A stretch of 64,000 nucleotides of DNA from Heliopora coerulea (Eukaryota > Cnidaria > Anthozoa > Scleralcyonacea > Helioporidae). The translations under genes and the position numbers were made by a program. Below, in pieces: positions 1 to 64,000 of this stretch; the first letter of the stretch is position 1, and each line of letters starts with the position of its first letter. The notes under the pieces are model-generated. The model did not search any database, was not told where the DNA came from, and worked only from the letters and a program-made list of their open reading frames with translations. The DNA lies in assembly GCA_030142905.1 (NCBI GenBank), contig JASJOG010000062.1:1661878-1725877 (forward strand), in the 5' to 3' direction.

Positions 1-128
1 AGACGGACGGATAGACTGACAGACAGACGGAGACAGACAGATAGACTGAACGACTGACAGATAGACAGATAGATTAACAGAAACATACAGACAAATTGAT
101 TGGCAGACAGACAGACGGACAGATAAAT
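1..128. repeat. Degenerate (AGAC/AGAT)n tetranucleotide microsatellite
   Basis: The sequence is an imperfect run of AGAC, AGAT and GACGG-type tetranucleotides from the first base, decaying into unique sequence near 128. No coding content is visible. It probably continues upstream of the window. Confidence 0.8.
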
Positions 129-215
129 GTGTCTCCCCCAGAACAAAATAATGCAGCGTAACAGCTACTTACGGCAGTATGCATTTTACAGAATTTGAAT
201 TGATATCTATTAATA

Positions 216-516
216 TCTGTCTATCTATCCATCTATATATCCATGTATGTATGTATATATGTATGTGTGTATATATGTATGTATGTATATATGTATGTAT
301 ATATGTATGTATGTATATATGTATGTATGTATATATGTATGTATGTATATATGTATGTATGTATATATGTATGCATGTATATATGTATGCATGTATATAT
401 GTATGCATGTATATATGTATGCATGTATATATGTATGTATGTATATATGTATATATGTATGTATGTATATATGTATGTATGTATCTATATATGTATGAAT
501 GCATGTATATATATAA
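216..516. repeat. (TATG)n / (TATATG)n microsatellite
   Basis: About 300 bp alternate TATG, TATATG and GCATG units after a short CTAT/CCAT lead-in. Every frame on both strands is open and encodes only Tyr/Ile/Met/His/Val repeats. Those ORFs are an effect of the repeat and are not genes. Confidence 0.9.
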
Positions 517-768
517 AATAACCAGACAGGAACGGTTTTAAACTTACATATGTATGTATAGTCTGGGGGTGGCAAAGTTTCGAAGGAGGCAACTCCCCAG
601 GAAAGGTGCTAAATATAGGGCAAAATATAAAAAGTATTAGGATAACAGAATATTCAGCTTCCATGACTCCTATAAAATAATTAAAAATCTGATTTTGCAC
701 TCAAAATGCGTTTTCCATGTATAAATAGCAACTTTCATATACAAACCTTACACTTTTATACATATATA
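517..768. other. Unannotated spacer
   Basis: AT-rich unique sequence between the microsatellite and a Penelope-like fragment. I see no coding potential, RNA motif or repeat in it. Confidence 0.5.
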
Positions 769-770
769 TA

Positions 771-916
771 ATGCCGCTAGCGAATTTGCCGCTAGCGAAT
801 TTGCCGTCATGCCGCTAGCGAATTTGCGCACGCTCACTAGTCTCTAGTTAGAGCACTCTGGCATGGCTTAGATGTACCACAAGTGTGGGATATTTGAGTT
901 GCCTATATAACGAAAT
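771..916 (+). repeat. Penelope-type terminal/promoter repeat (copy 1) with tandem GCTAGCGAATTTGCC units
   Basis: Three copies of a 15-18 bp unit (TGCCGCTAGCGAATT) are followed by about 100 bp ending in a TATA-like CCTATATAA. The same 100 bp recurs at 34089-34200, where it runs directly into a hammerhead ribozyme. Here it abuts a Penelope reverse-transcriptase fragment starting at about 917. This matches the promoter-bearing terminal repeat (pLTR) of Penelope-like elements. The hammerhead itself is absent from this copy. Confidence 0.55.
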
Positions 917-1540
917 TCATCGAATGCTTCAGCGATATGGGGCTAAAGATAACAATCAAATCAAATATGAAAATCGTTAATTCCCTAGACGTCATCCTAA
1001 ACCTTACCAACGGAAAATACTCACCATACCGCAAACCTGACAACCCACATTTATTTATAAACGTGCAATCAAATCACCCACCTGCAATTATAAGACAGCT
1101 GCCTCGGGCCATAAGCAACAGGGTTTCGCAACAATCTAGCGACCTTGAGCAATTTTCAAACGCTGCACCTGCATATAAAAAGGCTCTACGATCTAGTGGG
1201 TTCACCGAAACCATCGAATTTTCGGACACAGCTAACGAGTCCCCTATTGAGAATACGAGAAATAGAGGAAGAAATATTCTGTGGTTTAATCCACCATATA
1301 GCAGAAATGTCCTGACCAACGTCGGCAAGTGTTTTATCCGCCTGTCAGATAAGCATTTCCTTAGGGGCCATGCTCTTTATACGATATTTAACCGAAATAA
1401 AATCAAGATCAGCTACGGGTGTATGGACAATATGAAAAGAGTAATCAACCGACACAAAGCAAAAAATCCTTAACCATATGAGAAGCACCCGGTCAACACT
1501 TCAAAATCTTGCAATTGCCGTGTCACCGCGAATTGTCCGT
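917..1540 (+). pseudogene. Penelope-like retroelement, C-terminal RT/linker fragment (decayed)
   Basis: An open frame (ATG 937 to stop 1473, 178 codons) encodes the region between the RT and the endonuclease of GIY-YIG Penelope-like elements. Family hallmarks include YSPYRKPDNP, SNHPPAIIRQLP, ILWFNPPYSRNV, NVGKCFIRL and ISYGCMDNMK. Upstream, in the same frame, EFIECFSDMG continues the family match to about 917. After the stop at 1473 the match resumes in another frame as the Cys-rich CNCRVTANCPL knuckle at about 1509-1541, so the copy has both a stop and a frameshift. The RT catalytic core and the GIY-YIG domain are missing. The element is dead. Confidence 0.8.
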
Positions 1541-1965
1541 TAGAAGTTCTAAATTCACAGTTCTAAATTCACATTCTAACTTCATATGAAATATGTAAGA
1601 GTTAATTACCGAGGAACGGAGGCTGTTAGCTAGATTCATCCCGAGGGCCGCAAGCCCCGAGGGATGTATCTGACTAGGAGTCGACGTTCGAGATAATTGA
1701 CTAATTTAGTTCAAATTTGAAGAGGTTTACAAACAAATGACTATTTATATGATGAATTAAATATTTTAAAAAGGGGTAGATTGATAGGGGACATTCTTAT
1801 CGACATTTTCCTTTCTGTGCATTTGGCATGCATGAGATAATGTATAGTGTCATTCAAATGCGAAACGACAGCTATTTACTTGCATGAAATGATTCTTAAC
1901 GATTGCAACCAGACTGTACCTTATGGCGGATCTACACAGCGACGAAGACATTTTTCTAACACAAA
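1541..1965. other. Upstream spacer with a small stem-loop
   Basis: Mostly unique AT-rich sequence upstream of the fusion gene. At 1632-1671 there is an imperfect hairpin (AGATTCATCCC paired with GGGATGTATCT around a GC-rich loop), probably a MITE or SINE remnant. At 1923-1976 a short frame reads MADLHSDEDIFLTQNVFG and stops. It resembles the acidic start of Crypton-like proteins but nothing follows. The promoter of the fusion gene should lie here, but I cannot point to a core promoter motif. Confidence 0.4.
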
Positions 1966-2040
1966 ATGTTTTTGGCTAAGAATCTGACACTCATTTTCAA
2001 GTCCTTCGAATGTGGGAGTATTCAGTATAGTGAGTTGAAA

Positions 2041-2124
2041 ATGGTAGTGAATGTCGTGAAAAAAGAGCAGGGTCATACGGTGGATGAAAGTCCTAACAAG
2101 AAAGTGCGCGGGGAATCATTTGGA
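2041..2124 (+). CDS. Fusion gene, exon 1 (N-terminal hydrophilic tail)
   Basis: It encodes [11 protein letters not shown]...GESFG, 28 residues with no recognised domain, ending in a strong donor (TTTGGA|GTAAGT) in phase 0. An in-frame ATG at 1966 would add 25 residues. I chose 2041 because the added stretch looks less like coding sequence, but this is a judgement. It belongs to the gene because exon 1 plus the 14-nt microexon supplies exactly the phase needed to enter exon 3 at its best acceptor. It would be a cytosolic lead before TM1. If it is 5'UTR instead, translation could begin at ATG 4717. Confidence 0.5.
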
Positions 2125-5100
2125 GTAAGTTCAAGTTTTTACAACTGTACATTTAATTTTTATTGAATTCGTGTTTCAGGGTTGCGTTCATTTGTAAGTA
2201 ATTCGTTAGTCTAAACTGAATGAGGGGTTTTCGATATTTGATTTTTTTGTTGTGTTTGCTTTAGGTACGAATTAGTGGTAATTAGAATTGAATTAGTCAT
2301 TAGAAGTTCGCGGTTTGTATCTGTATAAAAACCTAGGTTTTTATACTGACAATAACCACGAACTTCTAATGACTAATTCAATTCTATTCATCAACGCCGC
2401 TTTTCCCTGGAGAAATATATACAGGGTGTCCCAAAAAAACCCGAAAACTACAGGGTGTCCCAAAGAACCCGAAAACTATTGAAATCACCAATAACAATTT
2501 AACTGTTAGAATTTGAATGCCTTAGCAATCTGTTGGTCCCCACGAGTGCATAAATGATTGATATAAGTAATTTTATACATAATGAAGCTGTCTACAACAG
2601 TAAAATGTTGTTAGTACGCAGCGTTTATTTATGTGAGTTTTATGGTGCGTAAACACAATGGAATCAGATTGTATTCATGATCAACATATGCTTATTGTGC
2701 TGTTTCAGGCTTTTAGGAAGGAAAAGTATGTGCATTAAAACAAAACAGTTTTTATTTACAATATTTACAATTTACAACTATGGATACAATCAAGCACCGT
2801 GACCTTCGACATGTCCCCCTTCTCTTGCAACACAAAGTATTGTTCGCCTGTGCATATCACTCACTGCCCGTCGAAAGTAGGCAGGCTGCTCTCGTAAGGC
2901 ATCGAACTCTCTGACGATCCTCAGGCGTAACTCGTTAATATTTTGCGGTGGAGTTGCAAATACTTTATCTTTAACATATCCCCACAAAAAAAAAGTTGCG
3001 TGGTGTCAAGTCAGGTTAGCGCGGTGGCCATTCAACATCATGACCTAAACCTATGATGCGGTGATTTCCAAACACATCGTTGAGGCGATCTCTAACAGCG
3101 ATAAGGCGATGTGCAGGAGCGCCATCTTGAGCCCACCAAAAATCTCGAAACCTTCCCTCCCAATATTGGTTATTAAAATGTTCAGCGAGTTGTGGAAAGA
3201 CAAATTCGTTGAGCATTCGAAGATAGGCGATTACGTTAACATTCCCCACGAAAAAGTAAGGACCAAGCATTAAACCATTACCGCAAAGTGCTGCCCAAAC
3301 CGTCAAATGTACGCGAGAATCGCTCCTTTCAAAGTTAAATGCAGGCGGGTGTCCTTTAGGTGCATATTGCCGTACATTTTGCGTATTGACTTCGCCGTTC
3401 ATCACAAACGATGCTTCGTCTCCAATCACCAAGCTATCCAAAAAGTTTTCCCGACGACAGCCTTCGTTGAACCATCTGGAGAAGTGCAATCGACGTGAAA
3501 AGTCGCCTGCCAACAACTCATGCCGCACATGCATTCGGTATGGGTGCCATTTAATTTCAATCTTTGTTATCCGGTTAAAGCTTGTTCTGAAAATCGGAAT
3601 GGGGTTGCGTCGAGCACTCACGTGAGGATTTTGCTGGAACAGATCTCTTACAGCGTCAATATTTTGCGCAGTTCGAATAGTTCTTCTTCTGCCAGAATGC
3701 CCTTATTAATGTTTAAACTCGTACCTGCGTTTAAATACTTTCTGACGTTGCTCAAAATTGTGCTTGGCGAAAGGTGGATTTCGATCTGGAAACCTTTGTT
3801 GAAAAGCGTTTCGCACTTCCGTTGTACTTTGGGTACGCGTATAATTTATCACAATAAAAACTCTTTGTTCTGTGGCCAGTTGTACCATTTTCTTTCGAAG
3901 CGATGACAGGACTAATTTGAATTTTGTCATTTTCACCAAGTTTTTCTCTGTTAGAATTTTATAATTTGCTTTAAATTCCCACAGGCAAAAAATCGTGCAC
4001 TTTACAAGGTGATTTTCTTACTTAAATTTTAATACATGCACCTTGTCAATATTTTACGCATCATTACGTTCAGCTTTTTCGTAGGGCATTCAAATTTTAA
4101 CAATAAGTGATATCAATAGTTTTCGTTTTTTTTGGGACACCCTGTAGAATAAATTGGATTTACTAAAACATTTAGATTATTCACTCTCAATTCCCTTGAG
4201 ATGATAGTTTACTTGCTTTGCCCTCGTAACACATTATATAAATTGGAGACTATATTGAGCATAAGGATAGTTTCCCGTAGACGGTAAAAACTACAGAAAT
4301 TGAAAGTTACATTCTGATTGTTTAAACTTTCACCGTTGCGATAAGACTTCTCTTATTTTACTTTTGTACGATCGATATTGTGTGAGAAAATAAACGGCTA
4401 GGAAAAAACTTAAATAAGAGCGCTTTTCTAAAACTCTTTCGTTCATTTTCCTTTGTAAGTGACTACTTTTGCCAATATATCTGCAACATCCTGCAATTTT
4501 ACATTCTACAATTATATAAAATTTTGCCAAATTATTAAAGTTCTTGAAAGAGACAACCTGGTATTAGACCTCGTTAATTAAATATATTCTCTTAATTATT
4601 GATTTTTCAGAAATAAGAAGTCAACCGCCAATAACAACCTTGACCATAGCAAGCTTGAGACGTCTTCACCAACGTGTTTAGCTCCATTTCTACAGCAGTG
4701 GAGTTGGCACTGTAAGATGTTTTTAGTCTTTCTTGAAAGGCTCTTTGAAAAATGTGCTTCGTTCATATCAAAGCGACCTTTCTTTGTAATTTTCTTGGCA
4801 ATTCTTCTCGCAATTGTCTTCACGTCTGGATTTATTCAACTCAACGTTGAAAAGGAAGTTAAATATTTGTTTTTGCCTGAAAACAGTCAGGCATCACGGG
4901 ACATAAACAAAGTAAAATCATTCGGTTTTGATCTAGAAGTCAGACAAGAGGAAGTCATCATCCTACCAAAAGAAAATAAAACTGTTCTCTCACAGGAGTG
5001 CTTAGCAGAAATGATTGATGTACACAAACGAATTGTCCAAATCGAAGGCTATGAAAAATATTGCTATCGCCCAAAATCGATCGGTAAATGTGTATCCACA

Positions 5101-8100
5101 AATTTGTTAGAACTCTTCGAATACAGTAAAACTAGACTTTACAACATTTCGGGCCGAATTGAGGCTGTGTTTCGCAACGATTCTTTTATTATGTCAAATG
5201 GTAGGCGATTAAAAGACAATTTTAACTTAATCTTCGGAAAAAGAGCATCAAACAGTTCATTGTATGCAACGAATGCATTACGGATGGTTTACGTTATGAC
5301 AGAGCAATCCAACCAGAAGGAAAGAGACAAAATATTGAATTGGGAGAGTAAGTTCATCGAGATAATGTCGGAGTTTTCCAAAAACACCACCTGCGCAAAT
5401 ATTGTGTATTCCGCTGAAAGAAGTCTAGATGATTCTGTATCGGAAAGTACTGGGTCTGATATAAGATTTTTTGCCGTGACGTTTACAATTATGGGTGTAT
5501 TCAGTTCAATTGTTAATGGAAGATGTGCAGATCCTCTCTACGGTCACCAGTTGTTGGGTTTTTGTGCTCTGCTAGCTATCTATTTAGGGGTAACAAGTGC
5601 CTTCGGTTTATTAATGTACATTGGAATTCCTTTTGTTAACATGGTCGGTGTACTACCGTTTTTAGTCGTTAGTATCGGTATAGATGATGTGTTTATCATC
5701 CTTCACGAATTAAATGAAATTATTCGTGATAACATTCCTGCTGTTCACATTTTGAGTGGTTCTATGGCGAGAAGTGGCCCGACCATTACCATGACAACCT
5801 TAACAGATCTGGTAGCATTTGCAGTTAGCTGTCGTTCGGTCTTCCCCGCTGTTCGATTCTTTTGCGCTTATGCTGCCTTAGCCATTACGTTTGCGTTCCT
5901 CGTGCTGGTAACATTCTTCGTGGCCTGTATTTGGTTTGATATGAAGAGAATAAACTCAAAGCGTCGGGATTTCCTTCCTTGTTTTATTACCAGTCCTTCT
6001 TCCGAGACAAGTTGTTGCACAGGGATTCGAAGAAATGCTTTAGATAATGTGATGAAAGGCTGGGGTAGGATTTTGACAACTACATCAGGGAAAACAGTAG
6101 TTTTTCTTCTATCCATGGTGCTCTTGGCCGGTGGAATGTATGGTGCTTTTCATGTGGATGAAAGTTTCAGTCGGCAGTTACTAACTAGCGAAGACTCTTA
6201 TTATAGAACGTTTCTTGACGTTTATGAACGACATTTTCACTTGGATATAGAGGTGAATCTGGTTATCCCAGGAAATGTAGACTATAGTAGCCGTGAAATT
6301 CAGCAGAGATATTTAGATCTCCAATCTATTGCAACATCCAATGAGTATTTTACACCAAAGACCCTATCTTGGTTGTCAGAATTTCTAACGTGGGCTAAAG
6401 TCAACAACTTTCAGTTAAACAGTACCGAGACCTTTTATGAAAAACTCCAGTATTTTCTGTCATTACCGCATTACAGAACATTTGCTCAAGATGTTAAATT
6501 TACTGAAAATAGGACTCACATAACAGCTTCAAGGATCCTGGTCTTTTCTAAGAGCAACCCCAGCTCGAATTTTCAAAGGAACATGATGATCAGCCTACGT
6601 GAAGATCTATCTCGTTACTCCAATCTCGATGCGGTTGCAGTCGCACTGCCGTTCATTTATTTCGAACAATACGTTCAAGTTTCCGACGAGACCATAAGAA
6701 ATCTTATCATTGCTGGAATTTCAATTCTTGTAATATCATCGCTCTTCTTAATCCATCCAATGATAATTCTGTGTTTGTTGTGCGGTTTTATCACCATTAT
6801 TGTGGAATTGCTTGGTCTTATGTACGTATGGGACGTCTCTATCAATTCCATTTCGATGATCAACCTTGTAATGGCTTTGGGCTTCTCTGTAGATTACAAT
6901 GCCCATGTTGCTTATCATTTTGTTACCTCCAAGGCCAGATCTCCCGAACTCCGCATTGTGGATGCGCTAAGCACCATTGGTGGCAGTGTCCTACTTGGAG
7001 GACTAAGCACGTTTCTTGGAATGATGCCAACCGGTTTTGCATCTTCGATTGTTTTCCGAATATTTTTTAAGATGTTCATTGGAATAGTTGTGCTGGGTCT
7101 ATTACACGGTTTGGTTATACTACCTGTATACTTGTCTCTTTTAGGGAAAGTTTTTAATCTAGAAATATCACAAATCGAACAACCACTGAAGATATGGAAT
7201 AAGTCGATAAAGCGGGGTAGTACTCCTTCAGACGAGAAAAACAAAGAGAAAGTGCAGAAACCTAGTCTAACTAGAAAGTTTGCTCCAATAGCAGTTGTCG
7301 GCATAAGTTGTCGGTTTCCTTCTGGTGCTAATTCGAAGGATGAGTTTTGGAATATGTTGGTTGAAGGTAAATGTGGTATAAGTTCTTACCCAAAAGACAG
7401 ACCTGATGCAAGAGAGATGCTAGGTCCCTACAATCCAGGAAGAGGCACCCCGGGAAAACACTATGTTTTGACAGGAGCTTACCTGGATAAAGTATCAGGC
7501 TTTGATGCGCAGTTCTTTGGAATATCATCAGCTGAGAGTCGCTCGATGGATCCACAACAACGTTTACTTCTTCATGTTGTTTATGAGGCAATAGAAGATG
7601 CTGGTCTACGTTTAGAAGATTTGCAACAATGTCGAACTGGCGTTTATGTTGGTCTTATGAACTTAGATTACGGAGGCCTGCTTCTGGACGAGTCAAACGT
7701 TCGCAAAATTGACCAGTTTGCATCTACTGGGTGTACGTCCTCAGTTGCAGCAAACCGTATCTCTTTCTCCCTAAACCTCACAGGACCAAGCTTAACCGTA
7801 GATACTGCATGCTCCTCTTCCCTGACGGCGCTTCATCTTGCATTTGTACATATGCAAACAGGTGAATGTGACGTAGCAATTGTGTGTGCCCCGAACATTT
7901 TGCTATCCGGTAGAAAATTTCACACAGCTTGTTGTAAAACTGGACTGCTAGCTGAGGACGGTCGCTGTAAAAGTTTTGACTTAAGCGGGGACGGTTATGG
8001 AAGAGGTGAAGGAATCGCTGCTGTCGTACTAAAACCAACAATAATAGCCCTTCAAGACAGGGATGACACCTATGCTGAGATAGTAGCATGTGGTTTGAAC

Positions 8101-11100
8101 AACGATGGTCAAACTGCGATACCAATGACCTCACCTAGTGAAGAGACGCAAGCTCACCTTGCGAGGAGAGTGTTACTTGAATCGGGCCTTTCAAAAGACG
8201 ACATCCAGTATGTCGAGGCACATGGTACAGGCACTGCAATAGGGGATGTGGTAGAGATGGGATCCATTGCAAGTGTTTACGGCAACAGCAGCACACGAGT
8301 ACTTCGTGTAGGCTCGGTAAAATCAAATATCAACCATACTGAATCGACAGCTGGACTAGCGGGGCTGATAAAAACCTGTTTTATGATCAAATATGAGTAT
8401 TTCGTGCCGACCATTAATGTCCATAACATCAAACCACAACTAAAGATGTCCGAAAGGAAGATGATGGTTCAAGTACAGTATGAACCATGGAAATCAGAGA
8501 GTGGCAAACCAAGGACAGCTGCAGTTTGTTCCTATGGTTACGGAGGTTCCAATGCTCATGTGATACTCCAAGAAGTATCACAAACGCCAGTACCGTTGAT
8601 TCCAAGTCGTAGCTATGTAAACAGGATCATGACCTTATCAGCTCGTTCCAGTGAAGCTCTCAAAGCGATGGCACAGAAGTTCTCCCAAAGTCTTGAGATG
8701 AAACCAGATGATGATGAACTTCTCAAAGATAACATATGCTATTCCTTGAATGAAAGGTATACAGTGCATTCACAGCGCTTAGCGGTTAGTTTTCGTTCGT
8801 TGAAACAGGCTGCAAGGGCGTTGAGTATGTTTGCTGAACAGGAGAAAGGATGGCAGGAATTCGTTGCGGTCGGTGATGCAACTGTACCCCTTAACAAAGT
8901 GGTGTTTCTATATGGTGGTCAAGGAAGTCAGTGGTATGGCATGGCAAAAGAAATGATGATGTATGAACCAACGTTTAAGGAAAGCATAGAAAGGATAGAT
9001 AAAATACTTAGACGCAAGGGAATTAGCTGGTCCTTAACAGAAGAGTTTAGCAGATCGGAGGAGACCTCTAGAATGAACGAAAATCCAATTGGACAGACAG
9101 CTCTGTTCGCGGTTCATTTTGCGTTGACCAATTTGTTGAAATCCTGGGGAGTTACACCATCGGCTGTTATTGGCCATAGTCTAGGTGAAATCTCGGCGGC
9201 ATGTGCGTCGGGAGCATTGAGTCTAACTGAAGCACTGCACTTGGTTTTAATTCGATCTCAACTGCACGAAAATTGTTCACCAGTTGGACGTATGGCAGCA
9301 ATTGGCATGTCACCACAGGATGCTAGTGATATATTGCACAATGTACAGCTTGAAAATCACGTAGATATAGCTGTCATTAATAGTCCAACAGACGTCGTTT
9401 TATCTGGTGATAAAGAATCTATGCAACTGATTGAGAGGCACGTTCATGACCAATTCAGTAGTGTGTTTTGGAGAACTCTTGGCACTACACGATCATTTCA
9501 CAGTCGTCAAATGGAAGAAATCAGCCAGGCTTTTATGGACGAGACGAGAAAAATAAAGCTTCGTCCATGTCAAGGAAATGTTCCGTTTTACTCAACGGTA
9601 ACTGGCACCCAAATATCGGGAAAACAACTTTCCAGGGATCACTGGTGGAGAAACATACGTGAAACTGTTCTTTTGTCTTCTGCATTGCAAAGTATGTTTA
9701 ACGATGGTTATCGTGCTTTTATAGAAATTAACGCAGGTCCTCAACACTCCCGACACGTTCACCAAATTTGGTCGCAGTTCAAGAAAGCAAGGACTGAAAA
9801 CGTAAATGATGTGGTCGTAATCAAAACACTACCCAAACGCTCTGCAAAGGAACAGCACAAGTCCTTTCTGCAAAATTGTGTCGCTAGTCTCTTCACCCGA
9901 GGGTTTCCACTTTCGTGGAATAGAATTCAAGGATCGGGATCCAGATCTTTCATTAGGCGTCCGACTTATCCCTGGCAAGAAAACGAGTTCTGGTATCGTG
10001 ACAGCCATCACGTTGAGCTGGTCACTCCCCTTGACGAAAAGATGGAAGAAGGAGAAAGGGCAATGTTATTGACTGGTAGCCATCCTCTTCTGGGAAAACA
10101 TGTTTCGACGAAGGTGTTTTCGGGTTTACATGCATGGGAATCTGAGGTAGATTTATATGGTCTTCCTTATCTAAATGATCACAAATTTGAAGAGTGTCCC
10201 GATCCGGTAATGCCCGCTGCTGTTTATGTTGAAATGGTTTTCGCTTTGGCACTTCATATGTTTCCGAGAGCGGTGCCAAATGTGCATAATGTCATGTTTA
10301 ACAACTTGCTGACAATATCCAGCAATGATTGTCACAAGTTTCGCACTCGCTTGCACACCTGTCAAACTTCAACTGAAGGAAGTTATTATCAGATAACGAA
10401 AGTGGAAGATGACGAGAATGAAGTGGTTCTGTCAGAAGGTTCTGTTCGGTTGGATATCGCCGAAGAAAATCAAGGTAAAATAAAACAATTTCATTAGTTT
10501 TAATTCAAACGTTTATTCTAATGGCTCATCTTTTAAAGCGGTTTTAATGATCCTCTGGACAGCGTTTGTTCTTATTTTTTAAACAAAGTGATCATAATTT
10601 TGTTCCGGGGATAACCCGAATAAATAACACCGCTGGCATTGTTGCATGCAATTTACGCCAGATCTCAAGATCCATGAGCATTTAAAAAAACAAATCTTGA
10701 ATTTTCGGACAGAAATGAGGATTAGGGCCCCGAGTTTTAAAAATGAAGCCTCATGCTCCACTTCTTCCTCATATTTCCGCCCTACAGCATTAGAAGTTCA
10801 TATGTAAGCTTGGTTTCTTACAATCGACTGTCAATTCCAAATATTTGTTGAATATTTGATTATTTCACTCCAGGGAATATCAGATTATTTTACTCTGGCT
10901 AACGCAGGATGCTTTTTATCGTCAAGGGGACACATCTTACCAAGGAGTGGGACAAGAAAATATTTATCCTTAAACCAAGAGTCAATAATTTTCTATTTTC
11001 TTGACATTTAGATGAGCCAACGACAGTGGATCATGATAATTTCGACGCCATTAAAGTCCGGATGGTCCAACGACCGCCAGAATATCTTATTAAGAAGCGT

Positions 11101-14100
11101 GAAAAGATGGGCTTTCGTTTTGGGCCCCAATTTAGTCTGATCACACAGACGTGGTCCAGTGACAACGAAGCACTTGCTACCATCCATCCTACGGACGAAA
11201 TCGTCAGTACGTCATCAGATTATGTCATACACCCTTGCATCATTGATGCCTGTTTTCAGAGTCTTTTCTTAGTCAAGCAGCCCCAGGGTAAATTTGTGCC
11301 ATATCAGATTGGCGATGTGACGATCTTGCGTAAAGATTTAAGTCGTCCTTTATTCAGCCACGTTAGGACCGTTCACTCCGGAGAGGAAACACGCTTCAAC
11401 ATCACTCTCATGGACTGCTATGGTAGAGGAGTCATGCTGCTGAATGGATTTCTCGGCATTAATCTTTCAATGTTAAAACCCAGAGCAAATTTCAAAGATG
11501 TTGCATTCAAGATGGCCTGGAACGATGAGTACTTGACGATCGATACGCCACAAGAATCAGCAGAGCGCAAAACATGGCTCATCTTACGAGACCGGCTTGG
11601 CTTTGCTCAAATGTTTTTTGAACATCTTCCGGGGAATGAGACAGCAACGTTCATCGACATCCAAGACACAGCCGAGGAACTCCGTGCCTTGTTTTCGCAA
11701 TCTCTGAATAAAACTCTAAGCAAACGAAACACACAAGAAAAGAATGACAAGCTTGTGGTAATCAACTTTTGGCCGGTAGATGCCAGCCTACTTAAAGCTG
11801 ATTCTCAGAATTTTATGCCATCGCATTTTCTTACATTTGAAAGTTCACTTATTTTGGTGCAAGAGATCCTAAAAAAAGAAGATCTCGCCAAAGAAATTCA
11901 GCTAGTCTTTGTCACATCAGGAATAGTTTCAATAACTGGCCGACCTAATGTAGATTATTGTGCTACCGAAGAAAGCGAACCAGTATTTCCTTGGTCAAGT
12001 TCGATTTTTGGATTTAGAAGAACTCTTTCAGAAGAGGTAAACGCACCAAAGGCTTCTGTAATCGACCTACCAGAGAACCCAAGTGCAAATGATTTTCAGC
12101 AGATGGTAGCAGACATTGGACAAGAGGTAGTTAATGAAGAAATTGCCTATCGGAATGGTTTGCGTTACGTTAACCAGTTGACGAGGTTAGAAGCTAGCAA
12201 GATGAAACTTACCAAAGAAGAACCACCTGTCAACAAATCGGGAGATCCGAAAGCTTTCAAAGTGTCGTTCATCTCGAATAAAATCTTTTTAAGAGAAATG
12301 AACGGATTAAATCGTGGAGGAGAAAGTCCTGTGCTCGAAGTATTCTTTGCTCGTCCTGTCTTGAAGAGATATTGGACTAGCTTGAACATGTCCGACAATG
12401 TTACTGTAGTTGGGAAACTGCGGAACAAGTCAGACAATTACGAGGGTGAAAATCTTATGGTTGGTGTTTGTGAAGCTCGAAATCTTGGAAGCTATGTCGC
12501 TGCTGAGGAGTGCTCCTGTTTGACTAAAGTTAACCATGAAATCACTGCCCAACAGGCAGCTTCGCTGGCTTTTCCGATGGCTATTTCTTACCACCTCATC
12601 AAAGACATCCTCATCGCGGTCGAGGGAAAGAAGATTCTGGTGTATCACGAGGAAGAGGAAATTTGTTGTATCTTTGCATTCATCGCAATTTCTTTAGGGG
12701 CATCTGTTGTCGGTTTGACTAAAGACTGGCGAGGTAAAGATCAACTAAAACGATATGGAATTCCCTTGGTTCTTACAGAAGAAGAATTGTTAATCGGTGA
12801 CGAATTGAACGATACGATTTTGGACGTCGTTTACTTCTTAAAAAATCCCCGTGGAACCATTCTCCAACAGGTTATGAAACACTTGAAGCCGGGAGGCCAA
12901 GTAATTGCCGTTTCTGAGAAAAAGAGCAACAAACTCAATGTTAGTAACGAGAAAGATTTCAGCTTCATGAAGACAAGTTTGGCTGACGTTATCAAGAATT
13001 CCAAAAGATTTTCAAGTTTGTTGGACGCTTGTATGTCTGTCCTTGCTTCAACCGAGTTCTTGCAGAAGCTTCTGAAAATGCCTCAGGTATCGACCAGTAT
13101 ATTTGATGTCATTAGATCAGACAACGCTTCCATGGTTACGAGATTTGAGTCTGAAAGGCAGACGGAACTTCGTTTTCACACTGTGTCCTTCAAGCCAAAA
13201 TATGCTCCAGAGAAAGTAGAATTCCTGAGATTGGCTCTTGATTCAAACGGTCTTAGACGAGATCGAACTTATTTGGTCATCGGTGGCATACGAGGATTTG
13301 GGTTTAAAGTAGCAAGGTGGATGGTGGAGAATGGCGCCAAGACGGTCATGTGTACTGCACGCTCGCCTCCAAGCGACGAGAAGAAATCCGAGGCGCAACA
13401 TTTGGAAATGGAAACTGGATGCCGGATCCTTTTCCGTCAAGCGGATGTTACCTCCTGGAAGGACATGACTGTCGTTAAACAAGAATTAAAGGGTTTACCC
13501 GACGTTGCTGGCATTGTATTCAGTGCAATGGTTTTAGATGATCAAATGATTAAAGACGCAGATTTTGAGACTTGTGAACGAGTAGTGTCAACGAAAGTCT
13601 TAGGTAAGTCATTTCTGTTTCCGAGTAGTCCATGTCAGCATACCCTTGGACATCTTTCTATAAAAACGTACTTATCCACTTGTATGTGACCCAGTGATTT
13701 TGTACTGTTCAAAATACGTTTCTTGTGACCATGACGATCTTGAAATTCATGTGCGTGTTCTTGAGTTTCTTTTGTAGCTGAACGTGAGCGTTCACTTCCT
13801 GTGTACATTATTAAAAAGGGCGTGTTAAAATATAAAAACGGAGACAGTGATCTCGACCTTTTAGTCCAATCTTTAATGTGCATAAAGACGTGTCACAAAA
13901 CCTCAGAGATGTGTGTCGCAATCCCACCAGGGTGCGTTTCAACAATATGCCATGGCGTTCAAGAATAAAACACAACTCATGGCATTTGGTTGAAATACAC
14001 CTTGGTATTTTCTTATCTTGTTCAAAAATTTACATAATAACGTACTTTAAATACAGGACAAGAAATATATGTTAACGCCAGTTTGTAAGAGAGTACGTTA

Positions 14101-16434
14101 GTCTTAGCGTTTACTTTTTAATACTTGTTTGTAATAACGTGCACAGCATGCCTAATTAACAAATTATACAAAGTTGTAACAGTCAATCGACTATAAAAAA
14201 GTGAGAATTGATTTTTTTTCCTCGATGGTAACTGTTTACTTAGGAAGTGTCCTATTGCATCAGCTAAGTCTTTCAATGGATTTGGATTTCTTCATAATGT
14301 TCTCATCCATATCGGGAGTTCTTGGAAATGTCGGGCAAGTATCCTATGCAGCAGCTAACACTTTCCTAGATAGCCTCTGTGAATACCGGCTGTACAGGCT
14401 TGGTCTACCAGCGCTTTCAGTAAACTGGGGACCTATTAGTGACGCTGGGGTCCTTGAGAGAAACAAACACGTTGTAGCACTTCTTGAGGAACAAGGATTG
14501 AATTCTATATCACACAAAACAGGTACGAATATGAAAAACATGAACTTTTATTCTTCTTAATCTGCTGCAATTTTAAGCCTAAAATAGTCTCAAAATGCTT
14601 TAACTCTAGGGATGGAATTTCTTAAACGTTTCCTTCTTCAAAGTCCAAACGAAGCTCAGGTTTGCCTTTGCGACTTGAATTGGCCAGTCTACTTAAAAAA
14701 TCATGTTTCTCCAAGGTTCCAGTTAATTCGAGATAAGATTTCGTCGTTCAGTAAACGTCAAACTATCACAACGCTACAGGAATTGGGGCGTCAGCCGTTA
14801 GAACTTCGAATAAACTACGTTAAAGAGTTCGTTAGAAATTTACTGTCAACATGGTCAGGAGCAGACCCAGCTGAAGTTGACTTAAATGCCGGTCTTTACA
14901 AATATGGAATAGATTCAATTGGTGCAGCCAGCATGGGCATTCAAATAGAAAACGGTATCGGTGCTTCTTTTGAGGTAATGTACTAAAAATCTGCTTTAGC
15001 AATGTTTCTTTTTGTATCACTATAAAAATTGCTCCCTCAATCTCTTTTGCTATAAAGAGCTTATTAATGATTCATAGCAAAATTTCGATGGAAAATCATG
15101 CTGTATCTACTTATTTGGTAAGGATTCACCTGCTTTTTCCGTCAGAATTTTTAAACTCAGAAAAAAATAACTGTGAAAACTTTCTTCATCAACTAGCGTA
15201 TAAAGGGAATGATTATGGAAGTCATTTAAATCTTTTAGATCAATACTCGACTCTTTAATTCTACTTTGGCTGACGCCAGGTGAGTTTACTCAAAGGAGTT
15301 GTCTCGGATCGGAAAGGGGCAAAAACGCCTCCATTTACCAACTTCTTTTCGGTCGGTACTCAACTTTCAGGCCCATCGCCAGCGTTTTGTAGAAAGAGGT
15401 GCGCGGTAAGTTGGGTTCAGTAATGTGAGCGCCGAAAGCACAAGAAGCTCTGTTGGGTACAGGGGCACGCTTTTACGGAAAATTGTAAAATCTAGAGTCT
15501 CTGAAATGACATTCCCTACATTTTGGGGTATGATTTCCCATAATTTTGAAGATCGGAAAACGTCATTTATGCAAAACAGACTCCCCCCTCCTCGAACTCA
15601 TCTTGTTCATCAACAAAACATTACAAGAAATCTGACAAAGTTTCTTGCCACATTTTCTCGTATACTGATTTCAACTTCCCTATCCTTTATTCTTGATCTT
15701 ACTAAGTTTTGTTTTGGACCATTTCCAAGTATATTTTAATAGGCTGAATGGTAAGAATAAAGGGTATAAAATAATAAGTTGAAAAACTAAAAAATAACAT
15801 TTAATAAAAAATTTTCAACTTGAAGTCATCATCAATTATCAGCAATGATGATGACTTCAAGTCGAAAACGTTATGTATATATATATGTATATATATATAT
15901 ATATATATATGGGTAAAGTTCATCTTACTAAGTGCAGATGTTTGTAAGCTTGGATATATGTATGATGAAAAGTTTGTTCTCAAGCTTTTATCTCAGAAAA
16001 TTTCTGAGCTCCCCAACGGGAATCGAACCCGTGTCTCCCGATTGCCGGTACGGTTGTTTTACCACTAGACTATAGGGTCTCAGACGGCAAGCATGATGTT
16101 AATTAGAGACCTGGTTCGTAATATTGATATGCCTCTTTCGTACTTGAAAGCTGAACATACCTGTGATGTGATATTGTGTATGGGTAAAGTTCATCTTACT
16201 AAGTGCAGATGTTTGTAAGCTTGGATATATGTATGATGAAAAGTTTGTTCTCAAGCTTTTCTCTCAGCATATCAATATTACGAACCAGGTCTCTAATTAA
16301 CATCATGCTTGCCGTCTGAGACCCTATAGTCTAGTGGTAAAACAACCGTACCGGCAATCGGGAGACATGGGTTCGATTCCCGTTTGGGAGCTCAGAAATT
16401 TTCTGAGATAAAAGCTTGAGAACAAACTTTTCAT

Positions 16435-16489
<55 letters not shown>

Positions 16490-17333
16490 ATCTATAGTTG
16501 AAAGAGTGAAAAAGATGAGCAGGAGTGCTTCACCAGATTTAAAACACGTGGCCATAGCTGAGTATTCTAGATCTGATAAAGCACGTACTGCAAGTTGTTT
16601 CAAACGTACCATAAAACGATCTGTTAATACGCTAATTCGCCAAAAAGTTTGAAAATCGATGTTCTTGAAGCCGAAAAAACTTTTGAGAGAAAGTAAGTGT
16701 GTCTTTATCACAGTTAAAGACACGAAACGGTTATGATTTTCCTTTGTATTTTCCTCGTGAATTCTTTATGAGTTTTATAAAGTTTTTTAAAGCAATTTTA
16801 AGCCATTTTGAAATGGCTTAAAAATTTGAGGTAAAATGAAGATGAGAGCCCAGCTCAAAATTCGGAGATGTAATGTCATCACACTTAGGAATAGACAGAA
16901 ACACACGAATAAAGTTTAATTGAAGTTTACTGGCGTTTCGTTGCCGACACGCAACATTTTCAAAGTAATTACAGATGGAAATACTAAGATATTTATTTTT
17001 ACAAAAGGTATCACATTAGGATCAAAGCCAATGAGAATAAAGAAGGTAAAAGATGAGACGAGACAAGTAGAGGAAGGACAGAATTAAAATACGGCAAGCG
17101 GAACGGAAGTGATGTTTTCATTAAGAGAAGTTTTATGTTTATTGATGGGGAGACTTTCTCTGATAAGTAATCCAATCGGCGAATTGCAAGAAGAAAGAAT
17201 AGAGAAGTCAATATTTAATAAATGAAAATTTTGTTAAATATTAAAAAACTAAAAAATAACAAAATGTTTTCAACTTGAAGTCATTATTAGCAATGATGAT
17301 GACTTCAAGTCGAAAACGTTTTATATACATATA

Positions 17334-17370
<37 letters not shown>

Positions 17371-17382
17371 ATATCTATATCT

Positions 17383-17413
<31 letters not shown>

Positions 17414-17467
17414 TATCTATATATATATATCTATATATAGATATATATCTATCTATATATATATATA

Positions 17468-17508
<41 letters not shown>

Positions 17509-17644
17509 ATATATAGATATATATATGTTCAATCTGCAGACGTACGTTTCGCTGTACTACAGCTCATCAGTGCAGCTCGGAACAAACTTGGATCGATAAG
17601 GGACCAGAGTGGTCAAACCGCTACTCGAGCGGTGGGCATATAAG

Positions 17645-17679
<35 letters not shown>

Positions 17680-17741
17680 TAATCAAGAAGACCACAAATA
17701 ACGTTTCGACTATGTGTCTTGTTCACCGTTATATTTATAAT

Positions 17742-17780
<39 letters not shown>

Positions 17781-18386
17781 TAAATACAAAAGACAAAATT
17801 TTGCTGTCGCTACTCTGAGTTTCACGCGCTCAGGCGATCATCAGGCAACTGACAGATGAGATTTAATTATTCACATATATACAGGTGACAAAAGTTTAAA
17901 GGAAGTGTTTGGTTACATGTCGGCATTTGTTAAATAGTTCGGACCGTCTGTTCAAAATGTTTTTCCCTTGTCTCTTTAGTATAAGCAACTTTTCTTCGAG
18001 GCATAGGCGACATTTTCTTATATATATATATACATATAGATGTAGATGTAGCTGTTTGGTCTCTGAAGAGAAGAGTGCTCAATACAAAGGTGTAGAGCTT
18101 TGATAGTCTATTAAGTTATAGCTTTGAGCAACTGTCGTTACACCGTGTTTCACGCTTACGCGATCATCAGACGACTAATTACATTTAACTACGTAGTCCC
18201 TTTTATGCTCTTCGGGGCGCGGTGGCGTCATCCTTCAGGAATTAGAGGAATTTGGTGGCGTCATCCTTCAGGAATTGGGGGAATTTGTTAATTGTCCGGC
18301 GGTGTGTCTTTATAGTTGCGGAGGAGGAATTTGTTGATGTGACGGCAATTCGACAGCAGTTCGTTTCTATATATATATATATACGT

Positions 18387-18434
<48 letters not shown>

Positions 18435-20083
18435 TGAGCTTGTCTTACATGGATTCCGTTTGGGTTTGAATTACAAAATAAAAAATTGTTTAAAGCTTTC
18501 GGCGAGAGTTAAGTATAGGAAGGGCGTTTAATACCAACTTGTTCTTAAGGAATTCTGTTCTGCTATAACGGACAAAGATGATAGATCCGGTCAACCCTCA
18601 CGACAAAGTGGTTGTGGTAGTGGTGGTGACCGAAGAAGAAGATATGTTGGTACACATCATGGCACACTTGATGTACGCATTTTTATGTTAAATTATTTTC
18701 AAAATTTAATACCATTACACCCAGTGGCGGATTAACCAATAGGCACTCTAGGCACGTGCCTACGGTCCACGAAGATGTTTGTCAATTTGTTATGTTTTGT
18801 CTTTTATTTTAGAATGAGATAACTAAGTACAGACATATTTATCCTTGAGGGATTCGTACTGGATAGCTTGCAAGTCTTACATGCGTTTTGACCGGGATAA
18901 GCTACTACACGTAATATGTCAAAGAATACACGGAATATCAAAGCCTAGCAAAAGACTCGTAGAAGAGACATAATAAGAAAATTTCTTATTGAGATCTAAC
19001 GTTTCGTTGCATTTAACACAATATCATCAGTGAATGAAATAGCATGAGACAAAGACTAATGATAAGGTTACTATTGCAGGTTAATTAACATTATTTAGCG
19101 TTTGAAAGGAAGTGAGAGGTGAAAAAAAGTCAGAGGTGATAAGAAGAGGTAAAGATTTCAAAAGAGAGAAAGTGGAATAGAGCTGATGTTAGAATTAAGA
19201 GTCGGATTGAGTTTCTTAATAAGTAAGCTTTCTCTTATGAGAAGGTCACAGCTGGAGGAAGACGAAGAAGAAAGGATAGTGAACTCATCTGATGAAATAG
19301 GGTGACAAGTATCATGGTAATGTGTGAGAATGCTGGTCGGTATAGGGTTGACACACTCCCTCACACATCACCATGATACTTGTCACCCTATTTCACCAGA
19401 TGATTTCACTATCCTTTTTTCTTCGTCTTCCTCCAGCTGTGACCTTCTCATAAGAGAAAGCTTACTTATTAAGAAACTCAATCCCATTCTTATTTCTCAT
19501 ATCAGTTCTATTCCACTTTCTCTCCTTTGACATCTTTACGTCTTCTCATTACTTCTTTTCACGTCTCGCTTCCTCTCAAACGCCAAATTATGTTAATTAA
19601 CCTGCAATAGTAACCTTATCATTAGTCTCTGTCTCATACTATTTCATTCTCTGATGATAATGTATTAAATGCAACGAAACGTTAGATCTCAATAAAAAAT
19701 TTTTCTTATTATGCTCATAGAAGAGCTACGAGTCCTTTGCTGGGCTTTAAAGACTATTAAGAGTATTCAAACACAGCTCAAAGGGATGAAAGGATTTATA
19801 ACGTATTTCCGAGAGAAATACAAAAGCAAGACTAATTTTCCCAATCACTAGACATTACCTTTTTCGATTTTTCAAACTTTGACGAAAACAGGACGACGTA
19901 CTTTTGATCGACGGTCAAATAATACGTCTAAATGACTGAATTCTAAATTCTATTTTTCCTGTTATTAATTATAATTTATTCTATTCTTCTATTATTTTAC
20001 TCTGGCTAACGCCAGTCGACTTTACTCGTCAAAGGGATAGCTTCCTTCCTCGAAAGAGTTAAGTATTCCATTATTCATTATGC

Positions 20084-20167
<84 letters not shown>

Positions 20168-23100
20168 TGTGAATGTTTTTAAACAGAGAACCTAACAAAA
20201 AAATCCCCAAACATGTTAAAAGGAATGAGACTGAAAAAATCTGCGTAGGTAAGCCGTGATAGACACTGATCGATTTATCTGGCGGCCATATTGGCTTTCT
20301 TCTTTTTTGCCACTTGATGATAGGAATTGGCTATTTGGCTTACCGTGAAATCAATCAGTCAAGACGTAAAATGCATTATGAACTTAAAATGCATGCATTA
20401 CACATGAACTTTACATTTTCTGCATGATCATTTTCCTTTCCTTATCTTCCTCCGTATTGAAACTAATCAAGGACTAGTGTAGTTCAAACATGAGTCAGTC
20501 GTGTCTGTTGCCACCTTCACTCCTATCTATAGAATCGGAGTTGATGCGTTCAATTCCAGTTCTTTTGCCATAAAGAAAATACACATCGTAAAACTGTAGA
20601 ATGAAAATCATTATGCTGTAATCCTACCTACCTATGGGTAATATTACTAATGTACGTTTTACTAGAGGCAGTCTAGTGCTGTAGTACTGTTTTGCTTGTG
20701 AAGACTGTTCTTGAATTCTTGAATGACTTTACCGATTCATTCATGTCATTTCTATTCACATTCAATATAGCTATAAAAATCTTATCGATGACATTTAAAG
20801 CTGAAGCCCAAAAAAGAGAACGGATCTAGCTGGGATCTATAGGGCCACGAAATTGCCTTGTGCCTAGGGCCCACGAATGTTCTAATCCGCTACTGATTAT
20901 ACCAGCCAGAGCTAGCGAAATAGAAATCGTTTATTCCTTTTTCGCAGAAAGAAGCTCCAGAAAGATTATACTTTAAACTTAGAATGTATGTAAGACTTGA
21001 TGTCTTGTTGCTGTCGTTAATTACTTTTTGTATTTGATGAGTCAGTGAAGAGAGACTTTATGCTTGCGTTTATTAAATTGATTCGTCTGTGCGACTCAAG
21101 TTTTTCCTGCTCACGTTTTAGTTAACTTTGATTTTTTGTAAATTATATCTGTCGGTACATTGCTAACATCTTGTCGGTACATTGGTCTAAAATCTCCCCT
21201 GCCCCCAACCCCCGCCATCTTCATATTCCTGGCCAAGCGACTGATAACAAGTAATCATAGTTTGTACAATATATAAATTTGTTATGATCAGTGAAAATTC
21301 CCCAACAAATTGTTAATTTTTCCCGGACGGGGGGCTGTAACCCCTCTGCTTCCATCTGGTGCCATCCCTGGTTTAACGATGTGTTTTGTTCTGTTCAAAA
21401 AAAATATTTGATTGTTATAAACTATTTGTACATTTTTCAAAAAAAAAAAAATTCATTGAGCGATTTTTTGTCGTTTGTATTTTTGTGTGTATGGTAAAGC
21501 ATTCTGGAAACTAGTGGCTTTACGCGTGATAAAGTTTCATTCTTTTTCTCGTCACAGAATCTCATAATTTTCAACATAATCGAGGCTTTGTAGTACTCAA
21601 AAATGTTTTATGTCACTATGATTAAGGCCTGAAACGGGTATTCAATATTAGATTCCAGTTGACGGGATGTAACTATATTCCGCAAATGTGAAAAAGATAA
21701 CCTACTTTAGGGTAACCACTAAAATGGTTTTTTAATATATATACCATGGAGCTAAACTGACACGAATTTACCTCCTTGTTCCTCTTTATGCTATTTTATA
21801 AGACGTACTACTTCATCCAACCAAAGACTACTGGTCTTACAATAATCAAAGACATACTGGATCAGATTGAAAATAGCAAGGAACCTTACGAAGACAATTC
21901 AACAGATAATGGAAGAACCAGTTTTCCACTTGAGCATGGTGTCACATCGTTTAATCGCGACGAGCAAGATCTTCAAAGTGAAGAGCTTCAAGCAATTCAG
22001 ATTAAAGAAAAAATAGTTCCACTCTATGTTCCGGATGAGGCAGACGTGAAAGTATTTATGGTACATAGCAGCCACAAATCTGCCCTGGCAAACGCTCCAT
22101 TTGCATTAGGCTTTCAACAGCAAGTAAGATATTTAATGTGGTACTCGAGGTTTTAATAAGACCTAGGTTATTGAACATGAATATAAACATTAGGGGGCCA
22201 CCCCGATGTAACATAAACCAGTTTGACCTGAACCAGATTTGAATTTTGTAGGGTTCCTGCCCTACTATTGGAAACATCAACGGTTAAATATCGATGAATA
22301 CAAAACTGTGCCACATTGAAAATCATCAGATGAACACACCTATGTCAAGTGCTTTTACACAAAATTAACATTTTTAGTATAATTGGAAATATAAAGGAAA
22401 TTATTGCAGAATGCCAAAGAATTCATTGATGCGAGGCCAAATCAAAACTTTGAATGCTAAAGGACATATTTTTAAATAAGGTTTTCTGCGAAAGACCTCG
22501 AAATGAAGGGGGATGGGGTAGTAAAAGCATTTGAACTGAAAAAAGGATTGATTAGAGAGCGATTTGCTGGTCGTTTATGTTTAGGTCTAGGGTTCGGGTT
22601 ATAGATATGAGTGACGTATGTTTTGAAGTATTTGCTTATCAATCGATTCGTTCTCAGTCTCCCCTCGAAAATGTATTTTAAGGTATACTTTCTAGCAATC
22701 ACCAAATCAAAATACATATTGATCAAAGGTTGTCATAGCTACTAGGTAGCCAACCTTCGGTAAAACAGCCAATTTTTGTGATGAACTTGTCATTCTTCTA
22801 GGACGTCTGCCTTAAACGATTGACAAACAAAATCACCTGCTGTAGACCAAAGTAAATTGAAAAAGTGCCAAAATTAGGGTTACTCCATATAAAGGCTGAG
22901 ATAGAATGAACGATTAAATAATAACCCTTTCCCGCAGGCCATCTAGAAAGTCTCCTCTTGACAAGTAAAATCGTCTAAAGTTGCAAATCGGCAACTATAC
23001 ACCAGGTTAAGGGTAAAATACCTAATTCCATGAAAGCTATTTGAGAATACAGCAAATTGCAACTTTGGTTTGGAAAAATTTAATTTCAGCTCCAGTGCTT

Positions 23101-26100
23101 ACAACATATACAATGTTGTTAGTCTAGTGCTTGACAGGACAATCATCCTAACATAATATGGAAATTTTCGACCCAAATCACTCTGTAAGTAGAGTATTTC
23201 CGTAAGTAGCACGTGAACGATAAAATTGTAAGGCTATGTCCGTGTAATAGGGTTTGCTTAGCCTTTAATGCCCTAATAAATTTTAATAAGTTAACTTAAG
23301 AAAGCTCATTTAATTAGATTAGTGGATAAAGCTGTTTTAAGAAAACCTTGTCTTTAAATAATCAGAATGAAGTATCCAACCTACTCTTGTAGAACAAATA
23401 TTACGTATTCATTTGTACTCATTGTATAACAACTAATTGAATTGATAAAATGACGACTAGCCTCTCGAAAAAAGAGAATTTTATAGAAAAATTATATTTA
23501 CTAACCATTAGGAGATAAAATTAATAAACGTTTCGGTTAAATACATACATTACAATTTTTCTAAATACAAATTGATAAAATAATTAATGCAAAAAAAAAT
23601 CAACGGAATTTTCCCTGGTTTTCAATACAATAGTTATTATTGTTTAATAGAGGTTTGATATAATTTGAAAGTTGTTTGAATCAAAACTCAAAGGCGCCTT
23701 AAAGGCGTCAAAATCCTCGATATACTGAATATTTTTGGAATCCGTACATTTTAAGGCACTTATCTGGAGAAAATGACCAAACAAATTTCAAATTTTTATT
23801 CAATGGTGATCAGAGGTTGTTTGAGTTTGACGATATCCAGGTTAAGAAAAAATAATCTTGTAAAACCACCTTGATCTAAATAACTATTATGTTTCCATAC
23901 TTAACTTACCAATTTTTAAAAGTTCATTCAGCAGTTACGTTCATAATTATGTCGACAAATAAATTTTACTTCCCTTTAAAAGCTGGAATGTTCGAGTAAA
24001 AATCTTACTAATTTCCTCAACTTTGTATTTCAGACCCTTGTTGCACTGTATAGCATTGGATTGGATGAGTCAACATACCAGACAAGTGACTATGGCACAG
24101 TCCAAGTTCTTGGAAAGCGATACCTCAAATTGATTCTAAAAGAGCAGTCAAGGGGTCCATACTACATTGGTATGATAATTACGCTGTATTTACATTCAAT
24201 ATCCTAACACTTATTCGTATTTTGTGAGTGTGGTTGGTTGTAATGTACCATGTGAAATCAGGCATGTTATGTCATGGAAATGCTGAGTCGTGCTTTAATT
24301 ATTGGGCAGCTATTAAATTGTGGCTATCCATCTTAGGTTGTGTTTGTGATAATATTATTTCAGGGTATTGTTTAATAAGTTAAAGGGAAGCATGAATACC
24401 TAAAAAGTTGTCAACTTCATTTGAAATTTAAACTTTCCTCACAACTGTTAACTTTATGCAATATGCTCAAACTGAATGATAAAAGACTTATCAGACTCGC
24501 TGTTCCTGTATTGTCAGGATTTATATCCACTCGTTCACAAGCAAAGACCTCGAAATTGTAAGTTGTCGTAAACATATTGTACATTTTTAGGAGTGTATGA
24601 GGTTCAGCTCTTATGGGTCCATATTCTAGGTAGCGACGCGTCAGTTCGAAAGCTTTTGATCATTTTCAAAAATTCAGACTTAATTTTTAAAAAAATGAAG
24701 AAAATAAGGCAAAATCACAGCACAAAAGACTTACTACGAAAACTATGACTCCACATGGGATCTTTTTGCTTCTACATATGATTCAACTTTCTACGTACGA
24801 TAAAAATCTTTGCACTCTTTGAACACGGCGAAAATTGCTTTTGCCGTCGCGACTTTTACACTGAAATCTATGATATTTTTGGGGAGTAGCGTTCTCTGAA
24901 ATCATCATGGAAATGTTTTCATTTATGTTAAAAAAAGCCGCTGTTGGCTAACAAAACCTTACTTTTTTATGAAAAGTTCCACTCAATGGAATTCTTGCAA
25001 GTTTTCTCTCAGATGTTAATTGGTCAAATTGGCCATAATGACCTAGCAATTTGCTGCACCAATCACTGAGCGTGATTTCAAGATTTTGAGAACTAAACTG
25101 CACAAATGAAGAAGCAAATCAGTCGAAAAACAAAAAAGCAGATCGTTCTGGCATAAAAATCCTTCTAATCGACTATAAAAAAAATCCTTCTAATCGACTT
25201 CCGAGTCCCAACTACAATAAAAATATTTGCAATCTTGTTTGTATTGCCCAGTCACTGCTCCTTTCAGTTCCGCAATTGAAATATTTTTTATGCCTCACTC
25301 AGGTGACCGGTTTGACCTTACCTAGACCAAATGGATTGCGATGTCGATAATAGTGCTTTTGTCCAATTAGTAAAGGGTACTAAGAGACAGGATTCCACAG
25401 TCACATTAAGTTTGTGATGCTGTAAAATTCGAGCTTGCTATTTTCAGAATTGACCGTACCAAAGAAGGTGACTCGTACATTTAACCATAGTACTTAATAG
25501 TAACTTTAATAGTAACTTAATAGTAACCATAGTAACTTTGCACTTAATAAACGTTATATTCTTTAACTATCAATAGTATACCTATGTAGAATTTTCAATC
25601 AAACTATAAAGAATTTGGTAGTTAGAGGGTTATGTTGCTGAAATATGCAAAAACAGGGTTTCAAAAAGATTAAATTTGCAATAGTCCGTGCCTATTTAAT
25701 TCATAGTGACTGGTAAAACATTTCATCAGTTCGAAAATGTGCTAATTTAAGTTCGCAAGAACCCTTGCCTTTAAATGCACAGCCGTCACCATTTGCCACA
25801 CTCTCAGTTGAATTCGTCTGTTTGCAGTTTGTACTGTGCCCTACAGTGAATCCAGCTTCTATTTCATCGCGTACTGCAATGGAAACAACCTATTTTCTTG
25901 GAAAAACGCTTTTTAAAAATAGATAAACCCTAAACTCGAGTCACAAATCTGCTATATCTTCCTATTTCCTTTTTATTCTTTCAGCTGGCTTCTCATTTGG
26001 AGGAATGCTAGCCTACGAAATGGCAAGCCAACTAGTGGAACAAGACGAAGAAGTAGCAATGGTCTGGATGTTGGATACATATCCCTGGTTTCCAAAGTTC

Positions 26101-29100
26101 TTGCCCCATGCCAGACAATTTTCTTTAAGCAGATCGCATCTGTTTTTGCAAAATGCAGATGACATTCTGGTAATAGTTAAACCTAATCAGCAAAATTATG
26201 CCTTTAGTCTCGCAGAATTTGTGATCGTAAAAAGTTGGGTAAAAGTTGGGGTGCTCATTTTGGGAATGTCCCGACAAGCAGAAAAACAACTGGAAGTTAT
26301 GAATGTTTTCAAGATATTATTATAAGAGTCACTATAAGAAGTTCGGAAGCCCTATGTGCTATAGGCTTATAAACACTGTAGAGAATAACAAGCAATCCTT
26401 TGGGTTTTGAAATAACTTGTATATTAGTTACCCTTTGCATACTTGCCATAAGCCTTCAGATGAACAGTAGACCGAATACCCCCATCATTAAAGGACTATA
26501 AAATTTTGTATTAAAACAGGATATTATGTTCAATGATCAAAAAGATTTAATTCACGACCTTTCTGCCATCAGTCTGTGGCCTTCAACAGGTGGAAGATAA
26601 ACAGAAAAATATCACATACTAGCTGAATATATAGCATACATAGGTGAATGAAGGATAAAAATAGGACATTACAAAAAGCTAAAGCCGCCATTGTTTGTTG
26701 ACAAGAATAGAATATTAGCCAGGGAATGGTTTGGAATTGTTGTTGGCGTTGTCGGTGACGGCAGTATGTCAGGATTGTAGTGATTTCCTAAATCTGTAAT
26801 TTTTCTCTATCAATAACTCGTCCGTTCTTAAAGTCAATTTGGTGGTCAATCATGTTTCCATGCATGATTAGCAGTATTAGAACCTTGTATGTGGTTCTTC
26901 ATGTTTCTGATGTGTTCTTTTTTTCCAGTCTCAAAAAATCTTTTGATCACACTCAAGATTCTAACATTGGTAACTGTGCATGGAAACATGATTGACCACC
27001 AAATTGACTTTAAGAACGGACGATTCATTGGTATAGGAAACTACAGAATTAGGAAATCTTCGAATTCCTGGCATACTGCCATCGCCAATACCACCGACAA
27101 CAATTCCAAACCACTCCCGGGTAAATATTCTATTCTTGTCAACAAACAATGACGGCTTTAGCTCTTTGTAATTTTCTATTTTTATCCTTTATTCACCATG
27201 CATGTTATATATTCAGTTTCCATTCATCTTCCTCCAGCTGAACGCCACAGGCTAGTAGCCGAAAGCTTGTGAATTAAATATTTTTGGTCAATGAATGTAA
27301 TATCCTGTTTTAGTATGTCTTTGCCTGGCCACGTTTCATCCGTATTCCTTAACAAAATTTTAGTTTGATTTTATGTACAAAAGTGTTGTTTAACGGGAGA
27401 AAGTTATACATTGGCGGTCAAAAAGAATCGATCACACAGAAGCTAAAGATGATGATGCCATAAACATTGTAACAAATCTTATCATGACAAGTAATTACAC
27501 CGAAAACAAACAGAAAACAAATCTTAATATTTAGTGGCTCCTCCACGACCTTTGATCACTGCTTTACACCTTCGAGGCATACTATTTAGTAAAACAATTG
27601 GCTTATCTAATGGAAAGCCTTGCCATGCAGCTTTTACAGCACTCCAAAGTTCTGTGACATTGGTAGTGTTTTGCCCTTGCACCATTGTCTTAAGTTGGTC
27701 CCATAGATTCTCAATAGGGTTGAGATCGGGTGACTGTGCTGGTCATTCCATAAAAGTTATGCCCTCTTCCTTAAGCCATCCTTTGACAAGGCGGGAGGTG
27801 TGACAAGTTGCGTTTTCATACTGGAATATCCAACCATTTGGTATGGTCAGCATGTGCGTGGTTGGAATAAGCGAATTTTCTAGGAGATCATTGTATCGTT
27901 CTCCATTGAGCTTTCCATCTATCTTAGAAAGACAGCCAACACCTCTTGCATTGCTGCAGCCCCATACCATGATGCCACCACCTCCATGTTTGACAGTTGT
28001 CTGAATGCAGCTTTCCTATAGTTCTTCGCCAGCCATTCTTCTGACATACACACGCCCATCACTCCTATGAAGAAGAAACCTTGATTCATCGCTTGAGATA
28101 ACTTGGGACCACTGTTCAGCCGTCCAATCTTTGTGTGCTTGTGCAAACTGTAATCGAGACTTCTTATGGCGAGCAGTAAGCCTAGGCTTCTTTCTGGGCT
28201 TGCAGCTCTTTACACCAGCCTCTACAAGCCTTCTTTGGGTGGTGGAAACTGAGATATTGACACCATGTTCAATTAGCATCTCCGTTTTTATTTGCGGTGC
28301 AGTCTTGTAGCGGTTTGACTTGCTTTTCCTTACAATGAGCATGTCCTCTCTCTCAGATGTCTTTCGTTTCCGTCCAGGGATCTTGCTATCTTTCACACTA
28401 CTAGTGAGTCTCTTCTTCTTGAGGATTTCACTGACATTGTTTTGAGTACAACCCACACGAGCAGCAATTTCATGTTGTGTGTAGCCTTCTTCTGATAATG
28501 CCATTACTTTTCCTCAATCTTCTAAGCTGATTCTTCACTTTGGACCCATTATTCCATATCATCCAATTTGTGACAGGCCAACAACCCTTTCTTGTAAGAC
28601 TTGAAATTCATTTAGCGTATGCTATAAAATACTTTAAAAGCAGAATATCTCTACAAATATTATGGGACACATCTCAATCTATCCAAAACATTCATTACTA
28701 TAACCCTGAAGGCTGTTGGTGTACGATGTGCTTCTTGTCTGCCGATGTAAGCAGAAAGTAACATAAATCTTAACATAATCGATTCTTTTTGACTGCCAGT
28801 GTATCTTGATAGTTGTATCCTACTCTACCCCACTCCACTCCAATGCATTGCACTCCACTCAACTCCACTCCAATCCACTCGATTCCACTCCACTCCACTT
28901 CACTCCACTCTACTCTTCTCTACTCTACTCTACTCTACTCTATTCTTTTGAATTCGGTTCTAATCTGCTCTGCTCTGTTCTGCTTTGTTCTATCCTTTTC
29001 TATTCTATCCTATTCTATCCTATTCTATTCTATTCTATTCTATTCTATTTTACTTTATTTTATTTCTCTACTGTTGTCATCTGCTCTGCTCTGTTCTATC

Positions 29101-32100
29101 CCGTTCTGTTCTGCTCTGTTCTGTTCTGTTCTGTTCTATTCTATTTGATATCATCGAACAAAGATTCTACATATTTTGTCCCCTAATCTTCTCATTCTAC
29201 CATTGTCCCTGCTCCGTTTGTTTGCGTTATGGTATGCTTATGATTTTTGGACAACTTAGTGTTTTCTCTCGTTTATTTCATTTGCAGACAAAGCGCTTGC
29301 TTAAGCAACTAGCTTATGTTCGTCTCGGGTTGACATCAAAACAATTCGACGAATTGAGGGAACAATGTTCAACTGAGGAACAATTTATATCAACATTGGA
29401 TGAAAGAGCTGTTGACCAAGATGTGCCTCTCCATGTGCGAGAAGAAATCTCATCCCTCCAATATCAGCTTAAGGCTGCCATGACAGCTCATAACAGTTGG
29501 CAACCTCCTAAGGTATTTGTTTGTTTTTATTAACGAAAGGTTTGTTTTTAAGTTTGAGCTATAATTTTGGTTTTTACCAGGAAACAATGTCACTGCACCT
29601 ATAATTGAGCCTTGTGGTTCAATACGTGTTGCATTTTTTCTGTCCAACCCTTGACAAACAGTAAACATAATACTATCGTCACCTTTTGCAATCAGTTAAT
29701 TTTTTTTCAAACAAACCAAATTTTCCCTTATTTGAGTGTCTAACACTGCCCTTTTATCTGTTATACCCAACCCTTTTCAGTCATGATATCCCAATTCCTA
29801 TGGCCAAAGTACGTACCTTTCGTCTACCAATAGTTTTTAGGTATGGTGGGTAGTAATGTTATGGACAGGGCATCCTGGATAAGATCCAAATCCACAGTTC
29901 CGCTTCTGGTGCAAGTGCATCATGCAATAAATGATTTATGTATTTTTATTCCAGGGTAAATATCCTTGACCTACATGGGTCCGACATTCATCAACGCTTG
30001 TTCTCGTAAACACTAGGTTGCTCACGAGCATTGGTGCAGATTTGAGTTAAGAAGGAAGTTGGACAAGGGTGTTCCTGGTAGTAGGCCATAAAGAGGTCCG
30101 TCCGTTCTTTAGCATATGGAGCAAGTGGGCAATATTCGTTTTGCCACTTGCCTCCCCTTGACAACCCAATATCAATTATATGTTGAGATTTTTGTAACTC
30201 CTTTGTGTAGCATTTCCAGACGGCAGGAAGAATGATTAGATTGTTGAAGTGGTGACCTTCTGGTAGACCAACAAAAAATTGAGATGTATTGTCGCCTTTT
30301 ATTTTTCTTGCTTTCAAAACTTTGAGATGCAGGTTTAAGACAAATAGCATTCAGTGCCTAGCAAATTGTGCGAAATATCACCATACTGGTTAAAATTAAA
30401 AAACAAAGAAGGCCAGAAGAATTTAGAACATTTTTAAATGATTAACATTTTGTTGCTAAGTTTACCGACCAACTTCAATAGTTTTATTAATTTATATTCC
30501 GGGTTGCTATGCACCTTTTGCCGTTCATTGCCAGAAAATATACTATCATTAACGCTAACCTTAAACTCATTAACGCGAAAATGCATTCATTTTATTCAAT
30601 CCACATTCACTAGCGTGGATAAGCGAGCATTTGTATCAAAGGGCATTCTATGGCGCCAACACACGATCATTAACCCCATTCTACTATACATTTTGGACAA
30701 TAAAATTCAATTACACAAGATATTTCTCTTATGCCTAGTTTTCTGTGCACTTCGTTGGGTTTATAATGGTTTTCGGTTTATACATTTCTTTTCGTCTGTC
30801 CTCTTTGAACCACTTGTGTACATCCCTGCCTGTTTTTGCCGTTCCGATAATTTTCTTTTCGGTTGTAACTGCTCTGTTCTCTCCAAATGGCAAACCAACG
30901 GTCTTTACTTTCACGTCTTTTTCGGTTATCCCTCTTGTTACTATTGTATATATTTGTTGGTTTTCTTCGCTGTTGTTTAGTGGTGCGGTTGCGTTGTTGT
31001 TCTGGATTCTTTTTTTTCTGTTTTGTTCTCTTATTACGGCTTGTTCCATTTTATCTTGCCATTCTTTCTTCTTTATCCAGATATTATGAGAATTCTCCTG
31101 TTCACATGAACATCGTTCACGCCATATTTTTTTCAATCCGCTCTGCAGGACTTGGCAATTTCATATCTTCTTACTTTGCCGCAAATTGTTGCCTACAGTG
31201 TTATCCAGACCTCAATTTCGAAATATTTATAAGCGTAAGCCTTTTATTTTTTCAAAAGCTTAATCACTGGATTGTTGAACTTTTCAAGGATAAAATCTGG
31301 GGATGCTCAAAAAAATATTTAAAATTTTTAATAGCAGACTTTGAGATGGCTCATGAAGTTTTCTTTTTATGCTCTAATTGCCCTTTGAATATAACCAGCC
31401 AGTCCGCTTATACGCTTCTACAGGCCTCAAATTACGTCGTAGAAACTGAATCTGTACATCTTATTTGTTTTGTTTTTGATTTTACAGATACGCTATGAAG
31501 AAACGCTAACGTTTGTTCGATGTGAGGAAACTAAAATTATTCCCTTGTTTTGGGATGCACCTCAGACGTGGAAGTCGTTAACTGAGAAAATGGATCTTCT
31601 CTCGGTGCCAGGGAATCATTTTGGCCAGCAAGATGAAATAAGCGGTAAAATTTGTGGTTCTTTGATTATGACAACCGCAGCGATGAAATACCGGACGAAG
31701 TATTCGATGCTGAATCTTTCGGGTTTGAGAGCGAGAGGGAAAGAACGTCAAGTCGACTGGTTAAAGCAAGGAGTCGACATTTCAATGTATTCAAACGCAG
31801 GTGAGCAAAATTCAATAAACGCAAGGATTTATCAATAAGGTCATTTATACAAGAGAAAATAAACCGCAGACAAAATAAGCAGGAAACACTCGAGTAAGTG
31901 GTCCGCTGTGAAGTTTTTTGTAACCAAATTAAACCACAACTGCTTAACTTTGATATGATTGGTGGGCTGACTGCAAGTCAAAACGTTGAGCCAAAACTGA
32001 CGAGCATGGAAGCCTCTTTGGGCATTGGCTACAGCCTTCTACGCTGTCAGTTGCGTTGAAATGGCTGATAAGGGATCTGAAAATGACGTTCAAAAACGCT

Positions 32101-33876
32101 CCAATGTTACGTTATTTTTGGCTCCACTTTTTGGTCCAGTCATTGAATGTCAGCTATTAAGATATAACCAACTTTAGCTGCCGTAGTTAGTTTTAGTCGT
32201 GAAAATACTCGCTGAACACGCACATTTTACGTTTCTTTACCCTTCAGCTTATTTTCTCTCGTTTAAATGGCTCTAATGACTGTTTAAAAAGGCTATTTAG
32301 CTATAAAGTAAATGGTTTGGACCTGGGAAAATCGTGACATGTTTGTGGAAGTTGATCGTCCAGGTTAGTGTAGTCTTGAGAAAGACTGTTCGTGGAAGTG
32401 ACTTTCATCAAGACTACACTTACCTGGACGATCGACTATTTAGCTATAATTACAAAACGAATAGTAATCGAGATTATCTGCGATTATCGAGACATAAATG
32501 TAACCATAATAACAGAACGGTTAATACGAGAGACAATAAGCCGCTTGTAATGGGAGCCGCCTAAAAAATTGTCTAAAAATTTAATGACCCCACAGTGTAT
32601 GTGCTCCAGGCCTGAGCCAAGGCTAACAGCATGCAGGAATGATTTGCCAATATTTGTGTGAATTTAGTCAATAATTCCTTTATCCCAATAAATTAGAAAT
32701 TCGTTTGAATCTATTTCGGTTTATTTGTGGTTTTATAGAAAAGCTTTAACTATTCCATTTCATTTTGACGAGTTAAAATGATGCGATAGATGAAAAAAGT
32801 TACCTTAGGATATTTCTGCATAAGATAATCTATACTTCAAAAATCTTATTTCGAATAGTAATTTTCGTCCATGGTCAATGTTACAAGGCTTTGTTGCGTA
32901 GAAATTGGAAGAACAACACTTAATGTTCATAAAGATTTGGATAATGAATAACCGATTTGACATTTAATACAGCATGCTAAATTTTCCGATAGTGACCGCT
33001 GTGATGCAGATGATTACAGACCAACCTCAATTATCTCTGGTGTCGAATGAATTTTTGAAAAGCTCATCTACAAACAACTGGATGAATATCTGACAAAACA
33101 TAATTTAATAAATCATTGGCAATCTGGCTTTCGATCATTAAAGTCCACTTTCACAGCAATGGTAGACCTCACAAATGAATGGTGTTTTAACATTGATCGA
33201 AAATGATGAAAGTTGTCTTGTTCTTGGATTTAAAAAAGGCCTCCAATACCGTTGATCATAAAATTTTTTACATAAGCTTAGCTGAAATATTTTGGTCTCG
33301 ATCAACAAGCCATGGATTAGCTTGAATCTTATTACAGTGATGTAAAACATATTGTGAATGATGTTTTATTGGCTACTCGACAACTCCCACGTAGTATAGC
33401 TAGGAAACAATATTAGGATCACGTCTATCAGTCATGTCCATCAATGATGCTTCAAATTGCATTGAGCATGGAATTGTCAGATAGAAGGATAATGACACTA
33501 TTGTAACATACTGTGACTTCTATACACATGAAATTTAAAGGATGATGAAGGAAGACTTTGAGTCTAAAATTGCCTGGCTATGTGCTAACGAACTCACGTT
33601 CATTGTTTTGAAGACGGAATTTATATAAGTTGGTAGAAGACAAAGAATTGCAACAGCTAATAATGACCTAAATGTATCAGTTAATGGTATTTCCTTGAAG
33701 AACATTAACGTCCATGAAACTATAGGTGCTTAGGCCTCGACATTGATGAAAATATGACCTGGATATGCTAATTTGACGGTATCAAAGGTAAATTAAGTAG
33801 TAATAAATTTAAATATGATTAAGAGAGGTAAGTTTATATTAATTAATCAAGAATCTCTTATTGATGTGTATGTATT

Positions 33877-33909
<33 letters not shown>

Positions 33910-34262
33910 ATATGGTTAGGGTTAGGGTTATTATAGATATACTCAACTCGTCAACCATATACAACATCAATTTTCAAAATTTTGTTGACTTTAATCACTT
34001 TAAGAAAACATATGTATATATGTATATATATATATAGATATCGCTCTATGGCCTCTTGGTTCATATTGAGCGCTCTACAGGATGAGTCATGCCACTAGCG
34101 GATTTGCGCACGCTCACTAGTCTCTAGTTAAACGCTCTGGCATGGCTTAGATGTACCACATGTGTGGCACATTTGAGTTGCCTATATAATGTAGGCTTCT
34201 CCATCCTGCTCATCAGCACTACACTGATGAGGCCCAATAGGCCGAAACGGTTCCGTCTGTAG

Positions 34263-34315
<53 letters not shown>

Positions 34316-34796
34316 ATACGCACGCTCTCAAGCTGTTCTCTCAGAAAAACTTTCTGAGTCCCTGACGGGAATCGAACCCGTAACCTTCTGATCGCCGGTG
34401 AGACGCTCTAACCATTGAGCTACAAAGACTCAAATGGTGAGCGAAGGTTAAATTTGTGTACTGGTTCGTATAGATGGTAGACATATGTACTGCCAGTCTG
34501 CTAGTCTCGATATGTCGTCTATTTTTATGTTAATCAATGATGTGTTTGAGGTAACTTCGTAATTATGTTTTTAATACGCACGCTCCTAAGCTGTTCTTTC
34601 AGAAAAACTTTCTGAGTCCCTGACGGGAATCGAACCCGTAACCTTCTGATCCCCGGTGAGACGCTCTTAATTAAAGTTTTTTAATTAAAGTCAACAAGTT
34701 TGTTCTTCACATATAAAGACAGATGTATCTTTATCACATATATAGATCCGATACGGTTATGGTTTTCTTTTATATTTTCTTCATGAATTTTTAATG

Positions 34797-34840
<44 letters not shown>

Positions 34841-37800
34841 ATCATAAAAAAACTCATTTAAAATTTTATTTCATCTCCAACGTTTCGGGGCAAGCCCCTT
34901 TTTCAAGGTCGTAATACAGAAGTCAGTGATCCACTTAAATATAAATTAAACAACTAATTAAAATTCATAATTAAGTAAAATCCCTAAGATTGAGTCCATC
35001 TGGAATGAACGTATTCAATTTATACACCCAAAACCCCTCCCTCTCTTCAGGCTTACTTACATCCGTTTTATCAATAATCATTATTCTAATATCTTCTAAT
35101 CCCTGATGACCCTGCTGAAAAAAATGAGCGTATAAATGCTCCCCAGCTATTCCCCTCTTACCCTTTCCATATCTTACCAACGAACTCTTGTGATTATTAA
35201 ACCTCTTTCTAAACGATGTGATTGTGCTTCCAACATACAGTTTTATACACTTTTTACATTCAATCAAGTAAACTATTTCCTTGGAGTCACAATCAAAATC
35301 GTAATTGACATAATATTGCCGATTTCCAGAACTATCCTTAAAACGTCTTCCTTCTCTAACATATTTACAAATCTGACAACGAACTTTGGAACATTTTCTC
35401 ATCCCTTTATCCCGAATAACTCTACCGCCAATCTTACTTCTAACCAATTCATCCTTCAAATTCTTGGGCCTCCGAAAACTTACCAATGGTGCTTCTCCAA
35501 AGATATGCTTCATGCCATCTGAAGCATGCAAGATGGGAAGCAATTCACGAACCTTTTTACCTATTCCCGATAGTGTTGGATGAAAATCCAAGACTAAAGG
35601 GACTCGACCATCCAAATTTTTTCTTACCTTTGCAGCTTGATCAAGTACCTCAGACCTATTAACCCTTCTAACCTTCTGAAATTGCTTATGAATAAGATTA
35701 TTATTGAACCCTCTCTTTAATAAGTATCCCCGCAATTCCTCTAACCTAGTTTCAAAAATATCATCCGATTCGCAAATTCGTCTTAGCCTAAGAGCTTGTC
35801 CGTATGGAATACCCATCTTAACATGCTTCGGGTGACACGATCTATGGTCAAGATATTGATGCGTATCCGTTTCCTTAGAGTGCACATCAGTAATAATCTT
35901 ATTATCCACAATTTTAACTTTCACATCCAAGTAAGTAATTTGCTTATCCGAATATTCCCAAATGTATTTGATCTGTGGGTGGTGGGAGTTAACATAGTTT
36001 AAAAACTCGATTAAAGCATCTCCACCGTACAGCCAGATCAAAAACACATCGTCCAGAAACCTCCACCAAACCCACGGTTTCAATAACGATTCCTTTAACA
36101 TCCTTCTTCCCAATCTTGACATAAAAATGTTCGCAAATGCTGGTGCAAATTTTGTTCCTATAGCCATACCCATTCTCTGTCTATTTGTCCATTCTCTGTC
36201 TGGTTATTTCCAACTGCGGTACTGTTACGGAAAAGATTTCGGAGTTTGTTGACTTTCATTTACAACCAGTAGTGGTGGACTTACCTCATGTTATAAAAGA
36301 TACGAATAATTTTTTGCGGAGATTAAAAGATTTAGGTGATATTCCCGAAGGGGCAATTCTCTGTACTATGGATGTTGTTGGTTTGTACCCTCATAAACCT
36401 CATGAGGAAGGATTGGAGAGTATGAATGAAGTTATGGATGAATTTCTTATGAAAGGTGGCAGTTTGCAATCAGAGCTAGATAAACAAGATTTAGTTGGAT
36501 TGGCTAACGATATTTTGCAAAATAATTATTTTGAGTTTAATAGCAACATCTATAGACAGAGAATGGGTATGGCTATAGGAACAAAATTTGCACCAGCATT
36601 TGCGAACATTTTTATGTCAAGATTGGGAAGAAGGATGTTAAAGGAATCGTTATTGAAACCGTGGGTTTGGTGGAGGTTTCTGGACGATGTGTTTTTGATC
36701 TGGCTGTACGGTGGAGATGCTTTAATCGAGTTTTTAAACTATGTTAACTCCCACCACCCACAGATCAAATACATTTGGGAATATTCGGATAAGCAAATTA
36801 CTTACTTGGATGTGAAAGTTAAAATTGTGGATAATAAGATTATTACTGATGTGCACTCTAAGGAAACGGATACGCATCAATATCTTGACCATAGATCGTG
36901 TCACCCGAAGCATGTTAAGATGGGTATTCCATACGGACAAGCTCTTAGGCTAAGACGAATTTGCGAATCGGATGATATTTTTGAAACTAGGTTAGAGGAA
37001 TTGCGGGGATACTTATTAAAGAGAGGGTTCAATAATAATCTTATTCATAAGCAATTTCAGAAGGTTAGAAGGGTTAATAGGTCTGAGGTACTTGATCAAG
37101 CTGCAAAGGTAAGAAAAAATTTGGATGGTCGAGTCCCTTTAGTCTTGGATTTTCATCCAACACTATCGGGAATAGGTAAAAAGGTTCGTGAATTGCTTCC
37201 CATCTTGCATGCTTCAGATGGCATGAAGCATATCTTTGGAGAAGCACCATTGGTAAGTTTTCGGAGGCCCAAGAATTTGAAGGATGAATTGGTTAGAAGT
37301 AAGATTGGCGGTAGAGTTATTCGGGATAAAGGGATGAGAAAATGTTCCAAAGTTCGTTGTCAGATTTGTAAATATGTTAGAGAAGGAAGACGTTTTAAGG
37401 ATAGTTCTGGAAATCGGCAATATTATGTCAATTACGATTTTGATTGTGACTCCAAGGAAATAGTTTACTTGATTGAATGTAAAAAGTGTATAAAACTGTA
37501 TGTTGGAAGCACAATCACATCGTTTAGAAAGAGGTTTAATAATCACAAGAGTTCGTTGGTAAGATATGGAAAGGGTAAGAGGGGAATAGCTGGGGAGCAT
37601 TTATACGCTCATTTTTTTCAGCAGGGTCATCAGGGATTAGAAGATATTAGAATAATGATTATTGATAAAACGGATGTAAGTAAGCCTGAAGAGAGGGAGG
37701 GGTTTTGGGTGTATAAATTGAATACGTTCATTCCAGATGGACTCAATCTTAGGGATTTTACTTAATTATGAATTTTAATTAGTTGTTTAATTTATATTTA

Positions 37801-37936
37801 AGTGGATCACTGACTTCTGTATTACGACCTTGAAAAAGGGGCTTGCCCCGAAACGTTGGAGATGAAATAAAATTTTAAATGAGTTTTTTATGAATATTTT
37901 ATAAAGTTTATACTCATGAATGGTATCGGCTATTTG

Positions 37937-37986
<50 letters not shown>

Positions 37987-39903
37987 CATCATTGGTTCAG
38001 TTTCTATTGTTCTCTGGAAGTTGATATCAAGCAAATACACCTGCAAGCACCAGGTTACTGTAGGAAAAGCAGGGGGCGACTTTTGAATATTTACTGGGGA
38101 GAGCGGGGCTGAAAGAACCGACCAAACGTTGGGGTTGATATGCATTAATCAACCTCATAAATATATTAATGAGGTTGATTAATACATATCAACCTCTAAA
38201 CGGGGTTGATTAACACATATCAACCCCCAAATTGTTACGCAACAATACAGACTGAAAAATGCTCTAACTTCCTTGAATTTTACTTAACATGAAAACAATT
38301 TACTCAATGGTACTACTCAAAAAACGAACTCAATTTACATCCGCAATTGTTTGAGATCTGATTAGGAGTTGTTAATGACAACTTTGCAATTCGCAAACTC
38401 AAACGACAACCTTCGCTTGCGAGACGTTGCTATATCACGAACTTTATTTTCACCCTCGTCAATCTCCTCAATTGTTGAACTCTTTCTTTTAAATCTTGAA
38501 CTACCGTTCACATCATCTTCTGCGCTATTGCTAGTTCCTGCGATTATGTCTGATACAATTTCTTTCGATCTTTCACTCGGATGTTCGTAGGAGTGCAGAG
38601 ATGCCAGACTTCTATGACCAGTTCTTGCCATCACCAACTTGTCAGGTACACTCATTTCTGTTCCACGAGTTGCCGTTGTGGGTCGCAACGAGTGGTCCGT
38701 CTTGTACCATTTCTTGCTGTTGCCCAGGAAGACCAAATACGAACAGCCCACTCAGTTTCACGAACAGTATTTTTCGGAATACGAGATGGCATGTGCTTCT
38801 GTAGCCCATAATCATCAATGGCCCCGCCAAACCGTTTAGTCGAAGCATCTTTAGGCAGCTCCTGAAAACCAAGTTTTCTCACCACGCTCTCATTTCTGCA
38901 TTCACTGTCAACCAGCTCTTACACTCCATCTAAATCTAGCTCAAAATCACTCTCCAAAACCTTATTATTACTAAAAGCACTCTGTTTAATAAATAAATCT
39001 TCGTCACTTTCAGCCTCCATGCTAACATGAACAAACAACATGAAAAAGTTTTGCAGTAAGTCAAATGCAAATGCTAGTTAAAGCTATTGATGCATAACAG
39101 TTCTTTTGTCCTCAATCCAATACCATTTCAAGTAATTTGCATGAATAGTTAGTCATGCTATAGCAACATATGCACATCAAGTCAATAAAACGAAATGTCA
39201 ACACTTTTTCTTTGCATAGCTCTTAATAGAGTCAAAGCGGTTATTGAGTCAACTTCACCAAATGATGATATAAGCCGGTTATATACCTTAGACCTCGGCG
39301 TTTAAGCGATGTATCAACCCTCGCACTGCGCGCTCGGGTTGATATATCGCTTAAACACCTCGTCACGGTATATAACCTATACATATATATATATGTATAT
39401 ATATGTGTATATATATATATGTATGAATTGAATACTTGTAATCCAGGCATAGTAATGTTATGATTTTTTGTTCTCCGGATTTGTGTTTAACTGTGTCGAG
39501 CTTTCGACTTGGTCCTTCAAGTCTTCGTCAGGTTATAGTGAGGTATTTGCACGTGGTTTGCTTCTATCAGCTTGGTCCATGAGTCTTTGCGCGTGTAGGC
39601 GTTCCGAGCGTCTGATAGGTGGATTGGGCTGTCGGTTGTTCTCATCGGTGGATTCTGATGTATTGAAGTGATTGGTTGGATCATGGATAGAGGGCTGTGA
39701 TGTGATGTTAGTGGGCTGTTTTGACGTATTTATGTAAGTTTTGCAGTCTTCGGAACGCCTACACGCGCAAAGACTCATGGACCAAGCTGATAGAAGCAAA
39801 CCACGTGCAAATACCTCACTATAACCTGACGAAGACTTGAAGGACCAAGTCGAAAGCTCGACACAGTTAAACACAAATCCGGAGAACAAAAAATCATAAC
39901 ATA

Positions 39904-39946
<43 letters not shown>

Positions 39947-42078
39947 CAAAAACCAAACCAAACTCGAGTTTAAGAACATAAAAATATCAAGGTAAAAACT
40001 GTTTACTTTATTTAAAAATCGACGTTTTGGGTCCCTGCCCCTTATCAAGATCAAACTATAGAAGCTAGCTAGTGTACTTATATATGATTTACAAAACTAA
40101 TTAAAAATTCCAATCTAGTAAAATCTCTAATGTTGAGTCCTTGCAGAACAAATGAGTTCAATTTATATGCCCAAAACCCTTCTTTTTACAATGGTCTACT
40201 GAGATCAGTCTTATCAATAACCTTTACCATAACATGCTCTAATCCCTTATGTCCTTCTTCAAAAAAGTGCTTATAAAAATGCCATTCATTCCATATGTTA
40301 CTAAACCGTTCATGTGATTACTAAAACGTTTTCTAAATGATGTGGTTGTGCTTCCAATGTATTGTTTAGAGCATTTTCACGTCCGATAAGATAAACAATA
40401 CCCATTGAATTCCAATCAAAATCGTTATTAATAAAATATTTCTTACTCCCCATCCTACCACTAAAATCCCTTCCTTCCTTAACGAATTTCCAAATTTTGC
40501 ACCAGCTTTTGCCACACCTTTTCGTACTTTTACTCTCCTCAACTGATCTCTGAATCAGACTTCTTGTCGGCTGGCAGATTTGGCAGATCCAATTTTATAT
40601 TTTCTTCATTTACCCAAACCAAAATGTCTAAATACTAAATCTGCGTTCTTGGCCACTCTCACGTATACTTAGTAGTATGACAGGATATTAATACAATAAA
40701 AATTTCCATCAACACGTTCTCATTATGTAATCAAATAAGAAGCCCATCATCCCAAAACCTCCACGAAACTTAACTGTTTGATTTCCAAAACGTTGGTTTC
40801 TAAATAAACTTTTAATGTTGACTGGAGTATAGTTGTTTTTAAAACTGGGAAGAAGACTATTTTTAAAATAAATATACATTTAAGAACTGAAACCAAGTTG
40901 CATTATTGGAGTTGTAAGTGAATATTTTTCATAAACTGTTAACTTCATAATCTTTGATTGATTGGTGATTGATGGCTGATTAATAATTGATAATTGATAA
41001 TTATTGATGAATATTTATTAAAAACAATTTAACTACGAACAATCGATTATTACATTTATAATTATAAAGACAACCAAAATTCTGAACAAAATAACCCTTT
41101 TATGTGTGTGTGTTCTGTACGTTGTAGGTTGCTCCGCATTGTCTAAGGGAACTCTTTGGCTAGATGAGAACGAATCCTCATTCATTTTTTCGTCAGAAGG
41201 GTGTGGATTTTCCGAGAAGAAAACAATTATGCTGAAAGGTAAAAGGTTGTTTATGGATCTTTGTTGACTTACTTTATTAACACCGCGAACTATTGAGCAA
41301 CAAGTTACTAGAAGGCCTTTTAATTTGCAGGACAAAATTAGCTAGGTGTGAACAGTTGCTATTTGACAACTATTCGCCCGAAGGCGAAGTGAATATTGTT
41401 GAATAATCCACGAGACAAAATCAAGGGGATTATTGAACAATATTCACTGAGCTTGGGGCGAATAATTGTTTTAGTATAATTACACAGGTAATAATTTGAA
41501 AGAAAGTAGTGAACTAGCACTTTTTAAATCTCGTCGGTAACATTTACAAAGGTAACCGTGATCTTGTTTCTGAGCCTTCACTGTTATAATAACCTGTAGG
41601 TGATTATTGAGATTTATAATAATAATAATATTTTATTCAAATACACCTAGGTGATATTCGAAAAGGTGGACTTCGAGGTTATCCCTGTATATACAAGTCC
41701 CCTATAATTAAAAAAAACTATATATATAAAATAGATAAAATTAATAATCAAAGACTAATTGATATAAAAATGATATTTACGAACTACGAACTACTAGCCA
41801 ATCACCACGCAGGATTTTGGATAATTCCCTGTGTAGTTACACTAAATTCAGATACAACGGCTGAATGGATTCATTTCCTGACAATCTAAGAAAACCTTAC
41901 AAAACATTTAACGAAGCTTGCTAAAACAATTTGTACGTTGCTAAGTTTCTCTGGAACACTTTTTAAAATTAAAATAAAGTCAATTGCCGAAATCCAACAA
42001 CCGTCCTATCTCTCCTTCCATGACAAGTTTTTAGCGGTGTCAGTTTCATATAAACACATCAAATTTCAAATTTCATTG

Positions 42079-42115
<37 letters not shown>

Positions 42116-44601
42116 TATATAACAATACAAAAAAAAACCCAAAAGGTTAAGTTTATATTGTAATTTTATTCTTGCATTTGTTATAAACTCTGGGGAACTT
42201 CATCTTCATATGGAAGGACTGACGATGGGAAATCTAGGTGTCAAACTCGTCAGTTTGTATCCCGTTCTCCTATATTTTATGATTCGGATGGCAAGAATAT
42301 TTATCATATCAATTATAGCTTTGATTGTCATTCAGCTTCAGTCGTTTATCTCTCATCATATAAGAAATGTAATAACTGCTACCTAGGTAGCACCGTCAAT
42401 TCATTTCGTAACAGGTTTAATAATCATAAAAGTGGTCTCAATCGGTATGGTAAGAGCCAACGCGGTATGTCAGGTAAGCATTTGTATACCGGCCATGCGG
42501 GTCTTTCGGATTTATCAGTCAATATTATTGATAAAACGGAATTTATTAAGCTCACTAAACATGAGGCGTTTGGATTTGTAAACGTGATACTTCTATTCCC
42601 AAAGGTCTTAAGCAGCGGGGATTTTATGTAATTTTAATGTTTTAATATCTATTACTAAGATGGCTATAAAATCTTTGATTTGTACATCTTTTAATGTAAT
42701 TCTTAAGAAGGGGTTCCTAAGCTGGACACCGCTTTTCGTCCCGGTAGTTTGTCCATTCTAACCAAGCCCTCTCTAAGACGGACAACGGACACTTTTCACG
42801 TGGAAAAAGGTTCAAAATACCATTCAAAGACGGCCACGTAATGGCTGATAAACAGATTCGTAGAATGAAATTTGAATATGTTACGATAGCTAAAATGACT
42901 TGTGTTCCAAAAATTAACAAATTCCTTGTCGTATGTTGAGCTCCCAACCCGACATACATTGAAGAGCTTTTGCTCGAAACTTTAGTACTTTGTTCTTTCG
43001 GGGATTTTTTTTAATCCTATTTCACTGGCGGCTATGGATTTATGAACTCACTCACGTTTGATGAAGATGTACCCAAACTTTATGATTTCGAATCAGTAGA
43101 AGAGTCGTTTCTTTTATTGTTATTAAAACGTAGCCTGCATCGCAGCTCGACTTTCACACCGAAGAAAGTGGGGGTGCGAATAACGAAGAAATCCGTGTTC
43201 TGGGCCTTGCATGGTTGTACGATTTTATATAATAGATTCTGACTACCTTACGGTTTCTTACATTCTAACGAGACTCGTGACTGGCTTGCTTACTTGCGCC
43301 AGTCCTCCCCTTTTTAGGTTTTAATGTTTTGATTTTGCACGGGAGTTCGAATAATCAATCTTGTAGGCCATTGTACATATAGTTTACTCGGGAATGAGTT
43401 TGCCAGAGTGCAATCTTTGCACTCTGGTAAACTCATGGTTACCGAGAAGCAGTAAATTTATTTGCATGAGGCAATCAGAATCTATCATATAAAATAAGGC
43501 AACCATGCAAGGCCAAGAACACGAATTTGTTCGTTATTACGCAGAACCACTTTCTTTGACGTGAAAGTTGGTTGCGACGCAGGCTATCAAAACGAAGGCA
43601 GCAGAGGAAGAATTTAAGAGAAACCAGTTACGCATTTGGATTTACGACACAAATCGACCTCGTCTGCTTTCCGAGGAATTTCATAGTTTTGGCAAAGCAT
43701 TGCTGTTCTACAACGCCAAATTCTACAAGTATATTAGAGTGTTGCTGCGTCAATTCTACAATATTTTAAATTTTATGAAAAGTGACCTAGAGAAACAATT
43801 TACACACTTCAGGCGGCCCATAAGCGCGGCAGAAAGACAGGGGCTGAGTGAGTGTGGCTTAAAGTTTCAATCCAGATAGCCTGTGCCAGATCGCGTTATG
43901 ACCAAAATGCATTGCTTCCCGATAACTTGAGTTATGGAAGTTAACTATGGAAGTTAACTTTGAACTTAACTTTGTCCGAAGTTAACTATGGAAGTTAACT
44001 TTGGACCAAAATCCATTGCCTGCCGATAACTTGAGTTAACTCGGAGTATGCTTCGTTTTACAGATCACGTTATCTCCCTCTAAGACTAATACCTTTCTAA
44101 GACGGACAGTAAGAGAGGCCCCAAAGGTGTCCTTCTTAGTTTAATTTACTGTATACAGGTTGTTATTAAGAGTTCGTTGAGCTCATAGTACAATTTTTTG
44201 AAAAATTATTGTGCTTTTTGGTAAAACCGGCTAGATTAGACAAAAAAGGCTATAGGCTAGCACCCTCACTTCTTTTGAAACGATTGGTGTACGCCATTGT
44301 GTATTTGTCTTATAAGTTGTTCAAATTCACTTTTTAGTTTTAGGATCAATATTCTTTATTCGTATTTTTCTGATATTGTGTTCATATTTTGTTAGACCTT
44401 CACAACGTTTTGCCGGGAAAATACGTCAATGCAATCCAGAAGAGCCGCCTTAACCAAAATGACGTCGATTTAATAATTAGTATTCTGACCAACAGAAGTA
44501 AGCTGTACAACTTTCGATGTTCTGACTGGCGACAACGGAATCAGCTAATGGACAGTTTCGATGCTCTTTTTGATATACCATTTGTGAGGATCTATAACTA
44601 A
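2041..44601 (+). CDS. Patched/RND transporter - type I polyketide synthase fusion protein (12-exon gene model)
   Basis: Joined exons: 2041-2124, 2180-2193, 4611-10474, 11012-13603, 14244-14522, 14610-14974, 21803-22123, 24034-24169, 25985-26169, 29288-29512, 31488-31800, 44396-44601. All introns are GT-AG and all phases agree, giving 10,584 nt (3,527 residues plus stop). Order (numbered from ATG 2041): short cytosolic tail; 12-TM Patched-related/RND transporter about 90-880; linker; KS about 923-1350; AT about 1463-1760; DH from 1857; structural region; degenerate ER about 2380-2680; KR about 2738-2940; ACP Ser3047; TE Ser3222/Asp3249/His3399; C-terminal extension. A later start at 4717 would remove 68 residues. 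The PKS half belongs to the animal FAS-like type I family. The transporter half resembles Patched-domain (PTCHD/PTR) proteins. Coupled synthesis and membrane transport of a lipid is inferred from the fusion. Exons 3-9 and 11 are secure, 10 is good, and 1, 2 and 12 are less certain. Confidence 0.85.
2180..2193 (+). CDS. Fusion gene, candidate 14-nt microexon
   Basis: The 14 nt GGTTGCGTTCATTT sit between a good acceptor (GTGTTTCAG) and a consensus donor (GTAAGT). They encode Gly-Cys-Val-His plus two bases of a Leu codon, converting phase 0 to phase 2. Phase 2 is what the exon 3 acceptor at 4611 requires for the frame to stay open. The upstream intron would be only 55 bp. The call rests on splice consensus and phase and has no transcript support. 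Confidence 0.45.
2286..2386. repeat. Near-perfect palindrome (foldback repeat)
   Basis: The left arm (AATTGAATTAGTCATTAGAA, from about 2288) is repeated inverted as TTCTAATGACTAATTCAATT near 2366-2386. The centre, TAAAAACCTAGGTTTTTATA, is itself palindromic. This is a foldback or MITE-like repeat with no coding content. Confidence 0.8.
2422..4144 (-). mobile_element. Tc1/mariner-superfamily DNA transposon (inactive, TIR CAGGGTGTCCC)
   Basis: The terminal inverted repeat CAGGGTGTCCCAAA...CCCGAAAAC begins at 2451, again at 2422 (a duplicated first 29 bp with its own TA), and inverted at about 4116-4144. TA dinucleotides flank the ends at 2420-2421, 2449-2450 and 4145-4146. The element lies in the first long intron of the fusion gene. 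The transposase inside is on the minus strand and broken. Confidence 0.85.
2787..3939 (-). pseudogene. Mariner-like transposase with DUF4817-type HTH (broken)
   Basis: Read right to left, it starts with an HTH segment ([20 protein letters not shown]) of the kind found in DUF4817-type transposases. It continues with VIGDEASF (first Asp), [11 protein letters not shown] (second Asp) and EWPPR, then an in-frame stop. After that, [10 protein letters not shown] covers the region of the third acidic residue, which reads Asn. A T-run shifts the frame, and the C-terminal part ([13 protein letters not shown]) continues to about 2787. A further frame break lies near 3620-3710. It cannot make a functional enzyme. 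Confidence 0.8.
4611..10474 (+). CDS. Fusion gene, exon 3: Patched/RND transporter plus PKS KS-AT-DH(N)
   Basis: This is one 5,864-bp exon without a stop. The frame is open from the acceptor (TTTTTCAG) at 4611; ATG 4717 is Met69. TM1 is residues 90-110. A large lumenal loop precedes a second TM near 319 and a sterol-sensing-type block (about 347-405) ending GIDDVFIIL, with Asp391/Asp392 in TM4. The second repeat has TM8-12 with [14 protein letters not shown] (Asp794). A linker (about 882-922) leads into [19 protein letters not shown] (Cys1100), VEAHGTGT (His1237), KSNINHTE (His1275). AT follows with [20 protein letters not shown] (Ser1556) and SFHS, which points to malonyl specificity by family rules. 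DH begins HPLLGKH (1857); its His1890 is followed by [11 protein letters not shown], not the usual HxxxGxxxxP. The exon ends CAAG|GTAAAA in phase 1. Confidence 0.95.
10475..11011. other. Intron 3 of the fusion gene
   Basis: A 537-bp intron in phase 1, splitting the DH domain. At about 10881-10935 it carries a fragment of a short intronic repeat with the hairpin core CTGGCTAACGC, also seen at 15262, 19991, 22923 and 54362. Nothing else is recognisable. Confidence 0.7.
11012..13603 (+). CDS. Fusion gene, exon 4: DH(C), structural region, degenerate ER, KR NADPH-binding part
   Basis: Acceptor TTTAG at 11012 completes Asp1988 from the preceding G. The DH C-half has [10 protein letters not shown] with the catalytic Asp2066. 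A structural region without recognisable methyltransferase motifs follows (FKMAWNDEY to about 2370). The ER-like domain contains [17 protein letters not shown] and [11 protein letters not shown]. Where active enoylreductases have a glycine-rich GGVG dinucleotide motif, it reads [10 protein letters not shown] (2531-2540), so NADPH binding is probably lost. KR begins [12 protein letters not shown] with Gly2745, 2746, 2749 and 2751, an intact Rossmann motif. Donor TTAG|GTAAGT, phase 1. Confidence 0.93.
13604..14243. other. Intron 4 of the fusion gene
   Basis: A 640-bp phase-1 intron splitting the KR domain. AT-rich unique sequence with no recognised repeat. Confidence 0.7.
14244..14522 (+). CDS. 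Fusion gene, exon 5: KR catalytic part
   Basis: Acceptor CTTAG at 14244. The reading [20 protein letters not shown] continues the KR from exon 4 without a gap. SSISG (catalytic Ser2873) is followed 13 residues later by Tyr2886 in SYAAAN (Asn2890), the canonical Ser-Tyr spacing. [10 protein letters not shown] follows. The ketoreductase therefore looks active. Donor ACAG|GTACGA, phase 1. Confidence 0.93.
14610..14974 (+). CDS. Fusion gene, exon 6: KR tail and acyl carrier protein
   Basis: It starts after an 87-bp intron (acceptor CTCTAG). [22 protein letters not shown] and the linker to the ACP follow. The 4'-phosphopantetheine site is [10 protein letters not shown], with the attachment serine at Ser3047. 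The exon ends SFE|GTAATG in phase 0. The ACP continues in exon 7 after a 6.8 kb repeat-filled intron. Confidence 0.92.
15262..15300 (+). repeat. Short intronic repeat fragment (CTGGCTAACGCCAG family)
   Basis: TACTTTGGCTGACGCCAGG followed by TTTACTCAAAGG matches the family also seen at 10881, 19991, 22923 (inverted) and 54362 (inverted). Its core can form a CTGGC/GCCAG hairpin. Confidence 0.5.
15810..15912 (+). repeat. Hairpin tail repeat followed by (TA)n
   Basis: CAACTTGAAGTCATCAT is repeated inverted as ATGATGACTTCAAGTCG, then GAAAACGTT and a (TA)n tract. An almost identical unit lies at 17266-17350. The TGATGA-stem-CGAAAACGTT layout imitates a hammerhead core but is not canonical. It resembles the 3' tail structures of Penelope-type elements in this window. 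Confidence 0.6.
15990..16440. repeat. Palindromic pair of tRNA-derived SINEs (family 1)
   Basis: A minus-strand tRNA-like unit (16008-16082) and a plus-strand unit (16320-16392) share flanks in inverted order, about 150 bp each. In the plus copy, box A (TAGTCTAGTGG, 16327-16337) and box B (GGTTCGATTCC, 16370-16380) are perfect Pol III promoters. The acceptor stem pairs poorly and no credible anticodon loop forms, so this is a SINE and not a tRNA gene. The same family forms a second palindrome at 49200-49600. Both are flanked by (TA)n. Confidence 0.8.
16441..16482. repeat. (TA)n microsatellite
   Basis: A pure TA run directly abutting the SINE 3' tail. Confidence 0.9.
16911..17250 (-). repeat. 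Penelope-type 3' tail relic
   Basis: On the minus strand a perfect GTTGC/GCAAC stem is followed by GAAACGCCAG (about 16935-16975), preceded by TTTGAAAATG. This is the tail architecture seen at the ends of the Penelope copies at 34.9 and 37.8 kb. The remaining 250 bp resembles the arms at 19080-19560 but encodes nothing intact. Confidence 0.45.
17266..17350 (+). repeat. Hairpin tail repeat (copy 2) followed by (TA)n
   Basis: Second copy of the 15810-15912 unit: CAACTTGAAGTCAT inverted against ATGATGACTTCAAGTCG, then GAAAACGTTTTATATA. Confidence 0.6.
17330..17526. repeat. (TA)n/(CTATAT)n microsatellite
   Basis: About 200 bp of TA with interspersed CTATAT units, immediately beside a minus-strand hammerhead. 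The open frames through it are repeat artefacts. Confidence 0.9.
17534..17575 (-). ncRNA. Type I hammerhead ribozyme (canonical core)
   Basis: On the minus strand: stem I CTGCA, core CTGATGA, stem II GCTGT-AGT-ACAGC (5 bp), GAAA, a very short stem III CG-TA-CG, then TC and the second stem I strand TGCAG. All invariant hammerhead core bases are present. Predicted cleavage follows the C at 17539. The 2-3 bp stem III is typical of the minimal hammerheads reported in Penelope-like elements and retrozymes, which tend to act as dimers. (TA)n follows within 8 bp of its 3' end. Confidence 0.85.
17642..17680. repeat. (GATA)n microsatellite
   Basis: Nine or so tandem GATA units. Confidence 0.9.
17740..17778. 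repeat. (TA)n microsatellite
   Basis: A TA run abutting the 3' end of the minus-strand Penelope tail at 17806-18000. Confidence 0.9.
17806..17849 (-). ncRNA. Hammerhead-like motif, Penelope tail type (copy a)
   Basis: Minus strand: stem I GTTGC pairs with GCGAC, core CTGATGA, CGC-CTGA-GCG hairpin, GAAA, stem III ACTC-A-GAGT, then A as the cleavage-site base. Stem II is not flush with the core because U and CGU are unpaired next to it. The fold is therefore hammerhead-like, with uncertain activity. A Penelope C-terminal coding relic lies just upstream on the same strand. Confidence 0.55.
17850..18000 (-). pseudogene. Penelope-like element, C-terminal coding relic
   Basis: The minus strand reads [20 protein letters not shown], then [12 protein letters not shown] and a stop. 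This is the conserved end of GIY-YIG Penelope proteins (compare the parallel LLNKRSEIVSKYRHRN at 46 kb). The hammerhead-like motif follows 3' of the stop. Confidence 0.7.
18134..18175 (-). ncRNA. Hammerhead-like motif, Penelope tail type (copy b)
   Basis: Minus strand: stem I GTCGT pairs with ACGAC, core CTGATGA, CGC-GTAA-GCG stem II with a U-U mismatch next to the core, GAAA, stem III ACAC-G-GTGT, then A at the cleavage position. This is the same architecture as 17806-17849, with compensatory changes in stem I (GTTGC/GCGAC versus GTCGT/ACGAC). Confidence 0.55.
18369..18426. repeat. (TA)n microsatellite (two runs)
   Basis: Two TA runs separated by CGTTTC. Confidence 0.85.
18960..19700. repeat. 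Long palindrome with Penelope-type tails at both outer ends
   Basis: Arms of about 330 bp run from about 18990-19330 and 19350-19690 in inverted order, centred near 19340. Each outer end reads, outward, CTGATGA, an AT-rich stem, ACGAAACGTTAGATCTCAATA. The core CTGATGA and GAAA are kept but stem II is weak, so I treat these as degenerate hammerheads. No protein frame is intact. The unit is nested in the hAT element. Confidence 0.7.
19991..20045 (+). repeat. Short intronic repeat fragment (CTGGCTAACGCCAG family)
   Basis: TTTTACTCTGGCTAACGCCA followed by GTCGACTTTACTCGTCAAAG, the best-preserved copy in the window. The palindromic core forms a 5-bp hairpin. Confidence 0.6.
20087..20164. repeat. 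(TA)n microsatellite
   Basis: About 78 bp of TA interrupted once by CTG. Confidence 0.9.
21803..22123 (+). CDS. Fusion gene, exon 7: ACP end and start of thioesterase
   Basis: Acceptor TTTATAAG at 21803, phase 0. [20 protein letters not shown] completes the ACP helix begun in exon 6. A charged linker rich in Glu/Asp/Ser follows (about 3090-3135). [20 protein letters not shown] then begins the alpha/beta-hydrolase fold of the thioesterase. It ends FQQQ|GTAAGA in phase 0, 321 nt. The fit of the ACP halves on both sides of a 6.8 kb intron is good evidence that the exons belong together. Confidence 0.88.
22124..24033. other. Intron 7 of the fusion gene
   Basis: A 1.9 kb AT-rich intron. It contains an inverted copy of the short intronic repeat at 22923-22980 (ACCCTTTCCCGCAGG...CTTGACAAGTAAAATCG) and otherwise no recognisable element. 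Confidence 0.7.
24034..24169 (+). CDS. Fusion gene, exon 8: thioesterase
   Basis: Acceptor GTATTTCAG, phase 0. It reads [20 protein letters not shown], then [14 protein letters not shown] and SRGPYYI. This is the strand/helix before the nucleophile elbow of a FAS/PKS thioesterase. It ends ATTG|GTATGA in phase 1. The split codon with exon 9 makes Ala in YYIAGFSFGG. Confidence 0.9.
24170..25984. other. Intron 8 of the fusion gene
   Basis: A 1.8 kb AT-rich intron. A short tandem duplication (AAAATCCTTCTAATCGACT twice, about 25158-25200) and small TAGTAACTTTAA repeats near 25490-25545 are the only structures I see. Confidence 0.7.
25985..26169 (+). CDS. Fusion gene, exon 9: thioesterase nucleophile elbow
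   Basis: Acceptor TTTCAG at 25985. [17 protein letters not shown] carries the nucleophile Ser3222 in a GxSxG context. [12 protein letters not shown] carries the likely catalytic Asp3249. I end the exon at ADDIL|GTAATA (phase 0), which joins directly to exon 10. A second possible donor is TGG|GTAAAA at about 26241, but the extra sequence is less thioesterase-like. Confidence 0.88.
26640..27290. repeat. Palindromic Penelope-like C-terminal fragment
   Basis: Inverted arms of about 230 bp (26650-26865 and 26970-27180). The right arm, plus strand, reads [20 protein letters not shown], then [20 protein letters not shown] and KYSILVNKQ, the post-endonuclease end of a Penelope protein. The tail then has GGCT-AGT-AGCC followed by GAAAGC (about 27248-27271), a hairpin-GAAA structure like the other tails. 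The left arm is the decayed inverted counterpart. Confidence 0.7.
27409..28801 (-). mobile_element. Tc1-family DNA transposon (complete ends, dead)
   Basis: The 24-25 bp terminal inverted repeats (CATTGGCGGTCAAAAAGAAT, then CGAT; right end inverted with two changes) are flanked by TA on both sides (27407-27408 and 28802-28803), the standard Tc1/mariner target. The 1,393-bp length is typical for an intact Tc1-like element. Confidence 0.93.
27525..28504 (-). pseudogene. Tc1 transposase with two in-frame stops
   Basis: One continuous minus-strand frame of about 326 codons. The N-terminal HTH reads [20 protein letters not shown] and continues [13 protein letters not shown]. The DDE core has SSDESRF (first Asp). 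The second acidic site is YENATCH where Tc1 proteins normally have QDNAPCH, so Asp is changed to Glu. [11 protein letters not shown] carries the third. In-frame stops interrupt at GEEL*ES (about 28020) and FME*PAQ (about 27742). Full length and only point lesions imply a fairly recent death. Confidence 0.9.
28811..29150 (+). repeat. Pentanucleotide satellite (CTCCA to CTCTA to TTCTR)n
   Basis: 340 bp of five-base tandem units drifting from ACTCC through CTCTA to TTCTA and TTCTG. It is strongly pyrimidine-rich on the + strand and ends about 140 bp before exon 10. The Ser/Thr/Leu/Phe/Tyr ORFs in it are artefacts. Confidence 0.9.
29288..29512 (+). CDS. Fusion gene, exon 10: thioesterase lid region
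   Basis: Acceptor TTTGCAG, phase 0. It reads [20 protein letters not shown], then [20 protein letters not shown] and [20 protein letters not shown], all helical and charged as expected for a FAS/PKS thioesterase lid. It ends CCTAAG|GTATTT in phase 0, 225 nt. Homology to the lid is weak, and the assignment rests on phase, splice sites and position between the nucleophile and His exons. Confidence 0.8.
29991..30350 (-). other. Unrecognised minus-strand ORF in intron 10
   Basis: About 119 codons including [20 protein letters not shown] and [18 protein letters not shown], ending in a stop. The composition (Cys, Trp, His, Pro) looks more protein-like than random, but I recognise no family and see no promoter or splice context. 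It may be a transposon relic. Confidence 0.25.
30735..31136 (-). other. Unrecognised Lys/Glu/Asn-rich minus-strand ORF in intron 10
   Basis: About 133 codons, hydrophilic, with [19 protein letters not shown] and [18 protein letters not shown]. The opposite strand is open but purely hydrophobic, as expected for a shadow. No family recognised. A retroelement fragment is possible. Confidence 0.2.
31488..31800 (+). CDS. Fusion gene, exon 11: thioesterase C-terminal part with catalytic His
   Basis: Acceptor TTTTACAG, phase 0. [20 protein letters not shown] then [11 protein letters not shown] matches the strand before the catalytic His in FAS/PKS thioesterases. The His is in SVPGNHFG (His3399). 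About 60 residues follow, without clear homology. The donor GCAG|GTGAGC leaves phase 1. An earlier cryptic donor (AGCG|GTAAAA near 31646) is possible. Confidence 0.85.
32303..32440 (+). repeat. Repeat family A (telomere-associated type) folded as a palindrome
   Basis: TAAAGTAAATGGTTTGGACC... through GTTAGTGTAGTCTTGAG is followed by its own inverse (CAAGACTACACTTACCTGGA...) at 32406-32437. Related sequence flanks the TTAGGG arrays at 46637-46735 and 49015-49105 and lies at 48760-48810. Confidence 0.7.
32990..33820 (+). pseudogene. CR1/jockey-like non-LTR retrotransposon RT relic
   Basis: Frames in pieces read [10 protein letters not shown], then [20 protein letters not shown] and [19 protein letters not shown]. 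These are the RT fingers of a CR1/jockey-type [18 protein letters not shown] and PRSSILGPRL follow with several stops and frameshifts. Neither ORF1 nor the endonuclease is present. Confidence 0.75.
33874..33911. repeat. (TCTA)n microsatellite with a short TTAGGG run
   Basis: About nine TCTA units, followed at 33912-33931 by GGTTAGGGTTAGGGTTA, a tiny interstitial telomeric run. Confidence 0.85.
34089..34200 (+). repeat. Penelope-type terminal/promoter repeat (copy 2)
   Basis: It matches 811-916 almost base for base, from CCACTAGCGGATTTGCGCAC through GTACCACATGTGTGGCAC to TTGAGTTGCCTATATAAT. The TATA-like motif sits about 25 bp upstream of the start of the hammerhead-bearing segment. This is the expected layout of a terminal repeat whose transcript begins just ahead of the ribozyme. 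Confidence 0.6.
34218..34263 (+). ncRNA. Type I hammerhead ribozyme (canonical core)
   Basis: Stem I ACTACA, core CTGATGA (34224-34230), stem II GGCC-CAATA-GGCC, GAAA, stem III CGG-TT-CCG, TC, and stem I partner TGTAGT. All conserved core positions are present and every stem is perfectly paired. Predicted self-cleavage is after C34257. The 3-bp stem III with a 2-nt loop marks it as the minimal type described from Penelope-like elements and retrozymes. (TA)n starts directly after stem I. Confidence 0.92.
34264..34312. repeat. (TA)n microsatellite
   Basis: A pure TA run directly after the hammerhead. Confidence 0.9.
34358..34429 (-). repeat. tRNA-derived SINE head (family 2)
   Basis: The minus strand folds as a near-complete tRNA cloverleaf: acceptor GTCTTTG/CAGGGAC, D-stem GCTC/GAGC, T-arm ACGGG-TTCGATT-CCCGT, with perfect box A and box B. 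The anticodon stem has a C-C mismatch and position 33 is C, not U, so a working tRNA is unlikely. A conserved non-tRNA tail (TCAGAAAGTTTTTCTGAGAG) follows. Partial copies lie at 34571-34670 (minus) and 53505-53580 (plus). A SINE is the better call. Confidence 0.7.
34571..34670 (-). repeat. tRNA-derived SINE, truncated copy (family 2)
   Basis: It repeats the SINE tail and T-arm of 34320-34410 and breaks off within the anticodon arm at GACGCTCTTAATT. Confidence 0.75.
34799..34838. repeat. (TA)n microsatellite
   Basis: A TA run at the left outer end of the large Penelope palindrome. Confidence 0.9.
34971..36173 (-). CDS. Penelope-like RT/GIY-YIG protein, 5'-truncated copy
   Basis: 400 codons from within the RT ([20 protein letters not shown]) to the C-terminus, with motif C ([10 protein letters not shown]) and the GIY-YIG endonuclease ([14 protein letters not shown]). 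It lacks the N-terminal RT motifs, so it is not expected to be active alone. The sequence is identical to the C-terminal part of the facing copy. Confidence 0.85.
   Translation of the reverse strand: MGMAIGTKFAPAFANIFMSRLGRRMLKESLLKPWVWWRFLDDVFLIWLYGGDALIEFLNYVNSHHPQIKYIWEYSDKQITYLDVKVKIVDNKIITDVHSKETDTHQYLDHRSCHPKHVKMGIPYGQALRLRRICESDDIFETRLEELRGYLLKRGFNNNLIHKQFQKVRRVNRSEVLDQAAKVRKNLDGRVPLVLDFHPTLSGIGKKVRELLPILHASDGMKHIFGEAPLVSFRRPKNLKDELVRSKIGGRVIRDKGMRKCSKVRCQICKYVREGRRFKDSSGNRQYYVNYDFDCDSKEIVYLIECKKCIKLYVGSTITSFRKRFNNHKSSLVRYGKGKRGIAGEHLYAHFFQQGHQGLEDIRIMIIDKTDVSKPEEREGFWVYKLNTFIPDGLNLRDFT
36185..37765 (+). CDS. Penelope-like element reverse transcriptase / GIY-YIG endonuclease (5'-partial)
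   Basis: 526 open codons. RT motifs: [42 protein letters not shown] (from residue 127) and catalytic Asp167-Asp168 in RFLDDVF. After a basic linker with a [12 protein letters not shown]ys cluster comes the GIY-YIG nuclease, VYLIECKKC (from 427) to [19 protein letters not shown]. It ends RDFT before the tail. The N-terminal RT region is missing, the usual 5' truncation of target-primed retrotransposition. The reading frame is otherwise uninterrupted, so this insertion is young. Confidence 0.9.
   Translation: MSILCLVISNCGTVTEKISEFVDFHLQPVVVDLPHVIKDTNNFLRRLKDLGDIPEGAILCTMDVVGLYPHKPHEEGLESMNEVMDEFLMKGGSLQSELDKQDLVGLANDILQNNYFEFNSNIYRQRMGMAIGTKFAPAFANIFMSRLGRRMLKESLLKPWVWWRFLDDVFLIWLYGGDALIEFLNYVNSHHPQIKYIWEYSDKQITYLDVKVKIVDNKIITDVHSKETDTHQYLDHRSCHPKHVKMGIPYGQALRLRRICESDDIFETRLEELRGYLLKRGFNNNLIHKQFQKVRRVNRSEVLDQAAKVRKNLDGRVPLVLDFHPTLSGIGKKVRELLPILHASDGMKHIFGEAPLVSFRRPKNLKDELVRSKIGGRVIRDKGMRKCSKVRCQICKYVREGRRFKDSSGNRQYYVNYDFDCDSKEIVYLIECKKCIKLYVGSTITSFRKRFNNHKSSLVRYGKGKRGIAGEHLYAHFFQQGHQGLEDIRIMIIDKTDVSKPEEREGFWVYKLNTFIPDGLNLRDFT
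37939..37982. repeat. (TA)n microsatellite
   Basis: A TA run at the right outer end of the Penelope palindrome. Confidence 0.9.
38133..38227. repeat. Three spaced palindromes GGTTGAT(N8)ATCAACC
   Basis: Copies at 38133-38154, 38171-38196 and 38202-38227. Each has arms GGTTGAT/ATCAACC (the second and third extend to 9 bp) around exactly 8 nt. A fourth palindrome, AACCTCAT/ATGAGGTT, lies between the first two. The constant geometry looks like protein-binding half-sites. They lie just outside the Crypton-like relic. Confidence 0.8.
38362..39020 (-). pseudogene. Crypton-type tyrosine recombinase, internally deleted
   Basis: The minus strand starts [13 protein letters not shown] (ATG at 39020), reaches one stop, and continues [38 protein letters not shown]. 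This is the N-terminal region of Crypton/KIAA1958-like proteins. It then jumps in another frame to [15 protein letters not shown] and [16 protein letters not shown]. These carry the HxxR, H and Tyr of the tyrosine-recombinase C-terminus (DUF3504 type). The middle of the catalytic domain is missing, so this is a deletion derivative. It could alternatively be a retrocopy of a domesticated gene. Confidence 0.75.
39277..39378. repeat. 100-bp palindrome containing the GGTTGAT motif
   Basis: The outer arms GGTTATATACC/GGTATATAACC enclose GTTTAAGCGAT and its inverse, which enclose ATCAACCC/GGGTTGAT. The shared GGTTGAT motif links it to the three palindromes at 38133-38227 on the other side of the Crypton relic. 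Confidence 0.75.
39385..39425. repeat. (TA)n-rich microsatellite
   Basis: TA with interspersed TG, next to the following palindrome. Confidence 0.8.
39458..39900. repeat. Palindromic retroelement tail, arms ~150 bp
   Basis: 39458-39610 and 39745-39900 are near-perfect inverted copies around a 135-bp loop. The minus strand reads through the loop as [20 protein letters not shown], resembling the C-terminal end of a retroelement polyprotein, and through the left arm. Both outer tails show CTGACGA, a GACTT/AAGTC stem and GAAAGC, a degenerate hammerhead-like layout. (TA)n abuts both ends. Confidence 0.7.
40010..40620 (-). pseudogene. Penelope-like element, decayed GIY-YIG copy
   Basis: The tail (about 40015-40055) and the coding region align on the minus strand with the 34.9 kb copy (AATTTATATGCCCAAAACCC corresponds to the end of the protein). 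Frameshifts and stops are frequent. This is an older relic of a related subfamily. Confidence 0.7.
41340..41480. repeat. Foldback MITE-like repeat
   Basis: Imperfect inverted arms: CAACTATTCGCC...GAATATTGTTGAATAATCC against GGATTATTGAACAATATTC...GGGCGAATAATTG, around ACGAGACAAAATCAAG. There is no coding capacity. Confidence 0.8.
42080..42112. repeat. (TA)n microsatellite
   Basis: A TA run immediately 5' of the plus-strand Penelope relic. Confidence 0.9.
42200..42640 (+). pseudogene. Penelope-like element, GIY-YIG domain relic
   Basis: The plus strand reads [53 protein letters not shown] and [13 protein letters not shown]. This is the Cys knuckle and GIY-YIG domain of a subfamily different from the 36 kb copy. 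The RT is missing and the C-terminus frameshifted. Confidence 0.75.
43040..43610. repeat. Long inverted repeat with central hairpin (Harbinger-type relic)
   Basis: 43090-43250 and 43476-43610 are inverted copies (for example GGCCTTGCATGGTTG at 43203 against CAACCATGCAAGGCC at 43500). Between them 43395-43432 forms a near-perfect hairpin (GAGTTTGCCAGAGTGCAA...TTGCACTCTGGTAAACTC). The right arm runs into a PIF/Harbinger nuclease fragment. Confidence 0.7.
43568..43879 (+). pseudogene. PIF/Harbinger transposase N-terminal fragment
   Basis: It reads [20 protein letters not shown], then [20 protein letters not shown] and [14 protein letters not shown]. This matches the conserved helical region just before the DDE core of Harbinger nucleases (FHxLxxEL...FFxYFRM...FRxPIxPEERL). 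The catalytic core is absent. Confidence 0.7.
43930..44045 (+). repeat. Tandem GAAGTTAACT repeats
   Basis: Four or five copies of TATGGAAGTTAACTTTG-like units, with a partial duplication of GACCAAAATGCATTGC/GACCAAAATCCATTGC around them. Confidence 0.75.
44396..44601 (+). CDS. Fusion gene, terminal exon 12 (C-terminal extension)
   Basis: Acceptor ATTTTGTTAG at 44396. The leading AC completes Asp3460 with the G from exon 11. It encodes [32 protein letters not shown] and [20 protein letters not shown], and stops at 44601. No family recognised. The link to exon 11 rests on phase, the absence of an intervening gene on this strand, and a coding-like composition. Because the match is across 12.6 kb, it could belong to another transcript. 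Confidence 0.55.
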
Positions 44602-44698
44602 TTTTTTTTTAATTTCTTTTCGTATTTTTCTTAAGTTCCTAATTTTATTTTGTATGGCTCCAATAAGATATTACGATGATTTTCCAACTTCATTTACT

Positions 44699-44704
44699 AA
44701 TAAA
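44699..44704 (+). promoter_or_regulatory. Candidate polyadenylation signal AATAAA
   Basis: AATAAA lies 98 nt after the stop codon at 44601. A second AATAAA is at about 44821-44828. Either could end the fusion-gene transcript. Confidence 0.45.
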
Positions 44705-44954
44705 TTGTTGTTTTCTCAAACATATGTCAGCAAACGTGTATTAGGAAACAAATATGACTGTGTATTAAGCAATGTATTAATTAGCCTAAACTAATTTACG
44801 AACGAGCTTTATATATTAAGTAAATAAACAAATGTTTGCTGGGACATTTGCCCTCTATTTGGATTCAAGAATTTTCTTTGTGTGCTATTTTGGACATTCT
44901 CCTTTTCTTTCGTCGTCATCTTTAGTTATCTTTAGACGTGATATTTATGAAATA

Positions 44955-45065
44955 ATAATAATGATAATGATAGTGATAATTATAATGATGATTATGATAT
45001 TGATAATAATGATGATCGTAATGATGATGATGACGATGACGATGACAATGATGGTGGTAATGATT
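44955..45065 (+). repeat. (ATAATG/GATGAT)n trinucleotide repeat
   Basis: Imperfect AAT/GAT/GAC triplets over about 110 bp. Confidence 0.85.
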
Positions 45066-45277
45066 AGTCTTTACTTAAAAAGAGTGTTAATGAAGTAGCA
45101 ATGTAATCCCTCGCCCTTCAAACTTTCAGGTTTACCGACCGACGTTTTCAAAAGAGAGTTCGAATTAACCAGGTAAATTCGAGCCAAGGGAATGTAAAAT
45201 TCGGTTCGAGTTAGCGGGGAGTTCGAATTAACCGAGTCTGAGTAACATGATAGTAAATGATAGCCGCAGATGATTGA

Positions 45278-45806
45278 CGATTTCATGATGGCAAACATAA
45301 GTGGATGACGGTGAGAGAAAGCGAACACGAGATTTAATCGGCAAAATGAAATAATCGGAGGCGAAGAAGAGTTAACGAAGCTGTATAAGTGCTGAACGTG
45401 AAACTTGAATTTACAGAGAAGCGCAAAACCCAAAAGTTGTGAAAATGCAACTTTTGGCCTTTAAGGTCCCAGTCGGATCTTACAGTCGAGGTACCTGGCC
45501 ACTCGAGATTTTCATCCATCAGAATTGTTCACTTACAATAAGCAGTCGAGTGAAAATGCTGAAAATACTCTTCACTCAATCGGCATTCCCACATCATAAA
45601 TACTGAACTCGTGGGCATGCTTTCGGCAACGGCCTCCGTAGCTCAGTTGGCAGAACATCGCACTAGACTTTCGAAGTCGCAGGTTCGATTCCCAGCAAAA
45701 AGGCCAAAATTGCATTTTCGCAACAGGTCTCGGTTGGGTGTTAAAGTCGAGATACCTGGGCACTCGAGATTTTCCTTCATCAGAATTGTTCACTTACTCC
45801 ATGTAT
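45278..45806 (+). repeat. Left arm of a long inverted repeat, with tRNA-derived SINE (family 3)
   Basis: About 530 bp nearly identical, inverted, to 49660-50190. It contains a tRNA-like segment (45631-45705) with perfect box A (TAGCTCAGTTGG, 45639-45650) and box B (GGTTCGATTCC, 45682-45692), GGCC/GGCC acceptor ends, and the loop TTTCGAA that would read as an Arg-UCG anticodon. The poorly pairing 3' acceptor and the long conserved non-tRNA flanks argue for a SINE. Confidence 0.85.
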
Positions 45807-45830
45807 ATATATATATATATATATATATAG
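45806..45830. repeat. (TA)n microsatellite
   Basis: A short TA run between the SINE arm and the Penelope palindrome. Confidence 0.85.
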
Positions 45831-45857
45831 TAGTAAGATTTTGCTTAAGAGTGTATG

Positions 45858-45899
45858 GTTGCTACTCCGAGTTTCATGCGTATGCGATCTTCAGGCAAC
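45858..45899 (-). ncRNA. Hammerhead-like motif, Penelope tail type (copy c)
   Basis: Minus strand: stem I GTTGC/GCAAC (perfect), core CTGAAGA (which fits CUGANGA), poorly paired stem II TCGCATACGCAT, GAAA, stem III ACTC-G-GAGT, then A. The fold is preserved except for stem II. Confidence 0.5.
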
Positions 45900-46384
45900 T
45901 GAAACAGCGTCGATTCATTGTCTCCTTTTTCTCTGTTCATTGACGTCATGGTTTGCGTGGGTTGGATGACTCATCGCTATTGTCCTCGTGTGGCTTGTCT
46001 TTGAGATGAGAAATCTGTTCCGGTGTCTGTACTTTGAGACGATCTCCGATCTTTTGTTGAGAAGGTTCTTTAGGTGGTTTTTTAGGCGTGCTTTCATAAT
46101 GCAAAGCTTTTCCTCCAGGCAAAGGTTACATCTTTTTGCTCCGCTTGTGTAGGCCGCGGCTCTTTTCAAAGGAAAAGCTTTGCATTATGAAAGCACGCCT
46201 AAAAAACCACCTAAAGAACCTTCTCAACAAAAGATCGGAGATCGTCTCAAAGTACAGACACCGGAACAGATTTCTCATCTCAAAGACAAGCCACACGAGG
46301 ACAATAGCGATGAGTCATCCAACCCACGCAAACCATGACGTCAATGAACAGAGAAAAAGGAGACAATGAATCGACGCTGTTTCA

Positions 46385-46426
46385 GTTGCCTGAAGATCGC
46401 ATACCCGTGAAACTCGGAGTAGCAAC
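46385..46426 (+). ncRNA. Hammerhead-like motif, Penelope tail type (copy d)
   Basis: Plus-strand partner of the previous motif: GTTGC, CTGAAGA, TCGCATACCCGT, GAAA, ACTC-G-GAGT, A, GCAAC. It differs from the minus copy only within stem II. Predicted cleavage follows A46421. Confidence 0.5.
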
Positions 46427-46518
46427 CATACACTCTTAAGCAAAATCTTACTACATTTAAGCTCTGCCCCATATGGTATCGAGCACTCTTGGAATCATCG
46501 TAAACATTATCATCTCAG

Positions 46519-46519
<1 letters not shown>

Positions 46520-46557
<38 letters not shown>
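46520..46557. repeat. (TA)n microsatellite
   Basis: A TA run next to the Penelope tail. Confidence 0.9.
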
Positions 46558-46558
<1 letters not shown>

Positions 46559-46559
46559 G

Positions 46560-46737
46560 GCTTATTTAAGGCCGTAGATATCGACAGTTTCCTCGAGAAA
46601 TGTTGATGACTTTTAAGTTCACAGAAGAACTGTTAAAGTAAATGGTTTGAACCTGGGAAAATCGTGACAGGTTTGTGGAAGTCGATCGTTCAGGTTAGTG
46701 TAGTCTTGACAAATATTGTTGGTGGTTTAGGGATAGG
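46560..46737 (-). repeat. Repeat family A, left copy abutting TTAGGG array
   Basis: Inverted relative to 49010-49170. It contains AAAGTAAATGGTTTGAACCT, GGGAAAATCGTGACAGG and GTTAGTGTAGTCTTGAC, and ends in GTTGGTGG just before the telomeric array. Confidence 0.8.
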
Positions 46738-46945
46738 GTTAGGGTTAGGGTTAGGGTTAGGGTTAGGGTAAGGGTTAGGATAAGGGTTAGGGAAAGGGTT
46801 AGGGTAAGGGTTAGGATAATGGTTAGGGTAAGGGTTAGGGTAAGGATTAGGATAATGGTTAGGGTAAGGGTTAGGGTTAGGGTTAGGGTTAGGGTTAGGG
46901 TTAAAGTTAGGGTCGGGGTTGGGGTTGGGGTTGGGATTGGGGTTG
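46738..46945 (+). repeat. Interstitial telomeric array (TTAGGG)n, variant-rich
   Basis: TTAGGG with TAAGGG, TAGGATAAGGG and finally TTGGGG variants. Read on the other strand it gives pure Leu/Thr repeats, which are artefacts. Confidence 0.95.
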
Positions 46946-47160
46946 GTGTAATAGATTGCATGTTATTGTTATTGTTAATTTAAAAGAGACGTCATATCGT
47001 ATAGACAATCTGATTGGACAATTAGTTAACGAGCTGTCGTTTTACCGTTGATCAGAGGAGACTGCGAGCGGGAACAGAAGATTTGTGTATATATGTATAT
47101 GTATGTAATAAAGCTATAGAAACAACAAGGCCTTAAGACTCTTTAAGACGGAACTTTTAT
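46946..47160 (+). other. Spacer between telomeric arrays; possible solo-LTR-like segment
   Basis: About 215 bp of unique sequence, with TATA-like TATATATGTATATG and AATAAAG about 35 bp later, then AACAACAAGGCC. Promoter and polyadenylation motifs this close together resemble an LTR R region, but I cannot identify matching TG...CA ends or a target duplication. Confidence 0.25.
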
Positions 47161-47680
47161 AGTTGGGGTTGGGGTTGGGGTTGGGGTTCGGGTTGGGGTT
47201 CGGGTTCGGGTTCGGGTTGGGGTTCGGGTTCGGGTTCGGGTTTGGGTTAGAGTTCGGGTTAGGGTTAGCGTTAGGGTTAGGGTTAGGGTTAGGGTTAGGA
47301 TTAGGGTTAGGGTTAGGGTTAGGGTTAGGGTTAGGGTTAGGGTAAGGATTAGGGTTGGGGTTCGGGTTGGGGTTCGGGTTCGGGTTCGGGTTGGGGTTCG
47401 GGTTCGGGTTCGGGTTCGGGTTTGGGTTAGAGTTCGGGTTAGGGTTAGCGTTAGGGTTAGGGTTAGGGTTAGGGTTAGGATTAGGGTTAGGGTTAGGGTT
47501 AGGGTTAGGGTTAGGGTTAGGGTTAGGGTAAGGGTTAGGGTAAGTGTTAGGGTAAGTGTTAGGATTAGGGTTAGGGTTAGGGTTAGGGTTAGGGTTCGGT
47601 TAGGATTAGGGTTAGGGTTAGGGTTCGGTTAGGATTAGGGTTAGGGTTAGGGTTCGGTTAGGATTAGGGTTAGGGTTAGA
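47161..47680 (+). repeat. Interstitial telomeric array with TTGGGG/TTCGGG/TTAGGG higher-order repeat
   Basis: A block of TTGGGG and TTCGGG variants followed by TTAGGG is repeated: the ~170 bp pattern at 47172-47340 recurs at 47355-47530. This is a higher-order duplication of variant telomeric repeats. The end has GTTCGGTTAGGATTAG units. Confidence 0.95.
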
Positions 47681-48840
47681 TGACAGCCGCCAAGGCTGTC
47701 GAAAAGTATACAATTAAGTTCATATTAAAACGAGGCTCACTGGTGAAGGAGATGAGAAGTGGTTTGAAAGAATATTAAAGAGTAAAAAGTAGTGAAGTTA
47801 TGGTATTTTCTTAAATAGCTCGTTTAGCTATATTTCCTTAAAACTTTTTCCTGTAAACTTTTCGAGCTTGAAGTGGCAGCCTCGTTTGCACATTCACTTA
47901 TCCAGATATCGCTAAGTCGCAAGAACTTGTGCAATATGATCCATCAGACTAGACTATATAGAAAATATAGTGCTACATTTTATGGACGGAAATCTTCCAA
48001 CTGTTTACGTTTTCTAACTGCACTAAACTAATTTGCAGAACAAAGATCTACGACTGAGCTATTTTACAAAATTATTGAGGTAGAATTCTGTATAAAAGTC
48101 CGTTTAATGGGAATTATTAAAAAAGCAGAAAAGATTTGATGACAATTTTATTGTTAGCATCTGAGACATGAAATGTTTTCAGGTGATTGACATACTGCTG
48201 AGATTTACCAAGTACCTTTTGCTGCAAAAGAACGCATTTTACCCTGCAACTTGCTAAATAAATGTAAATTGAACCCTCCTTTGTGACACTAATATTGCGC
48301 TCCGTGCAATTGAAATGTATATTCATTGCAGCATATTGTGGCGATGAAAAGCCACACCCATACATGCAATATAGCCATTGAATATTACAGCCTGATTCAC
48401 CATAGTGAAATTACTGTAAGAGGCTGTTAGTATCAGACATTCTCAATTACAAGCGACAGGCCAGTGGGCACTCAAAAAGTCACAGTTTCCCGGTGTTCTT
48501 AAGTGCGCAAATTCCCTCTATATATACCAACGGGATTGTGCGTTATTTTCATTCAGTTGAAGTTCATGAAAGTATTTTAAAATCCGTCAAAACGAGTCTT
48601 CTTAATCTCTGTTGTATATATACACGTATTCGCTTTTAGTCCAAGAGTCATTTTAGTCAGTCCTACGGCTTATAGAAAAATTCAGTGGACATCTTTACCA
48701 AGATCTGGAGTCCCAAACGTAATCTTGTAACAACAGTTCCTCTTAAATAACTGTGGAAGCTCATCGTAAAGGTTAGTGTAGTCTTGAGAAAGACTGTTGG
48801 TCGAAGTGACTGAAGTTTCGACAGCATTGGGGGCAGTCAT
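47681..48840. other. 1.16 kb insert between opposing telomeric arrays, hairpin-GAAA at both ends
   Basis: At the left boundary, TTAGATGACAGCC pairs with GGCTGTC and is followed by GAAA (47673-47706). At the right boundary the minus strand reads TTAGATGACTGCC...TGTCGAAACTTCAG (48808-48842). Both read from telomere into insert. Repeat family A sequence (GTTAGTGTAGTCTTGAG) lies inside the right end. The centre (47710-48750) has no recognised coding region. Confidence 0.5.
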
Positions 48841-48852
48841 CTAACCCTAACC

Positions 48853-48906
<54 letters not shown>

Positions 48907-49012
48907 ACCCTAACCGTAACGCTAAACCCTAAACCCTAACCCCTAACCACTAAACCCTAACCCCTAACCCCTAACCCCTAAACCCTAAACCCTAACCCTA
49001 ACCCTTACCGAC
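48841..49012 (-). repeat. Interstitial telomeric array (CCCTAA)n
   Basis: CCCTAA with CCCTAAA and CCCCTAA variants, on the opposite strand to the arrays at 46.7-47.7 kb. The two orientations face each other head to head across the 1.16 kb insert. Confidence 0.95.
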
Positions 49013-49170
49013 CAACCATATTCCTCAAGACTACGCTAACCTGGACAATCAACTTCCACAAACATGTCACGATTCTCCCAGGTTCAAACCATCTACTTTA
49101 ACAGTTCTTCTGTGGACTTAAAACTCATCACTATTTCTCGAAGAGACAGTTGATGTGTATGACCTTAAAT
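49013..49170 (+). repeat. Repeat family A, right copy
   Basis: CAAGACTACGCTAACCTGG, CACAAACATGTCACGATTCT and CAGGTTCAAACCATCTACTT are the inverse of 46560-46737. Confidence 0.8.
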
Positions 49171-49191
49171 AAGGCGTATATATCTATAGAT

Positions 49192-49600
49192 GTATGATGA
49201 AAAGTTTGTTCTCAAGCTTTTATCTCAGAAAATTTCTGAGCTCCGCAAAGGGAATCGAACCCGTGTCCCCCGATTGCCGGTACGGTTGTTTTACCATTAG
49301 ACTATAGGGTCTCAGACGGCAAGCATGATGTTAATTAGAGACCTGGTTCGTAATATTGATATGCCTCTTTCATACTTGAAAGCTGAACATACCTGTAATG
49401 TGATATTAAGAGGCATATCAATATTACGAACCAGGTCTCTAATTAACATCATGCTTGCCGTCTGAGACCCTATAGTCTAGTGGTAAAACAATCGTACCGG
49501 CAATCGGGAGACACTGGTTCGATTCCCGTTGGGAAGCTCAGAAATGTTCTGAGATAAAAGCTTGAGAACAAACTTTTTATCATACATATATCCAAGCTTA
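49192..49600. repeat. Palindromic pair of tRNA-derived SINEs (family 1, second site)
   Basis: Minus copy at about 49192-49390 and plus copy at about 49405-49600, matching the palindrome at 15990-16440. Box A and box B are conserved in both. They meet at AAGAGGCATATCAATATTAC. Confidence 0.85.
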
Positions 49601-49659
49601 CAAACATCTACATTTAGTAAGATGAAATTTACTCATATCTATATATATATATATATATA

Positions 49660-50190
49660 TACATGGAGTAAGTGAACAATTCTGATGAAGGAAAATCTCG
49701 AGTGCCCAGGTATCTCGACTTTAACACCCAACCGAGACCTGTTGCGAAAATGCAATTTTGGCCTTTTTGCTGGGAATCGAACCTGCGACTTCGAAAGTCT
49801 AGTGCGATGTTCTGCCAACTGAGCTACGGAGGCCGTTGCCGAAAGCATGCCCACGAGTTCAGTATTTATGATGTGGGAATGCCGATTGAGTGAAGAGTAT
49901 TTTCAGCATTTTCACTCGACTGCTTATTGTAAGTGAACAATTCTGATGGATGAAAATCTCGAGTGGCCAGGTACCTCGACTGTAAGATCCGACTGGGACC
50001 TTAAAGGCCAAAAGTTGCATTTTCACAACTTTTGGGTTTTGCGCTTCTCTGTAAATTCAAGTTTCACGTTCAGCACTTATACAGCTTCGTTAACTCTTCT
50101 TCGCCTGAGGTTATTTCATTTTGCCGATTAAACCTCTTGTTCGCTTTCTCTCACCGTCATCCACTTATGTTTGCCATCATGAAATCGTTA
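49660..50190 (-). repeat. Right arm of the long inverted repeat, with tRNA-derived SINE (family 3)
   Basis: Inverted, nearly identical partner of 45278-45806, preceded by (TA)n at 49638-49660. The tRNA-like part lies at 49761-49835. Homology stops at about 50190 (GAAATCGTTAATCAG). Confidence 0.85.
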
Positions 50191-50880
50191 ATCAGTGAAC
50201 TTCGAAAGTGTGAAGGATTATCCACGACAAACTACCGGCGACCCGCGGCAATTTGCCCGCGACCTGCGTCTATATACCTGCTCCCCGCTCCCCACTCCGT
50301 TTAGATCATCCCGTCTTCAGCATCCTGTGGCGAGGATGATGCAATAAGTTATAGGCTGCCGTGACCATCATCTTTATTTGGAAGTTAGCCGCGCTTTAAC
50401 AGCAAAGCTGTTTTATCTTTTTAGTTTCACCTGATGTTAATTCATGAGGAGAAACTTTCCAAGTGTTTGCCTGTCTCGAATTCACACAAGGATAGATAAA
50501 TTAACAAACGGATCACCAGTCAAGACGGACAATCCGTCCCTAATGTGAGAACGGCTAACGACACGGTTCGCTGTTTAGTAAAACAGATGCCTTTAGTCTA
50601 CGATGAAAACATTTGCACAATTAATAATTTCATATTCCATTTAAAAAACCTAAAGACTGTCCAAGATAAATAGGATTTCTATAATAAACATCTATGGCAA
50701 CTCATGCTCGTCCCCAGGTACTTCCCCCCTTTCCTACGATATTCACTAGCTTTCTCACATGAGAAACGTTTCTCTATCTTACTCTTTCTCCCCCTCATAT
50801 CCCTTCTCCTCTCCTGTCACTCTCATTCCTTCTCCTCTTCTCTTGTTTCCTTGCAGAACAGCTTGATGACTAAGTTGCTT
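50191..50880. other. Intergenic, nothing recognised
   Basis: Unique sequence with a CT-rich stretch (50720-50860). No coding or RNA motif that I can support. Confidence 0.4.
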
Positions 50881-50886
50881 ACTAAC

Positions 50887-50915
50887 CAGGGGCGGATCCA
50901 GCAAAAAGTTTGAGT
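50887..50915 (+). repeat. hAT-like terminus, unpaired
   Basis: CCAGGGGCGGATCCAGCAAA has the CAGGGGCGGATCCAG consensus of many hAT ends. I could not find a matching inverted end or an 8-bp duplication, so at most this is one end of a truncated element. Confidence 0.3.
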
Positions 50916-51820
50916 GTAGTTTGATGATATCACAAGATGTATGACGTCATAGTTGGTGAATGACGTCGAAGTTCATATTTGATAGTATTATCGCCAAGAA
51001 GGGTTACGAAAATTTATACGAAGGTTTGCAAGGTGCAGCAAATCAGGAGTAACCAAATAAGTGAAAGTTCAATAACATTTCCTGCGATAAACAATTATTA
51101 TCATTAGCGTCTAATTCGAATATTGCCGCTTTAGTCCTAAATTAGTGTAGTTATATAGTCGAAGTCAGAAGCAAACACAGTTCAAAAGCAACAGATGTAA
51201 AAACCATAATATTTGAAAGTCTATAGCGCGACGCGGTAGCCATTAGGAAAACTTAAACATTATAAAGGTTTCCACGATTCGAGCCCACGATTAATTCGTT
51301 GTGCTATTAAAATTAATATTTTGTTTAAAACCTGGATTTAACCAAGAATTGAATGTAATCATTCAAGAGGCAAAGGTTGATGCACTGCTATAAAACATTA
51401 ACGGCACACGAAAGTGTTGACTCCCAAGTTTAGGGCTGGGGTTTCATGAAGATAGTCGTTAAATATCGAATTATGAACAAGGTTGATTCAGGGTTGTTTG
51501 ATCACCAACAAACGAAAGCTCGTTCACTTACCTTACTGGCCGGAGATCACTGGACCATTTCCTTTGGCCTTTGAGAAACTGGAGATCACTATTCGGAGAA
51601 ACATCTTGCATAATTAAAATTTTATTTTTCCTAATGTATACTAGAATGGTATTAATGGTCGTCTGTTGGCGCTACAGAATACCCTTTGATGCACATGGTT
51701 GCATATCTACGCTAATGAATGTCACCTTCCATGCAAAAATTTTAATTGGGTGTGACAAAAGCATTGATGAGTATCGATTCATTAAAATGAATGCATTTTC
51801 GGGTTTATGAGTTTGAGGTT
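50916..51820. other. Intergenic, nothing recognised
   Basis: AT-rich unique sequence. Short open frames have no family resemblance. Confidence 0.4.
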
Positions 51821-52010
51821 GGCGCTAATGATAGTATATTTTCTGGTAATGAAGAGCAAAAGGTGTAAAGATGTCAGACGATGGAATATAGTAATTTGAT
51901 TCAGTTATAACTCGTGTGGCTCTTTTTTGTAATTTATATAATTCGTTCAGGTGTGAGCTAGTTCCATCATTCCAAACATTTGAGCAGTAATTGAAATGGG
52001 GTATCATCAG
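51820..52010 (-). pseudogene. Non-LTR retrotransposon RT C-terminal relic
   Basis: The minus strand reads MIPHFNYCSNVWNDGTSSHL, then NELYKLQKRATRVITESNY and SSDIFTPFALHYQKI. This is the PHFxYCSxVW...LQKRAxRVI thumb-region motif of CR1/jockey LINEs. About 60 codons remain. Confidence 0.8.
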
Positions 52011-52124
52011 AGCATTTTACATTCTAATTAAAGTCTCTTGTGGACCAAACTGCTTCGCCATTTTTAACAAGCCAATATTTTTCCAAATGTTTTTGCCCTG
52101 CTCGTCGTTGTGTTTATCCCATTT

Positions 52125-52650
52125 CACGACTCGACTCTACCCGACTTGAGTCTGCCTCTGAGAGATTTGAGTCTTGAAAAATGCCGTAAAATATTTTATC
52201 TTGAAGCGATAAAGACGAAATGTTTTGCGGTAGTCAGTAATGCCTGGCGAAAAACAATACGTGTTCTACTGATTAATATCAAAATCGCTCGATAAACTAT
52301 TATCAAATAACTACTGAACAGCATACCTAAGCCAAGCAGATCAACTTCGTTGTACATATTCTCAATTATTTTATTCAGTCTGCTTCATATTAATGTTCTA
52401 CTATTCTGTTATTTATCTGTTTATTTATTTTTGGAAATAAAGTCTGTTGGTTAAAAAACCTCTCAAAATTTAGTGACTTGAATTGACTCGACCATGACAA
52501 GTAACTTGACTCGAGTCGACTCGAGAATACCTTGATTAGACTCGACTCGACACAAACTTGAAATGTTAGTGAATCGACTCGACTTGACTCATTGGCTCTT
52601 TAAATGACTCGACTTGACTCGAGTCATAATATTTAGTGACTCGTTAAAAC
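52125..52650. repeat. GACTCGACTT-type degenerate repeat
   Basis: Two clusters (52125-52175 and 52480-52650) of GACTCGACTTGACTCGAG-like units. Many are locally self-complementary because CTCGAG and TCGA recur. The middle (52180-52470) is AT-rich and featureless. Confidence 0.7.
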
Positions 52651-53500
52651 ACTGTTGATAGCTTCCTTTTGATTCCAGCCAGATGCGTTGGAACCAACAA
52701 ATTGTTGGGGAGCACAACCCACCTGTTGAGGGTCCATAGGCATGCGACTCCCAAGAGGGTTTTTTTTTTTTGTTTTTTGTGTTATTTTTAGGCTTTGAAA
52801 CGCAGTTTCCTGCATTTTGACAGCAGCTTCGCAAAAGAATATAAAGATCATAAACAAATGATTACAAATGATCAACTACATCATAAAAAAAGAGCGACCG
52901 TCCAAAGTATTCGGGGGCATGATCCCCAGTTCTATTATTGGGGGGCACATGTACCTCAGCCACCCCTGCTTCATACGCCTATGACTCTAGTGTAATTTAA
53001 ATATCTATCAATATAAGTTCACCATTTAATGAAATTACCGTTTTTTGTTTATCATTCATCTCCTCTTCTTCTTACTGTTCTTCTTCTTCTTCTTCTTTCC
53101 CCTCTAGTGCTCCTTCTTCTCCATCGTTTTCTACTTTTAGTTTCTTGTTCATCCCAAATGTATCGAAATGAACAAGAATGTACCGAATATCAAATCCGGA
53201 ACACCAACTGGGAGTCCATGATTCTCACTCCCCCTGCGAGACTGCTTGCAATTATTGAATCGAAATAACAGAAACAAAAAATTTTTGTATTTGCCGTAAT
53301 CTATATTTTCTGTGTTTTCAGCTCAGTCAATATTTGATGTTTCCTCAGACTTCCTTCGACTGAATTATTTTTGGGGCGTTCGACATCCCTATGTAGCTTC
53401 TAAACTGTCAATTACTTTAATACTATTTTCGGCGTACTAAATATATTCAACAGCCAATTAAAAACACACAATGCGCACAAATCACTAAACCTAATTATTG
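52651..53500. other. Intergenic with (TTC)n
   Basis: No gene recognised. A TTC/CTT-rich run lies at about 53061-53140. The CATAGGC-type sequences at 52737 and 52978 resemble transposon ends but lack a target duplication. Confidence 0.4.
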
Positions 53501-53504
53501 ATTA

Positions 53505-53580
53505 TACTCGTAATCAGAAGGTTACGGGTTCGATTCCCGTCAGGGACTCAGAAAGTTTTTCTGAGAGAATAGCTTGAAAG
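53505..53580 (+). repeat. tRNA-derived SINE fragment (family 2)
   Basis: TAATCAGAAGGTTACGGGTT then CGATTCCCGTCAGGGACTCA and GAAAGTTTTTCTGAGAGAA: T-arm, acceptor and tail of the 34.4 kb SINE. The 5' half is missing. Confidence 0.8.
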
Positions 53581-54361
53581 TTTAAAAATAGTTTGAAACA
53601 TTCTTCATGCAAAATCACTCTGTCATAATGATAACATCGTAATAAATTTGACGTCATAAAATGCTCACGGGGTTCAAACTATTTCATTGCCCGAGCTCTA
53701 AAGCCTCTGCCTACTCTTTTTACTGTGTTGTTGTGCCACTTTTAATTTGTGTACAATCAGCGACAAGACACCTTAAGATACTTTGAATTTTTGACCCTGA
53801 TTTAGCATGAGTTATAGGTTTTATTTGAAAATCAACACTTTTCTAGGGCCCCCTTCACGGTTTGTGTATTGTTGACTGGAAGAATCAGTGTAGTTCATTA
53901 AAAGTTAGCCTATTTTGAGTTTGCCCACAAAATCAGAAGAGTCCAGAGTAAATCGGGAATTAAAGTCTCTGTTAAAGGGTTTAAAGGAATCTTCTAAGCT
54001 TCCGTTTTGGCAAGATAACAGAAAAACTGTAAATTTTGGGTACAGAGAATGAAAAAAACAAAACAGCATGGCCATGAACGAGGGAATTTTTTGTCTACAT
54101 TTCGACATTCAGACGAGTTTCATTTTGCAACAACCTTTCTTAGGGCACCACCAGTTCAAAATGCCGAAATTTTCACGATCAAATCGATATTATTGGAAAC
54201 TACAACGGAGGAATACTTGATGGATGAGTTGCAACCAGCTCTCGTAAACGACAATCTCAACACCGTTTATTTTACATTGTTTTGAACGTCCGATGAGGGA
54301 CCATTCAAGACAGGGAATAAAATAAAACTACCGCGTATTGTAAGTGACCCTACTGCAAGCT
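53581..54361. other. Intergenic, nothing recognised
   Basis: Unique AT-rich sequence. Small frames at 53905-54108 (minus) and 54049-54285 (plus) overlap and show no family resemblance. Confidence 0.4.
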
Positions 54362-54435
54362 TAACCCTTTCCTGTCCAAGAGGTCTCCCATTGACGAGTA
54401 AAAATCACCTGGCGTTTGGTAGAGTAAAACACCAA
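54362..54435 (-). repeat. Short repeat fragment (CTGGCTAACGCCAG family), inverted
   Basis: AACCCTTTCCTGTCCAAGAG, GTCTCCCATTGACGAGTAAA and ACCTGGCGTT: the inverse of the copies at 10881 and 19991. Confidence 0.55.
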
Positions 54436-55905
54436 AGTAGTGTATGGGCCCGAAAGGGATTAAACTGTTCGACACATTGATAGGTTGTTTGAGCTATCTC
54501 ATAAAGTTGACAATATAGGCGTACGTAAGTCATAAAGGATCAGATGGTCCATCCCCTCCTCATAGCTTTTAGAAGGGAGGCAGACTTTATACTGTTAAGG
54601 TGTCTTAATATTGTAGTTTTCCCAACTTTTGTTCCAGAGACGTCGATTATTTTGTTTACATCAAAAACCATGCTTCAATAACAATAATCCCATATATTTT
54701 TCGCTTTTTATTTCGTAACCTGATTACGCGCCCTTACAAGAATGATGAATAGGGTATGAAAATTCTAAAGCCAGTTTCTACGTTCATATCATTTACTAAA
54801 CAAACTTTTTAAACTTGCCTCCCCCCACTTTAACGCCCCAACATCCATGGTTCACTCACTTATGTAGAATATATAACCACTTTTGTTACGAAAGATTTTT
54901 ATATCACACACGTTTGCAGGTGACTTAAGAATCTGTAACTGTATTAGATGTTAAACGACATAACTCTGAACTTCCAGCTGACTATTCTATCACAAATGAT
55001 CTGCTTTCCTCGACATTTTAAGTGGTTGGTTCAAGAAGCCTTTGTTGTCGATTAACTTTCGTTAACACCAATTGGCAACTGGAAAGACGAATGTGAAATA
55101 AAGTAAAGTTATAAAAAAATCTCGAAGCACTTAATCAGGTTAGAATTTGTTAAAAGAGACAATGGACAAGTTGAAACAAAGAAAAAAAGGGTCAAAATTA
55201 TCAAAGAGAAAACATTGATTCTATTATATGTTTGGTATTATGAATATGAGTCTTGAACTGTCAATAAAACATCACAAACTGATTCAATGGAACGCAACAG
55301 CCTTAGACAGGCCTTTGGTTCGAGATGCTGTGTTTGAGGTTTTTGTTCATTTCTATGTTACAAATTAGTGTCGTACAGAAGGAACGTTTACGTGTCCTAA
55401 ACCTCAGAGGAGTAGCAGCCACTAAATAATCGGAATAATCAACAATCCTAATTATTCCTGCTACAGTTTCTTTCCTGAATGAATAAAATCTACAAAAATA
55501 GTTTGTGGACGAATAGTGCACGATAAGGTTTTCGATCTTATCAGGGACTGAAAATAAAACAAAAGCGACTATTTCTTACACGTTTTGTAATTTTATATCT
55601 TCTTGTCTCTTACAATGATTCTAATTTGTTCATAAATCTTAGCAATGTAGATAATCATTACTAAGCAATGACGTCTAAGCTTATTGTGACATCATAGTTA
55701 TTTGTTTTCATAGTAGCATAATCTTTATGTAACCTGGAGTTAGGCCAAAGATTAATTCTCTTGCGAAAAATTTGGTTGCTAATTGACAAATAGCTGTGAA
55801 TATATTACCCACAAGGATTTTTCCTAACTTTTGCGCCTTATCTCCTAAAGACAAAAGCCATCGAATAGAGTCAAAACGATCGTAGTCGGTGTTTGTACCA
55901 GTGGC
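54436..55905. other. Intergenic, nothing recognised
   Basis: About 1.5 kb of AT-rich unique sequence without a supported gene. Confidence 0.4.
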
Positions 55906-55960
55906 GTAACCACAGCAGGGACTGACCGGGTACGTGCCCGGCCAATCACGCAGGTGAATG
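55906..55960 (+). repeat. hAT-like terminus, unpaired
   Basis: CCAGTGGCGTAACCACAGCA followed by a GTACGTGCCCGGCC stem. The CAGTGGCGTAAC start equals the ends of the intact MITE at 59641. No partner end or duplication found. Confidence 0.4.
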
Positions 55961-56055
55961 ACGTCATTGGATATTCCATTCTATATACTATATTGGATAT
56001 CCCACTCTATCAGTACTTAAAAATATGGATGAAGCGCGATCAGGTAAAGACATGA

Positions 56056-56152
56056 TTAGACAAGTAAAATGCGTTCTCTGATCAGATATTTTATTATGGT
56101 GGTCGAAAGCTCAATAATAAAACATCTGATGAGAGAACACATTTTGCGTGTC
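56056..56152. repeat. Imperfect palindrome
   Basis: GACAAGTAAAATGCGTTCTC on the left is inverted on the right (GAGAACACATTTTGCGTGTC), with TGATCAGAT/ATCTGATGA inside. A foldback repeat of about 100 bp. Confidence 0.7.
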
Positions 56153-58260
56153 TAATCTATCGGTACTAATTATAATTTATAAACTTGATGCGCAATACTT
56201 GTATTTTCCTAACGGTGTCTTGCTGTGCATTCCTGAGAAACAGTTAGGTCTGGACTGGGCAAAGTTGCTCTTAAAATGCAAATAATACCAATTCAGGGCC
56301 CAATATTTCAAACCCCCCTGGGGGTCGGATCTACGCATCTCCCAGAAAACTCTCCCTTCATGCATAGCTGTCACCCTCCCTCGTTAAATTCATAGCTATG
56401 TGCCAGTGTCTGCCCGAAACCAATGGGCTGGCTACGTCAGAGATTTCTATCTATGCGCCTATCTCTTCAGTTGCCGTTGCTCCTGCCCCTTCTTCTGCCC
56501 TGCTCTATCTATATCCTCTTCCTTGATCGAATTCCTGTTCCTGTCTTTCTCCTCACCCATGTCTTTGTCCCTTTCCCTGTCCATATGCTTGTTCCTGTCC
56601 CTGTCTCTGCCTTTGTCTTGGTCTAGAGGCGTTACCAGGATCTAGTCCATGGGGCCCTGAAGCATGTTTCCTAAATTAAATTTCCCCCTCTTCCCACATA
56701 CGTTTCCTTGAAATGGAATTATTTGTGTTGGTAGCAATTGCCCCGCTTCCATACCCTCTCTTGGCTATACCACTGTCTTGTCTCTGTATGACAAACTTCG
56801 AGAAGAGAAAGGCAGGAAAAGAAAGCGCTCAAGAAAATGTGCCCGGAATTTACTGTTTCTGCCTAATTTAACCAGTAAAAAATTTCAAAAAATTTGCTTA
56901 ACTGCCCAACAAAAACAACATCGGGAGCAAAAAAACAAAAACTATGGGAAACGTCCTTAAATATGTTGATGTTTGGCCAATAGCTCGACAAGAGCATCGT
57001 ATTTAGCTTTATATTTACCATATGCAGTCTTCTGTATTTCGTCAGATAGGAAGACATTTACGCAGTCTCTTAAATACGAGTGTTACCTGCTTCCAGCAGA
57101 TGTCATAACGGATTCGCCTTTCAATTTGTCGGGTAGTTGATTTTGTACTGTGCATATTATGCATGACCTTACCCTCAATAGCATGCCATTGTCCTTCAGT
57201 ACTGAGAACACAGTTACAGTAGAAAACATAATAAATGGATGGCCATGATGGATTATCAAAGACAATCTGAAATAAAAAAGTGACTCGATCAGCTATACTT
57301 GCTTGTAATTTTTAGCTTAGACGGTTAGGTTGTCGCGTATTTTTGCTAGTTCAAAACTTGTAGTTCTGTAACACAATACAAATCGTTGTGGAACCAGTCT
57401 CTCAATTCATTGTGACACAAGTTGCAGCAGAAATTGCATTGTGTAACACAGTCTACAGTTACCAAGTGCACAACATTTTTTGACACAGTAAGCGTTGTAC
57501 GAAGTAGAACCACGTTCTTCTTCTTGCAACGCATGGGGCAATGCTGCAATGAATTCGTGAGACATTACTTAAAGGAAAATTCTTGGTGCAACTGGTCTCG
57601 CAACAAGTTTCGTGATCAGCTAATGAAAATGAACAAACGATTGTCCTTTTTGGTCGTCTTTCCGCGACATGTTTCGGCTAGTTTGCTTGCACGTTCATCC
57701 TGCAACCACAGAAAGACGGATTCAGCCATTGCCACGAAAGTTGCCAGACACTGGATTGCACAGTGTAACAGCGCCTTTAAAATCTCTCTCAATTCAATTA
57801 AGTAATCGCTATGAAATAGGATTCGTAAAACAAATAATTAGCAGAACAAAGAAGTGGATATGTCAAAGCATGCTACAGCTCGCGAGAGAGGAAAGTAGAA
57901 AGTAAACTAGGCGCTACTGGTTGCCGTAGACATACCCTAGAGGCAGAAATAATAATGGAAGAAAGTATGATTTCATTTCAAAAATACAATAAAAATACAA
58001 CTTTACTCACTGAATTTACAGGCAAAAAGTTGTGTGATGGTAACAAGCTGAGATTAAAATATGTATAATATATTTAAAATAACAGTGATATAGTATACAA
58101 TATATCAAAAACAACTAAAAACTACCACGATAGCAGTTGAAGTTGGGGCCATTCTTTGTCTTTCATACAGAATAAATAGTATGTTGTACGAATACAACAC
58201 GAAGTTGTTTTCCTGACAGGAAAGTTATCATGGGTTTCATCAAGTTTTAGATCGTTCATT
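56153..58260. other. Intergenic, nothing recognised
   Basis: Contains a CCTGTC-type pyrimidine repeat at 56480-56620. A Cys/His-rich open region at 57346-57805 is open in pieces on both strands, but I cannot place it in any family. Confidence 0.35.
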
Positions 58261-58289
58261 AATAGGTCATAAAAACAACGGCTGGTCCG

Positions 58290-58415
58290 CTAATGATAAT
58301 AATAATAATAATTGATAATGATAATTAGTTATTAATAATAATGATAATGATGATCACAGTGATAGTAATAATAATAATGGTGATTATGATGACGATGATG
58401 AGATTGATGACAATG
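58290..58415 (+). repeat. (AAT/GAT)n trinucleotide repeat
   Basis: Imperfect AATAATGAT triplets over 125 bp, similar in type to 44955-45065. Confidence 0.85.
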
Positions 58416-58734
58416 AATCACAGGTTGAAGAATAATTCTCATGTCAATTATTTTAATATATCAATAACCTTTTCAAGATGCCAGTTGTCACCAATTCCCA
58501 AAAATGTATTTCCTCTTTTCACCTCAATACGGGATAATTGTGTTTTCTCGTCAAGATTATCGTTAAAAATTTGGAAAATATCGTGACTGCAAAACAACAT
58601 AGAAAAATAACAGGTGACAAGTGTTTGCTCGTAAATGGGTTAAAGACTCTTACGGGTTAGTCCATTCAGTCATTCATCGGTAATCGGCTAAGTCCTCTAA
58701 GTCAACCAAACGTGCTCTCATTTAGTCATTCATC

Positions 58735-59140
58735 GACTTAATATAATTATTAATTAATATATTGATAAAATTATTGATTGATATATTAATTAATTGATTG
58801 AACGACTGATTAACTGAGTGAATAAGCGAGAAAGCGAGTAAGTGAATTACTGAGTGACTGATTAATATATCAGTCAATCAGTCAATATATCAATTAATCA
58901 ATCTGTCAACCCTTTTGACATTTTACTCGCTGATCAATTGACCAGTCAGTCGGTCAGTCAGATAGGCAGCCAGGATGTCATTCAGCCAGCCTACCAGCAA
59001 GCAAGTCAGCCAGTTAACCGGCAACAATTAAGTTGTCAACTAACCAGCTAACCAGTAACAAGCCAGGCAGTCACGTAGGCTGCCTGCCAGCCAACGAAAC
59101 AGCTTGCCAGTAAACCAAGCACCCGGAAAGTCAAACAGCA
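58735..59140 (+). repeat. Degenerate tetranucleotide repeat (GATT to CAGT/CAGC)n
   Basis: About 400 bp in which ATTGATTGAT-like units grade into TCAGTCAGTC and then CAGCCAGC/AACCAGCTAACC units. It is strongly decayed but periodic. Confidence 0.7.
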
Positions 59141-59640
59141 ATCGGACGTTGACTTCTTGCTGTTTATCTTGCTCTGGTTTGAAATCCATTGGAGACCGTT
59201 CTTAAGGTGAAAGTTTTAACTAGGTAATTTCTGTTTTTTCTTCACTCTGTTATTGAATAAATTTAGGTTCATTTGTAGTGCATCAATACTTCCTTACCTC
59301 CCTCTTTCAAAAAGATTATTTGAAGATTTAGAAGAGAATAGCTGGGTAGTGTTGATTACCATTTTGTTGGACCCTCGAGCAAAAGCACGTATGAAGACAG
59401 GTGCATCAGTTCCTGCCATTACCCTATCGGCAGTGTGAACGTGAATAATATGTCCGCATGACCACAATCCTAAATCAATTTGTAAAATAGCCAAGAAGAT
59501 ATAGTTTAAAAGGTATAGAAAAATATTGAATACTCAATTTTTTCATTTATTGAACCATACGTTCAGTAAACATAGCAATGCAAGTGGTTTATTTCCACCG
59601 TCTTTTTTCACATTTACACTAAAGTTATGGACATTGAAGC

Positions 59641-59829
59641 CAGTGGCATAACGGAACTTCTGGGGGTCTTTAGGAGATTTTCGTTCCAGGGCCCCATCAC
59701 CCCCGTTAGTATAAACATAAATTTCATGACTTTGATGTCAATTGTCTTCACAGATTCATTGGAGGGCCCTTCGAGGTCGGGGGCCCTTAGGAGTTGCTCT
59801 AACCCTGAGCATAGTACGTTACGCCACTG
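59641..59829. mobile_element. Intact hAT MITE (189 bp, perfect 8-bp TSD)
   Basis: The ends are CAGTGGCATAACGGAAC and, inverted, CAGTGGCGTAACGTACTA. The target duplication ATTGAAGC is perfect on both sides (59633-59640 and 59830-59837). The interior has GGGGCCC-rich stretches and no coding capacity. The perfect duplication implies a recent insertion. Confidence 0.93.
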
Positions 59830-59837
59830 ATTGAAGC

Positions 59838-62800
59838 CTCTCGATCACGTAATAAAATGTTTACCCCTGTTCCTTCTTAGTGTATGTTTCGAATCCGAAG
59901 TGCAGAGCTTAGATATGAGTAAAAAAAAAATTTAAGGTTGCCCAATATTCCTCGCTCTAGAATAGAGGGAAACAGTTGCGCTTATGGTATCAAGAGAAAA
60001 AAAGGATTGCCTTGACAACAATATGGATTATCTGTGTACCCATCAATGATCCAACCATCGCCGGCTTTAGTATTGTACTTGGATTTTGTAAAGCTTGCAT
60101 TAAGTTGGGGACAAACTTTTGAACGAGATATGCAAGTATTCAATCACCCCCTCGTCCATCATTCCCTTACATTGAGAATATGGACAAAGTTGAAGTGTTG
60201 TGACGTTTGCCAAAGAAGCTAAACTAAAACATCAATCAACTTACCGAGTGTGTACGTTAACCGAAAGCATTGAGCTCTAAAAGCACACGAATGATATCTT
60301 GTTACACCTGGCTCAACGATTGAATGAAGCCAAAACAAGGGCAGCCATGTAGGTCCAAAACACGCTTGTATTTCCTCTCGCGCGGGAGAATCGGACACGT
60401 TGGGAAAAGTTGTACTAAGCCTTTATTTCTTAAGGACAGTTAATTCGGACAAATACGCAATCATACAGAAATTGTCCTCTACTTTCTTCGGATATAAAGA
60501 AAAACTTTTAAAGTTAGCCAAACGTTCAGGTAATTTTTTCGCAAAGGTGGTGGGTTTTATCGCGTAGGAGACTTGTGTAAACTGCATGTTGATCCCATAT
60601 GAGCCTCGATTTCAGGTGTCGTTCCAGCCCTTTTAAAGTTCAATGACTGTTTCAAAGGTTGTTTCAAACCACTGACCTATGTATAACTGGACTGCTGTAA
60701 GACCCCAAAAACGGTGTCTCCAAAATGACGACGTCATTTATGGGTCCTTGTGTTCATGGTGCCAACCGTTGACTGAAATTGCTGGCTCGGGTTATCATAT
60801 GAAACTAGAGAGGGCATGGAGGCCACTGACCTATATATAACTGACTGTTGGTCTCATTAATGTTACATTTGATTTGTGAAAAGTGTCCCCAAAAAGATGG
60901 CGTCAGCATTGAAATTTATGGGTTGGAAGGCCGAGTGGCGGGCAAGGGCATTAATTTCCATAATAGGTGTGGCTATGATACTTAAGCTCGTTTTCCACAA
61001 GGAAAATTTTGTCGTGCGAGCCGACTTCTCATTGTTCGAATTGAATAGATTTAACATTAGTTCCAGCCGAAAGCTCATGAGATAAAAGAAAAAGTCACTT
61101 CACGCGAAGAAATTCGTCGAGTGGATAACGGCCGTTATGCACACCCGTGATATACTACATTGACAGCTTGCCTTCCGCAGGATTCTTATAAGTACATTGG
61201 TGTGAAATGCGTTACAATTAGGGGCCGAAAACCTTAAACTCAACTGGTAAGGTATTGTAGTCTCCGATGATTATTAAAACAGGCATTTCCACGATTTCAG
61301 GTCTACAAAATGGCATTTATGTGCTGGAGACAAATCACTTAAAACTCTATCAAATGTTGTCCCTGCAAAGTTGGCTAAGGGTCCGTGAAAGTTTCCTCAC
61401 TAGAAATGTCCTACCACATATTGTAATGTTCCAGTCAAAAACTCTTTCAAATCGAACAAAGTAAAGAAATTCGAAAAGTATGTAAAAATGTGTACTCAAA
61501 ATCATCAAATACTATATATTCTCTTCGTCCTCTCAAACTCCCATCAATTTTTATGTTCAAAGGTGGCTTTACAGTATTTAAAATGAAATAGTTCTTTTTT
61601 AGTTTCGGGGAGCACGTGGTAAGGAGTTCAAATGTCATCTAGGAAACTTTCTTATCTCTGGATGCTATAAGAACGCTCTTGCTTAAGTTTTTGATTCCTT
61701 TCTTCAAAACATTAATCATTAATTCATCAGTATGCTTACAAGACTGCCCACTTTGAAAACAAGCGATAGCTTAGGAAGAGGGACAAATTGGGGAAATAAA
61801 AAATCTTTTATGAGCCAATATTGCTTCCAAATTGTGGTCAAGCTCCATTCACTGTACAACCTTATATTTACACTATCCTAGTGCCCTTTAATGGTGATGA
61901 GTTTGCTTATGAAGATGACATTTCCTGCCCTCAGAACATTCTCTCGTCTCACGTTATCACTCATTTTTAAAGCGACTTGTACACTACAAATAAATCAATT
62001 TTATAGTGTATCTTATTCAAGAAATACTGAAATATAACATAAGGGTCATTTAAAACCCTTTTATGCTCGTTCTCGAGCCCATTATCTATTTGGTAATAGA
62101 TCTTAATTGCTGAAACCAATATAGAGATTTTGCATGCAATAGTCAACGAAGTCCACAATACATGTCTAAATGCAAAAAAAATTTCAAGGGCGAAATATAT
62201 CATGGGGATGTTGCTACCTAGCTCCCAGTTCCGTCGTCTTTGTCAATGTGCAATAGAGTGTGAGATCTTAAACAGGATAAAACTCAAGTCACTTATAACT
62301 CCTAATTCAGCTGTATTGAAGATACTTTCTGCGACTTCAAGGATTTTATGTTAGAACCCTCAGTCAGGATGAAGTGGTGTCACCGGTTTTTCATGATAAT
62401 AAAGATACTATCAATTGATGATTGCGGCCAAAAACCATGTTTACGAAATCTTAAAGTGCAACCTCAGCCAATGTTATATTCCATTCATCCCTCGCTGAAC
62501 TTGATCGTTACCTTAAATCTCACTCGAAGTTAAGTCTCTGAACTTTCTTTGCATTAACATTATATTCCATTTACAAGATTTCCTGGATATTGTGAGTGAA
62601 CCAATATTATTGTTCAACTGCGTTGTTATTGAAACACTTGCTGTTAGTTTTGCCGTTTAAAACAAACGTGCAAAAAACTTACGATACTTATTTCTATGTC
62701 TAGATCTCTGTACCCGTGGTTGTTACTATGTCTAGATACCGCAATCGACGGAACTGAAAGAAGATGACGGACAGTAAATTTGACCATAATGCTTTGTTAA

Positions 62801-63660
62801 CTTAAACAAGCGCCAGTAAGAGTTGAAGAATTATTCAAAGATGTTAATTTACCAGGAATTAATTAGGTAAGAGTTTTCTTCTTACCAAACTTACGTTTAA
62901 TGAGTCCAAGTGCTATCATGATTTAAACATGTTATCTTGTCTCTAGGTATGGACAATTGTCTGGTATATTTTGGAAAGCCAACTGGCCGGATTCGATTCA
63001 GTACTGTTACTCAGTCATGTAGCCAGACTAAGAAATCAGAGGGAAATCTTATTTGGGGGGGGGGGGGGGGGCGAGTAAGGGTGTACATACTTATAAGTGT
63101 ACTCAAACAGATCATTGACAATTTCAGGGCAGATGGATGATGGATCGAACCTTTATTCAATGTAATAGTAATACAAAAGGCAAAGTTACTTTAATTATGA
63201 ACTGAAAATCCTAATTACACAAAAATACAATACAATAGTTTAGTAGTACATCACATTTATGCATAATACGCAAAGAAAGTCTGCTTGCAAGACGACCGAA
63301 GACTTTCAAGGCCAAACTATAGAAGAAGGCGACAATGTTTCATGGCTTTAAAGTGTTCAATATCACTGTAGGAAAGTGAATCAGTGATACCTTTCTCAAT
63401 AGACAAGAATGTCAGATTATTCAGACGAACAGTGGTCATTTGAGAACGCAAACGAGTTTTTATTCTCTTTGGCAGAAGAGAACATTCGTTTCAACCTTGC
63501 ACGATGTCTGAGGAATGGTTACAAGAATAGCCCGTCAGTTATGGGATGCCGCTCATTAATTGTCATGTACGATATAAGCATGAAATGAACTGTGTCAGAG
63601 ATAGTGGGGGGGTGCGAGCAAGAATTGGGGGGGGAGCCTTCCCCCGCGCATCCCGTTAGC
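59838..63660. other. Intergenic, nothing recognised
   Basis: Mostly unique sequence. A direct repeat (ACTGACCTATGTATAACTGG at about 60669, ACTGACCTATATATAACTGA at about 60829) and a G-run at 63054-63071 are the only distinct structures. Open frames of 60-80 codons show no family resemblance. Confidence 0.4.
63054..63071 (+). repeat. Poly-G run (18 G)
   Basis: An uninterrupted guanine run after TTATTT. It can form a G-quadruplex, but it is also a typical place for assembly error. Confidence 0.9.
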
Positions 63661-64000
63661 TACGTGCCAGTGTTACTTTAAGATGAATTACATTATAAAC
63701 CGTCCATTTGTTGAATTGTTTCAAATCTCGCGTCACTTGTTCAGGTTGAAACATAGAGACCTAAAGTTGTTCATTAATAGTTAACCTTGTCTCAAATTCA
63801 CTTCCAGAACGTTTACTTGTGAACAGGGCTTTCTTTGTCATGAGCAATATATGTTTAAACATAGTCATAACAGAAATCAAGCGCAGACTTAAATGTCTTA
63901 TTGTGTCAATATGATACTCTCAAGGCCTACCTTAGAGAGAACTGGCTAGGTAAGTGGGACAATACTTGTGTACATTTTCTGGTCTGTATTCGTGAAAGTC

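Follow-up and report, generated by a model that had tools for sequence, protein, structure and literature searches.

Bacteria are known to have RND proteins that export polyketides, acting there as partners of the synthase. In animals, the type I polyketide synthases (PKS) related to fatty acid synthase (FAS), such as EcPKS1, and animal FAS itself are, like the coral protein described here, animal-encoded single-module megasynthases; neither is known to carry a transporter. HMG-CoA reductase joins a sterol-sensing membrane domain to a cytosolic lipid-making enzyme, as the coral fusion does, but it is not known to have a second RND repeat or a PKS.

A close bacterial parallel is the mycobacterial RND transporter MmpL7, described in excerpts of its report as complexed with PpsE, a PKS that makes its cargo (PMC1238737); these are two separate proteins, with a transporter of the MmpL subfamily, whereas the coral has one polypeptide. 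The acyl carrier protein AcpM is bound to the RND transporter MmpL5 in the cytoplasm, again as separate proteins and with no PKS (PMC11633376, excerpts). The earlier note on this DNA had described RND and PKS/FAS proteins as separate families. Joining them has a precedent: excerpts of PMC7464705 list two "ACR-B coupled" ketosynthases of the alga Chromera velia, Cvel_8275.t1 (4,523 aa) and Cvel_22311.t1 (4,384 aa), predicted to reside in the ER/microsome membrane. By their description they resemble the coral protein, with a single PKS-like module behind an AcrB-like/sterol-sensing N-terminus, but they are algal, longer and described as a distant clade; neither was among the 120 matches listed in either of our two homologue searches. 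For animals, the relevant part of PMC4604110 lists three Acropora digitifera PKS (aug_v2a.12941, 16843 and 16847) as "other-KS-AT-DH-KR-(ACP)-TE", the same order by description, with an unnamed "other" region where the RND half would sit. Its authors found no PKS in either Nematostella or Hydra and connect the PKS of animals with biomineralization. Excerpts of further papers mention two multi-domain PKS genes in Palythoa, with data not shown (PMC11413580), and a mussel PKS in the same expression list as a PTCHD3-like gene (PMC12652611). In the crown-of-thorns seastar, PKS1 and PTCHD3 are neighbouring genes. The words "patched" and "transporter" occur 0 times in PMC10764717 and in PMC12833800, and excerpts of PMC10484617 gave no link. 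A transporter-PKS fusion as such therefore has precedent, while an animal fusion is not named in the open-licence papers listed by our searches, including the available text of PMC7527721 and PMC12330192.

Structure of the fusion gene

We analysed a stretch of 64,000 nucleotides from the coral Heliopora coerulea (contig JASJOG010000062.1), hereafter the window. In a stop-free frame at 4603-10497, an RND transporter with the whole Patched/NPC1 fold is followed by ketosynthase (KS), acyltransferase (AT) and dehydratase (DH) regions; this one-frame arrangement, which the earlier note had read from the DNA, is confirmed here and is conserved in relatives. Ten further exons, which we infer from homology and splice sites, complete a predicted protein of 3,496 residues and about 394 kDa with the order RND-KS-AT-DH-degenerate ER-KR-ACP-TE-tail (Table 1), and all ten introns are GT-AG. 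The gene had been thought to end at 31800, but two more predicted tail exons carry it to 44601; translation may in fact begin in an exon further upstream. The ketoreductase (KR), acyl carrier protein (ACP) and thioesterase (TE) proposed for the later exons are all present, but the enoylreductase (ER) proposed with them is degenerate and lacks the NADPH motif. The tail portion encoded by exon 11 is weakly PH-like, its PH matches falling below the Pfam cut-off.

Table 1. Features of the fusion gene, in positions of the window.
Feature	Position	Strand	Basis
Splice-acceptor-like site TTTTTCAG (AG 4609-4610) and in-frame stretch up to ATG 4717	4609..4716	+	sequence; upstream extensions in several octocoral-type relatives
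Exon 1 (5,758 nt): all of RND half, linker, KS, AT, DH start; one frame	4717..10474	+	
Patched/PTCHD3-type RND half (residues 1-817), 12 TM, two luminal domains; sterol-sensing domain = residues 256-423	4717..7167	+	
TM4 motif GIDDVF, acids D323 and D324	5677..5694	+	
TM10 motif GFSVDY, acid D726	6880..6897	+	
RND-KS linker; structure model low-confidence near residues 834-853	7168..7284	+	
KS with Cys/His/His active site	7285..8541	+	
AT with GHSLGE serine	8902..9843	+	
DH N-terminal part with catalytic His	10081..10474	+	
Exon 2: DH C-terminal part (catalytic Asp), Rossmann-like region, degenerate ER, KR N-terminal part	11012..13603	+	
Pseudo-ER, MDR-like fold without GGVG NADPH motif; borders approximate	12256..13083	+	model
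Exon 3: KR catalytic Ser/Tyr/Asn	14244..14522	+	
Exon 4: end of KR region and ACP, GIDS serine	14610..14974	+	
Exon 5: ACP end, then linker to TE	21803..22123	+	
Exon 6: TE	24034..24169	+	
Exon 7: TE, GFSFGG serine and Asp	25985..26169	+	
Exon 8: TE	29288..29512	+	
Exon 9: TE His, start of C-terminal tail	31488..31800	+	
Exon 10: C-terminal tail	41128..41238	+	spliced match to Dendronephthya protein; region conserved in C135 copy; splice sites
Exon 11: end of C-terminal tail and stop codon	44396..44601	+	

The two halves of the protein

The claim of a complete 12-TM Patched-related transporter is borne out by Pfam matches and by the modelled RND fold. The Patched and sterol-sensing domains match at 95.8 and 111.5 bits (curated cut-offs 23 and 22.3, respectively), and the predicted structure has 12 TM helices and two luminal domains, with sequons in both luminal loops. 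The window gene retains the TM4 and TM10 acids (GIDD, GFSVD), residues with a role in ion coupling in RND transporters, and dN/dS across the RND half is 0.35 between two copies. Structures of the MmpL5-AcpM type also ranked among the matches of this half. It groups with cnidarian PTCHD3-like proteins, apart from PTCHD3 and NPC1 of other animals (100*; 100/100); the closest unfused relatives are anthozoan PTCHD3-like proteins from several named species, which are 41-42% identical over 97% and carry no PKS. Several PTCHD3-like ORFs break at probable introns within the RND region, whereas in the fusions this region is one exon.

In the PKS half, catalytic residues are present in KS, AT and ACP. 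The set is not fully reducing: the NADPH motif is missing from all five octocoral-type ER rows and altered in both hexacoral rows, and the modelled region is still MDR-like in fold. Since the ER lacks this motif, a partly reduced product is expected. By sequence, a ranking of PDB matches places KS-AT closer to bacterial modular PKS (EryA, ~1e-146) than to FAS (5.6e-93) or EcPKS1 (1.9e-85); neither FAS nor FAS-like animal PKS was represented in the KS tree. Contamination by bacteria, or a recent transfer from them, was rejected, as the closest bacterial KS among the best 80 of at least 590 loci is 43% identical and the gene is interrupted by its ten introns. The RND half has no match at any of those best 80 loci; two of them gave short, weak matches to another RND query.

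An anthozoan family with intact and decayed transporter halves

Both halves were matched in 55 of 187 pooled homologues, in each case within one protein and 8-56 residues apart, which identifies an anthozoan family. Searching cnidarian homologues for both halves, as had been suggested, recovered the fusion in octocorals and hexacorals, with annotated proteins in Dendronephthya, Paramuricea, Oculina and Actinia, the last an anemone without a calcareous skeleton. The junction likewise recurs in relatives from other sources, and it is unbroken at four loci of the window's assembly. Five near-full KS domains were found in that assembly, every one preceded by a Patched domain and four in one frame with it. 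The C135 copy conserves the C-terminal tail region; a KS fragment on C290 is a 52-aa frame with two stops and no match to the model.

The state of the transporter half varies. Octocoral-type transporters retain the TM4 and TM10 acids. Among the 20 hexacoral-type rows, the first TM4 acid is missing from all and the TM10 acid from 19, while 19 retain the second TM4 Asp. In the C89 copies of the window's own genome, neither TM4 acid remains and luminal domain 1 is mostly missing, but the TM10 acid is kept as Glu. KS residues are intact in the C89 copies and in the two hexacoral proteins examined. Five of six inspected octocoral paralogue ORFs of one type (eight in total) have two to five hydrophobic segments before KS and the sixth is partial; upstream exons are possible for the inspected ORFs. 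Because acids or a luminal domain are lost in some fusions while KS residues are kept, membrane attachment is the property common to the family, and the decayed RND halves indicate that its persistence does not need transport. The pump part of the hexacoral-type and C89 proteins has decayed and probably functions as no more than a sensor or an anchor in the membrane.

A proposed synthase-exporter

We propose that the window gene encodes a single predicted protein in which a likely membrane-embedded, single-module type I PKS hands its product to its own transporter, a reading to which we assign a probability of roughly one half. The even number of helices would place the PKS on the cytosolic face, beside malonyl-CoA and NADPH. 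Having one module and lacking a working ER, the PKS would be iterative, and its acyl chain would be partly reduced and would probably carry double bonds or hydroxyl groups. TE would release this chain beside the transporter, which could use an ion gradient, through the TM4 and TM10 acids, to move it to the outer leaflet or the lumen. Coupled synthesis and translocation, as the earlier note had suggested, is a plausible and the best reading of the window gene, given its acids, complete RND fold and the dN/dS of its RND half; as a general property of the family it fails on the losses in hexacoral-type and C89 proteins. More tentatively, we suggest that a one-polypeptide animal synthase-exporter, passing product from ACP/TE into its own pump tunnel, has been retained since before the octocoral/hexacoral split and that in several lineages the pump was later reduced to a membrane anchor.

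Instead of through one ancient fusion, PTCHD3-like transporters may have become attached to a single PKS lineage by several separate fusions, or through gene conversion involving their PTCHD3-like relatives; this is a real possibility, although we lean against it. Separate phylogenies of the two halves, as proposed earlier, gave one clade for KS, while larger trees of the RND half did not recover the fused proteins as a single clade. AU tests reject a clade of octocoral-type plus P0032-34 proteins (p 1e-7) and P0032-34 alone (p 7e-4), and in three sets the fused and the PTCHD3 proteins lie on equal-sized contigs, which suggests linkage. A single clade of all fused RND halves is also rejected (p 0.003), but this result hinged on the hexacoral branch and on rows whose status was unverified. 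When ten verified unfused proteins are used and the hexacoral long branch is removed, a single clade withstands the test (p 0.152). In the earlier set of tests an octocoral plus hexacoral clade is not rejected either (p 0.095). P0226, P0231 and P0232, scored as unfused, stop at probable splice sites and could belong to fusions.

It is somewhat doubtful that the RND half is a regulatory anchor, which would hold the PKS at the ER and sense sterol or lipid without pumping product. HMG-CoA reductase has a sterol-sensing membrane domain that serves its enzyme in this way, and the RND half, besides a sterol-sensing Pfam match that clears the cut-off, weakly matches HMG-CoA reductase (8djk, 3.8e-4) and SCAP (1.1e-5); the losses of acids beside retained KS residues also fit. 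However, the acids, both large luminal domains and full 12-TM fold of the window gene exceed what an anchor or sterol sensor needs, and the dN/dS value applies across the RND half.

That the halves share a gene but act apart, freed by internal promoters, alternative transcripts or proteolysis, is improbable. One Dendronephthya model (P0058) begins at KS and another protein of that genus (P0221) stops inside RND, but both may be incomplete models; annotated models span the junction in the four named species, and the 55 rows carry both matches close together in one protein. An assembly or annotation artefact, for which we found no support although the window sits at a contig end, is rejected as scarcely credible by the unbroken junction at four loci of the assembly and in relatives from other sources.

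Significance

With a natural fusion in an animal, it would become possible to test directly whether synthesis and export are coupled. We know of no cargo for PTCHD3, and the fusion would point to one for a PTCHD3-type protein. It would also be a mark of coral polyketides encoded by the host itself. Should the product seed calcium carbonate, as proposed for animal PKS in excerpts of PMC4604110, a built-in exporter would make sense, the counterpoint being that Actinia also has the fusion. Intact and decayed versions within one genome offer a natural experiment on the function of the transporter half.

Gene model

As the earlier note had claimed, the RND transporter and KS-AT-DH share one frame without a stop: the forward-strand frame at 4603-10497 is stop-free over 1,964 codons, and translation from the ATG at 4717 gives Pfam matches in both halves (Table). 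Exons after exon 1 were located with annotated octocoral proteins as guides, and the final model comprises 11 coding exons with GT-AG boundaries at 10/10 introns; its translation is open throughout (3,496 residues, ~394 kDa) and its stop codon ends at 44601. The gene had been placed at 4611..31800; the latter position is the end of exon 9, but exons 10 and 11 lie beyond it. Both fall in stretches that a second gene copy, on contig C135 of the same assembly, matches at 82-84%, and in the parts of C135 compared the similarity is collinear with the window's gene. Because there is an acceptor-like site at 4609-4610, upstream of the ATG, and several relatives reach further upstream, the true start codon may lie in an upstream exon. 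The window's end is the very end of its contig, C579 (1,725,877 bp).

Table. Domains, late exons and other features of the window, and near-full KS loci of its assembly (residues count from the ATG at 4717)
Feature	Position	Strand	Remark
Patched SSD and Sterol-sensing	residues 256-423		Pfam, both matches
Ketoacyl synthase (KS)	residues 857-1235		Pfam
Acyltransferase (AT)	residues 1396-1709		Pfam
Dehydratase (DH), N-terminal domain	residues 1789-1883		Pfam
Exon 10	41128-41238	+	
Exon 11	44396-44601	+	
tRNA-Ala (GGC)	34356-34429	-	
Inverted repeat	34847-37889		two 1,338-bp arms, 100% complementary, 367 bp between; either young mobile element or assembly hairpin
GIY-YIG ORF in this repeat	34971-36203	-	
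GIY-YIG ORF in this repeat	36164-37765	+	
Interstitial telomere-like TTAGGG arrays	46727-49009		within nested inverted repeats (45271-45847 / 49618-50194)
KS locus 1	C579		the window
KS locus 2	C135		97.4% identical to window over 5,958 bp
KS loci 3 and 4	C89, two loci		near-identical to each other (1,818/1,826 residues)
KS locus 5	C415:131000-140999		RND-KS-AT-DH copy, 82-88% protein identity over exon 1

Copies and relatives

Six-frame searches of the window's assembly (430 Mb, 769 contigs) for Patched and KS found at least 33 Patched-domain and at least 6 KS places; these are lower bounds, as domains split across exons are easily missed, and further PKS/FAS genes are possible. All five near-full KS domains are preceded, on their own strand, by a Patched domain, and the remaining KS place amounts to a 52-residue frame interrupted by two stops. 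The C135 copy may be a paralogue or a divergent haplotype, and the frame of the C415 copy is broken at several places. Comparing the window with C135 over the first ~1,791 residues gives a Nei-Gojobori dN/dS of 0.345 in the RND half (18 synonymous against 22 nonsynonymous changes) and of 0.237 in KS-AT-DH (32 against 27); both halves look constrained, judged from these few changes.

The proteome search proposed in the earlier note recovered the RND-KS junction in annotated proteins of Dendronephthya gigantea (LOC114544389; helices 7-12 plus PKS), Paramuricea clavata (last 115 RND residues plus PKS), Oculina patagonica (ACROYT_G021036, 3,570 aa; both halves) and Actinia tenebrosa (LOC116302983 isoform X2, 3,630 aa; both halves). 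We pooled the best 120 of 155 and the best 120 of 213 matches into 187 proteins (P-numbers), at least 55 of which, several possibly from one species, match both the RND half and KS (BLASTP, 1e-5). Groups were labelled octocoral-type or hexacoral-type after their nearest named members. Among the matches listed, identity to the query region is 61-69% for P0001-P0027, 54% for P0028 (the C89 gene of H. coerulea or of a near species), 39-40% for P0032-34 and 27-30% for the hexacoral-type group. KS identity is at least 54% in the fused groups, against at most 43% in the pool's other KS matches and for the best among 80 loci from GTDB (80 of at least 590).

Enzyme half

The window's model was aligned with ten other PKS. 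KS Cys-His-His, AT Ser/His, DH His/Asp, KR GGxxGFG with Ser/Tyr/Asn, ACP Ser and TE Ser/Asp/His, which we take to be the catalytic residues, are all present. The KR, ACP and TE reported earlier from later exons thus hold, but the accompanying ER lacks the GGVG cofactor motif, which is absent in 5/5 octocoral-type rows and altered in both hexacoral rows. A moderate structure model of exon 2 (mean pLDDT 69.5, pTM 0.41) matches PKS modifying regions, mycocerosic acid synthase ranking first, as well as single MDR-type reductases (target TM-scores ~0.6). The absent motif and these matches point to an ER-like fold whose activity is probably lost, and the expected product would be a partly reduced chain.

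Origin of the fusion

Separate phylogenies of the two halves had been suggested, and only that of KS is simple: 26 rows (fused groups and their paralogues) form one clade (100/100) against 27 others, in a tree containing neither FAS nor AFPK rows. The RND half groups with unfused cnidarian PTCHD3-like proteins, and fused RND halves are scattered in the first, quick trees. A single fusion and several independent ones are both possible, several being somewhat the less likely. On the quick trees, single clades are rejected by AU tests for all fused RND halves (p 0.003), for octocoral-type with P0032-34 (p 1e-7) and for P0032-34 by themselves (p 7e-4); octocoral plus hexacoral is not rejected (p 0.095). 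The ORFs of P0226, P0231, P0232, P0195 and P0200, counted there as unfused, break off at probable splice sites, so that these proteins may in fact be fused. When seven fused rows were analyzed with ten complete unfused proteins, leaving out the long hexacoral branch, one fused clade was not rejected (AU, p 0.152); the free tree does not contain it.

Among ten Patched-only loci of the assembly inspected for frame ends, the match stops at the equivalent of residue 700 in five and of 762 in three, whereas the RND region of the fusion is a single exon. Insertion of a processed PTCHD3-like gene copy ahead of a PKS is a possible origin. Fused P0048, P0052 and P0034 and PTCHD3 proteins P0195/P0197, P0200 and P0246 are, in three sets, on contigs of matching length (757537, 1441421, 1682657), which suggests linkage in the genome.

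State of the pump and possible function

Octocoral-type rows, the window included, carry Asp at the first TM4 acid in 25/29, at the second in 28/29 and at the TM10 position in 28/29 (Glu in the other), and P0032-34 retain all three acids (3/3). None of the 20 hexacoral-type rows has the first TM4 acid, 19 keep the second, and 1 is acidic (Glu) at the TM10 position. In the C89 fusions luminal domain 1 is mostly gone and neither TM4 acid remains; their TM10 position is Glu, and the KS residues are retained. Six of the eight octocoral paralogue ORFs (P0056, P0057, P0059-P0064) were inspected: five have 2-5 hydrophobic segments ahead of KS, upstream exons being possible, and P0062 is a partial ORF. 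Since the C89-type row and these paralogues nest in the KS tree within the octocoral clade, beside P0015 with its intact pump (95/88, 90/80), the pattern reads as stepwise pump loss among them.

No paper found, in a search of mostly non-subscription literature, names an RND-PKS fusion in animals. Two Chromera velia genes fuse a single PKS-like module to an AcrB-like or sterol-sensing N-terminus, according to PMC7464705. Three Acropora digitifera PKS genes are listed as 'other-KS-AT-DH-KR-TE' types in passages of PMC4604110 that leave the N-terminal 'other' unnamed, and they may well belong to the RND-PKS family; the paper also proposes that animal PKS take part in nucleating calcium carbonate. 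In the crown-of-thorns seastar, PKS1 and PTCHD3 are listed together in a 56-kb sweep interval (NW_019091419 1,682,033-1,737,827; PMC12330192), which may hint at a partnership, the two being perhaps neighbours or a split fusion model.

For the window's gene we favour predicted coupled synthesis and export, at about even odds, because its pump is complete and looks constrained, and because in mycobacteria contacts of RND proteins with a PKS and with an ACP have been published (PMC1238737 and PMC11633376). The main rival, less likely here, is that the RND half acts as an HMG-CoA-reductase-like anchor or sensor; the decayed relatives argue for such a role in their own case. Judged from the sequences, membrane attachment is the feature common to the whole family.
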